Below, in pieces: positions 1 to 64,000 of a DNA stretch of 64,000 nucleotides. The translations under genes and the position numbers were made by a program. Every line of letters begins with the position of its first letter. Position 1 is the stretch's first letter. Under the pieces are notes generated by a model. It was not told where the DNA came from. It worked only from the letters and a program-made list of their open reading frames with translations, and searched no databases. Origin of the DNA: Sipunculus nudus (taxonomy: Eukaryota; Annelida; Sipuncula; Golfingiida; Sipunculidae). The stretch lies in NCBI GenBank assembly GCA_026874595.1, contig CM049311.1:55617676-55681675 (forward strand). Direction: 5' to 3'.

Positions 1-436
1 TGGATGTATACACATGACGAATTTCAGGTGAATTAGTCAATTCACTGCAGAGATATGAGTGATTTTAACCCAAGGCAGATGAACAGATGGACACTGTGCA
101 AACATGGTTACAGGTGGCGCCACCATTTTTTGTGTATGTTATAAAGCAATCCAAGGGCTACATTTGTATCAATTTTATTTCCTGATCGGTCAAACGGTTC
201 CCGAGATATGAGGGTTTATGAGTGGAAACAGACCCACAAATGGACACTGGATAGAGAGGAAAGGTCAGAGGTCAATGCAAATTGGTTAGGCACCAGTTCA
301 CATGTGACCCGATAATAGGTGTAAGTTTGGGAAAAATCGGTCCATTAGTCTCCGAGGAGCTCTCTGGAAACGAACGCCGCGGCGGCGGAGGAACTCGGTC
401 AAAAACATAGTATCCACAAAACTTTGTTTTGGCGGA
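1..436 (-). repeat. Family I internal repeat, cut by the window edge
   Basis: This is part of a family I Helentron-like element. It contains a satellite-type unit with the palindrome GGTGGCGCCACC near 115, the phrase GGTCAAACGGTTCCCGAGATATGAG-like around 197-222, and then the body segment ending in TTTTGGCGGATACA at about 437. The same run is found at 17940-18310, 30380-30775 and 60940-61285 inside other family I copies. Here the body does not continue into the family I segment that normally follows. It switches directly to a family II array. The left terminus lies outside the window. Confidence 0.75.
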
Positions 437-2511
437 TACAAAAATACAGGTGGCTCCACCAGTCTGCAGAAACTAATAAAAACACTTAATGGTCAATATC
501 CATGCAAAAAATCATGGTGATCTCTGCATTAGTTGTTCAGATACTTCAGTTTTTGTATCAAATTGTCCATTATTCTGAGGGATACTTCGGAGTCCTATAG
601 CTTGAAGGATATGGGTAACAGAGACCTAATTTCAAGTTTCCACAGGCACCTTTCATGGGCCTCCTTGCATGACAAGAATGAAGATTCTAGGTCAAGTTGT
701 TGCGATTTGTACCCTGTTGACAGATAACCACATCTTTAAAGGTCTCAAAAAAAAGAAAAAAAATTGTAAAAATTTGAAAAAAAAAATAGAGGTGGCAAAC
801 CCAGTCTGCAGAAACTGATGGAACAGCTCATGATCAATATGTATGCCGAAAATCATGACCATCAGTGTTGTAGTTATTGAAGTACTGCAGTTTTTGTATC
901 AAATTTTCCATTATTCTGCGGGGGGGGGGGGGGGTATTTTGGACCCATACAGCTTAAAGAATATGGGTAACAGAGACCTAATTTCAAGTTTCCATGGAGA
1001 CTTTTCATGGGTCTCCCTGTGTGTCAAGAATGAAGATTCTTGGTCCAGTTTTTATGATTTGTGCCCTGTTAACAGATGTTCATATCTTTAAAGGTCTCAA
1101 AAATACAGAAAAATTTCGTAAAAGAAAACGAACAAATACAGGTGGTGCCACCAGTCTGCAGAAACTTATGAAACACTCCATGATCAATATCCATGCAAAC
1201 AATTATGGTTATCTCTGCATTAGTTGTTCAGATACTTTAGCTTTTGTATCAAATTTTCCATTATTCTGAGCTGTACTTTGGAGTGCCATAGCTCAAAGGA
1301 TATGGGTAACAGAGACCAAATTTCAGGTTTCCATGGAGACTTATCATGGGTCTCCCTGTGTGTCAAGAACGAAGATTCTAGGTCCAGTCGTTACGATTTG
1401 TACCCTGTTGACAGATAACTACATCCTTAAAGGTCTCAAAAATGGAGAAAACAATTCGTGAACATTGAAAAATACAGGTGGCGCCACCAGTCTGCACAAA
1501 CTGATGAAACATCTCATGATCAATATGTATGTCGAAAATCATGACCATCAGTGATGTAGTTAATGAGATATTGAAGTTTTTGTATGAAATTTTTGACTAT
1601 TCTGGGGGGTAATTTTGGGCCCCATAGCTCGAAGGATATGGGTAACAGAGACCTAATTTCTGGTTTCCATGGAGACTTTTCATAGGTCTCTCAGTGTGTC
1701 GAAAATGAAGATTCTAGGTCTAGTCGTTACGATTTGTGCCACGCTAACAGATGACAGCATCCTCAAAGGTCTCAAAAATAGAGGAAAAAATCGTAAAAAA
1801 TCAAACAGTACAGGTGGCGCCACCAGTCTGCAGGAACTGATCGAACATCTCATGATCAATATGTATGCCAAAAATGAAGACCATCAGTGATGTAGTTATT
1901 GAGATATTGAAGTTTTTGTATGAAATTTTTTACTATTCTGGGGGGTACTTTGGGGCCCCATAGCTCAAAGGATATGGGTAACAGAGACCTAATTTCTGGT
2001 TTCCAAGGAGATTTTTCATGGACCTCTCAGTGTGTCAAGAATTAAGATTCTAAATCCAGTCTTTATGATTTGTGCCTTGTTAACAGATGTTCACATTTTT
2101 AAAGGTCTCAAAAATAGAGAAAAAAATTCGTAAAAAATCGAAAAATACAGGTGGCGCCACCAGTCTGCAGGAAGTGATGTAACATCTCATGATCAATATG
2201 TATGCCAAAAATCATGACCATCAGTCAAGTAGTTAATGAGATATTGAAGTTTTTGTATGAAATTTTTGACTTTTCTGGGGGGTACTTTGGGGCCACATAG
2301 CTCGAAGGATATGGGTAACAGAGACCTAATTTCTGGTTTCCAAGGAGATTTTTTATGGACCTCTCAGAATCCCAAGTTACAAGGTTCTAGGTCCAGCGGT
2401 TACGATTTGTGCCTGGTTAACGGACGGACAGACGGACAGACGGACAGATGGACGGACGACGGACAAAGAGTGATCGCTATAGCTCAGATGACTTTCAGTC
2501 AGCTGAGCTAA
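437..2511 (-). mobile_element. Family II Helentron-like element, tandem array plus terminus
   Basis: Six tandem units of about 336 bp begin at 449, 791, 1141, 1477, 1813 and 2150, each opening with the palindrome GGTGGCGCCACC or a variant. Each unit then carries phrases such as CAGTCTGCAGAAACTGATG, GGATATGGGTAACAGAGACC and GTTAACAGATG. The last unit breaks at GTTAAC into a GACGGACAGACGG-type microsatellite (about 2416-2462) and ends in the imperfect hairpin AGCTCAGATGACT-TTC-AGTCAGCTGAGCT followed by AA. In Helentron convention this terminus is the 5' end, so the copy is on the minus strand. No coding capacity is present. The array is fused on its left to family I sequence. Confidence 0.75.
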
Positions 2512-4710
2512 AAAAAAGTAAAAAATCATGATTTTTTAAAGAAAAGTTGTTTTTTAAGAGCCCTTTTAGAAAGTAAAGAGGTTCTCCTGCAGACACTGAA
2601 CATACTTTATTGCACAAGACATTGATGAAGGGCACATATAGCTCCTATTCTTGTACTATTCTTGAGTACAAGATGGAGGAGTCCTAGATCAATGGATCTG
2701 GACAATTTTCAGGTAAATACAAAAGCATTAATTTATTTTACATAACAGGAAGGTAGGTGGCACCACCTGTCAGGCTTAAGAGAAAACTCTCCAGGATAGA
2801 TGGACATGCCAAATATTAGACCATCACCTTGAACAATATGAGCAATTTTCACCCAAACCACATAAATGGATAGATGCCATGGGAAAAGTCTTAAGTAAAA
2901 GGTGGAGGAGTCCAAAATCTATGGGTATGCACCAATTCAGGCCAATATGGCAAGTCACTCCTGAGAAAAGGGAATTCATTTATCCTACAAAACCCGGAGA
3001 GTACGAGGCATCACCTGTCTGATTTACCAGGACCTTTCTAAGATGGATGGACATGCCAAATTTCAGACCAATATTTTGAACTATTCCTGAGATATGAGCA
3101 ATTTTCACCATAAGCAAATATACTGATGAACGCCACGCAAAAATGACTGCAGACAGCGCCACCAGTCTTGTTTACGAGATGTAAGTGTTGAGGATCTATG
3201 AACATGCACAATTTCAACCCAATACATTGATGAACAACTAAGACCAACATATGGCAAATGCACAGATGGACACTACACAAAAAGTATTATAAGTGGCACC
3301 ACCAGTCCCAATTATAAGATGGAGACATCCAAGATCTATAGACAGGCAAACTTCCAGCACAATACATTGAGCCACTCCTGAGATATGGGCTGTTATCTAA
3401 AATACACCCAGATTCATACTACACAGAAAAGATTTTGCTGAGGGTGCCATCTGTCTTTGTAAGGCACAACAACATAGGTGAAGGAACAACTATGCTAGAT
3501 TTCAGAAAGATCAGTCCAAGGGTCTCAGAGGAGTTCTCTGGAAACTAACACAGAGTTTTTGTATCAAATTTTTAATTATTTGGGGGGGGGGGGGGGGGGT
3601 AGGGTACTTATGAGCCCCATAGCTCAGTGGATATGAGTAACAGAGACTGTATTTCAGATTTCCATTGAGACTCTTCATGGACCTCCTTTGACATCAATTT
3701 AGAATATTTAAGGTCAAGCAGTTATGATTTGTGCCCTGTTAACAGATGAAAGCTTCTTTGAAGGTATCAAAAATAGAGAAAAAATTCGTAAAAATTAGAA
3801 AAATACAGGTAGCGCCACCAGTTTGCAAGAATTTTTTATTATTTTGGGGGGTAAGTTCAAGATGCATTTCTCCGAGAAAATAGGTAACTAAGACCTGATT
3901 TCAGGTTTTCAAGGAGATTTTTCATGGACATCCTTGGATGTCAAGTGAGAAGATTCCACGTCTAGCAGTTATGATTTGTGCTCTGTTAACTCAGGCAGCT
4001 TCTTTGAAGGTATCAAAAATAAAGAACTTTGCAGGAACTGATGTAACATTCCATGATCAATGTCCAGGCAAAGAATCATGGTGATCTATGCATTAGTTAT
4101 TCAGATACAAGAGCTTTTGTCTCAGAAATTCAATTATTCTGCGAGGTACTAACGAGCCCCATAGCTTGGAGGATGTGAGTAACAGAGACCTAACTTCAGG
4201 TTTCCAAAGAGAATTTTCATGGGCCTCCCTACATGTCAAGAGAGAAGATTCTAGGTCCAGTAGTTATGATTTATGCCCTGTTAACAGATGACTGCATCTT
4301 AAGAGGTCTCAAAAATAGAAAAATAAATTGTAAAAATTGAAAATATACAGATGGCGCCACCAGTTAGCAGGAACTTAAGGAACACTCCATGATCAATATT
4401 CAAGCAAAGAATCATGGTGATCAAGGCAGTAGTTAATTTATTCAGATCCTGAAGCTTTTGTATCAAATTTTTGATTATTCTGGGTGGTACTTATGAGACC
4501 CATAGCTCGGACAATATGGGAAACAGAGACCTAATTTCAGGTTTCCAAGGATATTTATTCATGGACCTCCCTCGATGTCAAGTAAGAAGATTCTAGGTCC
4601 AGCGGTTGCGATTTGTGCCCTGTAAACAAACAGCGGGAGAGCCAGATGGCTGAATGGAGACAGACAGAGTGATCACTATAGCTCAGATGACTTTCATTCA
4701 GCTAAGCTAA
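2512..4710 (-). mobile_element. Degenerate family II-related element
   Basis: After a short AT-rich stretch (2512-2690), diverged units of about 130-150 bp appear at 2756-3350, each opening with a decayed palindrome (GGTGGCACCACC at 2756; weaker forms near 3009, 3154 and 3294). They carry phrases recalling the family I array (GATGGACATGCCAAAT, GAGATATGAGCAATTTT). Near 3548 the sequence switches to diverged family II units (GTTTTTGTATCAAATTT.., GCGCCACCAG at about 3813). It ends with the family II terminus AGCTCAGATGACTTTCATTCAGCTAAGCTAA at 4680-4710. No left terminus is recognised. The higher divergence suggests an older copy. Confidence 0.6.
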
Positions 4711-4714
4711 AAAT

Positions 4715-4740
4715 GTAAGGCCTTACTTTGAGATTACTGA
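4715..4740 (+). repeat. Left remnant of 38-bp minisatellite
   Basis: The bases TACTTTGAGATTACTGA just left of the element at 4741 match the 38-bp minisatellite unit that resumes just right of that element at about 7150. This suggests the family I element inserted into the minisatellite and separated one partial unit from the rest. Confidence 0.5.
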
Positions 4741-7143
4741 ACAAGGCCTAAAGGCCTAATGGGAACCTGTGCAATGGGATATACACCAGGTATAATGCTT
4801 CCATGCTTGACCATTACTTTTCAAGTACATGTGTAACATGTATTTGAACAATGCAAGTACTAAACATTTTGAACAGGAACAAGTTACACAAACATCACTG
4901 CTGAAATTCCGGCATTGGTGCACACAACACTAAAATGATTGTAGCTCGAACCACCAGTCTTGCATACAACAAAGATATATATATATATTTATGCCCTATT
5001 TTAGACTGATATGTGAAACCCCTCCAGCAAAATAAGCAGAGAAATACACTGTGCAAAATTATTGTAGGTGGTGCAAACAATCATGTACATGATAAAGCTA
5101 TCCAATATTTATAAATATGCCCAATTTCAGGCTGATGAATTCCTCCATAGAAATAAGCAGGTGTATACACTGTGCAAAGTCCGTGTAAGTGGCGATACCT
5201 GTCTTGTGAATGAGAAAGCCATCAAAAATGCATAGACAGGTCAAAATATCAGGTCAATACATCAAACTTCCCTTGAGTTTGATGCACTGGGCTGACCAGG
5301 CTTAGGGGAGAAAGGCAGTTGCACCTAGTGAACTGTGACAAATTGCTGGCTCAAGCTACTTCACTGAGTGAACTCTTGACCTGCACCTGGCTAGACTGAG
5401 TGAACTTTTGACCTGTACATGGCTGCACTGAGTGAACTCTTTACCTGTTGCATAATCAGGTATTATTGTTGGTGCCAAAACTGATGCAGTGAGCAGTCTG
5501 TCAAAGCTATAAATAGAATGCAGTTACTGCACTGATTGAACTCTTGACCTTTACTTGGCTGCACTTTTACCAATCCAGGCATTGTGCCAAAGCTATTAAT
5601 AGAGCTGACATAATCTTGGCCAATGGCTAACATCCAGGCATTGGCAAATCATGGCAATCTGCATATTATAAACCAAGTGTTCCATCTTTACACAAAAGTG
5701 GATCCTACTAGATATAATTTTGAAATACATTTTCCGAATATTAAATGCTTTTCAGCTGACTTTTTATAAAAAGAAATTATTAATAAATTATTACATATGC
5801 ATACTGAATGCAAAATTATAATACAGATACATCTCACTGCTGACAAATTCTTCAATTAAGTTGAGCATGGATACCAATTATTTATAATCCAAGTACAGCT
5901 GTCTTTAGACACAGAGAGTTGAATACCCATGGATGTTTACATTACCTAGTATGATTGCTAATTAAAATCATAAATCTAATTTTTTTTTAAAGTTTTTAAA
6001 ATGATTCTTGTCAATATAAACCATGGATAACCTGAAATCTAAACGTCTGGTGGCATGATGTTATAGATGCTGTTAAACAGATGCCAGGCTAGATGAAACT
6101 GCTTCACACAGCTAACATATATGTTAAAATGACCTAAATCAATCGCAACAATTCAGCCATAAATCATTCATGTGGAGCCATTAAAGACCATTATTAAAAG
6201 AATTATTGTTGGGATTATTCTTGTAAAATATTAAACAAATTGGCTTCAGTGGCGTTAGTCAAAAAAGGTTTGCAGGTTTATAACTCATATATGAAGATAC
6301 AGCACACTAAGTTCAGCTTCCCATAACTCAGCCAAAAAGCACTGAACCAAAACCATTTGCACAAACTTGAATTATCAAAATCTGAGGATAATTAATGTGC
6401 AAGATTTAAGAATTTGGCCCAGTGGTTTTTGAGAAGATCTTTGTAGCCACTGAGCTCAAATGGGCTGTCATGGCATATGACTAAATTAAGCTTCCAATAA
6501 CTCACCAAAAATTCACTGAACAGAGACCATTAGAACAAACCTCAGAAAGCACTACTCTAAGATCATTTCTGTGCGATATTTAACAATTTGGCCATATATG
6601 GTTTCAGAGAAGAAGTTTTTTTGTAGCCTTCAGTATGATACAGGCACTGAAGAGCACTGTACAAAAAAGGCTGATGCAGGTGCAGCACTAATACCTCAGT
6701 TTCAGATACGACTCATGTGACCAACATTGGTATAAAATTTGGTGATGATAGACATTTCTGAGATTGAGACTTTAGTTTGCTTTATTGGACAGATGACTTA
6801 GTTCAACTTCCTGTAACTCAGCCAAAAATCACCGAACTGAAGCCAATTGAACAAACATGTGAGAGATTGTTTCTGGGATTATTCCTGTGAAATATTGGAC
6901 AATGTGACTGGCCAGTTTTGGAGAAGAAGATTATTGAAGGTTTTTAAGCTTTTTCCCTATAAAATCTAATTAAATGTAGATAGCCAAAAAATAAACAAAA
7001 TCCAATAGAGGTTTTTGTGCATAAAGTTTGATGATGCTAGCTCCTGCCATTTTTTAGATAGTACGGTTTAATGTACAGACAATGCACAACAGAAGGACGC
7101 ATGGCGGACGACGCACACTATCGCATAAGCTCACAGGTTCGCT
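4741..7143 (-). mobile_element. Family I Helentron-like element (2.4 kb)
   Basis: The left end is ACAAGGCCTAAAGGCCTAAT followed by GGGAACCTGTG. The right end is CGCATAAGCTCACAGGTTCGCTTG, where the usual CTAA is decayed. The two ends carry the inverted repeat GCGAACCTGTG / CACAGGTTCGC with one mismatch on the left. Inside, in order, are palindrome-headed units (about 4930-5260), a 32-bp minisatellite (CACTGAGTGAACTCTTGACCTG type, about 5340-5460), a TATA-like CTATAAATAG at 5508, a body with repeated phrases such as CTGAACCAAAACCATTTG, and a GACGCAC-type microsatellite beside the right end. No Rep/helicase ORF is present. In Helentron convention the copy reads on the minus strand. Confidence 0.75.
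5340..5460 (+). repeat. 32-bp minisatellite inside family I element
   Basis: About 3-4 copies of a 32-bp unit (ACTGAGTGAACTCTTGACCT, then GCACCTGGCTAG or a close variant). The same minisatellite is at the equivalent place in other family I copies, around 18735, 23375, 31205, 51565 and 61705, so it belongs to the element. Confidence 0.8.
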
Positions 7144-7149
7144 TGAAAA

Positions 7150-7590
7150 GCATAAGGTAGAAAGTAACATTGAGATTACTAAGACAGGCATTAAGTAGAA
7201 AGTAACTTTGAGATTACTGAGACAGGCATAAGGGAGAAAGTAACTATGAGATTACTGAGACAGACTCAAGGTAGAAAGTAACTTTAAGATTACTGAAACA
7301 GGCATAAGATTGAGTGTAACTTTGAGATTACTTAGACAGACACAAGGTAGAAAGTAACTTTAAGATTACTGAAACAGGCATAAGATAGAAAGTAACTTTG
7401 AGATTACTTAGACAGGCATAAGGTAGAAAATAACTTTAGGATTACTAGAACAGGCAAAAGGTAGAAAATAACTTTGAGATTACTGAGACAGGCATAAGGT
7501 TGAAAGTAACATTAGAGATTGCTGAAACAAGCATAAGGTAGATAGTAACTTTAAAATTACTGAAACAGGCATAAGGTAGAAAGTAAGAAA
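7150..7590 (+). repeat. 38-bp minisatellite, about 11 units
   Basis: Tandem units of the type GCATAAGGTAGAAAGTAACT followed by TTGAGATTACTGAGACAG. Units differ by a few substitutions (for example ACACAAGG for GCATAAGG). The last part of the array, from 7336, is included in the 2.36-kb tandem duplication and reappears at 9697-9950. Confidence 0.9.
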
Positions 7591-9696
7591 GAAACTATGA
7601 TTTGATCCTCCACCATAGGTATGAAATATACACAAAACAGTCCCTCTCATTACAACTTCTGCATAGCATGGAAAGGTATTAATGTCCTTGAAGACCACAG
7701 GTAACAGCGTGAGGACATGATCAATAGACAAAACCCCAAGACTGTAGGTCTTTTCATGTACGGGGGATTCATAAAAATAACACAATGATCTTTGGCAAAT
7801 GTGGCATGAGCTTAATAAAGCTTCATATCCAACACCAGAGTGTTATTATGCATGGTTATTATTTATGCCAGATTCACATCAGAGCTTAAAGAAACATGCA
7901 TGTAATGTAATCTGATTTTCAAAAACCCCTTAGATCAAAATGGAAGCCCCTCTGTGTGTACTCATTAGGCAAAATAAATGAGCAAAATCTATGTACAGAT
8001 TTAAAATTGCACAGCCAAGGTAGCTAAGATGCTGTAGTGTCACCTATTGTAGCTCAATTTGTTGAAAGTGGGGGCTCAAGGGATATGCAACTATCTCATA
8101 TCACAAAGACTCACAATAACACAATGCAATATTTGTGTTCAGTGAAGGGAGTTTGGTTTATTACTTTTTGATCCTGTGGCAAATCATGATAAGCAGAGAT
8201 ACTGGTCATGTGACAAGCCCAGTGGGCTGGTGGGTGAAAAAGGAAGTTATTATTTCTGTCTCTACTGATTAAGGAGTACCAATGAGCCAGGCCATAGGAC
8301 AAGTTAACACAATACATAAAAACAAGGGACCCATAGGTCACGGCTCTCAGCTGATTGTCACAGTTATAACTGCATTACCATAGATTTTTTTAAATTGCAA
8401 TAAAAATACTATCCTCAGTGCTCAGGAACTAGGGCTCAATGACTGGGGGGGGGGGGGGGGAGTTAATTAACACCTTTGGATATAAATACAGAATACGGAA
8501 TTAAATTCAATGGTGCGTAAATTACAGGGACTGGTGGGAGTTACAGCACCTCTGCATATATACGTAAAGGATAAAAATTTAATTTAAATGAAATTTTTTT
8601 AAATATTTAAAAACAGGCAGAGAGATGGAAAACAAAGCAAATAACTTAAATTTCCATTCTACTGAGACAAGAAAATAATAAAAAAATATTTGCAATAGAT
8701 CCCATTTTTTCTTTTGTTAAGTCATTTTTTTTAAGTTTATAAATTTTACTATATATTTACAGTATATCATATATATCTGAATATTTAAATTGATTCACAA
8801 ATCTAAATTGCATCAACATTTATACTTAATTAGTAAGGTAACATCAAATTATGCACACAGTTATATATATTTATATATTTTTTTTAATAAAATGTATTTT
8901 TGAAATTTGCAAAGCAAAAAATATATGAAAATAACACTCCAGAATTCACAATTTTAAATTGCACCTTTATTTATCCATGATTTGTTTCATATATTATCAG
9001 TTTATGCCTACTGATGGGTTGAATTATAATTTGTTAAATTATTTAAAAGGAAATAATTTCTTAAAAATGCTAAATCAGAACAATGTGGCATCTCTTGTAT
9101 TACTTCTTGAATTAATATTTCAAGAAAAATTGTGCACATTGGATCAAAAACAGCTTTACATTTAAAGAAATACAGTTGACAATATCAAACCATGTATTGC
9201 AATATAATTTGTGGTGGTGGTTGGGGGTGGGGGGGGGATGTTAGGGTGGGGCCCATGAGAATAAGTGTATGTTTATTACAGCAGGGCCGCTCTGCCAGTG
9301 CTGCATCACTTATAAGGTTACCGAGGGAAGGCTGTAGTGGGCAAGAGTGGGGTCTTGGATATACAAAATGCAAATACATTAGAGCATCTGAAAAACTTCA
9401 ATAATTATAATAATTTTTAAGCTTTTACTTTCAAATTTCAGAATTCAACAGATTAAATCTACATGTATCCCAGCAGTGCAAAATAAATTAAATATACTTT
9501 GAGAAAAAAAAGTGCAATGCTCAAATTTGGACAAAATTTAGGTACCTATTTTATATTATTGCTAATATTTTAAAAAAATTTAAAAGATTTTGATCTAATT
9601 TTGGGTATACAATTAAATTTTGATTACAGTATTTTCTCAAATAATTCGGAATGAAAAAAATAATTACGATCTTAGAATTACAAAACAAAACAATAA
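7336..9696 (+). repeat. Tandem segmental duplication, copy 1 (2,361 bp)
   Basis: Sequence from ACAGACACAAGGTAGAAAG at 7336 onward reappears at 9697 with an offset of 2,361 bp and only scattered differences. The segment holds part of the 38-bp minisatellite, unique-looking sequence, a family II-type left-end fragment at 8322, a G16 tract (8445-8460), AT-rich stretches, and a GC-richer patch at about 9210-9360. No protein gene is recognised. The short reading frames it contains are shared between copies only because the DNA is duplicated. Confidence 0.93.
8322..8600 (-). mobile_element. Fragment beginning with a family II-type left end
   Basis: ACAAGGGACCCATAGGTCACGGCTCTCAGCTG matches the family II-type hairpin terminus (consensus GGGACCCATGGGTCAC..GCTCAGCTG). 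The following bases (TTATAACTGCAT..) match those after similar ends at 47889. No matching right end follows, so this is a fragment or a shorter, less understood subfamily. The duplicate copy is at 10683. Confidence 0.5.
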
Positions 9697-12056
9697 ACAG
9701 ACACAAGGTAGAAAGTACCTTTAAGATTACTGAAACAGGCATAAGATAGAAAGTAACTTTGAGATTACTTAGACAGGCATAAGGTAGAAAATAACTTTAG
9801 GATTACTAGAACAGGCAAAAGGTAGAAAATAACTTTGAGATTACTGAGACAGGCATAAGGTTGAAAGTAACATTAGAGATTGCTGAAACAAGCATAAGGT
9901 AGAAAGTAACTTTAAAATTACTGAAACAGGCATAAGGTAGAAAGTAAGAAAGAAACTATGATTTGATCCTCCACCATAGGTGTGAAATATACACAAAACA
10001 GTCCCTCTCATTACAACTTCTGCATAGCATAGAAAGGTATTAATGTCCTTGAAGACCACAAGTAACAGCTTGAGGACATGATCAATAGACAAAAACCCAA
10101 GACTGTAGGTCTTTTCATGTACGGGGGATTCATAAAAATAACACAATGATCTTTGGCAAATGTGGCAGGGGCTTAATAAAGCTTCTTATCCAACACCAGA
10201 GTGTTATTATGCATGGTTATTATTAATGCCAGATTCACATCAGAGCTTAAAGAAACATGCATGTAATGTAATCTGATTTTCAAAAACCCCTTAGATCAAA
10301 ATGGAAGCCCCTCTGTGTGTACTCATTAGGCAAAATAAATGAGCAAAATCTATGTACAGATTTAAAATTGCACAGCCAAGGTAGCTAAGATGCTGTAGTG
10401 TCACCTATTGTAGCTCAATTTGTTGAAAGTGGGGGCTCAAGGGATATGCAACTATCTCATATCACAAAGACTCACAATAGCACAATGCAATATTTGTGTT
10501 CAGTGAAGGGAGTTTGGTTGATTACTTCTTGATCCTGTGGCAAATCATGATAAGCAGAGATACTGGTCATGTGACAAGCCCAGTGGGCTGGTGGGTGAAA
10601 AAGGAAGTTATAATTTCTGTCTCTACTGATTAAGGAGTACCAATGAGCCAGGCCATAGGACAAGTTAACACAATACATGAAAACAAGGGACTCATAGGTC
10701 ACGGCTCTCAGCTGATTGTCACAGTTATAACTGCATCATCATAGATTTTTTTAAGTTGCAATAAAAATACTATCCTCAGTGCTCAGGAACTAGGGCTCAA
10801 TGACTGGGGGGGGGGGGGGAGTTAATTAACACCTTTGGGTATAAATACAGAATACGGAATTAAATTCAATGGTGCTTAAATTACAGGGACTGGTGGGAGT
10901 TACAGCACCTCTGCATATATACGTAAAGGATAAAAATTTAATTTAAATGAAATTATTTTCAAATATTTAAAAACAGGCAGAGAGATGGAAAACCAAGCAA
11001 ATAAATTTAATTTCCATTATACTGAGACTAGAAAAAAATAAAAAAAATGACTTAACAACAGAAAAAATGGGATCTATTGCAAATATTTTTTTAAGTTTAT
11101 AAATTTTACTATATATTTACAGTATATCATATACATCTGAATATTTAAATTGATTCACAAATCTGAATTACATCAACATTTATACTTAATTAGTCAGGTA
11201 ACATCAAATTATGCACACAGTTTTATATATTTATATTTTTTTTTTATAAAATATATTTTTGAAATTTGCAAAGCAATAAATATATGAAAATAACACTCCA
11301 GAATTCACAATTTTAAATTGCACCTTTATTTATCCATGATTTGTTTCATATATTATCAGTTTATGCCTACTGATGGGTTGAATTATAATTTGTTAAATTA
11401 TTTAAAAGGAAATAATTTCTTAAAAATGCTAAATCAGAACAATGTGGCATCTCTTGTATTACTTCTTGAATTAATATTTCAAGAAAAATTGTGCACATTG
11501 GATCAAAAACAGCTTTACATTTAAAGAAATACAGTTGACAAAATCAAACCATGTATTGCAATATAATTTGTGGTGGTGGTTGGGGGTGGGGGGGGGGATG
11601 TTAGGGTGGGGCCCATGAGAATAAGTGTATGTTTATTACAGCAGGGCCGCTCTGCCAGTGCTGCATCACTTATAAGGTTACCGAGGGAAGGCTGTAGTGG
11701 GCAAGAGTGGGGTCTTGGATATACAAAATGCAAATACATTAGAGCATCTAAAAAACTTCAATAATTAGAATAATTTTTAAGCTTTTACTTTCAAATTTCA
11801 GAATTCATCAGATTAAGTCCACATGTATCCCAGCAGTGAAAAATAAATTACATATACTTAGAGAAAATAAGTGCAATGCTCAAATTTGGACAAAATTTAA
11901 GGTACCTATTTTATATTATTGCTAATATTTTAAAAAAATTTAAAAGATTTTGATCTAATTTTGGGTATACAATTAAATTTTGATTACAGTATTTTCTCAA
12001 ATAATTTGGAATGGAAAAAATAATTACGATCTTGGAATTACAAAATAAAACAATAA
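9697..12056 (+). repeat. Tandem segmental duplication, copy 2
   Basis: This is the second copy of the 2.36-kb segment. It ends in CAATAA directly against the terminus of a family I element at 12057, at the point where copy 1 ends in CAATAA against the minisatellite at 9697. Differences from copy 1 are few, apart from homopolymer lengths (G14 at 10806-10819 against G16) and a roughly 50-bp local inversion (11037-11091 against 8681-8731). The duplication is therefore recent on the scale of the surrounding repeats. Confidence 0.93.
10683..10960 (-). mobile_element. Duplicate of the family II-type left-end fragment
   Basis: Copy of the 8322 fragment carried by the tandem duplication. The hairpin has CTCATAGGTC in place of CCCATAGGTC. 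Confidence 0.5.
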
Positions 12057-12294
12057 ACAAGGCCTTCAGGCCTAATGCAAACCTGTGCAATGAGATTACA
12101 CCATATATAATGCTTCAATGCTGGACCATTACTTTTCAAGAACATGTGTAACATGTTTATGAACAATGCAAGTACCAAACACTTAGAACAAGAAAAAATT
12201 AAACAAACATCACTGCTGCAATTCTGGCATTCTATTTGCACACAACACAAAAACCAGAATATGGGTAGTCAACAAGCGACTACGTGTATCCTCA
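12057..12294 (-). mobile_element. Truncated family I left end stacked outside another
   Basis: A family I left end (ACAAGGCCTTCAGGCCTAAT, then GCAAACCTGTGCA) runs for about 190 bp. It is joined at about 12250 to ACCAGAATATGGGTAGTC and neighbouring bases, which normally lie about 170 bp inside the other type of left end (compare 12467-12500). A second complete left end follows at 12295. So two termini lie in direct tandem, the outer one a chimera of the two left-end types. Confidence 0.65.
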
Positions 12295-12607
12295 ACAAGG
12301 CCTACAGGCCTAATTGGAACCTGTGCAAAGTTTAGAAGTATGAATGGAGGTTTATTTTAAAAATTTAATATTGATCCTCCTAAGTCCTGCATATCTACCT
12401 TAGTCATGATGATTTCAGCAAAATGGACGTTTCTGACCTACAAGTTTCGGACTAGGACATTTTAAAACCAGAATATGGGTAGTCAACAAGCCACTATGTG
12501 TATCTGCAGGAATCAGAGTGGGACGGGTGAAATGAGGCATGGATTAGGTGGCAAGGGGAATAGAGCGTGATGTGTTGCATATCAGCATGGATGTCTGCAA
12601 CTAAAAC

Positions 12608-15600
12608 GTGAATGTAGGTGGTGCCACCTGTCATAAAATCAAGAAAATTGTCAAACCACTGCTAAGATATGAGTGGTCTTATCCCAAAACAGTTAAACAG
12701 ATGGATGCTGTGCATAAGTGGTTGCAGGTGGCACCACCAATTTTGTGTATGATGAAGAGCTATGTGAGATCTATACATAAGCAAAATTTTGGCCCCATCG
12801 GTCAAACAGTTCCCGAGATATGAGCTTGGATGTCTACAGAGTAAACATGAATGTAGGTGGCGCCACCTGTCATAAAATTGAGAAAGCTGTCCAGGATGTA
12901 TAAACCTGCATAATTTCAGGTGGATAAGTCAAACCACTGCTGAGATATGAGTGATTTTATCCCAAGGCAGATGAACAGATGGACGCTATGCATAAATGGT
13001 TGCAGGTGGCGCCACCAGTTTTGCCTATGATGAAGAGCTATGTGAGATCTATACACAGGCAAAATTTTGGCTCAATCGGTCAAACGGTTCCCGAGATATG
13101 AGCTTGGATGTCTGCAGAGTAAATGTGAATGTAAGTGGCGCCACCTGTCATAAAATCGTGAAAGCTGCCAAGGATGTAAAATACCTGAAAAATTTCAGGT
13201 GGAAAAATCAAACCACTGCTGAGATATGAGTGATTTTAACCTAAGGCAGATGAACAGATGGATGCTCTGCATAAATGGTTGCAGGTGGCGCCACCAGTTT
13301 TGCCTATGATGAAGAACTATGTGAGATCTATACACATGCAAAATTTTGGCCTAATCAGTCAAACAGTTCCCGAAATATGAGCTTGGATGTCTGCAGAGTA
13401 AATGTGAATGTAGGTGGCGCCACCTGTCATAAAATCAAGAAAGCTGTCAAGGATGTAAAATACCTGCAAAATTTCAGGTGGAAAAGTCAAACCACTGCTG
13501 AGATATGAGTGATTTTAACCTAAGGCAGATGAACAGATGGATGCTGTGCATAAATTGTTGCAGGTGGCACCACCTGTTTTGCCTATGATGAAGAGCTATG
13601 TGAGATCTATACACATGCAAAATTTTGGCCTTATCGGTCAAACGTCTCCTGAGATATGAGCTTGGATGTCTGCAGAGTAAATGTGAATGTAGGTGGTGAC
13701 ACCTGTCATAAAATCGAGAAACCTGTCAAGGATGTAAAATACCTGCAAAATTTCAGGTGGAAAAGTCAAACCACTGCTGAGATATGAGTGATTTTAACCT
13801 AAGGCAGATGAACAGATGGATGTTCTGCATAAATGGTTGCAGGTGGCACCACCAGTTTTGCCTATGATGAAGAGCCATGTGGGATCTATACACATGCAAA
13901 ATTTTGGCCTTATCGGTCAAACATCTACTGAGATATGAGCTTGGATGTCTGCAGAGTAAATGTGAATGTAGGTGGTGACACCTGTCATAAAATCGAGAAA
14001 CCTGTCAAGGATGTAAAATACCTGCAAAATTTCAGGTGGAAAAGTCAAACCACTGCTGAGATATGAGTGATATTATCTGTAGGCAGATGAACAGATGGAC
14101 TCTGTGCAAAAATGGTCGCAGGTGGCGCCACCAGTTTTGCCTATGATGAAGAGCTATGTGAGATCTATACACATGCAAAATTTTTGCCCAATCGGTCAAA
14201 CGGTTCCCGAGATATGAGCTTGGATGTCTGCAGAGTAAATGTGAATGTAGGTGGAGCCACCTGTCATAAAATCGAAAAAGCTGTCCATGATGCATAAACA
14301 TGCAAAATTTCAGGTGGATAAGTCAAACCACTGCTGAGATATGAGTGATATTATCCTAAGGCAGATGAACAGACTGACGCTGTGCAAAAATGGTGGCAGG
14401 TGGCACCACCAATTTTGTGTATGATTAAAAGTTATGTGAGATCTATACACATGCAAAATTTCAGGGGGATATGTGAAACCAGTCCTGAGATATAAGCCTG
14501 AATGTCTGCAGCATATACATAAATGTAGGTGGTGCCACCTGCCAAAAAATCTAGAAAGCTATCCAAGATGTATAAACATGCAAAATTTTAGGCAGATAAG
14601 TCAAACCACTACTTAGATATGAGTGATATTAGCCCACTGCAGACAAACAGATGGACGTTGTGCAAAAATGGTGGCACCACCAATTTTGTGTATGATGAAG
14701 AGCTATGTAGAATCTATACACATGTAAAATTTTTGCCCAATCGTCAAACGGTTCCCGAGATATGAGCTTGGATGTCTGCAAAGTAAATGTGAATGTAGGT
14801 GGAGCCACCTGTCATAAAATCGAAAAAGCTGTCCATGATGTATAAACATGCAAAATTTCAGGTGGAAAAATCAAACCACTGCTGAGATATGAGTGATTTT
14901 AACCTAAGGCAGATGAACAGATGGATGCTCTGCATAAATGGTTGCAGGTGGCGCCACCAGTTTTGCCTATGATGAAGAACTATGTGAGATCTATACACAT
15001 GCAAAATGTTGGCCTAATCAGTCAAACAGTTCCCGAAATATGAGCTTGGATGTCTGCAGAGTAAATGTGAATGTAGGTGGCGCCACCTGTCATAAAATCA
15101 AGAAAGCTGTCAAGGATGTAAAATACCTGCAAAATTTCAGGTGGAAAAGTCAAACCACTGCTGAGATATGAGTGATTTTAACCTAAGGCAGATGAACAGA
15201 TGGATGCTGTGCATAAATGGTTGCAGGTGGCACCACCTGTTTTGCCTATGATGAAGAGCTATGTGAGATCTATACACATGCAAAATTTTGGCCTTATCGG
15301 TCAAACGTCTCCTGAGATATGAGCTTGGATGTCTGCAGAGTAAATGTGAATGTAGGTGGTGACACCTGTCATAAAATCGAGAAACCTGTCAAGGATGTAA
15401 AATACCTGCAAAATTTCAGGTGGAAAAGTCAAACCACTGCTGAGATATGAGTGATTTTAACCTAAGGCAGATGAACAGATGGATGTTCTGCATAAATTGT
15501 TGCAGGTGGCGCCACCAGTTTTGCCTATGATGAAGAGCCATGTGGGATCTATACACATGCAAAATTTTGGCCTTATCGGTCAAACGTCTCCTGAGATATG

Positions 15601-17920
15601 AGCTTGGATGTCTGCAGAGTAAATGTGAATGTAGGTGGTGACACCTGTCATAAAATCGAGAAACCTGTCAAGGATGTAAAATACCTGCAAAATTTCAGGT
15701 GGAAAAGTCAAACCACTGCTGAGATATGAGTGATATTATCCGTAGGCAGATGAACAGATGGACTCTGTGCAAAAATGGTCGCAGGTGGCGCCACCAGTTT
15801 TGCCTATGATGAAGAGCTATGTAGAATCTATACACATGCAAAATTTTTGCCCAATCGGTCAAACGGTTCCCGAGATATGAGCTTGGATGTCTGCAGAGTA
15901 AATGTGAATGAAGGTGGAGCCACCTGTCATAAAATCGAAAAAGCTGTCCATGATGCATAAACATGCAAAATTTCAGGTGGATAAGTCAAACCACTGCTGA
16001 GATATGAGTGATTTTATCCTAAGGCAGATGAACAGACTGACGCTGTGCAAAAATGGTGGCAGGTGGCACCACCAATTTTGTGTATGATTAAAAGTTATGT
16101 GAGATCTATACACATGCAAAATTTCAGGGGGATATGTGAAACCAGTCCTGAGATATAAGCCTGAATGTCTGCAGCATATACATAAATGTAGGTGGTGCCA
16201 CCTGCCAAAAAATCTAGAAAGCTATCCAAGATGTATAAACATGCAAAATTTTAGGCAGATAAGTCAAACCACTACTTAGATATGAGTGATTTTAGCCCAC
16301 TGCAGACAAACAGATGGACGTTGTGCAAAAATGGTGGCACCACCAATTTTGTGTATGATGAAGAGCTATGTAGAATCTATACACATGCAAAATTTTTGCC
16401 CAATCGGTCAAACGGTTCCCGAGATATGAGCTTGGATGTCTGCAAAGTAAATGTGAATGTAGGTGGAGCCACCTGTCATAAAATCGAAAAAGCTGTCCAT
16501 GATGTATAAACATGCAAAATTTCAGGTGGATAAGTCAAACCACTGCTGAGATATGAGTGATTTTATCCTAAGGCAGACAAACAGACGGACGCTGTGCAAA
16601 AATGGTGGCAGGTGGCACCACCAATTTTGTGTATGATTAAAAGTTATGTGAGATCTATACACATGCAAAATTTCAGGGGGATATGTGAAACCAGTCCTGA
16701 GATATAAGCCTGAATGTCTGCAGCATATACATAAATGTAGATGGTGCCACCTGCCAAAAAATCTAGAAAGCTATCCAAGATGTATAAACATGCAAAATTT
16801 TAGGCAGATAAGTCAAACCACTACTTAGATATGAGTGATTTTAGCCCACTGCAGACAAACAGATGGATGTTGTGCAAAAATGGTGGCACCACCAATTTTG
16901 TGTATGATTCAGAGCTATGTGAGATCTATACACATGTAGAATTTTTGCCTAATCAGTCAAATGGTTCCTGAGATATGAGCTTGGATGTCTGCAGTGTAAA
17001 TTTGAATGTAAGTGGTGCCACCTGCCAAAAAAAAACTAGACAGCTATCCAAGGTGTATAAACATGCAAAATTTTAGGCAGATAAGTCAAACCACTACTGA
17101 TATGTGAGTGATTTTAGCCCATGACAGACAAACAGACGGACGCTGTGCAAAAATGGTGGCAGGTGGCACCACCAATTTTGTGTATGATTAAGAGCTATGT
17201 GAGATCTATACACATGCAAAAATTTCAGGGGGATATGTCAAACCAGTCCTGAGATATAAGCCTGAATGTCTGCAGCATATACATAAATGTAGGCGGCGCC
17301 ACCTGCCACAAAATCCAGAAAGCTATCCAAGATGCATAAACCTGCAAAATTTTAGACATTATGTCAAACCACTGCATATAATATGAGTGATTTTATCCCA
17401 CCGCAAACAAACAGACGGACACTGTGCAAAAATGATTGCAGGTGGCATCACCGCTTTTGCGTATTATAAAGAACCATGTGAGATCTATAAACATGCAAAG
17501 TTTTTGCCCAATCAGTCAAATGGTTCCTGAGATATGATCTTGGATGTCTGCAGCATAAATCTGAATATAGGTGGCGCTACCTGTCAAAACATCAAGAAAG
17601 CTGTCAAAGATGTATAAACCTGCAAAATATCAGGTGGATAAGTCAAACCACTGCCAAGATATGAGTGATTTCAATCCAAGGCAGATGAACAGATAGACGC
17701 TGTGCAAAATTGGTTGCAGGTGGCACCACCACTTTTGCGTATGATAAAGAGCTATGGGAGATCTATACACATGCAAAATTTTGGCCCAACTGGTCAAACG
17801 GTTCCCGAGATATGAGCTTGGATGTCTGCAGCTTAAACGTGAATGTAAGTGGCGCCACCTGTCATAAAATCAAGAAAGCTGTCCAGGATGTATACACATG
17901 CAAAATTTCAGATGCATAAG
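12608..17920 (-). repeat. Satellite-like array with 129+150-bp dimeric units
   Basis: Palindromes such as those at 13005, 13134, 13284, 13413 and 13563 are spaced alternately 129 and 150 bp, giving a 279-bp dimer. The two halves are related: each runs palindrome, then ATACACATGCAAAATTT-like, then GTCAAAC..(T)GAGATATGAG. The halves are told apart by what follows the palindrome: AGTTTTGCCTATGATGAAG in one, TGTCATAAAATCAAGAAAGC in the other. The array has about 19 dimers of varying identity. Units near the right edge (from about 16,900) are more diverged than the middle, as expected of homogenisation in the interior. Confidence 0.9.
13203..16525 (+). repeat. 1,663-bp higher-order duplication inside the array
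   Basis: Sequence at about 13203-14865 is repeated at about 14866-16525, offset 1,663 bp (six dimers). Diagnostic variants, such as a decayed GGTGGTGACACC palindrome and units lacking GCAG before the palindrome, recur at the same offset. A further offset of 554 bp (two dimers) relates about 16004-16525 to 16558-17080. The array therefore grew by block duplication on at least two scales. Confidence 0.85.
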
Positions 17921-18689
17921 TCCAACCAATGCAGAGATATGAGTGCAGATGAACAGATGGACGCTGTGTAAAAAATGGTTGCAGGTGGCACCACCATTTT
18001 TAGTGTATGCTTTCCAAGGGCTACATTTGTGCAAAATCTTTAGCCTTATCAGTCAAACGGTTCCTGAGATATGTGGGTTTATGTGGCGAAACAGATGCAC
18101 AAATGGACACTGGGCAGAGAGGATGGGTCAGAGGTCAACCAAAAATGAGGGCGCAGCAGTTCACATGTGACTGATCATAATTCTGAATTTAAACAAAAAT
18201 TCTGCCCAGTGGTTATAGACGAGTTCTCTGGAAACCTATGCAGCAATGGCGGCAGTGTCGGCATCCGACTGAAAACATTGTATCCGCAAAACTCTGTTTT
18301 GGCGGATACATTGATTGTAGCTGGCACCACCAGTCCTACATACAACAAACAGATATATAAATATGCCCAATGTCAAACTGATATGTCAAACCCCTCCTGT
18401 AAAATAAGCAGGGACATACACTGTGCAAAATTATTGTAGGTGGCGCCACCAGTCTTGTACATTATAAAGATACCCGATATGTATAAACATGCCCAATTTT
18501 AGGCTGATGTATTAAATTCCTCTGTAGAAATAAGCAGGCGCATACACTGCAAAAGTCAATGTAGGTGGCACCACCTGTCTTGTAAATGAGAATACCATCA
18601 AAGACGCATAGACAGGTCAAAATATCAGTCCAATACATCAAACTTCCCCAGAGTTTGATGCACTGGGCTGACAAGGCTTAGGTGAATAA

Positions 18690-18840
18690 GGCAGTTGCCC
18701 CTGAGTGACCTGTGACAAATTGCTGCCTCAAGCTACTGCACTGAGTGAACTCTTGACCTGCACCTGGCTAGACTGAGTGAACCTTTTGACCTGTACCTGG
18801 CTGCACTGAGTGAACTCTTGACCTGTTGCATATTCTGACA
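18690..18840 (+). repeat. 32-bp minisatellite, family I body
   Basis: CTGCACTGAGTGAACTCTTG-type units, about four copies, followed by a GGCAGTCTGCC palindrome and a TATA-like motif. Same place and order as in the other family I copies. Confidence 0.8.
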
Positions 18841-18860
18841 CAGTTGGCAGTCTGCCAAAG

Positions 18861-19018
18861 CTATAAATAGATTCAGGCTGAACTTTGGTGCCAAATATGA
18901 TGCAGTGAGCAGTCTGCCAAAGCTATAAATAGAATGCAGCTACTGCACTGAGTTAACTCTTGACCTATACCTGGCTGCACTTCTTCCAATCCTTGCACTG
19001 TGCCAAAACTATTTATAG
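18861..19018. promoter_or_regulatory. TATA-like motifs facing both ways
   Basis: CTATAAATAG occurs at 18861-18870 and 18923-18932 on the plus strand, each just after a GTCTGCCAAAG context. CTATTTATAG at 19009-19018 is its reverse complement. The trio, or most of it, is kept in other family I copies. The match to a metazoan TATA box is seen directly; promoter activity is inferred. Confidence 0.4.
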
Positions 19019-20612
19019 AGCTGACATCATCTTGGCTAATGGCCAACATCAAGGCACTGGCAATCTGCCAATGATAAACCAAGTGCTGCCATCTGTACAC
19101 ATAAGTGGTCCCTACTTGAAATAACTTTGAAATTTATTTTCCCAATACAAAAAGCTTTTCAGCTGACTTTTTTTTATATAAAAAGAAATCAGGAATATAT
19201 GTAAAATGACTACGGATGCATACTGAATGCAAAATTAAAATACAGATATATCTAATTGATAGCAAATTCTTGAATTAAGTTGAGTAGGGATACCAATAAT
19301 TTATAATCCATGTACAGTTGTCTTTATATATAGCCACAGAGAGCTGAATATCCATGATTGTAACATTGCCTGGATTGATGAATAATTTAAATCATAAATC
19401 TAAATTAAAAAAAAAAATTTAAAAAAACTTTCTTGTCAATAGTAACCAAAGATAACCTGAAATCTAAATATCTAGTGGCATGATGTAATAGATGCTGATA
19501 AACTGGTGCAGGGTTAGATGTAACAGCATATTATGACACAGCTAACATATATGGTAAAATGACTCAATTCAATCTCCATAATTCAGCCAAAAATCATTCA
19601 TGTCGAACTATTAATGACAATTATTATAAGAATTATTGTAGGGATTATTCTTGTAAAATATTTAACAAACTGGCTTCAGTGGCATCAGTCGAAAAATGTT
19701 TCGCAGGTTTATAACTCATATAGGAAAATACAGCAAACTGGCTAAGTTCAGCTTCCCGTAACTCAGCCAAAAAGCACTGAACCAAAACCATTTGAACAAA
19801 CTTGAATTATCAACATCTGAGGATAATTAATGTGTGAGATTTCAGAATTTGGTCCAGTTGTTTTTGAGAAGAAGATCTTTGTAGCCACTGAGCTAAAATG
19901 GGCTGTTATGGCATATGACTAAATTCATCTTCCCATAACTTAGCCAAAAGTCACTGAAAAGAGACTATTTGAACAAACTTCAGAAAGCACTACCCTAGGA
20001 TCATTTCTGTGTGATATTAAACATTTTGGCCATATGGTTTCAGAGAAGAAGTTTTTTGTAGCCCTCAGTGTGATACAGGCACGATGACCCCGTACAAAAA
20101 AGGCCAATGCAGGTGGCGCCACTTATACCTCAATTTCAGATATGACCTATGTTACCAACATTGGCATAAAATTTGGTGATGATAGCTCCAGCCGTTTCTG
20201 AGATTTAAATTTTAATATGCTTTTTTGCACAGTTAACAAAGTTCAACCTCCTGTAACTCAACAAAAAATCTCCGAACTGAAACCATTCGAACAAACTTGA
20301 GAAAGATTGATCCAGGGATCATTTCTATAAAATATTGGACAATTTGGCTGGACAGTTTCTGAAAAGTAGATTTTAAAAGCTTTTTTAGCTTTTTCCCTGT
20401 AAAATCTAAAAAAATCCAGTTAGGAAAAATTAAACAAAAATCCGATATAGTTTTTTGGATGACTGATTATTCGCAAAAAATTTGGTGATGCTAGCTCCTG
20501 CCGCTTTTGAGATAGCTATGGTTAATGTACAGACGACGCATGACGTACGACGCACGACATAGACGCACGACAGAGGCCGCCTCACCATCGCATAAGCTCA
20601 CAGGTTCGCTAA

Positions 20613-22034
20613 AAAAGAGTAAATTTAGTTTTGCTGACGCATGGACCATTGATGTCATTTCATAGACTGGCGCTAATGCCAGATGTTTAAATATCTACCT
20701 TATACAAGACCAAGGTGCCAATATATGTCACGTTTGTTTGATTTAAGCCGTTTCTGTAGTTCTTTTTCCCCCTCAGATAATCTTTAAATACAAGATTCTC
20801 CATGAAAACTTATGATTTTGTTGTTTTATAATGTACATTACATATAGACAGGTCTCACGTTTAGGCCGCCATACTTGACAGTCGACTTCTGATCAGCTGT
20901 TAATTAGGGCCACATGGAGTAAATTTTATAACGGATTTTACTTAAACTTTATAAATATTTTTTTGACTATCATTTACTAAATTACTGTATGCAAGGACCA
21001 AATTAAAGTTTATTTCCATGCTGAATAAAACAAAAGACAAAACAAGGTAAAATTCCTGAACTGCTCAAGGTAGTGCAGCGAGGGCCACTTCCCGGGAGTC
21101 ACGGTCCAAGCGGTGGAGCGTTAATTGCTTGTGTAAGAAAGACTGCCGATGCACAAGACAACATCCCTTTGATAATTAATTACATAGGAAAACTGCCGGG
21201 GCGCAAGGCTCCCATCACAATCCTTTGATGATTAATTAGTACGCTAGATCAAAAAACACCTAAACCAAATGAGTGACTGTTACAAACTCCAAATGAATGG
21301 TTAGACAATGTTAATTGTTACAAAAAGAACAAAATCAGTTAACAATAACACAATTGAATGAAAAGAAAAACAACAAATTATATAAAAGTTTTATTTCACA
21401 TGTTAGAAATAAGAGTAATTAATCTATGTGTGGCCCCCCTTGACCTCAGGTAACGCACACTGAGGTTGCTTGACTTGGGAATACCCAAATAAATGTGCAT
21501 ACATTAAACTCGTTTGCAGCATAGTTATATCACTTGCAATCGGAATAGAACTGGCACTTTGAGACAGATGACATCATATGGATAGTTACACTGAATTATA
21601 AAAGGTAAGTATTCTGTCCATGTTTTGAGAATAATTATAAATCATAGTAAAGGGCAATATTGGAGGGCAAAACAGTCAATTGTCAACAGGTGCTGCGAAT
21701 GTTTTATGGGAGGCGATAGTTTCCGGTAATGGGTCGTCCACGCCCCAGTTAGGGCTTAGGCCAAGGATAGTTTATTTAAGTTGCTTTTTTTTTCTAATGT
21801 TGTAATGCTACTCAGACATACGGAAACCATTTTCTGAGCAATATATATTTTTAATAGTCACCCTAGTACTACATTCATATCAGTAATGGGGATTCCTTTG
21901 ATAACAAGGCAAGATGGCGACTGGCACAAAACCGCCAGCCTACATTTACTAAATAAAACTGATTCTGAATTATTTGAGAAAATTTGGTTATTAAAGTTGT
22001 ATTACTGAAAAAAAAGTCCCTAGCTTTAACATTT
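20613..22034. other. Spacer between elements, no gene recognised
   Basis: This stretch is not part of family I or II. It holds a GC-richer patch (about 21060-21240) in which a roughly 53-bp block beginning ACTGCCG is present twice in diverged form, with GATTAATTA-type ends. It also has two promoter-like GGCCGCCAT / AAGATGGCG words at 20871 and 21909. No open reading frame of useful length and no clear splice structure is visible. Confidence 0.4.
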
Positions 22035-22897
22035 TTAGCTCAGTTGACTGAAAGTCATCTGAGCTTAGATAGCGATCCGTCTGTCCATCCGGCAGTTAAC
22101 AGGGCACATTTCGTAACCGCTGCACCTGGAATCTTCCAACTTGACATCCTGGGAGGTCCATGAAAAATCCCATATTCTCTGAGCTATAGGTCTCCAAGTA
22201 CCCCCCAGAATAATCAAAAATTTGCTACAAAAGCTCAAGTAGCTGATTAACTACTGCATTGATCACCATGATTCTCTGCATGTACATTGATCATGGAGTG
22301 TTCATCAGTTCTGTAAACTTGTGGTGCTACCTATATTTATTCCAATTTTTACGAATTTTTTTCTCTATTTTTTGAGACCTTCAAAGAAGCTGTCATCTGT
22401 TAACAGGGCACAAATCCTAACTGCTGGACCTTGAATCTTCTAACTTGACATCAAGGGAGGTCCATGAAAAGTCTTCAGGGAAACCTGAAATTAAGTCTCT
22501 GTTACCCATATACTCCGAGCTATGGGGTTGTAAGTACCCCTCAGATTAATTAAAAAGTTAATACAAAAGCTCCAGTATCTAAATAACTAATGCATTGATC
22601 ACTATGATTCTTTGCATAAATATTGATCATGGAGAGTTCCATAAGTTCCTGCAGGCTGGTGGCGCTACCTGTTTTTTTTTCCCAATTTTTCTTAATTTTT
22701 CTTTATTTTTGAGACCTTCAAAGAAGATGTCATCTGTTAACAAGGCACAAATCATAACCCCCGACCTTGAATCTTGATACTTGACAGCTAAAGAGGTTTA
22801 TGAAAAGTCTTTATGGAAAATTGAAATGAGTGTCTCTGTTACCCTTATCTTCCGAGTTATTGGGCTCATATGTCCCCCCCCCCCCCCCAAATAATTA

Positions 22898-25228
22898 ACA
22901 AGGCCTACAGGCCTAATGCGAACCTGTGCATTGGGAAATACACCAGGTATAATGCTTCAATGCTGGACCATTACTTTTCATGTATATGAACTATGCAAGT
23001 ACTAAACATTTTGAATAAGAAACAATTACACAAACATCACTGCTGAAATTCTGGCATAGGTGCGCACAACACTAAAAAGATTGTAGTTGGCACCACCAGT
23101 CTTGTATACAACGAAGCTATCAGAGATATATACATAAGCCCAATTTCAGACTGATATATCAAACCCCTCCTGAGAAAAACGTGTGCAAAGGTCATGGTAG
23201 GTGGCGACACCTGTCTTGTGTGCGAGAAAGCCATCAAAGACACATAGACAGGTCAAAATATTAGGCCAATACATCAAACTTACCTTGAGTCTGATGCATG
23301 GGGCTGACCAGGCTTAGATGAGAAAGGCTGTTGCCCCGAGTGAACTGTGACAAATTGCTTGCTCAGACTACTGCACTGAGTGAACTCATGACCTGCACCT
23401 GGCTGGACTGAGTGAACTTTTGACCTGTACCTGGCTGCACTGAGTAAACTCTTGACCTGTTGCATAATCTGACACAGTTGGCAGTCTGCCAAAGTTATAA
23501 ATAGAATGCAGCTACTGCACTGAGTAAACTCCTGACCGATACCTGGCTGCACTGAGTGAACTCTTGACCTGTTGCCTAATCTGATACAGTTGGTAGTCTG
23601 CCAAAGCTATAAATAGATCCAGACTGACCTTTAGCCTGTTGCCAAATCTGAAATAGTAGCCACACCATTCCATAAGCTCATGCAGGGGCCCTGCCCTGAG
23701 GGGCTTGACACCCATGAAGTGATCACATGGTGCCCATGAGGTGTTCACATGTCACCCATGAGGTGATCACATGCCATGTGCTTGGTTGCACTGATTGAAC
23801 TCTTGACCTATATCTGGCTGCACTGAATGAACTCTTGATCTGTTCCCAAATCTAAAACAGTTGGCAGTTTCTCATCCTATTTAAAGATACAGATTCAATC
23901 TTGGCCTGTTGGTATATCTGTTTACACATACTGAAAGACTTTGGTTAAAATTTCTTTTCTCAAGCCGACATATTCATAAACTTTTTATCAAAATATCTAG
24001 AATAATAAAAGATGCAGTACTTTCATTGTTAAAGGTCCAATAGTTCTGCCAAAAATCATTCTAGTAAACTTGAACAAAGGCCACCTAAGAATAATTTTTG
24101 TGCAATGTTACAGAAGATATAATTGAAATAATAATTTTGTAGAACACTATTGCAGTCCTCAGTTTGAAAAAGACATAAAAATGGCCATAAGACCAACTTA
24201 AGCTTTTCACAACTCAACCAAAAATCAACAAACTCAGTATATTCTGATATGATTGAAAGAACCATGTCCTAGGATAATTCTTTTGAAAAATTGAACAATT
24301 CAACTTGACAGTTTCATCATTAAGCTGAAAGAGGCTAAAATTATGAGGTTTTTTGCCCATAAAAACAGGTCAATGTAGGTGGCACCACTAAATCTACAAC
24401 TTCAAATATGAGTCATGTGACCAACATTTGCACAATACCTGGTAATGCTAGCTTCTGTCATTTCTGAGAGTACTATGTCAGTATGCTAACTTAGCAGAAT
24501 GACTGTTCAAATTTGTGTAACTCCACTAAAATTCATCAAATGCAAACCATTTGAACAAACTTGAGAGGGCTTGCCTCTGGGATCATTTATGTAAAATATT
24601 TAACAATTTGGCTGGACCGTCTACAAGAAGACGACTTTTAAAATATTGTCAGCTTTTTCCTTATAAAATCTAAGTAAATGCAGATAGCAAAAAAATAAGC
24701 TGAATCCAACAAAATTTGATATGTGACAGATCATTGCATAAAATCTGGGAATTGTAGCTCCTGCTATTCCTGAGAAATTATGAATTAATGTACAGATGAC
24801 CAATGACCCCTGTACAAAAATAGGTCAATTCAGGTGGTGCCACCAATACCTGAATTTCATATATGACTCATGTGACCAACACTGGCAAAAAATTTGGTGA
24901 TGATAGCTCTGACTGTTTCTGAGACTGTCATTTTAGTATGCTTTTTTGGACAGATGACTAAGTTCAACTTCCTGAACAAAATTGAGGGAGATGGTATAAA
25001 AAAATTATTTCTGTGAAATATTGAACAATTTGGCTTGAGTGTTTCAGAGGAGAAGATTTTTAAAGGTTTTTTTAGCTTTTTCTCTATAATATTTAAGAAA
25101 ATTTTCAGATGGCTAATTTTTTGCATTAAATTTCATGATGCTAGCTCCAATCATTTTCAAAATAGTATGGGTAAACGTACAGAAGACAAACGCCACCACA
25201 CCATCGCATTAGTTCACAGGTTCACTAA
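22898..25228 (-). mobile_element. Family I element nested in family II (2.3 kb)
   Basis: The left end ACAAGGCCTACAGGCCTAAT with GCGAACCTGTG is at 22898. The right end is decayed, TTCACAGGTTCACTAA, at 25213-25228. It carries a few palindrome-headed units (about 23090-23220), the 32-bp minisatellite, a 22-bp minisatellite at 23709-23776, TATA-like motifs at 23495 and 23608, and two body palindromes (near 24377 and 24835). It abuts a second, 5'-truncated family I block directly at 25229. Confidence 0.7.
23709..23776 (+). repeat. 22-bp minisatellite, three units
   Basis: CCCATGAGGTGATCACATG-type units in tandem, also at about 51729-51795 in another family I copy. The two copies share this insertion, which the others lack, so they form a subfamily. 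Confidence 0.8.
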
Positions 25229-26612
25229 AAATTAATACAGATGTATATTGAATGCAAAATTGTAATACAGATACATCTCACTGATGGCAAAATCTTGAAT
25301 TAATTTGACTATGGATACCAATTATTTATAATCCATGTACAGCCGTCTTTATATACCCACAGAGAGCTGTATAGCTGTGATTGTAAACATTGCCTGGCAT
25401 GAGGAATATCTAAAAATCATAAATCTACATTTTTTAAAAGCTTTTAAAAAACATTCTTGTCAATATTAACCATAGATAACCTGAAATCTAAATGTCTAGA
25501 GGCATGATGTAATACATTCTGATAAACTGGTGCCAGTCTAGATGTATCTAGATGTATCTGTGTATCTGTTTCACACAGCTAACATATATGGTAAAATGAC
25601 TCAATTGAACCTTTATAATTCAACCAAAATTCATTCTTTGGAACCATAAAAGACAATTATTATAAGAATTATTGTAGGGATTATTCTTGTAAAATATTAA
25701 ACAAATTGGCCTCAGTAGGGTCAGTCAAAAAAAAATTTTACAGGTTTATAACTCATATGGAAAAAATACAGCAAAATGGCTAAGTTAAGCTTCCCATAAC
25801 TCAGCCAAAAATCACTGGACCAAACCCATTTGAACAAACTTGAATTATCAACATCTAAGGATAATTAATGTGTGAGATTTAAGAATTTGGCCCAGTGGTT
25901 TTTGAGGAGAAGATCTTTGTAGCCACTGAGCTAAAATGGGCTGTTACAGCATATGACTAAATTCAGCTTCCCATAACTCAGCCAAAAGTCACTGAACTGA
26001 GACCATTTGAACAAATTTCAGAAAGCACTACCCTAGTATCATTTCTGTGTGATATTAAACTATTTGGCCATATGGTTTCAGAGAAGTTTTTGTAGCCGTC
26101 AGTATGATACAGGCACTGATGACCCCCGTACAAAAAAGGTCGATGCAGGTGGCGCCACCAATACCTCAATTTCAGATATGTCTCATGTGAACAACATTGG
26201 CATAAAATTTGGTGATGATAGCTCCAGCCTTTTCTGAGATTGTAATTTTAGTATGCTTTTATGGACATATGACTAAGTTCAACTTCCTGTAACTCGGCCA
26301 AAAATCACCGAACTTAAACCATTCGAACAAAATTGGGAAAGATTATTCCAGGAATCATTTCTGTGAAATATTGGACAATTTGGCTGAACGGTTTTGGAGA
26401 AGAAGATTTTTAAAGCTTTTTTAGCTTTTTCCCTATAAAATCTAAGAAAATGCAGTTAGCCAAAAAAAAGCAAAATCCGATATAGTTTTTAGATGACTTA
26501 TTTTTTGCATAAAATTTCGTGATGCTACTTCTTGCCGTTTTCAAGATAGAATGGGTTAACGTACAGACCACGGACGACGCCACACCATCTCATAAGCTCA
26601 CAGGTTCGCTAA
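25229..26612 (-). mobile_element. Second, truncated family I block in the nested insertion
   Basis: This begins directly in body sequence (CAGATGTATATTGAATGCAAAATTG-like, compare 5800) without a left terminus and runs to an intact right end CATAAGCTCACAGGTTCGCTAA at 26612. It carries a palindrome GGTGGCGCCACC at about 26148. Together with 22898-25228 it makes a head-to-tail partial dimer that ends in two right termini. Confidence 0.7.
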
Positions 26613-26894
26613 AAATGGGATACAAAAGCTCCAGAATAAGAATAACTAATGCATTGATTGCCATTACTGTGTGTCATCATTTCCTGCAGACTGGTGACAC
26701 TACCAGTATTTTTGTAAATTTTTTCTGTTTATGAGACCTTCAAATGAAATGGTCATCTTTGTCGGAAAGCCCACTGAAATCCATTTCTCATGATTTTTTA
26801 CAAAATTCATGATTTTTTTTCATTCTTGTTGTCATTTTGCTCATTGTTCAACATTCCTTGAATTCAGCTGAGTGCATGGCCCATGGGCCACTAG

Positions 26895-27339
26895 TTTTGT
26901 GTTAGGTGACCAAATATTTTTCCTGATCTTTTACAAAGTGCAATATGTTTGGGCCCTTAACTTTTTAAAATTATATAATACAGACCTAATTTCTGGCATG
27001 TACATAGGAACTATATAGAGGAATATTTATGGTAAATATGAAGAAAAACAAATGAGTGGTTTTGATATTAGGGAGTCCTGAAGTGTGAAAATAGGTTTTT
27101 AATAAAAAAAATTGAGATTTTTCCTTAATTTTTCAAAGGAATGAAATCACAAAGACCCAGTTTTCGGCTTGGTAGGATATCTTGGGGACATCTAACATAA
27201 TTGCAAATTTTGGATTCCTAGGTCTTCTGGTTTCAAAACGTGCCACATCTATGAACTGACGGATGGACAGACAGCTAGACAGATGGACAGACAACAGACC
27301 ACCACTATAGCTCAGATGACTTATAGTCAGCTGAGCTAA
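26895..27339 (-). mobile_element. Partial family II-type right terminus
   Basis: Non-array sequence runs into a GGATGGACAGACAG microsatellite (about 27258-27297) and ends with TATAGCTCAGATGACTTATAGTCAGCTGAGCTAA at 27306-27339. This is the family II 5' terminus on the minus strand. It lies directly beside the plus-strand family II element. No left end is found, so it is a partial copy. Confidence 0.6.
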
Positions 27340-28055
27340 AAATAACCTGTCTAGACATACAGAAGTTACCATAATGATTTAGACATTTTATTTTTAATAT
27401 TTAATCAACATAGCTAAAAAATCTAGGCCTGATGCATATGGCACAGGAGATTTATGAGTTTTTCACATAGTAGCAATTAAACAATGTTATTATTAAAATA
27501 GAACTGGATCATAAAAACAGCCTGAAACACCATGGTAGTTTAAATGTAAAAAATAAAATGTATTGTACATTACCCATCTTAATTATATTTATGAATTATT
27601 CAATACCTCTTGTGGAAAAGCTGGATGAAAATAATTATTCTTTCCCCAGAAAGCTAATCATGAGAATTGAAACTATATTATTGGTATTCAAGCAACAATG
27701 GTCTTGCCCTGATAATTGGTTTCTTTCCGAACCATTCTCCCCAGTACACCACAATGCATCTAATTTATATTGCCAACATCAAATTGAACAAAGCTTTAGT
27801 GCTGTAGCTGTACTTGACATGGTACATACTCTTTATTTGCCTGCCTGATTCCTTTCCAACAGCAGAATATAATACATTATATAAACTTTGAGCAAAAATG
27901 AACTGAGCAGGAACAAGTCATTATAGTTTTCTGGGTGCTTCAGTTTCCTCTGCCACTACTGACATATTACAGAAATGCCACCATCTGAGCCATGGAAGGT
28001 GCCACCTATTATAACCATAATTGTACAATCCATGCAAACTTACAAAGTTTATAAA
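27340..28055. other. Spacer, nothing recognised
   Basis: AT-rich sequence between elements with no gene or known repeat recognised. An open frame of 96 codons at 27558-27848 has no motif I recognise and is not supported as a gene. Confidence 0.3.
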
Positions 28056-28204
28056 ACAAGGCCTACAGGCCTAATGCGAACCTGTGCAACGAGATTAAAC
28101 CAGGTATAATGCTTCAATGCTGGACCATTACTTTTCAAGAACATGTGTAACATGACTATGAACAATGCAAGTACTAAACACTAAAGGACACTGTGCAAAA
28201 ATGG

Positions 28205-30480
28205 TTGCAGGTGGCACTACCAATTTTGTGTATGATTAAGAGCTATGAGAGATCTATACACATGCAAACTTTCAGGGGGATATGTTAAACCAGTCCTGAG
28301 AAATAAAATTTCAGGTGGATAAGTCAAACCCAACTGAGATATGAGTGATTTTATCCCAATGCAGATGAACAGATGGACGCTGTGCAAAAATGGTTGCAGG
28401 TGGCACCACAGGTTTTGCCTATGATAAAGAGCTATGGGAGATCTATACACATGCAAAATTTTGGCCCAACCGGTCAAATAGTTCCCAAATTATGAGCTTG
28501 AATGTCATGCAGCTTAGATGTGAATGTAGGTGGCGCCACCTGTAATAAAATCAAGAAAGCTGTCCATGATGTATAGACATGCAAAATCCCGGTGGATAAG
28601 TCCAACCAATGCAGAGATATGAGTATTTTTATCCCAAGGCAGATGAACAGACCGACACTGTGCAAAAATGGTGGCAGGTGGCACCACCAATTTTGTGTAT
28701 GATTAAGAGATATGTAAGATCTATACACATGCAAAATATCAGGGGGATATGTCAAAGCAGTCCTGAGATATAAGCCTGAATGTCTGCAGCGTATACATAA
28801 ATGTAGGTGGCGCCACCTGCCACAAAATCCAGAAAGCTATCAAAGATGTATATACATGCAAAATTTTAGGCAGATATGTCAAACCACTGCAGAGATATGA
28901 CTGATTTTAGCCCACGGCAGACAAACAGAGCAGACAAAGCTATCAAAGATGTATATACATGCAAAATTTTAGGCAGATATGTCAAACCACTGCCGAGATA
29001 TGACTGATTTTAGCCCACGGCAGACAAACAGATGGATACTGTGCAAAAATGATTGCAGGTGGCGCCACCAGGTTTGCACATGATCAAGAGCTATGTGAGC
29101 TCTATAAACATGCCAAATTTTTGCCAAATCAGTCAAATGGTTCCTGAAATATGAGCTTGGATGTCTGCAGCGTAAATTTGAATGTAGGTGGTGCCACCTG
29201 TCATAAAATCATGAAAACTGTCAAGGATGTATAAACCTGCAAAATATCAGGTGGATAAGTCAAACCACTGCCGAGATATGAGTGATTTTATCCCAAGGCA
29301 GATGAACAGATGGACGCTGTGCAAAAATGGTTGCAGGTGGCGCCATCAGTTTGCGTATAATAAAAAGCTATGGGAGATCTATACACATGCAAAATTTTGG
29401 CCCAACTGGTCAAACGGTTCCCGAGATATGACCTTGGATGTCTGCAGCTTAAACGTGAATGTAGGTGGCGCCACCTGTCATAAAATCAAGAAAGCTGTTC
29501 AGGATGTAAACACATGCAAAATATCAGGTGGATAAGTCAAACCACAACAGTGATATGAGTGATTTTAGCCCATGGCAGACAAACAGACAGACGCTGTGCA
29601 AAATGGTGGCAGGAGATGCAACCACTTTTGTGTATGATTAAGAGCTATATGAGATCTATACACATGCAAAATTTCAGGGGGGTATGTCAAACCAGTCCTG
29701 ATATATAAGCCTGAATGTCTGCAGCATATACATAAATATAGGTGGCACCACCTGCCACAAAATCGAGGAAAGCTATCAAAGATGTATATACATGCAAAAT
29801 TTTAGGCAGATAAGTCAAACCACTATATGAGTGATTTTAGCCCACAGCAGACAAACATACGGACACTGTGCAAAAATAGTGGCAGGTGGCACCACCAATT
29901 TTGTGTATGATTAAGAGCGATGTGAGATCTATAAACATGCAAAAGTTTTGCCCAATCAGTCAAATGGTTCCTCAGAGATGAGCTTGGATGTCTGCAGCGT
30001 AAATTTGAATGTAGGTGGCGCCACCTGTCAAAAAATAAAAAAAACTGTCAAGGATGTATAAGCCAGCAAAATATCAGGTGCATGGATAAGTCAAACCACT
30101 GCCTAGATATGAGTGATTTTATCCAAATGCAGATGAACAGATGGAGGCTGTGCAAAAATGGTTGCAGGTGGCACCACAGGTTTTGCATATGATAAAGAGC
30201 TATGGGAGATCTATACACATGCAAAATTTTGGCCCAACTGGTCAAACAGTTCCCGAGTTATGAGCTTGGATGTCTGCAGCTTAAACGTGAATGAAGGTGG
30301 TGCCACCTGTCATAAAATCAAGAAAGCTGTCCAGGATGTATACACATGCAAAATTTCAGGTGGATAAGTCCAACCAATGCAGAGATATGAGTGTTTTTAT
30401 CCCAAGGCAGATGAACAGATGGACACTGTGCAAAAATGGTTGCAGGTGGCACCACCATTTTTAGTGTATGTTATAAAGCT
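28205..30480 (-). repeat. Satellite-like array in the 28056 element
   Basis: About eight dimeric units of the 129+150-bp type with palindromes at about 28208, 28398, 28527, 28676 and onward. It includes a local duplication: a CAAAGATGTATATACATGCAAAATTTTAGGCAGATATGTC-like run is repeated at about 28843 and 28941. Confidence 0.8.
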
Positions 30481-31328
30481 TTCCAAGGGCTACATTTGTG
30501 CAAAATCTTTAGCCTTATTGGTCAAACGGTTCCCGAGATATGTGGGTTTATGTGTGGGAACAGACGCACAAATGGACACTAAGCAGGGAGAAAAGGTTAG
30601 AGGTCAACCAAAAATGAGGGTGCAGCAGTTCACATGTGACCGATCATAATTCTGAATTTTTAAAAATTCTGCCCTGTGGTTATGGAGGAGTTCTCCAAAA
30701 ACTTATGCGGTGATGGCGGCAGCGTAGGCGTCCGACTGAAAACATAGTATCCGCAAAACTCTGTTTTGGCGGATACAATGATTGTAGCTGGCACCACCAG
30801 TCTTATATACAATGAAGAAATATATACATATGCCCAAAATCAGACTGATATGTCAAACCCCTCCTGTGAAATAAGTAGGGACATACACTGTGCAAAAATT
30901 ATTGTAGGTGGCGCCACCAGTCTTGTACACTACAAAGCTACCCGATATGTATGAACATGCCCAATTTTAGGCTGATGTATTAAATTCCTCTGTAGAAATA
31001 AGCAGGCGCATACACTGCAAAAGTCAATGTAGGTGGCACCACCTGTCTTGTAAATGAGAATACCATCAAAGACGCATAGACAGGTCAAAATATCAGTCCA
31101 ATACATCAAACTTCCCCAGAGTTTGATGCACTGGGCTGACAAGGCTTAGGTAAATAAGGCAGTTGCCCCTGAGTGACCTGTGGCAAATTGCTGCCTCAAA
31201 CTACTGCACTGAATGAACTCTTGACCTGCACCTGGCTAGACTGAGTGAACCTTTTGACCTGTACCTGGCTGCACTGAGTGAACTTTTGACCTGTTGCATA
31301 TTCTGACACAGTTGGCAGTCTGCCAAAG

Positions 31329-31487
31329 CTATAAATAGATTCAGGCTGAACTTTGGTGCCAAATATGATGCAGTGAGCAGTCTGCCAAAGCTATAAATAG
31401 AATGCAGCTACTGCACTGAGTGAACTCTTGACCTACACCTGGCTGTGCTTCTTCTAATCCTGGCACTGTGCCAAAACTATTTATAGA
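31329..31487. promoter_or_regulatory. TATA-like motifs facing both ways
   Basis: CTATAAATAG at 31329-31338 and 31391-31400, and its reverse complement CTATTTATAG at 31478-31487. Same arrangement as at 18861-19018. Function is inferred. Confidence 0.4.
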
Positions 31488-33074
31488 GCTGACATCATCT
31501 TGGCTATTGGCCAACATCAAGGCACTGGCAATCTGCCAATGGTAAACCAAGTGCTGCCATCTGTACACAAAAGTGGTCCCTACTTGAAATAACTTTTGAA
31601 TTTATTATCCCAATACAAAATGCTTTTCAGCTGACTTTTTTTATAAAAAAAGAAATCAGGAATATATGTAAAATTATTACAGATGCATACTGAATGCAAA
31701 ATTAAAATACAGATATATCTAACTGATGGCAAATTCTTGAATTAAGTTGAGTAGAGATACCAATAATTTATAATCTAAGTAAAGTTGTCTTTATATAGCC
31801 ACAGAGAGCTGAATATCCATGATTGTAACATTGCCTGGTATGATGAATAAATCTATAATCTAAATTTTTTAAAAGCTTTTAAAAAACTTTCTTGTCAATA
31901 TTAACCCAAGATAACCTGAAATCTAAATGTCTAGTGGCATGATGTAACAGATGCTGATAAACTGGTGTCAGGCTAGATGTAACAGCATCACACAGCTAAC
32001 ATATATGGTAAAATGACTCAATTCAATCTCCATAATTCAGCCGAAAATCATTCATGTGGAACCATTAATGACAATTATTATAAGAGTAACTGTAGGGATT
32101 ATTCTTGTAAAATATTTAACAAACTGGCTTCAGTGGCATCAGTCGAAAAACGTTTCGCAGGTTTATAACTCATATAGGAAGATACAGCAAACTGGATAAG
32201 TTCAGCTTCTCGTAACTCAGCCAAAAAGCACTGAATCAAAACCATTTGAACAAACTTGAATTATCAACATCTGAGGATAATTAATGTGCGAGATTTCAGA
32301 ATTTGGCCCAGTGGTTTTTGAGGAGAAGATCTTTGTAGCCACTGAGCTAAAATGGGCTGTTACAGCATATGACTAATTTCAGCTTCCCATAACTTAGCCA
32401 ATAGTCACTGAAAAGAGACCATTTGAACAAACTTCAGAAAGCACTACCATAGGATCATTTCTGTGCGATATTAAACATTTTGGCCATATGGTTTCAGATA
32501 TGACCTATGTGACCAACATTGGCATAAAATTTGGTGATGATAGCTCCAGCTGTTTCTGAGATTTAAATTTTAATATGCTTTTTTGCAAAGTTAACAAAGT
32601 TCAACCTCCTGTAACTCGGCCAAAAATCTCCGAACTGGAACCATTCGAACAAACTTGAGAAATATTGGACAATTTGGCTGGACAGTTTCGGAGAAGAAGT
32701 TTTTTTTAAGCTTTTTTAGCTTTTTCCCTATAAAATCTAAAAAAATGCAGTTAGAAAAAAAATAAACAAAATACGATATAGTTTTTTGGATGACTGATTA
32801 TTTGCAAGAAATTTGGCGATACTAGCTCCTGCCGTTTTTGAGATAGCTATGGTTAATGTAAAGACGACGCACGATGTACGACGCACGACACACGACGTAC
32901 GACGGACGCCGCCGCACCATCGCATAAGCTCACAGGTTCGCTAATAACATCTATATAAGCTACTAAATGTGTGGGGGACCTTTAGATCCACTGCTCATAA
33001 AAAATATGAGTAAGTGTATTGTGTCTTGCAATGGAATCTATAATTTTACATAAGTACCAAATGTAAAAATTCAA

Positions 33075-34625
33075 ACGTGACCCATGGGGTCATGACGCTC
33101 AGCTGCCAAGCACGACCAGTGACATCATGGGCTGAGATTCACAACTTCCACTCAAATTTTTATGAACCTTTCTGTATTTTTTTAAAACTCTACGATAACA
33201 GAAATACATATCACATATGTCTGGTTAAAACAAAGTGACAAAATGAGACAAAATGTATGGTTGTTGATCTGTTGAAGAACTAATCCTTTAGCTTGCTTGA
33301 TACCATTAAATCTCAAAAAGAACAACACACAGGCCAAATATAAGATCAACATATAAAGCAAACAAGGCCTACAGGCCTAATGCGAACCTGTGCAATTTTT
33401 TGGAGTATGAATAGAGGTTTATTTACAAATTTAATATTGATCTTCTTATGTCCTTCCTGCACATCTACCGAAGTCATTATGATTTCAGCAAAATGAATTT
33501 TTTGGACCTGCAAGTTTCAGACTAGGACATTTTAAAACTAGGATGTATCCGTCAGGATATTTTGGATATGTTCTTTTTTGTCAGGGTGGATTATTTGGAC
33601 AGATGACTGGAAAATTTGGCAGCATGGTTTCGGAGAAGTTTAATGTTTTTTAGCTTCTTCCCTATAACATCTAAGAAATGCAGTTAGCAAGAAATAAGCA
33701 AAATCTGATAGAACTTTTAGATGACAAATTTTTATGCAAAAAATTTGGTGGTGCAGCACCAACACCTAAATTTCCGATACGACTCATGTAACCAACATTG
33801 GTATAAAATTTGGTGATGACAGCTCCAGCCGTTTCTGAGATTTTAATAATAGTGTGCTTTTTTGGACAGGCCTCCTGTGTCTCGGCCAAACAATCACCAA
33901 ACTGAAACCATTCGAACAAATTTAAAAGAAAATGTTCCAGGGAACATTTCTGTGAAATACTGGAATTGTGACCTTGACAGACCTTTTGAACTCAACATAA
34001 ATAGAATTCTTCCCCTATTTGTAGGTTAGCCTTATAAAAGATGGAAGGTATAGGTTGAAAAGTTTACCTTAAAAAAACTCCATGCAAGAAGTAGGTGCTG
34101 TGAACTTGACCTCTGACCTCTAAATCAACAGATCTTTACCCCTGTTTGCAGAGAAGTGATATGTCAAAGCTGGAAGGTTTGGAATGAAAAGTCCAGCTTG
34201 AAATGTGTCCACTTAGTAGGTGAGCCATTATGTGAAAGATCAAAGGTTTTGGATGAAAAGTTTGGCTTAAAATGCATCCTGTGATCTTGACCTTTGACCT
34301 TATGACCTAAAATAATTATGGTTATTCCCCTGTTGGTAGGTTAATTAGCTGTATGTGAAAGATAGAAGGTTTAGGATGAAAATTTTGGCTAAAAGAATTC
34401 TGGGGGTGCAAACACACCCTGTAACTCTGAGAATATATGTCACAGTGACCTAATTTCAAGTCTGCAAGATCTTTATAGAAAATCTAAGGCTGCATAAGGT
34501 TCATGATCCTAGCCTTTATGGTTAAAATTTGTGCCCTGCTGATGGACGGCTTGATGGATGGATGGCAGGACGATAGACAAAGACCCATTGCTATAGCACA
34601 GCATGACTGAAAGTCAGCTCAGCTA
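33075..34625 (-). mobile_element. Family II-related element with family I fragment inside
   Basis: The left end is GTGACCCATGGGGTCATGACGCTCAGCTG at 33077. The right end is GCACAGCATGACTGAAAGTCAGCTCAGCTAA at 34595-34625, preceded by a GATGGATGGATGG microsatellite. The body from about 33965 to 34500 is unlike the standard 336-bp unit (GTGACCTTGACAG.., repeated GAAGGTTTAGGATGAAAA) and looks like a separate subfamily. A family I fragment interrupts it at 33362. Confidence 0.6.
33362..33963 (-). mobile_element. Internally deleted family I fragment
   Basis: A left end ACAAGGCCTACAGGCCTAAT of the 12295 type is followed by about 200 bp of its flank. It then jumps to family I body (GGTTTCGGAGAAG.., GGTGGTGCAGCACC at about 33748, CATTCGAACAAA). 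No right terminus is present. The fragment ends where the host family II-like body starts, near 33963. Confidence 0.55.
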
Positions 34626-36068
34626 AAGAATCATAAAATAAACCAACTTCCATCTTAATCAGAAGTGGATACGAGTAACAGATTTGGAGATATTGCTCAC
34701 ATATGAAATTATATACAACTTAAAAATGTGTAAAATGAAATCAACAAAGTATGACAAAAACTGGATCAGTTTAGGGGATTCATAACATGCATATATCAGT
34801 CATATTAATTAGAAGTGAATAGAGAAACTTTTCTTGTGATACCATTTCAAATGTTAGTGTTATGGATAGACAGCATAACAAACTGAATGGCCAGGGATGA
34901 TCAATCCACTGAGGTGGCGAATAATCATCCATTTATTATTGGCATGGATATTCTGTTGGTGAGACCACTTCAGGACATAAAACTCTTCTACATTAATCTT
35001 TTTCCCCCAATATCAAACTGACCACCAGAAAGTGAGTCCCCTGTGTTTTATCTTCAACCACTCAGGTAGAAAATAACAGCAAACACTCCTCAGCCTGACT
35101 CTTTTCTGATTCAAAGGACGCCAGTGGTCCACACTACCACAGCCCAACAAAGCATGCACCAAAAAACACATATTCCATATTTTTTTCCTGACAGCTGTCT
35201 ACACTTTTACCCCAACACCTGGAGGTAAGTGGAGAACCATAAGAAGGAATGACATGCTGCACAATGGGTGAAGCCAATAGGACTTACAGCTGAACGTGGA
35301 CTGAAACCTAAAATAGTTTCAATAAGAAAATGGGCTCCCTTTTTATATTCGCTGCTCAGGTTTGCAGGCAAATTCATTTCAATCGCTTTTATAGACAATC
35401 ATGAAAATGGATTTTCCAAAGTGACTTTTATTAATTTGCTACCATGATGGCCCCACCTTAGTTGGCACTGTGATGTGATGTTTGGTGGTGACACAGCGAT
35501 GGTTTGTATCATACACTGATGCTAATCAAAGCAGGACAACATAGTGACAAAACTAAGAAGTAATGGGATGATGCACACTTGTCTCCATGACAACCGTCTT
35601 AAGTGCATGTAGATACTTTAAGAATACTGGCAAGCATTCAAGAATTTTTAAACACTTTGTCTTGATAACAACTAGCTGTACTGGCTGAAGTCTACCCTTC
35701 AACTTTTTTCTTTATTTGCCAGCTCTTGTACAATGGCAAGCTTATAGATCAGGCTTGATTTTATAACGTTACAGTTTCTGTGGACACAGAATATACTAAA
35801 ACAAAGAATTAAACCTCTCTGGCATTAACCATCTCAAATAAAATTTAAGATTTTGAGTGAGAAAAATTTTGAGTGACCAATATGAATTTTCAAATTTTTT
35901 ATGAAACAATGAAAGTCTTCTGTTAGAGTCTGTATATAAGTAATTAAATTTCCTGACTTTTTCCTGATTAGGCATTTATTACAATTTAACTTTACCCTTG
36001 CTAGGAAATTCATCCTTTCACCTAATTTCCATGATGGTTAGGGACTCTGGAAACTTACTTCTGGATTA
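34626..36068. other. Spacer, no gene recognised
   Basis: Mostly non-repetitive sequence. On the minus strand a TATAAAAG word (about 35385-35392) precedes a 63-codon frame (35207-35398) that I cannot assign. It may be flanking sequence of the decayed Gypsy element to its right, but no motif proves this. Confidence 0.3.
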
Positions 36069-36076
36069 TTCCTAAC

Positions 36077-36481
36077 CCCCCCCCTTTTTTTTTTAAACAG
36101 ATTTTTTTGGTGGAGGTAACCGCCTCCATTTTTTAAACGCTTGCTTAACTAAGTCTATATACAACCGCAGAATTTCCATTCCGGTTTCGGACTCCGTGAC
36201 AGGGGCTTGCACACGATGCTCTGGCGTCAACCAGGCTCAGAGATTCACTCCTGCAGGTCCTGGGTGTCTCTCATCCCCATTGCTGGGTCATAACACCGAG
36301 GTCCCTGAAAGGCGCACTCGTTTGAGAGTGAAACCCGACTGTTGGGTACAGTCTCCCCATTGGGCCTGCAGAGCACCCACCCTGGGTAGGGGTCGACCGT
36401 GAAAAATCTCACAGGCTCGGCTGAGATTCGAATTCACGATCTCCCGGCTTTGAGCTCTGCGCTCTACCCCTAACCCTGCGC
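36077..36481 (-). mobile_element. tRNA-derived SINE with target-site duplications
   Basis: On the minus strand the sequence starts GCGCAGGGTTAGGGGTAGAG, an A-box-like tRNA head (about 36455-36480). A B-box-like AATTCGAATCTC lies about 35-40 bp on (36423-36434). A GC-rich body follows, then an inverted repeat TGGAGG..CCTCCA (about 36113-36130) and an A-rich tail (T/C-rich on the plus strand at 36077-36095). The direct repeat TTCCTAAC flanks it at 36069-36076 and 36482-36489, as expected for L1-type target-primed insertion. It is about 405 bp. It lies within a decayed Gypsy pol region. The family name is not known to me. Confidence 0.7.
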
Positions 36482-36489
36482 TTCCTAAC

Positions 36490-37200
36490 ACCTGTGTATA
36501 TCAAACCTGAAACTAAGAGGCTTATAATTTCATCCTATTACAATTTACAGATGAGGACATGGTCATCCAAATAGCATTCCTCAAGCTTCTATTTGGAAGA
36601 TCATCATACTTGCCCTAAGGCCACCAAACTCTCTTCACAGAAAGGTTCTGACTTTTAGATTCTTTGAAGTACTTTCCTGCAGAAATATCATTGCCCCCAT
36701 TAAACCCTGGCCTCAGTGAAAGTTTTGAAACCACTCACCACTTAGGATGAGAAGAGTGCATTCTTTATGCATATCTTAATGCTTCAAGCTGGTCTTGACC
36801 CCAGCACGTGTTGAGGCTTATTGAGCTTTCCTAGCCTGTGTAGAAATTTGACAAACTGGTTGACTGTTCTCTTGAATCTCTAACGTTCTTTCAGATTTTG
36901 TGGCTTGGAATTTTATGGCTATCAATGTATCTGGGTCTGTATAAATGAACAACTACAGTATCAATAATGTCCTAAAGACATTTGCTGTTTAAGCTTCCAG
37001 GGGCTTAAGAATTGATCTAAAACTCTGATCATGTGCCCACCATTATTTTCCATGTACAAGGATGTCATCCATGTGACATATATAACACCATCAAAACCAT
37101 CAAGGATTCCACACATGCTGTGCTTGAATATTTCGTGTGCAGAAGAGATATTGCATGGGATTAAACAAGTACCTTCAATAATAGGATGTCAGGGTTTATA
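36490..37200 (-). pseudogene. Decayed Gypsy/Ty3-type reverse transcriptase
   Basis: Read on the minus strand, a run beginning ISSAHEIF (37152 downward) is followed after a small frameshift by HMDDILVHG (about 37050-37075). These correspond to the fingers/palm segment and the catalytic xxDD motif of Ty3/Gypsy reverse transcriptases. Farther on, VNQFVKFLHRLGKLNKP (36864 down to about 36800) matches the conserved connection region that follows the RT core. Stop codons and frame changes separate these blocks, so the copy is dead. Sequence beyond, up to 36490, may be decayed RNase H region. The SINE at 36077 inserted just downstream. Confidence 0.7.
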
Positions 37201-38870
37201 AACTTGGAGCAAATAAGAATTTTAAGACCTGCGGCAAAAAAAAATCATGACCTTTCCTTGTCACTTTGACATGTAAATGTTACTTAGGAAACTGTCAACA
37301 CAGACCATCCTTTTTCATTTAGATATGAAGAATATAGCTTAAAGAAAAGAATATATATATAGTTAAATATATTTAAGATTGAGTCATTATTTCAGAAATT
37401 TGGATATTTTTTACTTTCCTCTCATTTGTTAAAAAAATTATTTGCATAGGCTTCCTGTTTAGGATATTAAACTATTAAAAGGAACACATGGAAATATTAA
37501 GTAAAAACAATCTTGCCGAGTGTTTTTTATTTTGAGAAAACTTTTTAATATTGAGAGTGAAATATAACACTTGACAAGCTTTCAAAACTGTCAGTTAAAC
37601 TTCTTTCAAACCCAGAAATGCAACAACCCTATGGATACAATCATGGTGGTATATGGTATCAGAAGACAAACTGTTTAACTGGGGTTAGCAAGAACTGCAC
37701 CATTTACATCAATGTTTCACCACTTAGTTAACATTTCACACACATGCACGTGATCTGAATACTACATTAGTGTTAGAAAGAAAGATTATTTCAGTTGCTT
37801 AATGAATACTTATTTACTTAGTATGTTCCCGTTTCACACAAACACATGCCTTTTATACTACTTCATCTGAATACTACAGAAATGTAAGAAATTATTATTT
37901 TAAAGCTGCTTAACTTTTACTTATTACTATAATTTAAAATAGTAATTCATCAATGTTATGTCATTAGTTTGATATATGGAAGAAAAAAGAAAAATCTTGA
38001 TTAAGGTAATTAATTTAACTTTCTTAAAGATATCCAGTGACAGGAGCTACTCTGATAGGATAATTGACTTGACGGCATGGACGAGTTAGCTCCGCCCACC
38101 CATGCTAGGTCGGACATTAACCCAAGAAAGCGTGCTGTTTATACATGTAGAACGGGCAATTCAGCCGTTTATCGCACCAGAACCCAGAGAGTATTAATTT
38201 TACCAAGAACACACCCTTGGGTTTAAAATGTACATATGAAGGCTACAGAGATATGTTTTAAATATAAAATTGATGTTCGATGAATTTGCGCCTTTTTCTG
38301 CTTGATACGGCCAATGTCAGAGAACGAATCAGTTGACCCCTCGCATCAGTCATGACACCTGAGCGGTGAGTTAAAATTGACAACTTGTTCAAGTCAAGCA
38401 GAACAAATTTGAAAGACAACACAGTAACAGTAATTAAAATATTTATTTTCACCTAGGGTGCAGTTTCAACCAAAAAATTAAAGATGACAACATAAAAAGT
38501 GTTGCTTCCATACAGGATACAGTGACACGTGCTGCCATGGTGGGGAGGGGGGGAATCACTCATTTATTTTTTTATAAACATTAAAATTCAAGGAAGTCTT
38601 GCTAAGTATGTATTGCTCAAGCAGAGATTTTATAACTTTTGAAAGTTGGTTTTTGTCAAATCATCTAATTAATTGAAATTAATAATAATAATCAAATTAG
38701 TGTCAATACCATTATTCAAACAATAAATTATTGAAGGGCTAGTAAAATCACAGATGATGTGTGAACATCACATAGTGGATAATCATATATCATATATGTT
38801 AAATACAATTTAATATACTGAGAAAATTATTGAATACAACATTTGAAACTGAGGTAAATTCTTTTTTCCA
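37201..38870. other. Spacer; decayed Gypsy flank then unassigned sequence
   Basis: The first few hundred bases may be upstream pol of the dead Gypsy copy but show no certain motif. At 38050-38380 the base composition rises (CTCCGCCCACCCATG, several CpG), which could be a promoter or LTR piece. No coding frame is supported. Confidence 0.3.
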
Positions 38871-39430
38871 ATCTAAACATTCAGGTGCGTCATAATGATA
38901 CATATCCAATATCCAATAGAAAAAGTGTAAGATGATGTAAAGGTTTGTGACGTAGTAATACTGATACAAAATCCTGTGTTGGGCTGGGAACTGGCAGACA
39001 GACCCACGCCATCATCAACATGTAAACCAAGACAACTGGAAATAAAACAGCACAATATCCAACTTGGACTGTCTCAGTTATTCACCTGACGCGCCGTGTG
39101 ACTGTGTTATGGCCAGGGAAGAACTCCCCTAATGCCCCGGTTCTCCACCAATGTGTTACAACGGGGAATTAGGGGAGTTCTTCCCTGGCCATAACACAGT
39201 CACACGGCGCGTCAGGTGAATAACTGAGACAGTCCAAGTTGGATATTGTGCTGTTTTATTTCCAGTTGTCTTGGTTTACATGTTGATGATGGCGTGGGTC
39301 TGTCTGCCAGTTCCCAGCCCAACACAGGATTTTGTATCAGTATTACTACGTCACAAACCTTTACATCATCTTACACTTTTTCTATTTGATATTGGATATG
39401 TATCATTATGACGCACCTGAATGTTTAGAT
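38871..39430. repeat. Near-perfect 560-bp palindrome (269-bp arms)
   Basis: Left arm 38871-39139 and right arm 39162-39430 are reverse complements around a 22-bp spacer. I see only two mismatches (at 39134/39167, and one C/A difference in CCAATATCCAATAG against CTATTTGATATTGG). The arms contain GGAAATAAAACAGC (AATAAA) and end toward the centre in a GCCCCGG / CGGGG context, with TGTGTTACA in the spacer, which recalls LTR edges. No target-site duplication is visible. It could be a fold-back element, an inverted duplication of an LTR end, or an assembly artefact from a hairpin read. Confidence 0.9.
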
Positions 39431-42179
39431 AACCATATATGGCTTCGGCTTTCGCCTACGCACAAACTTTTTCCTTGTTTTACCTAAAACTCATGTAATA
39501 TCATTATATTCCTGATATTAATATATTCAGGGTACATATTTGTCTCCTGATCAATTCTGTGTGACCCAGCTACTTACTGACTCACTTTTGGTACAGTTTT
39601 CCTGTCCTAAATTACTGCCTCATGCGCAGGCCGGTATTCACCGTACCTTTGACTTTTATATCATTTTACACTGTCATCCAGATCTAAACCTGGCTTCTGC
39701 TGATGCCTATAATAACAGAATCTATTTTGGCTTACTTGATTAAGTTTACATTCACATGGCTATAACAATTATACCAGTCTATAGTAATCACTGGTTGTCT
39801 GCATTCAGAATTTATGTCCATTAAAATACTCATTTATCAGCTTCTTTTCTAAACCTATATGCTAACCGACATATGGAGATCGGAATCCAAACACCTGTCT
39901 TACAATGGTAGACAATGCGTTGGTACACCAATTTAGGCTATTATCATTTCTCTCTGTCGCTCTATCTGTCTTTCCATCTGCTGAACTGGTAACTGATCTT
40001 ATGTGTACCAAAATATTGCGTTAAAATCAGTAATTAATTATAATAGATATTAACACCTCTTACCACATAACATATTTATGTCTGTAATAGGAAGCACCTA
40101 TAGCAAGTGATGCTCCATTTGTGACATAAATGAGGTATTTCAGTATAAAAGACACTGTGATACATCCAGATATTTTCTTCATGAAGATAATATTTTTTAA
40201 TGTTTAATGAAGTATTAATCTTATTTTTTATAATTTAATTTTTAAAAGGTAACACAGACTTCGTAATTACAACTTACAAGTATTTTTTATATTCTTATAG
40301 GTAATGCATCATTATAGCATTAATTAATTGTGAATTTATTTTTTAACAATTTCTCACACCCTTTCAATGAAATGTACATAAAACGTGTAAACACATATTG
40401 TCAGTGAATATTATTTATCTTTGTTTATTTTTTAACAGAAACATCTTAATGACTGTTTTCTAATTATTACTCATAGCTGTCATAATGTGTGATTCCATGT
40501 AAATATTAACAAAAAATATGATTTTTTTATCTCTTTTACTACTATTTGCAAAATATAGCATTTTTCTCTTCTCTTTCTCCAAATATGCCCCCCCCCCCCC
40601 AGGGTATATATGATATGTGGCCATAGAATGCAAAATTATTGATTTTTATATAATCATAAATAAACAAACTATGTGAACACTAAATGTATTAAGTTTGATA
40701 GTTTTTTAAACGACAGCTTCTTAGTACTTAAATTGCAGTCACCTTTGACAATATTTAATGTTATAGATATGAAAATTAATATGTTAATAATAATACTGCC
40801 AACATCCATACCGACAGCTTGGGGAAAATTAACAGACAAAATTTATGTGAAAAAAATAGCCATAATACTATTTATAGCAAACTAACATCAGCAGTAACAG
40901 CAGTCTTGCATCTTTGAGTGCCAAAGATTGGCCTCTGTAATGTTTTTTTTTTTATATGGTTACAATAAAAAAGAGAGCTATACAATTAAACTTGAATGCT
41001 TGTCAATAACATTTACTGACCTTTTACCAGAGATACATCAACTATATTTGTGGTGACAGGAGATAGCATATCAGCGCATTCACATGAACACATGAATACT
41101 TTGACTGGGAGTGGGAGATTTGACAGGGCCATGAGTGTTACATTTTGTTTAAACCCATCCACTTTGAAGAGTGACGTGCTGGTGTGGGGTAAATGTAACA
41201 CTTTTTAGGACTGGTTACGGGCCAATGTTTACCAACAGATGGTGTATAGAATCACATAGGCTACATCTATGAACTTAATTACTGACACATTCATGTGTCA
41301 ATATGGACTCAATTTATAACCAGGCCGAATCGGGCCAGCCTTGTCCCATCCCTGCGTTTCTCCTCGTCTTGTGATTTTATTACAAAGAGAAAGAAGAAAA
41401 CAGATTTCTGTTACTTTGAATGATACCTGGAGTAACTTTAATACAAATTATAAACATATGCCTCGACCATATTAAAACATATTTATTATGACATGCAGGT
41501 CCATCGAGCATATTGTTGAAAGTTTACACATGTGCCAGGATGACAGGAATGTCTGACCTGTTGTTTGACCTCCACGTGTGTTTACATGGCCTCGTTTTCA
41601 GTCCGGCAATCACGTTTGCTTATTGGCTAAAAGACCTGTCAATCACGCATTCGCCAACAGGTCAATTGTGAACCTATCCCATTAAACTGAGCATTGGAAT
41701 CTCTTACTGGATAAAAATGCCATCACATCATAATGAATAAAAAAGCTGCAGGGTCTAATCTGCACTCAGTTCTTGAATTTGTATGGATATACATTCTGAA
41801 CAGCCTGAAAATTAATTTTTACAGGACTATTCAATAATGATGGAACTTTCACATCTTTTTTTGTATGTGTTAAATGATGTTGTCTTCCTCAGTAGGGAGA
41901 ATTTGCTGCACCTATTAAACTGTAAGACATCCCAGCCACCCATGTCTAGAGTGGACTAACCCAAAGCACCCTTTATGACTCATAGGCTGCCCTTGCTACA
42001 TGGCCCCTTGAAAAGGGCAAGATACATCATTTGGTCTCTTCATGGTGCTTGGATGCCAGTGAATGGGATGATTAGGGTTGCTATAATCCACTGAAGAAAA
42101 TGTAGCAGCTTAAAAAGATACACATGCACATCATTAAATGGCATAGAGGCAAGTCACAATCAAGTGATAAAGTCATAAG
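39431..42179. other. Spacer, AT-rich, no gene recognised
   Basis: No element termini or protein motif recognised. C13 tract at 40588-40600. The 41330-41690 part is richer in CpG and contains AGCCAATAAGC (CCAAT-type) on the minus strand, but no gene follows that I can support. Confidence 0.3.
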
Positions 42180-43400
42180 TCTAATTCAATGTGAGGTGAA
42201 ACCATTTAGTAGTGACTGCTAAGATTGTACAGCCTTTTAACCATAATGTTATGATTAAGCTCAAGGAATGGCAGTATACATTTATACAGTTAGTTATTGG
42301 TGTTCTTCTCTGCAACACAAATGCAATATCATGCAGTCTGTGTATGCTTTTTACAATGTTTGTTTGACTGTCATTACAATTCCTTTGGTAAATTTGTTCC
42401 AGAATTTTAGAAAATTTGCTTGAAACTGTCCAAATGACGTTCTCAGGAAAAACTTGTTTTCTCATGATTAGTTTCAGGCATTGATCTCTGCCCAGCTTAT
42501 ACAAGATGAGGCTATACTGTAGATTTTTCAATTTCCATCTTTTTGGTGACACAGCAGGTATAGAGTGGGTAACATGCTTCCTCTACCTGGAAGTAATTTG
42601 TTCCTCTGTATGTCATGTACTTAATGATCCTTCAAACTGAGGTAGCATTTCTGCAGCCTGAGCCAATTTGACATCTTGACTTGTTTTGCAAAGTCTGACC
42701 ATGATTTTTTACACATCTTTCAGTAAGCCACTGTCTGGGAAATCTCTTGTTGATGCTTGGCAAGGAATCTTTGGCATCTAAAGTATTTTAGGAGTTCTGT
42801 GGCCAAAATGTCTGGTTGCACAATCTTGAGGAAAAAATGCACTATCCCTGAAGGAAGAGGCCACTAACTGTTGACAGACAGTTCATCACGGCACCTTCAT
42901 TATTGGTAATATTCAGATGATAAGTCTCTGACATTGTCTGGTCATCGAGTGACTATATCCTTTTTTCAGATAGTCAACCAGCAATTCAAAGCCTATGTAG
43001 GGTTGTGGCCTGAGGTTTATCTACAATCATGACAGGTGGCTAATTGGTGGCCAACTTTCACAAAAGGTCTCTTTGGACAGGTTAATATTAAACATATGTA
43101 CTCAAAGGCAACCGGTTTTATGTTGCCTTCTCATGGCTTGAGAATGGTTATTCTCTATAGCTGGTATTACAATGAACATGCATCTTTCCAGAGGTCAAAT
43201 TCATTATTAGTGATTCATGTGAGATTAATATATCTAATCAAACGCTGCCTGCAGGTGAGCCTCCTTTTCCAAGAAGATCGCAAGTGCTGCTGTCTTTATC
43301 CTGTAATCCACCATGTGGTATAAATAAGGCCTGCAGGTCATGAGGCCAAGGAATCCATGGATCTGACTTGTTGCCAGGTTCAGGCACTGCCTTTTAAATC
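42180..43400 (-). pseudogene. Possible decayed retrotransposon pol fragment
   Basis: On the minus strand a stretch near 43290-43370 reads QIHGFLGL and then a KTAAL-type run, recalling the FLG(L/M) block after Gypsy-type RT. About 170 bp later KPVAFEY resembles the RNase H PVAYAS block. Further on, a 123-codon frame (42181-42552) has no motif I can name. Stops and shifts are frequent. It might be the same element type as at 36490-37200, but the similarity is weak and this call is tentative. Confidence 0.3.
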
Positions 43401-44243
43401 AAATTTTTGTTTAGGTCTGGTTGCATACCTCAGTCAGTGAAAAGAACATCAACCTTTATTTTAATTCTGGTTGCTAACATTGGCTGAACAAGACAGTTAA
43501 AAACATCTGATTGTGCAATTAAATGAAGTTAAGCAGATTGATTTCATTTTCTTCTTCAATCTAACTTAATATGTTTGGGTTGGGTCAGGGATTTTTTTTT
43601 TTTTTGCATTTTATGAATTGTCATATTGGCTTTAACAATAGCGAAAACATAGGGCACTGCAAGAGTGCATAACATATCTGTTGTATGTCTTGTGACATTC
43701 TCATATAGTTGCTAAAGAATAGCCTTCTAGGCCTGCTACAGATTAGATCAATGTAAACTGAAATAACTTTAGAATTGTAGAAAGAAAACAGAAAAGGGCT
43801 GCATGGTCAGCTCAGGGTATCCTCCCTTGGGTATGTCATGTGATAGAAGCATGGCATCCGTGACAGAGACTTTACCCTGATGTGATTGGACAGTGCAAAA
43901 AATCACTTAAAGCTAGAAAAGATGCTTTTATTCTTTATTCAAATATTGGTGCTGACCATGTCAGAAATATAAAGCTTTTCCTTTAGCTGACCTAACTGCA
44001 GTCAATTGATAGTGCCCATGGAAGTGGTGACAGCCTTTTAACGAACCGAACAACCTCATGTGATTTCAGGTATTTTAAACCAAAAACCAAATCTCAGGAC
44101 ACGGGATCAGTTTAGGAAAAATCTATAAAATATTTTTATAGGCACATGTGTTACATGATTATTTAATGGGATTTGAAATACATTTGCTTGGCCTACATTC
44201 TTGCTCTTCTCAATACATACTCCTTAATTTATTGTTTTGTTTA
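43401..44243. other. Spacer, nothing recognised
   Basis: AT-rich sequence with a T-tract at about 43592-43604. No repeats of the main families and no coding evidence. Confidence 0.3.
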
Positions 44244-45804
44244 ACAAGTGACCCATGGGTCATGACGCTCAGCTGACTGCATGGGAAGAGATTCGCAAAA
44301 GGAAATTTTATCATCTGAAAGGTAGTATATTCCCATTCAACTGAAGCATCAAACAGATTAACCAACAGGCCAAGATTGTGTCTGTATTTATATATATCAA
44401 TAATAGAGAAAAAATGCGTAAACTTTAAAAAAAATACAGGTGGCTCCACCAGTCTGCAGAAACTAATAAAAACACTTAATTGTCAATATCCATGCAAAGA
44501 ATCATAGTGATCTCTGCATTAGTTGTTCAGATACTTCAGCTTTTGTATCAAATTTTCCATTATTCTGAGGGATACTTCGAAGTCCTATAGCTTGAAGGAT
44601 ATGGGTAACAGAAACCTAATTTCAGGTTTCCACAGACACTTTTCATGGGCCTCCTTGCATCACAAGAATGGAGATTCTAGGTCCAGTTGTCACATTTTGT
44701 GCCACGTTAACAGATGACAGCATCCTTAAAGGTCTCAAAAATAGAGAAAAAAATTCGTAAAAAATCGAAAAATATAGGTGGTGCCACCAGTCTGCAGAAA
44801 CTGTTGTAACATCTCATGATCAATATGTATGCCAAAAATCATGACCATCAGTGATGTAGTTAATGAGATATTGAAGTTTTTGTATGAAATTTTTGACTAT
44901 TCTGGGGGGTACTTTGGGGCCCCATAGCTCAAAGGATATGAGTAACAAAGACCTAATTTCTGGTTTTCATGGAGACTTTTCATAGGTCTCTCACTGTATC
45001 AAGAATGAAGATTCTAGGTCCAGTCTATACGATTTGTGCACTGTTAACAGATGTTCACATTTTTAAAGGTCTCAAAAATAGAGAAAAAAATTCGTAAAAA
45101 TAAAAAAATATAGGTGGCGCCACCAGTCTGCAGAAACTGATGAAACATCTCATGATCAATATGTATGCCAAAAATCATGACCATCAGTGATGTAGTTAAT
45201 GAGATATTGAAGTTTTTGTATGAAATTTTTGACTATTCTGGGGGGTACTTTGGGGCCCCATAGCTCAAAGGATATGGGTAACAGAGACCTAATTTCTGGT
45301 TTCAACAGAGACTTTTCATAGGTCTCTTACTATGTCAAGAATGAAGATTCTAGGTCCAGTCTATACGATTTGTGCCCTTTTAACAGACGTTCACATTTTT
45401 TAAGGTCTCAAATATAGAGAAAAAAATTCGTAAAAAATCGAAAAATACAGGTGGCGCCACCAGTCTGCAGGAACTGATGGAACATCTCATGAATAATATG
45501 TATGCCAAAAATCATGACCATCAGTGATGTAGTTAATGAGATATTGAAGTTTATGTATGAAATTTTTGACTATTCTGGGGGGTACTTTGGGGCCCCATAG
45601 CTAGAAGGATATGGGTAACAGAGACCTAATATCTGGTTTCCAAGGAGATTTTTTATCAACCTCTCAGAATGTCAAGTTACAAGATTTTAGGTCCAGCGGT
45701 TACAATTTTTGCCTAGTTAACGGACAGACAGACAGACGGACAGATGGACGACAGACAAAGAGTGATCGCTATAGCTCAGCATGACTGAAAGTCAGCTGAG
45801 CTAA
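44244..45804 (-). mobile_element. Complete family II Helentron-like element (1.56 kb)
   Basis: This is the clearest complete family II copy. Left end: ACAAGTGACCCATGGGTCATG followed by ACGCTCAGCTGACTG. Right end: GACTGAAAGTCAGCTGAGCTAA at 45783-45804. The 12-bp inverted repeat GCTCAGCTGACT / AGTCAGCTGAGC links the ends; the hairpin GACCCATGGGTC lies outside it only on the left. Four 336-338-bp units start at palindromes 44439, 44777, 45113 and 45450, and a GACAGACGG microsatellite (45722-45755) follows the last. Its first unit shares a GGTGGCTCCACC variant and AAAAACACTTAAT with the first unit at 449. No ORF encodes a Rep/helicase. Confidence 0.85.
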
Positions 45805-47384
45805 AAATAAATCATTTCATGGTCTGTTCACAAATTTTCAAGGAAATAATTAGGATTCTCATGGTTTTTTGCCCTATAGTGTCTTCATTTACTAGCTCTT
45901 AATACATGACTCAGTAGGCATTAATATTGGGCTGATAAGCCTTACTTGAGTTGTGATACAAGCCATGGATATGGGGGACATAATGTACTGCAGCACTTAT
46001 CTATCCTGTTGCATTTATATCCTGGTAAACAGGCAATAATCTGAAAATAAGTCTACGAATGATGATTCAACACAAAAGAATATACATGTGAAATCACATG
46101 TACACAAAAAAAATGAAAATCTGTCTCTATGGTAATGAGTCATTTCCTGTATCATGTACAAGTTAGCTGTTGTCCAATTACCCACATGAGCCATGATTGC
46201 ATTCATGCGGTCAGAAATTAAACTGGCAGAGGGACTTACCAAATTGCTGAGTTAAAACAATTTTTTCTCAAACTTGGTTGTTTTTGTTGGAAAGTAAACA
46301 AAAAATGCTAAAAAATTTTTCTGTTCTGATTTAATTCAAGTGACAGAATACTTGTAGACCATGAGGCATTTTAAAAAATGACAACAATATTTGCATCCTC
46401 ATAGCACCTTACAGTGTGGTCCTTGTTGAAGGGTGTAAAAGCACTAAGTATATTATGGTCATGGACTCTCTAATGTTAGAGGGCCAAATGGCACTACTCC
46501 TTTACCAAATATTCAGCTGTCTGATCCTCCCAACACATCCATGTCCCTGGCTTCCACTAAATATTCTAAGCATGTTTAGGGGCATTCGTATATTTTTGTG
46601 ACAAAATGTGAGTTGTTACCTTTCAAGGGTTAGGGTTAGCTCCCTTCATAGTGAAAAGCACTTACTTTTATTGAGCATGTTCAGTGTTATCTGGAAGGGT
46701 AGATGCCAAGGTCATGGAGGACTTTGCCTAATTTCCTTTTTTATTCAAAATTCACACATATGATTAATTTATTTATGTATTGAGATCTTATTAGCATGTT
46801 AAACCCCTTTTCCTGCTCTTCTTTTTCTACCACAGCAAACCATCACAGTGACTATCAAGGTATTTTCAAATACATTAAATAATTTTAAGTAGTTTTTAGC
46901 AAGTGGAAACCCTGTATTGACCTCCAGCTCTCATCAATGAATCCTCTTCTGTTGACCTATGGTTTAAAGTGCACAATGCAAGTGCGGTACCGGTAAATGC
47001 AAGAGTGGTTGATGGAATTCTTTTTTCAGTAGCTCAGCCAGACAAGAGTGCTGGCAGTTCATGTGAAGGCAAGTTGTCAAGAATTTGGGGTTGAGGTCTG
47101 GTCTAGCTACCGTGTCTGAGGAGGCAGAGACATGAGGAACCAGGCCTGATCAAGCTCTAGTATTCATGGCAAAAATTTAATCAAATTTAATTGTCTTTGA
47201 CATTAAATGTACAGCTGTTACTGTTAATACCCTCTTAGATAATTTATTACAGTGCATGAAGGAAGTGTGGAAATCTTATCTGATAGCATGTTTAATTTAA
47301 GATTTAAAAATTCACAAATTTTTGTTACAAACTCAACCAACTGAAACAAAAAACTCACCAGGTTAGGAGACCAATAGAAGTATA
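45805..47384. other. Spacer, no gene recognised
   Basis: Mixed unique-looking sequence. A somewhat GC-richer patch at 46920-47160 has no identifiable reading frame or repeat match inside the window. Confidence 0.3.
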
Positions 47385-47386
47385 TA

Positions 47387-47555
47387 CAGTGGAACCTTGT
47401 TGTGTCGAACTCACTAGGTCAATTACCCAGCTTAAGTTGAATACCCTGCTTATGTTGAAGTTACAGACCCAATAAAATCTACTTGTGTGGAACCTTGGAT
47501 GTATCGAAGTTTTCTGAGGGTCCCTTCGACTTCAACACACAACAATATTTCACTG
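47387..47555. mobile_element. pogo/Tigger-like MITE (169 bp)
   Basis: Terminal inverted repeats begin CAGTGGAACCTTGTTGTGTC on the left and, on the opposite strand, CAGTGAAATATTGTTGTGTG on the right. TA dinucleotides flank both sides (47385-47386, 47556-47557). The interior repeats GTCGAA / TTGAAG / TTCGAC words in both orientations, which is typical of Tigger/pogo-type (Tc1-mariner superfamily) non-autonomous elements. It has no coding capacity. Confidence 0.75.
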
Positions 47556-47557
47556 TA

Positions 47558-48475
47558 TGTTTAAAATTTTAAAGATATTGTATTGCATATGAAATGTTAA
47601 ATTCAAGAATTTAAATTTTTAAAAATCCAAAGATCAACAAAGTGTGACCTAGGCCTCATCAGGTCAGGAGCCCTATAAGCATCACCTGCCAACTTGATTA
47701 CAAGTGGTTACAAGTGTTTGTTTTTTAAGACAGTATGTCACATATGAATTGCATATGGGTTGACAGACATCAAAACAGTCAGATGGATTGAGCAGACCCC
47801 TTTCTTAGAATTCTTTGGTCGGCTTAGGCAGGGGACAGTAGTATATCCTATAAAAAACATGCAATAAGGAAACCCATCAGTACGCAGAGCAAGGGACCCA
47901 TGGGTCACAGTGCTCAGCTGAATGTGACAGATATAATTGTATCACCATTGTTGTATTTAGGTCTGTAAGATTTCTTTTTGACAGATGTAATTTTTTGTAT
48001 CAATTATGCAGTTGAGCGGAATAGTAATATAGAAGTCAACCCTACTACACATTTTAAATTCATACTGCAGTATATATGCAGCTAATTTAGTGCATCAGCC
48101 AGAGGGTTCATCGGTACCAAACAGGTGACAATTGCTATCATTATTTTTTTTAAAGGTGTATGTGTGTAGATAATAAAAATGCCTGATAGCAGTATAAAAG
48201 TGGTAGCTTTCTTTAAAATATCAACCAGTTTTGAAATGTACTTGCACCAAAATTGCAATTTTGCGAGACACTGTTATATATAAATATTATTAAGTTATAA
48301 CATATTATATAATGCCTGTTTTAAAACAAGTCTGATGTCACTTGATAGTAGACATTTATAGCTTTCATTTGGTGTGTCATTCATGTATATAGCTTTCCAA
48401 ACTCCGAAGATATGATTACTTTTCTTCAACCTTTATCATAGCAATCTGTATAATTTTAGCTAATTCATTAAAAAA
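47558..48475. other. Spacer with a family II-type left-end fragment
   Basis: A hairpin end CAAGGGACCCATGGGTCACAG..GCTCAGCTG starts at 47890 in the minus-strand sense, with no matching right end. A roughly 45-bp stretch at about 48174-48215 (AATGCCTGATAGCAGTAT core) is repeated in reverse at 54716-54758. The remainder is AT-rich and unassigned. Confidence 0.45.
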
Positions 48476-48799
48476 ACAAGGCCTACAGGCCTAATGTGAA
48501 CCTGTGCAAAGTTTAGGAGTATGAATGGAGGTTTATTTTTAAAATTTAATATTGATCCTCCTAAGTCCTGCATATCTACCTTAGTCATTATGATTTCAGC
48601 AAAATGGACGTTTCAGACCTGCAAGTTTCGGACTAGGACATTTTAAAACCAGAATATGGGTAGTCGACAAGCCACTATGTGTATCCGCAGAAATCAGAGT
48701 GGGACGAGTGAAGTGAGGCATGGATTAAGTGGCAAGGGGAATAGAGCGTGGTGTGTTGAATATTAGCATGGATGTCTGCAGCTTAAACGTGAATGTAGG

Positions 48800-49780
48800 T
48801 GGTGCCACCTGTCATAAAATCGAGAAAATTGTCCAGGATGTATAAACCTGCAAAATTTCAGGTGGATAAGTCAAACCACTGCCAAGATATGAGTGTTTTT
48901 ATCCCAAGGCAGATTAACAGATGGATGCTGTGGATAAGTGGTTTCAGGTGGCGCCAAGAGATATGTGAGATCTATACACATGCAAAATTTTGGCCTAATC
49001 GGTCAAACGGTTCCCAAGATATGAGCTTGGATGTCTGCAGAGTAGATGTGAATGTAGGTGACGACACCTGTCATAAAAATGAGAAAGCTGTCAAGGATGT
49101 ATAAAACTGCAAAATTTCAGGTGGATAAGTCAAACCACTGCTGAAATATCAGTGATTTTATCTAAAGGCAGATGAACAGATGGACGCTGTGCATAAGTGG
49201 TTGCAGGTGGCACCACCAGTTTTGCCTATGATGAAGTGCTATGTGAGATCTATACACAAGCAAAATTTTGGCCCAATCGGTCAAACGGTTCCTGAGATAT
49301 GAGCTTGGATGTCTGCAGAATAAACGTGAATGTAGGTGGCGCCACCTGTCATAAAATCGAGAAACCTGTACAGGATGTATAAAACTGCAAAATTTCAGGT
49401 GGATAAGTCAAACCACTGCTGAGATATCAGTGATTTTATCTAAAGGCAGATGAACAGATGGACGCTGTGCATAAGTGGTTGCAGGTGGCACCACCAGTTT
49501 TGCCTATAATGAAGTGCTATGTAAGATCTATAAACATGCAAAATTTTGGCCCAATTGGTGAAAAGGTTCCCGAGATATGAGCTTGGATGTCTACAGAGTA
49601 AATGTGAATGTAGGTGGCGCCACCTGTCATAAAATCGAGAAAGCTGTCCAGGATGTATAAACCTGCAAATATGGATAAGTCAAACCACTGCTGAGATATG
49701 AGTAATATTATCCCAAGGCAGATGAACAGATGGACGCTGTGCAAAAATGGTTGCAGGTGGCGCCACAATTTTTAGTGCAT
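48800..49780 (-). repeat. Satellite-like array in the 48476 element
   Basis: Dimeric 129+150-bp units with palindromes at about 48799, 49206, 49337, 49485, 49614 and 49756. One unit near 48948 is damaged: the palindrome GGTGGCGCCA runs directly into AGAGATATGTGAG, deleting about 20 bp of the unit. Confidence 0.8.
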
Positions 49781-50065
49781 GTTATAAAGCTAACAAAGGG
49801 CTGCATTTGTGCAAAATTTTTAGCCTGATCGGTCAAACGGTTCACAAGATATGTGGGTTTATGTGTGGAAACAGACACACAAATGGACACTGGGCAGCAA
49901 GGAAAGATCAGAGGTCAACCAAAAATGAAGGCGCAGCAGTTAACATGTGACCTCATGATAAACCTGATTCACTTAAAATGCAAACCAAGTTTTTTCAGTT
50001 GAAAGATATAGTTCCAATAATCTTGGAATTCTGCATCTACACATTGTGTCCAGACGTCTAGATGC

Positions 50066-50087
50066 TGTGTCTAGACGTCTAGACACA
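50066..50087. repeat. Perfect 22-bp palindrome
   Basis: TGTGTCTAGACGTCTAGACA plus CA reads the same on both strands, centred on ACGT. The partial copies CAGACGTCTAGA just before it and TCTAGACAC just after show a local expansion of the GTCTAGAC word. It is followed by a C13 tract and is found only in this family I copy. Confidence 0.95.
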
Positions 50088-51045
50088 TTTTCTAGACACC
50101 CCCCCCCCCCCAGCCAGGTCAGTTGCCATGATGTCTGGACCCCACCTGTTTGTACTGAGTGACCTCTTGACTTGGCTGCATGAAGTCAAATCTGTTTTCA
50201 AATACAGAAAGCCATTTTCAATTGGCTACAATGCTTTTTTAAAAACTGTATTGACCAAATCTATTCTTATAAAACTGGCAGAACCCTACCATAGAATAAT
50301 TCTTGTTACGTTTAAACCAATCAGCTGAACAGTTTCATCATAAATCAGTGTATAAGCTAGAAGAGTTTAAAATTACATTTTCGCTTGTGAAAAACACATC
50401 AATGTAGGTGGCGCCACCAATACCTCAAAATCAGATATGACATATGTGACAAACATTGGTATAAAATTTAGTCATTATAGCTCTAGCCATTTCTGAGATT
50501 TTAATTTTAGTGTGCTTTTTTGGACAGATGACTAAGTTCAACCTCCTGTAATTCGGCCAAAAATCTCCGAACTGGAACCATTCGAACAAACTTGAGAGAG
50601 ATTGTTCCAGGGATCATTTCTGTGAAATATTGGACAATTTGGCTGGACAGTTTCAGAGAAGAAGATTTTTAAAGGTTTTTAAGCTTTTTCTCTATAAAAT
50701 CTAAATTAATGCAGATACCCAATAATAAGCTCCAGGGCACCAAGTTTCACATGTGATGAATTCTTACATGTAATTTGGAGCTGCTAGCTCAGACAGTTTC
50801 TGACTTACAGCCATGGACGGCGGAAAGCCAGCCCTGGACAGCGGACGGCGGATGGCTAACGACGGACGGAAGACGCTGCGCCATCGCATAAGCTCACAGG
50901 TTCGCTAAAAAAACTGGAAATGTACCGGTTTTGCTCACTGAAGATAGGTTAAAATGAATAATGCCATCTGTAGTTTATATACTAGTCTGTAAAAGTCACA
51001 TGATCAATGTTTGGTAAAGCACATTACAAATCGTAGGTAAAATAA

Positions 51046-53640
51046 ACAAGGTCTACAGGCCTAATGCGAACCTGTACATTGGGAAATACACCAGGTATAA
51101 TGCTTGACTTACAGTCAGCTGAGCTAAAAATGATTGTAGCTGGCACCACCAGTCTTGTAAACAACGAAGCTATCAGAGATATATACATATGCCCCAGTGC
51201 AGACTGATATATCAAACCCCTCCTGAGAAATAAGCAGGGACACACACTGTGCAAATATTATTGTAGGTGGCACCACCAGTCTTGTATACGACAAAGCTAT
51301 TCAATAGGTATAAATATGCCCAATTTCAGGATGATATATCAAATTCCTCTATAGAAATAAGCAGGCATAAAAGTCACAAACTGTGCAAAAGTCATTGTAG
51401 ATGGTGACACCTGTCTTGTGAACAAGAAACACATCAAAGACAGGTCAAAATATCAGGCCAATACATCAAACTTACCTTAAGTCTGATGCATGGGGCTGAC
51501 CATGCTTAGGTGAGAAAGGCAGTTGCCCCGAGTGAACTGTGATAAATTTGCTGGCTTAGGCTACTGCACTGAGTGAACTCATGACCTGCACCTGGCTAGA
51601 CTGGGTGAACTTTTGACCTGTACCTGGCTGCACTGAGTGAACTCTTGACCTGTTGCCTAATCTGATACAGTTGGCAGTCTGCCAAAGCTATAAATAGATT
51701 GGCTCCACATGCAGCCCTGAGAGGCATGACACCCATGAGGTGATCACATGGTGCCCATGAGGTGTTCACATGTCACCCATGAGGGGATCACATGCCTTGT
51801 GCTTGGCTGCACTGACTGAACTCTTGACCTGTATCTGGCTGCACTGAATGAACTCTTGATCTATTGCCAAATCTGAAACAGTTGGCAGTTTCTTAACCTA
51901 TTTAAATATACAGACACAATCTTAGCCTGTTGGCAAATCTGTTTACACATACTGAAAGACTTTGGCTAAAATGCATTTTTTCAAGCTGACATATCCATAA
52001 ACTTTTTATCAAAATATCTAGAATAATAAAAGATGCAGTTCTTTCATAAATAAGCTGAATCCCACAACATTTGATATGTTACAGATTATTGCATAAATTC
52101 TCAGGATAGTAGTTCCTGCTATTCTGAGAAATTATGGGTTAATGTACAGATGATCAATGATACCCATACAAAAAAAGGTCAATGCAGGTGGCACCACCAA
52201 TACCTGAATTTCATATATGGCTCATGTGACCAACACTGGCAGATGATAGCTCCGGCCATTTCTGATACTGTCAATTTAGTATGCTTTTTTTGGACAGATG
52301 ACTAGGGTCAACTTCCTGTAATTCGGCCAAAATTCATCGAACTTGATTCATTTGAACAAACTTGAGAGAGATGGTATAAAAGATTATTTCTGTGATTTTT
52401 TTTTAACAAATTGGCTTGACCGTTTCGAAGGAGAAGATTTTTAAAGTTTTTTAGCTTTTTCTCTATAAAATCTGAGAAAATGCAGATTTTTTCAGATGGC
52501 TAATTTTTTGCATTAAATTTCATGATGCTAGCTCCAGTCGTTTTCAAAATAGTATAGGTTAACATATACCAGTGATTGTAAACATTGCCTGGCATGAGGA
52601 ATATCTAAAATCATAAATCTACATTTTGTAAAAGTTTTTAAAAAACATTCTTATCAATATTGACCAAAGATAACCTGAAATCTAAATAATAATTATTCAG
52701 GGGATTATTCTTGTAAAGTATTAAACAAAATGGCCTTAGTGGCTTCAGTCAAAAAACGTTTTGCAGGTTTATAACTCATATGGGAAAATAAAGCAAATGG
52801 CCAAGTTAAGCTTCCCATAAGTCAGCCAAAAATCACTGAACCAAAACCATTTGAACAAACTTACCAACATCTAAGGATAATTAATGTGTGAGATTTAAGA
52901 ATTTGGCACAGTGGTTTTTAAGAAGAAGATCTTTGTAGCCACTGAGCTAAAATGGGCTGTTATGGCTTATGACTAAATTCAGCTTCCCATAACTCAGCCA
53001 AAAGTCATGGAACTGAAACCATTTGAACAAATTTCAGAAAGCACTTCCCTATGATCATTTCTGTGCGATATTAAACAATTTGGCCATATGGTTTCAGAGG
53101 AGAAGTTTTTTGTAGCTGTCAGTATGATACAGGCACTGATGACCCCCGGACAAAACAGGCCGATGCAGGTGGCGCCACCAATACCTCAATTTCAGATATG
53201 ATTCATGTGACCAACATTGGCATAAAATTTGGTGATGATAGCTCCAGCCGTTTCTTAGACTGTAATTTTAGTATGCTTTTTAGGACAGATGACTAAGTTC
53301 AACTAGCTGTAACTCGGACAAAAATCACCGTACTTAAACCATTCGAACAAACTTGAGAGAGATTGTTCCTGGCATAATATCTGTGAAATATTGGACAATT
53401 TGGCTGAACAGTTTCGGAGAAGAAGATTTTTAAAGCGTTTTTAGCTTTTCCCTATAAAATCTAAGAAAATGCAGTTAGCCAAAAAATAAGCAAAATCCGA
53501 TAGAGTTTTTTAGATGACTAATATTTTGCATAAAATTTCGTGATGCTTACTCTTGCCGTTTTCAAGATAGTATAGGTTAACGTACAGACGACGGACGACA
53601 GACGACGCCACACCATGGCATAAGCTCACAGGTTCGCTAA
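51046..53640 (-). mobile_element. Family I Helentron-like element (2.6 kb) with family II scrap
   Basis: The left end ACAAGGTCTACAGGCCTAAT / GCGAACCTGT is at 51046. The right end CATAAGCTCACAGGTTCGCTAA ends at 53640. It carries palindrome-headed units at about 51140-51420, the 32-bp and 22-bp minisatellites, a TATA-like motif at 51688, body palindromes near 52189 and 53168, and a GACGGACGAC microsatellite. At 51105-51127 the usual left flank is replaced by the last 23 bp of a family II right terminus. Confidence 0.8.
51105..51127 (-). other. Family II terminus embedded in a family I element
   Basis: GACTTACAGTCAGCTGAGCT+AA matches the terminal bases of family II copies (closest to 27317-27339). 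It is joined on the left to TATAATGCTT of the family I left flank and on the right to AAATGATTGTAGCTGGCACC of the family I repeats. A clean two-sided switch without extra bases is seen. Confidence 0.75.
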
Positions 53641-55622
53641 AAATGAAATACAACAATAAGCGAATATAAGTTTATGCTATCTCTCACATAATAGCTATCT
53701 TTTTTATTTCCTGGCTTGAGTAGGAAGAACTGAAAAAGATCATTTTGACTCAAGTCAACATAAGTGGCGATACTTGCAACGAACACTGACATACCAGTCA
53801 TGGGATTAATATGCTAGGTATTGGTCATAACATTATGAATACAAACACTTGTGATCAGCAAAGTTAAAATAGAGTAGAGACAAATCTTATAATAATTCAG
53901 CACACCTCATACTTATTTAGTCATTTTTTGATCATCTCCAATGAACAAGCCATGGAATGAAATGAGTTATATTTTTTTGGCTTGCACAAGTTAGGACAAT
54001 CTATAGCTTACAAACAAAATACCAGTCCAGTTATCAATATTACCACAAAACTTGGAGATGACAGTTGCAGCAGTTCCTGCTGTATTCGGTTACCAACATA
54101 ACGTTATATCTGTGTACATATTCTACTAGTATATATGGAGTATTTTTTCTTAAGGGTGAGGCAGAAGCGGGGTCTGCCCCCCCTCTTCAAGTTGCCACAT
54201 CTTTTTTAAAGGTTTCAGACAATGTTTTGTGTCCTGGAAACCCCCCCCCCCCCCCCTCCCTTTTTTCGGACCTGGGGACCTTTTTTACAACTTAGCCATC
54301 AGTACTGGCATGGACTCCTCCATTTTAAATCCTGGATTTGCCTCTGTGAGGGTATAAGAAAGTTTAACTGTAGGTAAACACCAATTTATCATAAATGATA
54401 CATCATTAAAAAGATGCTTGATATAAGTTTGGCATATAAAGTTGTATGAAGTAAATTTATAAAACCACTTGTTGTTTTTCCTAGAGGTGAGTGTTACTAT
54501 AAGAATCTATTACTTAAGCAGTATACACCAAGTGGCCATAAATAGCATGTCATACTGAAGCGTATGGTTTAAGCTATTATTTGAGACCATATTTGACTGG
54601 ATACGTTTTACATATTTAGTAGTATGGGGCTTATAACCACTCTGAAGTCGGTGTCCTTGAGATGAAAAAAAATATACGTCATCCGACATAAAACATCTAT
54701 TTATTCACTGAAAGCTACCACTTTCATACTGCTATCAGGCATTTTTATTACATACACATGTATACCTATCAAGCACACATGATGAAAATTTGTCACCAAA
54801 ATGGTACCAATGATCCAAATTTTTGGGGTCTGGCTGAAGTACTAATTATTAAGGTCTACATGGCCATAAAAATCATGGGTTAAACTGTGGACACATTATG
54901 GGTGGGACAAAATGCCATACAATTTGAAGCATATGTACAGAAATCTCCTTTCTTACACCCTAAAAAGTGATGGATGTTACTGTCCTCATCATCTGTGCTA
55001 TTCCTAAGTACTAACTGCATGATAAACACTTATTTTTTCCTTCTATAACCAAAAACACAGCCATGTACATACAGATTTAGCACAATTGGCCCATAAACAT
55101 AAAATTTTTAGAAAAGATAAAAGCAAAAGGCCCTGCTAACTTATGACAATAAAAAATTAAGTACATATCACTGAACTAAAACTGTGCACTTTTATGGAGT
55201 TTCAACTTTAGCTTCAGGAGTCTCTCATGATCAGATATTTTTTTGGAATATCATTATTTCAGCTATGTGACAGTAATATACATGTGCATAAAATAGCCAT
55301 GGAAATGAATGAACACCTGTCAATCATAGCATAAGAAAGAAAGTGGGGATTAACATCTACAACACAATTTTAATTTTTTTATTCAAATAAAAAGCTGTGA
55401 ACAAATCTATTTTCAAATGAGCAAACACTATATCTGAAAAATATATATTGTAAGGTGTAATGCATGAAAATTGTGGTATTAAACTATTTAATAATACACC
55501 TGAACATTTCCCTATTTGGCCCATCTGGATCATGAATATTATAATGTAAGTGATATTTTATAAGAATATTAAAATATATTATTCAAGCACATAAATGGGG
55601 GGAGGGATGTAGGTGATTTATT
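53641..55622. other. Spacer with one inverted dispersed repeat, no gene
   Basis: AT-rich. C16 tract at 54241-54256. 54716-54758 is a reversed copy of about 48174-48215 (core ATACTGCTATCAGGCATT). Nothing else is recognised. Confidence 0.35.
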
Positions 55623-56030
55623 CCCTTACCGAAAATTTTTATAAGTGCCATATATGTGAATGTTATATGGGACATATAAGGCACATATAAGGCACATATA
55701 TGTGCCATATATGTCCCTTATATCCAACCCTATAACTCCCATATATGTCACATATATGTCTGGTATATGGATTTTATATGCAAATTAGGTAGGAGCCTTA
55801 TATGTCACATATATGGGCCTTATATGTCACTTATAAGGCTTCCACGTATAGGTCCCCTATAACTCCCATATATGTCCCATATATGTGCCTTATAACTCCC
55901 ATATATGTCCCATATATGTGCCTTATAACTCCCATATATGTCCCATATATGTGACATATATGGGACCTATGTGCCATATATGTCCCTTATAAGTGACATA
56001 TAACTCACATATAAGTCCAGTGTATGCACC
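55623..56030. repeat. Left CATATATG-rich subterminal array
   Basis: A degenerate array of 10-30-bp words (CATATATGTCCCATATATG, CTTATAACTCCC) including three near-identical about 34-bp repeats at 55860-55960. The words are self-complementary, so the region could fold extensively. Confidence 0.85.
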
Positions 56031-56039
56031 TTCAGTGCT

Positions 56040-59000
56040 GTTTGTCAAAAGCTCAATTATTTTCTGTTGTATGTTCTGTTTTGAAAAGTGTTTACTCTTT
56101 TCTTTATTTCATAGAAATAAAGGTTTGTGTGTGTGTGTTTGTGTGGTGAGCATCTTGCACTGTGCAGTTCCTTGAAATCAAAGCTCGCCTGCAGTCACAC
56201 TTGGGGTCATCAACTTCATACAGTCATATGGACGCAAACACATGAAACAAAAAAGTATGAAACACAGTATCCAAAATTAATGTTTATTTACACATTTGTA
56301 AACTGAAAATAATATTTTTCATAAGATTTTTAACACTCCCTGGTTCAGTCAGATTTGAGAGTCTTGTCATTTTAGAGAATGAAGGCTGGAAGGAAATATA
56401 CACCCTTGCCACACTCTAAATCCTTTTCCTTCTATTCCTGTTTGACCTGTAAAAACAAATGTTACCAGTCTTAGTATACACATATAGTCATTATTGCTCA
56501 CAGTAATTATTTAATTAAATAAGCTTAAAGATAATCTTTTCACATTGATGCTTAGTATTGCTTTTCTTAACATTATCAATAGTTTACCTTATCTGGAGGC
56601 AACCCACAAGTCAAAAAAGAAAAGACTTTTATTTCACTGAAAGTACATCTGCTCTCTATCTAGGGGTTGTAAATGTTCTGAAAATATGCCTGTTTAACAT
56701 TTAGGATTATAAGTAAATAGAGTTGGACTTCTCATTTACTAACACAGGAAGAGTTTTCCAGTTTATATGCAGAATTTATACAAACAATACAGATTATCAA
56801 ATATACTGGTCACAGGACAGATACTGTGGCCTAAAGATGCTCGTAGGTTCAGAAAGTAGGTTACTCAGTTGAAACAATTTTAACATGTAAGCAAGCATAA
56901 TATATAAATGTTAACCACCAAATTTTTACTTCAGATATTGTATGCTCCAGCTATTTGATATAAAAAACTTACAAATCATAACATTGCCTATATGCTAAAA
57001 GATTAAAATGTTACTTTATATAATAAACTGAATATGCTTACCAGACAGTTCTTGCAAAGGCTGGAGATATCTAGGCTATTCTTATACTTTTACCACCATT
57101 TCTTCATACTGGTTCTAAGAAAAGTAAAGAAACCAAATCATAGAAACAAAGGTTGTTGGAAATAAATAATTAAGAACATGGAGTCTTGTATATTTTGACA
57201 TTTAAGTAGACAAATGGACTAAAAAAGGGCCTCACATCAAATCAAAGAACTAAAACAGTACATCAATGATATATTGGTTGTCAGTAATGTTAAAAATGAC
57301 ATCTTGACCTTTAATGGTGAAATGGCACTAAGAAATCATTCAAGGTGGACCAAAAAAATCCACTTTTGATTAACCTGTAAATTGAACAGGATTTGATTTC
57401 TCTTTGGGAATCAAAAGAGTACCTAATGAAATCATCCTTTGTGAAACAAAGTGTAGTGTCCGATGAAACCTTAAATGAAAAATAGTCAAGGAACCAAGTT
57501 CAATAAACATATGCTCATATAATTAAACCTATTCATGAGTGTCCTTGACCTTCTGATGTCACATTCTGATTAAATTCATATAAATGAATGACTTCATGGA
57601 TTGTTGTGAAACATATTGTGTTTATGGGACAGGGTCAATGTTTAATTCAGTGGTGGTTATGACACACACAAAATTACAAAAATAAAGCTTAATTTTATGG
57701 GCTTTTGTGTGATTGACTCCAAAGTAAAAATTACATGACTAGTTGAAATGTTTGGACAAGGTACAGCAAACCTCTCTTTAATCACAATCACATGAATTGT
57801 TATTGGTGGGCCTTATTCTGGCCTAAAACATGTTAAAACTGCCAATTTATACTGATCGAACTAATGCCTTCTGAAGAAACGGACTTGGTGGATTCTCTGT
57901 TTACATCTCAATTGACCTTGTTTTGGGCCAAATATCAGCCACAAATAATGATTCATGCGGCTGTACTTCAATTTGATCCAAAAATGGTTGTGTTTTAAAG
58001 CAGCCACCAAAATTGATACAGATTGTATAACACCAGCAATGAGCAACAGTGTTTAAAAAATGTTTACTTTTTTTAGAAAAAAAAAAACTTTTGAGCATGT
58101 GAAATGAACCATTCTTAACCACTTTATGACTTTTGAGCACTCTAGCACTTAAGCTTTATGTGATCATGTCACAGGGATATTCAGAAATTACATCAACATG
58201 TACACCCAACTACAAATAGCATCACTAAAAAGGGCATGTTCTTAGCTTTATGTTGATGTATAGAACATGCACATTGTCACTAAATAGAGGCAACAGCTTT
58301 AGCTTTTGACAGGAGCTGGTATTTTGTAAATATGGACCACCTAATAGAGAATGAAACACATAATTGTGTATTTTCAGGGCAAAACAAGATGAGTGAAAGT
58401 CATCTTTATACTATCACTGATTTAAACATGCAAAAAGAACTGAAATAATGCAAGAGTACTCACCAATGAGACATTTTTCAGCTATAAATTCCCCTTCTGG
58501 TTGACAAACCCAGCTTGTTCCAAATATGATCCCAACGGTTACCGGATGTTGTCATTCACACAGGAATGCAATCTCTTTGTCCCGGGGAACACAGCAAGTA
58601 CAGCTGAGACAGCTAGCTATAGACCTTGGCCTTATCAGTAACAGTCATGGGGGGGGGGGAGGGGTGTTACATATATCTGTGAATACAGTATTACTACTCA
58701 GTACTGAGCCTGAAGAATTCTGGTTATTGTCACTATAAGGATGCAGACATTTGTTTTTGTAAAATAACAATGCTTTGATAAATATTGTTGATTTTGTATG
58801 GCAATATTTTACAGCTTGAAGGCAGGTGTGTTTTAGCTGTTAGAACTATATAATTTGAATCCAATGAAATATTAGGATAATGTTTAGGGTTTACCATAAT
58901 TGGTCAGTAGCATACAACATCAATACCCAATTTAATATTCTGTATTTATGAAGTAGTTATCAGTGATAACAGGATTCTGAAGTACTTGTATATAAACTAC

Positions 59001-59389
59001 AGAATCCAAAAGAAATAATGTTTCTTATAATATATAAATGCCACAAAATATAAACAATATGTATTTTTATATTGTGTTTTGATTAAATTATCTTTTTCTG
59101 CATGAATACTAGTGTTAAATGTTTACATCACTTAAGGAATAAATCAGATAAAAAAGTAGCAGAATATAATTCCTAATTATTAGTATCATTTTTCAATATA
59201 CTTAAAATTCTGAGGAAGCTGGTTATTTTGACTCCCATATTACCATACTTCTTCATTATTTATTCAGTTTACTTCATTTTGTTTGAAAAACATAAACAGT
59301 TGGGACTTAGAAGTTTCTGCAGCATTTTTGTTCTCTTGAAAATTTCTAAGTCCTATCCTGTAGCACAAAAAGCCTCAAAGTATATAAAC
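56040..59389. other. Interior between CATATATG arrays, no gene recognised
   Basis: AT-rich unique-looking sequence with a short GT-rich microsatellite (56125-56145) and a G11 tract near 58649-58659. Open frames here are under 82 codons and show no domain that I recognise. Confidence 0.3.
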
Positions 59390-59697
59390 ATATAACTGAC
59401 ATATAACTGACATATACAGAGCTCCTTCATGTGCATGCTACCTAACAGCTCCCATACAAGTCACATATAACTGAAATATAGAGAATAGCTTTAGGTGTGA
59501 CTCCCTTATAGCTGACATATAACAAACATACAACTCCCTTATAACTCACATATAACTATGCCTGGCTAAACATATAGCTGCAATATAAATATAACTCACA
59601 TACACAGCACTTATATGGGAAATATAAGGGACATATAAGGCCCTTATATGGGACATATAAGGCACATATATGTGAGTACTTTTCATTTTCGTAAGGG
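59390..59697. repeat. Right CATATATG-rich subterminal array
   Basis: Words ACATATAACTGACATATAACTG, CCCTTATAACTCAC and GGACATATAAGGC, complementary in arrangement to the left array, ending in GTAAGGG. Confidence 0.8.
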
Positions 59698-60667
59698 TTA
59701 ACATTCCAGCACACCAACTTTGAACATTCTCAAATAAGATTTTGTGACCAACTAAAACATATCAGGCTACAGCAGTTTGTGAATATGAGATCTATACTTT
59801 TACCATGATCATTAGTTGGCTATTTGAAAGCTGTTGACAGTTCAGTAGTTTACACTATCCAATTAAATCCATTGTTTTTAAATATATACAAACATAATAT
59901 TCCCATCCCACAGGTGCAAGGACCTGATTGAGGGGGGGGGGGGCAGGGAGAATGAGAGTTTAAAAATACCTGTGTACCTCTGTATATTTTTTTCTTTATT
60001 TACCAGTAATAAATTTAATGCAGTTGCAAGAAGAAAATTGTCCCAAACAAATACTCAGTGGCAGGAAGTGAGGAAAGTTACAACACCTTTGCGTAAAAAT
60101 ACAGGATACAAAATTTAATCCAAAAGTGTTTACAGATAAAATCAAGGGACCCATGGGTCACATCGCTCAGCTGAATTTTGAAAATATTAGTAACTGCAAA
60201 ATGCTTTTATTTCTTTTGGTTTTTCATGTATATTATCATTTGAAAAGCTATGAGAAAATGGCCCTGCTAAGATGTAAAAATGAAACTCTGTAAATTATAG
60301 AATAATGGACATGAGCTTAACCATTTAGTGATGCAACATGGGAAAAAATGGGCCTAAGGTAAGTGTTATATAAAAGTAACATTTCATAAACAAATAATGT
60401 GTGAAGGTAATTAAGTTTTCAAAAGTTAAATATATGGCCATGTGAGTTAAAAATTAATCCCACATAGTTTGACCAATATTCCTAATTTTAATACTAAGTT
60501 AACAGTGTTTTTACACCTAGGCCCCACCAACTTTAAGAGATATGAATGAAATGCTACAAAGTATTTATATCTTCTTAAATCTTGTCAGTGAGCACTTACA
60601 TAAGATCCTTATATTTTATCACATTTGAATATTAGGATTAAATTCCTGAACATTTTTTTTCTTTTAA
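59698..60667. other. Spacer with a family II-type left-end fragment
   Basis: G12 tract at 59932-59943. A hairpin end CAAGGGACCCATGGGTCAC..GCTCAGCTG starts at 60143 without a matching right end. The remainder is AT-rich and unassigned. Confidence 0.4.
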
Positions 60668-63379
60668 ACAAGGCCTACAGGCCTAATGCAAACCTGAACA
60701 ACGAGATTACACCAGGTATAATACTTCAATGCCGGATCATTACTTTTCAAGAACATGCGTAACATGTATATGAACAATGCAAGTACTAAACACTAAACAG
60801 ACGCTGTGCAAAAATGGTAGCAGATGGCACCACCAATTTTGTGTATGATTAAGAGCTATGTGAGATCTATACACATGCAAAATTTCAGGGGGATATGTCA
60901 AACCAGTTCTGAGATATGAGTGATTTTATCCCAAGGCAGATGAACTGATGGACGCTGAGCAAAAATGGTGGCAGGTGGCACCACCATTTTTAGTGTATGT
61001 TATAAAGCTTTCCAAGGGCTACATTTGTGCAAAATCTTTAGCCTTATCGGTCAAATGGTTCCCGAGATATGTGAGTTTATGTGTGGAAACAGACGCACAA
61101 ATGGATGCTGGGCAGAGAGGAAAGGTCAGAGGTCAACCAAAAATGAGGGCGCAGCAGTTCACATGTGACCAATCATAAATCGGAATTTTAAAAAATTCTG
61201 CCAAGTGGTTATGGAGGAGTTCTCCGGCAGCGTCGGCATCCGACTGAAAATATAGTATCTGCAAAACTCTGATTTGGCGGATACAATGATTGTAGCTGGC
61301 ACTACCAGTCTTATATACAACGAAGAGATATATAAATATGCCCAATGTCAGACTGATATGTTAAACCTTTCCTTTGAAATAAGCAGGGACATACACTGGG
61401 CAAGAATTACTGTAGGTGGCGCCATCAGTCTTGTACACTGTAAAAGTACCCGATATGTATAAACATGCCTAATTTTAGGCTGATGTATCGAATTCCTCTG
61501 TAGAAATAAGCAGGCACATACAATGCAAAAGTCGATGTAGGTGGCACCACCTGTCTTGTAAATAAGAATACCATCAAAGACGCATAGACAGGTCAAAATA
61601 AAAGTCCAGTAAATCAAACTTCCCCAGAGTTTGATGCACTGGGCTGACAAGGCTTTGGTGAGTAAAGCAGTTGCTGCCGAGTGACCTGTGACAAATTGCT
61701 GCCTCAAGCTACTGCACTGAGTGAACTCTTGACCTGCACCTGGCTAGACTGAAGTTTTGGCTTGTACCTGGCTGCACTGAGTGAACTCTTGACCTATTGC
61801 ATAATCTGACAAAGCAGTCTGCCAAAGCTATAAATAGAATGCAGCTACTGCACTGAGTAAACTCTTGACCTCTACCTGGCTGCACTTCTTCCAATCCTGG
61901 CACTGTGCCAAAACTATTTATAGAGCTGACATCATCTTGGCCAATGGCCAACATCAAGGTACTGGCAATCTGCCAGTGGTAAACCAAGTACTGCCATCTG
62001 TACACAAAAGTGGTCCCTACTTGAAATAACTTTGAAATTTATTTTCCTATTACAAAATGCTTTTCAGCTGACTTTTTATAAAAAAGAAATCAGAAATATA
62101 TGTAAAATTATTACGGTGCATACTGAATGCAAAATTAAAATACAGATATATCGCACTGATGGCAAATTCTTGAATTAAGTTGAGAAGGGATACCAATAAT
62201 TTATAATCCACATAAAGTTGTCTTTATATAGCCACAGAGAGCTGAATTTACATGATTGTAATAGATGCTGATAAACTGGTGCCAGGCTAGATGTAACAGC
62301 ATATCACAGCTCATATATATGGTAAAATGACTCAATACAATCTCCATAATTCAGCCAAATATCATTCATTTGGAACCATTAATGACAATTATTATAAGAA
62401 TTATTGCAGGGATTATTCTTGTAAAATATTTAACAAACTCACTTCAGTGGCATCAGTCGAAAAACTTTTCACAGGTATATAACTCATATAGGAAGATACA
62501 GCAAACTGGCTAAGTTCAGCTTCCTTTAACTCAGCCAAAAAGCATTGAACCAAAACCATGAAATTGAAAAAATTGAACAAACTTGAATTATCAACATCTG
62601 AGGATAATAAATGTATGAGATTTTAAGAATTTGGCCCAGTGGTTTTTGAGAAGAAGATCTTTGTAGCAACTGGGCTAAAATGGGCTGTTATGGCTTATGA
62701 CTAAATTCAGCTTCTCATAACTTAGCCAAAAGTCACTGAAAAGAGATAATTTGAACAAACTTCAGAAAGCACTAGCCTAGGATTATTTCTGTGCGATATT
62801 AAACATTTTGGCCACATGGTTTCAGAGAAGAAGTTTTTTGTAGCCCTCAGTGTGATACAGGCACTGATGACCCCGTACAAAAAAGGCCGATGCAGCTGGC
62901 GCCACCAATACCTCAATTTCAGATATGACCTATGTGACCAACATTGGCATAAAATTTGGTGAAGATAGCTCCAGCCGTTTCTGAGATTTATATTTTAATA
63001 TGCTTTTTTGCACAGTTAACAAAGTTCAACCTTCTGTAACTCGACCAAAAATCTCTGAATTGGAACCATTCGAACAAATTTGAGAAAAATTGTTCCAGGG
63101 ATCATTTCTCTGAAATATTGGACAATTTGGCTTGACAGTTTCGGAGAAGAAGATTTTTAAAGCTTTTATAGCTTTTTCCCTATAAAATCTAAGAAAATGC
63201 AGTTAGCCAAAAAATAAGCAAAATCTGATATAGTTTTTTTGATGACTGATTATTTGCAAAAAATTTGGTGATGCTAGCTCCTGCCGTTTTTGAGATAGCT
63301 ATGGTTAACATACAGACGATGCACGACGCACAACGCACGACACACGACGCACCATCGCATAAGCTCACAGGTTCGCTAA
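60668..63379 (-). mobile_element. Family I Helentron-like element (2.7 kb)
   Basis: The left end is ACAAGGCCTACAGGCCTAAT / GCAAACCTG. The right end CATAAGCTCACAGGTTCGCTAA ends at 63379. It carries a short array (60800-60990), the GGCGGATAC segment at 61272, palindrome-headed units at about 61290-61550, the 32-bp minisatellite, TATA-like CTATAAATAG at 61828 and its reverse at 61914, a body with a palindrome variant GCTGGCGCCACC at about 62896, and a GACGCACAACGCACGAC microsatellite. It is a compact form of the 28056 element and keeps the body segment that the 28056 copy has lost. Confidence 0.82.
61828..61923. promoter_or_regulatory. TATA-like motifs facing both ways
   Basis: CTATAAATAG at 61828-61837 and CTATTTATAG at 61914-61923, same placement as in the 12295 and 28056 elements. 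Promoter activity is inferred only. Confidence 0.35.
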
Positions 63380-64000
63380 AAATCAAAATTGTCGAAGTCT
63401 CATCAAGAAGAATTTATTTAACATTAAAATTATAAAATTCATCATGTTTATTAGTTCTGTATATTGAAGGGGTGGGTGGGGGAGGGGTCTCTGTTGTTAC
63501 TGCTCGTTGCTGAAAAAATGTTAATTATAAGATTCATCTAGTTCATAGTACAGGTCTGTCAACAGAATGGGGTGGGGGGGGGGGGGGAGAGAACAAGGGA
63601 CCCATAGGTCATGGCGCTCAGCTGTTATATATGATAAAAAATATGATTTGGGAAAGAGGCACATGCTGGTTTTGTGTGGTAATAAATATAAGCTTTATTA
63701 TGAGTTGTTTGTGATCAGCTTATGTATGATTTTGATAGTATCTTTGGAGACAGGGAAGAGGATTGATTTAATTTATTTTATTAACAAATGGAGTGCTATT
63801 GTCACACAGATTTTTACTTGGCCATATAACTTATAAGCAGCACATATAATAAAAGAGTTTAACTATTTATTAAAATTTAATAACAAATATTGTGCCATTA
63901 TAATTTTTATTTTAAAAAATAATAAGAAAATCATATGATTTTTAAAAATAAAATATAACTTAAATGATTATTGAAATAATATTATATAATATATTCATAA
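63380..64000. other. Spacer with a family II-type left-end fragment
   Basis: GGGGTGGGGGG-rich stretches, then ACAAGGGACCCATAGGTCATGGCGCTCAGCTG at 63593, a family II-type hairpin end reading into the end of the window. The sequence after it is AT-rich, and its right end, if any, is outside. Confidence 0.45.

Follow-up and report, generated by a model that had tools for sequence, protein, structure and literature searches.

Non-autonomous Helentrons of the HINE or DINE-1 type are bounded by subterminal inverted repeats (subTIRs) 11 bp or longer, have a palindrome at their 3' end and contain a microsatellite as well as tandem repeats in the centre; their autonomous partner has Rep, helicase and endonuclease (as set out in the part of PMC4067079 on which we draw). 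In the extracts of the literature available to us, the internal arrays of HINEs, along with the satellites presumed to derive from them, have so far mainly been described by sequence. Here we consider a 64,000-nucleotide stretch of the Sipunculus nudus genome (the 'window'), in which a 12-bp palindrome, GGTGGCGCCACC, heads repeat units belonging to several such elements.

The elements that host the palindrome are HINE/Helentron-type rolling-circle transposons. SubTIRs of at least 11 bp are found at both ends of family I (GCGAACCTGTG/CACAGGTTCGC), family II (GCTCAGCTGAC/GTCAGCTGAGC) and type A (GTATCCGCCAAAAT/GTTTTGGCGGATAC, 13/14 matching), so that the palindrome sits in units of three types with differing subterminal repeats; a fourth carrier, type III, was seen at other loci with one end only and is therefore not placed by this comparison. 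The initial annotation had recognised two families, which is too few: the window holds three types of end (I, II, and A nested inside I), with III elsewhere. A stem-forming palindrome, read by eye, lies near the 3' end (AGGCCTACAGGCCT in family I, TGACCCATGGGTCA in family II), tracts of ACGG or ACGACG adjoin the 5' end, and the centre is occupied by tandem arrays of 336-bp or 129/150-bp units. As regards insertion at TT without target duplication, judged from flank composition alone, the flanks are A-rich on the + strand and T-rich on the element strand. Separately, a link between element orientation and replication may exist, although a large part of the signal for it comes from the first 1.1 Mb of C1; the repeat first chosen as a control was, at 26 matches, too scarce to serve.

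Family II is represented on the - strand by an array of 336-bp units at 440..2513 (sites at 449, 1141, 1477, 1813 and 2150), with an ACGG microsatellite and the 5' end AGTCAGCTGAGCTAAAA at 2497-2513, and by a complete HINE at 44243..45806, which runs from the 3' end AACAAGTGACCCATGGGTCATGACGCTCAGCTGAC through four 336-bp units (44439, 44777, 45113 and 45450) and a microsatellite to the 5' end AGTCAGCTGAGCTAAAA. A family II fragment on the + strand (22033..22880) is oriented opposite to the window's other elements. The family I HINEs all lie on the - strand. One of them (4744..7142) has neither a type A array nor any site with up to 2 mismatches; its 3' end, with an AGGCCT palindrome and subTIR, is at 4744, and its 5' end, AAGCTCACAGGTTCGC, at 7127-7142. 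Another (12298..20609; 5' end at 20594-20609, 3' end at 12298 and a second 3' end at 12060) carries a nested type A array, a palindrome-headed series of 129/150-bp A and B units on the + strand at 12617..17995, followed by the hairpin GTATCCGCAAAAC..GTTTTGGCGGATAC (18280..18309, +), which is the right end of a type A element. That hairpin has a fixed place inside family I, recurring at 30747 in the HINE at 28059..32941 (type A array with sites at 28210-30445) and at 61255 in that at 60671..63376 (sites at 60823, 60974, 61415, 61540 and 62895). The remaining family I HINEs lie at 22901..25225 (sites at 23086, 23200, 24378 and 24833), 48479..50905 (a short type A array at 48798-49756 and a body site at 50407) and 51049..53637 (sites at 51139, 51266, 52187 and 53168). 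At the start of the window, a type A-like unit has an exact palindrome at 113..124 (+), with the type A right-end hairpin then at 410-439.

Exact copies of GGTGGCGCCACC number 27 in the window, against none in 100 dinucleotide shuffles, and 101 copies are found with up to 2 mismatches, against 0.45 expected; genome-wide there are 111,757 exact copies, and 14 of the reversed control. Sites recur every 336-337 bp in family II (1477/1813/2150 and 44777/45113/45450) and mostly at 129 bp alternating with 149-150 bp between 12617 and 17984, whilst single body units are headed by the palindrome at, for example, 20112 (one mismatch), 26148, 50407 and 53168; each arrangement of palindrome-headed units described at the outset is thus present. 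The same holds for the weak downstream 'grammar' proposed to be common to the units. Taking the 199 sites with up to one mismatch, each in its better-fitting orientation, GAGATAT (up to one mismatch) follows 55-125 bp downstream in 153 and ATGCAAAAT (up to two mismatches) 20-75 bp downstream in 156, whilst in 20 both motifs are missing on both sides. Positions drawn at random from this repeat-rich DNA gave 772/4000 and 1051/4000, respectively, in one orientation only, so that this control is not like-for-like. The unit types look homologous, and their consensus over eight types is RYA-GGTGGCGCCACC-WRT. Position -1 is A in all eight type consensuses and in 192/199 individual sites, with a pyrimidine at -2 in 188/199 and G at -3 in 158/199. 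The window contains no open frame of at least 150 aa and no match above gathering score to any of 4227 Rfam families; among 2.9 million viral contigs, none was found to have the palindrome followed after 20-50 by ATGCAAAAT. The single match in bacterial and archaeal genomes, in a Bacteroidales MAG, was judged to be due to chance, and the literature, as far as its searchable text extends, returned nothing for the exact 12-mer beyond unrelated bacterial work.

A Helentron of ~14-15 kb, with ends that match family II, likewise has the palindrome, upstream of its Rep-helicase frame. A and B units occupy the homologous place in three copies of this element (C17, C10 and C5), in C17 some 1.3-1.7 kb before the 5'-most ATG in the Rep frame, and further palindromes occur far from the ends. 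The family II 3' end is found on all three copies (35 bp at 94-97%), and homology between them stops there; this comparison of ends omits the last 60 bp and implies no subfamily assignment. The 5' end and 336-bp family II units are present in C17 and C10, whilst in C5 this part is truncated where the retrieved sequence stops; in HINE and Helentron alike, these units sit just within the 5' end. All five partial frames scanned match Helitron_like_N and PIF1 above the Pfam cut-off, and all five have an endonuclease match, which in L007 (the C17 copy) is below cut-off and in L010 is above it only for Exo_endo_phos_2. Rep, a PIF1-type helicase and an endonuclease thus sit within one long frame, as in a Helentron; the frame extends for 2,342 aa in C17 without interruption and is shorter in C10 (676 aa) and C5 (1,124 aa). 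This palindrome-bearing Helentron probably moves one of the HINE families.

An earlier view, that Rep loci lack the palindrome save for a stray insertion at L008, proved wrong for the C17/C10/C5 group, as the units are homologously placed in three copies and family II units lie at the 5' side. It does hold for the group 1 Rep loci (L001-L006), where no site with up to 2 mismatches was found in 47.9 kb (the loci's own ends being undefined). A partner for family I was sought through GCGAACCTGTG: five Rep loci, each taken together with about 8 kb of sequence on both sides, contain no exact match and one match with a single mismatch (at L009), and the family I 3' end (up to 4 mismatches) is absent from 10 further downstream pieces, this search having covered a subset of the 143 listed Rep matches.

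Equal substitution at the palindrome and at neighbouring positions, named in the initial annotation as the outcome that speaks against a role, was not what we found. Across 207 units of eight types, located by their flanks alone, non-CpG palindrome positions diverge at 89/2070 (0.043) and flanks at 2579/26485 (0.097); units within one array are not independent of each other, and 8/224 flank-found units with at least 5 mismatches were set aside. In the Helentron copies, 17 units with 72-82% flank identity show 10/170 non-CpG palindrome changes against 40.2 expected, a count in which, the three copies being near-identical, a unit can be entered as many as three times, and in which one site accounts for six of the 10 changes. 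Few flank windows diverge as little as the palindrome in any of the four largest types (2/113, 6/113, 0/113 and 8/112); the signal is weak in U5a (24/113), III (45/113) and VII (20/113), and U5b is contrary, 101/113 of its windows equalling the palindrome or falling below it. Constraint at position -1, which lies outside the dyad core, matches that of the core itself, whilst +2 and +3 vary within types (0.164 and 0.121), so that only the consensus letters speak for the wider dyad. In some types, other unit blocks (GATCTATACACATGCAAAATTT and AGATATGAGTGA) are conserved almost as well; the palindrome is therefore not unique in its conservation.

The distribution of the changes is informative. 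Private (singleton) changes are equally frequent in palindrome (39/2070, 0.0188) and flanks (510/26485, 0.0193), whereas shared, lineage-level changes are about threefold fewer in the palindrome (0.024 versus 0.078); the contrast has p=0.057 on distinct shared patterns, the stricter count, rather than the 6.5e-7 given by non-independent cells. As the deficit lies in shared changes, it is the element lineages, and not each insertion, that seem to be under constraint, and the site seems to be held as lineages evolve and to drift after insertion. The earlier suggestion that retention implies a role is thus supported in part, for lineages but apparently not for individual insertions. A palindrome that has stayed nearly unchanged through the evolution of the families is probably a site that the elements need.

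Synthesising these observations, we propose a model to which we assign a probability of roughly 0.55, namely that the palindrome acts in cis, as a protein-binding site belonging to the 5' non-coding region of a Helentron lineage. On this model, the site would have been inherited by non-autonomous derivatives (HINEs), where tandem duplication would multiply it, with selection acting on those copies that later amplify. A sequence-specific protein, perhaps a dimer given that the site is a dyad, would bind the palindrome and so promote expression or mobilisation. We suggest, less surely, that the binder may be a host factor rather than Rep, since the site is common to types whose end signals differ, and is missing from those group 1 Helentron loci that were inspected. 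Amongst the roles first suggested, general protein binding would fit best, and a hairpin fares poorly, the folding energies being small (-2.3 to -3.1 kcal/mol). As a tentative extension, which we hold to be possible but not probable, a rolling-circle lineage may carry the dyad, of up to 18 bp, for a regulatory or architectural protein of the host, and may have scattered upwards of 100,000 exact copies of its core through the genome; the site would be selected for the element's benefit and would have left behind a dense set of potential binding sites.

The site might alternatively be an iteron bound by Rep at a rolling-circle origin, with repeated copies near the 5' end serving to load the Rep-helicase. 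The position of the family II units and the confinement of constraint to lineages both suit this idea, but the group 1 loci, where no site was found in 47.9 kb, the sharing of one site between types with different subterminal repeats and the Helentron sites far from the ends make it unlikely in our estimation. We are just as doubtful that the reader is one specific host factor, be it CTCF or an E2F/DP dimer, such that the element spreads architectural or S-phase sites. The CTCF core consensus, SYAGRKGGCRS, fits GYAGGTGGCGC on the + strand, drawing on the preferred letters at -1 to -3, whilst the E2F/DP dyad, TTTGGCGCCAAA, shares its centre, TGGCGCCA, with the palindrome. A CTCF orthologue is present, with core fingers 3-5 well conserved and 6-7 less so. 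Yet chance resemblance to some known motif is to be expected, so many exist; moreover, the CCA part of the CTCF consensus is absent from the site, and CTCF has no need of a near-symmetric form. There is precedent for host factors in a CTCF-like motif at squid TAD boundaries (in the passages of PMC9023564 consulted) and a loop-anchor motif inside placozoan Mutator ends (likewise PMC12221973). Both proteins are, from motif resemblance, possible leads only. One literature match for GGTGGCGC together with CTCF was a chance match in vector sequence.

A structural or recombination signal, acting through single-strand folding or through unequal exchange that builds and rearranges arrays, has been suggested for the bivalve satellite phBglII400, whose junctions map to its palindromes (in the portion of PMC5139131 at hand). 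Here, four of the eight set-aside units resemble, by inspection, short deletions removing the palindrome, and compensatory pairs outside the CpG number 3, where 0.73 would be expected (p=0.035). Against this, and besides the small folding energies, a symmetric complementary double change occurs in only 4/216 units (4/45 of those with two or more changes), one of the four being decay of both CpG bases, and position -1, beyond the dyad core, is equally constrained; by analogy such a signal would be conceivable, but we think it improbable. About as improbable is that the palindrome has no function, reflecting recent common ancestry or sequence exchange and seeming special since the units were noticed by it: the homologous look of the unit types, the lack of a deficit in young copies (mean 0.75 changes versus 0.70 expected at 90% flank identity or above, CpG included) and the strict p value would agree, but the deficit persists in units found without using the palindrome and in Helentron units at 72-82% flank identity, and exchange limited to 12 bp between sequences 20-30% divergent seems unlikely.

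A short site with signs of lineage-level constraint, present also in the 5' region of a matching Helentron, makes it testable which protein reads the arrays, and whether that reader helps the element to move or be expressed. Were it a host factor, these elements would rank among the main sources of sites for it to bind; were it Rep, eukaryotic rolling-circle transposons would have an origin-like array.

Set beside known systems, the elements resemble HINE/DINE-1 in architecture and in having an autonomous partner, for which a 12-bp palindrome common to the central repeats of several subTIR types and a Helentron is not described in the part of PMC4067079 cited above. Cg_HINE of Crassostrea gigas has the same architecture, with related monomers that share two motifs and have otherwise diverged, but its authors were unable to relate it to an autonomous Helentron (in the sections of PMC7492417 available), whereas family II is here linked to one. 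Likened by description and not by letters, from the same portion of PMC5139131, are the 12-bp palindrome with clustered junctions of phBglII400, the conserved palindrome near a repeat junction of the DTC84 pearl element, and the two conserved motifs common to BIV160/Cg170 monomers. Loops have been shown for the loop-anchor motif of placozoan Mutator ends, and loops and proteins for the ctenophore CTEP loop motif, GC-rich with CpGs (both from the accessible text of PMC12221973), whereas our case is made from sequence. Internal arrays in HINEs, and palindromes in the repeats of bivalves, are thus already known; one site common to several families and to a Helentron is, as far as we know, new.

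The 12-bp CpG-containing palindrome has 27 exact matches in the window, where none is expected, and 101 once up to two mismatches are allowed, against an expectation of 0.45. This bears out the initial annotation, which had placed it in the internal repeats; the unit spacings and the shared ‘grammar’ downstream of the site, also claimed there, were both found. Genome-wide, there are 111,757 exact copies, vs 14 for the backward-read letters as a control.

The units belong to several types of HINE, three of them with different subterminal repeats (subTIRs). Family I has AACAAGGCCTACAGGCCTAATGCGAACCTGTG at one end and AAGCTCACAGGTTCGCTA at the other; its subterminal inverted repeat is 11 bp long, and its microsatellite is ACGACG. 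Nine left and eight right ends lie at 4744-63376 of the window, all in a single orientation (two doubtful matches excluded). A right-end match at 36405, with three mismatches, was judged spurious, and a minus-strand match overlapping the left end at 33365 was left out of the end counts as doubtful. In a fetched locus (L026, 1210-1250) two family I ends adjoin in head-to-tail order (..GGTTTGCTA|ACAAGGCCTACA..), an arrangement that rolling-circle tandems would be expected to show. Family II, of which a full copy lies at 44243-45806, differs both in its subTIR, GCTCAGCTGAC, and in the palindrome at its end, TGACCCATGGGTCA. The 129/150-bp arrays form part of a third type, A, the ends of which bear GTATCCGCCAAAAT and a hairpin, GTATCCGCAAAAC..GTTTTGGCGGATAC, and which occupies a single fixed place within family I (for example at 18280, 30747 and 61255); its right end is also present elsewhere, as in locus L022 and at window position 410. 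One end only was seen of a fourth type, III, AGTATCCCCCGAC..GTCTGGGGATAC, which is similar to that of A (L012, L018, L019). Separately, the window holds a direct duplication of ~2.37 kb at 7333-12059 (7333-9699 and 9694-12059, 96.7% identity) with 38-bp repeats at its borders.

Twenty stretches of chromosome C1, drawn from the first 100 palindromes listed and centred mostly on isolated sites rather than dense arrays, hold many unit types with diverged flanks, in the order palindrome, ATGCAAA-like block, GAGATAT. When 199 oriented sites were clustered, they fell into 20 clusters, of which 12 held a single site and several small ones were truncated or wrongly oriented copies of the larger. At C1:1405145-1418994 the type III unit pattern recurs six times on one strand at 2.6-2.9-kb spacing, perhaps a local tandem of a whole element.

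Units were located through their downstream flank alone, avoiding any choice based on the palindrome, with seed flanks taken from palindrome-bearing units. This gave 224 units for evaluation. Eight with five or more mismatches were set aside, and the count also omits nine units from types V, VI and VIII, so that 207 remain, from the eight larger types (A, B, II, III, VII, U4, U5a and U5b). Non-CpG palindrome positions were changed in 89/2070 cases (0.043) vs 2579/26485 (0.097) in the flank; including all seven set-aside units of these types, with 53 mismatches together, would lift the former to at most ~0.066. At CpG positions, changes numbered 97/414 in the palindrome and 403/1148 in the flank; decay of the palindrome CpG was uneven (CA in 54 and TG in 31 of the 207, units of the same array being non-independent). 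The retention proposed in the initial annotation stands for overall divergence but not for private changes, which are equally frequent in palindrome and flank (39/2070 vs 510/26485, 0.019 each); it is shared changes that are reduced (50/2070 vs 2069/26485, 0.024 vs 0.078). Fisher's test of this private/shared contrast gives p=6.5e-7 on cells, which are non-independent, and p=0.057 on distinct patterns.

Flank windows as low in divergence as the palindrome are few in A (2/113), B (6/113), II (0/113) and U4 (8/112), more numerous in U5a (24), VII (20) and III (45), and make up nearly all of those in U5b (101/113). Low divergence also marks the windows GATCTATACACA and CATGCAAAATTT of A, AGATATGAGTGA of B and CATGATCAATAT of II. 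Position -1 falls within the constrained core, being A in all eight type consensuses with a shared change of 0.014; beyond this the consensus letters on the two sides are R/Y and W/R/T, respectively, but positions +2 and +3 show variation within types (0.164 and 0.121). By inspection, short deletions have apparently taken out the palindrome at L027 592, L032 5331, L013 901 and L011 875, some of them lying between small direct repeats, possibly a sign that the palindrome is unstable.

The site also occurs in a probable autonomous partner. At least 143 Helitron_like_N matches were found in the genome (150 of 195 candidates scored), and five Rep loci, chosen for long open frames, were fetched with their flanks. 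All five partial frames scanned have Helitron_like_N and PIF1 above the Pfam cut-off, and all five have an endonuclease match, that of L007 falling below cut-off and L010 passing for Exo_endo_phos_2 only. Group 1 (L001-L006) has no palindrome at up to two mismatches within 47.9 kb. In group 2, L007 has a family II 3' end at 3278-3312, 1 kb past the stop codon. Downstream of ten further Rep loci, a family II-like 3' end in Rep orientation was found, at up to five mismatches and without a chance control, in eight, though not in L048 or L051. Those of L045-L047 resemble ends of window HINEs and could have inserted separately; in L042 and L043, and shown in these two only, 98% homology to L007 stops exactly at this end.

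Upstream, the copies on C17, C10 and C5 share type A units and the A hairpin, at matching positions, with 336-bp family II units further upstream, followed in C17 and C10 by a family II 5' end (in C5 this end is truncated where the fetched piece stops); their Rep frames are open over 2,342, 676 and 1,124 aa, respectively. In C17 the A/B sites (L008 3767-4168) lie 1.3-1.7 kb upstream of the frame's most upstream ATG (L008 2495), and two nested family II 5' ends place the Helentron at C17:35625477 to 35639642 or 35640365, ~14.2-14.9 kb. A fourth copy (C13, L009-L010) has only outer parts of the A segment within the stretch fetched; at up to two mismatches L009 has no palindrome site, and L010 has one two-mismatch match, at 6783. 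Across the Helentron copies fetched, 17 flank-found units show 10/170 non-CpG palindrome changes vs 40.2 predicted by flank identity. These copies are near-identical, and six of the ten changes represent one site common to three of them.

Synthesising these findings, equal private and reduced shared change suggests that each copy drifts once inserted, whilst the copies that found later ones have kept the palindrome; the site would therefore benefit the element rather than the host locus. A bound protein is favoured by the position of the site upstream of the Rep frame, by its being common to types whose end signals differ, by its dyad shape and by the lack of any such site in the group 1 loci examined; arguing from sequence, we consider the palindrome a putative protein-binding site whose binder is more likely to be a host factor than Rep. 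A CTCF orthologue lies at C11:67037578 (56% identity to the human fingers), and GYAGGTGGCGC matches the CTCF core; as the dyad centre also suits E2F, we claim neither as the binder. Many clustered C2H2 zinc-finger matches, among those listed in the CTCF search, lie on C16 at 12-62 Mb, a possible pool of other candidates.

As regards orientation, a runs test restricted to family I ends gave no significant result (p=0.12). On C1 (0-51 Mb), pairs of elements from two different families 20-400 kb apart share a strand in 249/415 cases (permutation mean 0.498, p<0.0003), in 189/348 without the first 1.1 Mb (0.543, p=0.03) and in 227/385 with neighbouring copies collapsed (bins summed); a repeat that we take to be tRNA-like agrees in 10/25. 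One possible cause of such a regional bias would be insertion coupled to replication-fork direction, a coupling described for IS200/IS605 (PMC5371812).

In the main-text parts of the literature covered by our search, we found no description of the present palindrome, nor of an internal palindrome common to a Helentron and several families of HINE. Earlier work describes internal arrays in HINEs, conserved motifs in the monomers of these elements, and palindromes in bivalve satellites (PMC7492417, PMC5139131, PMC4067079), and family I, when read on the minus strand, follows the HINE order set out in two of these papers: subTIR, microsatellite, repeats, subTIR and palindrome (PMC4067079, PMC7492417).
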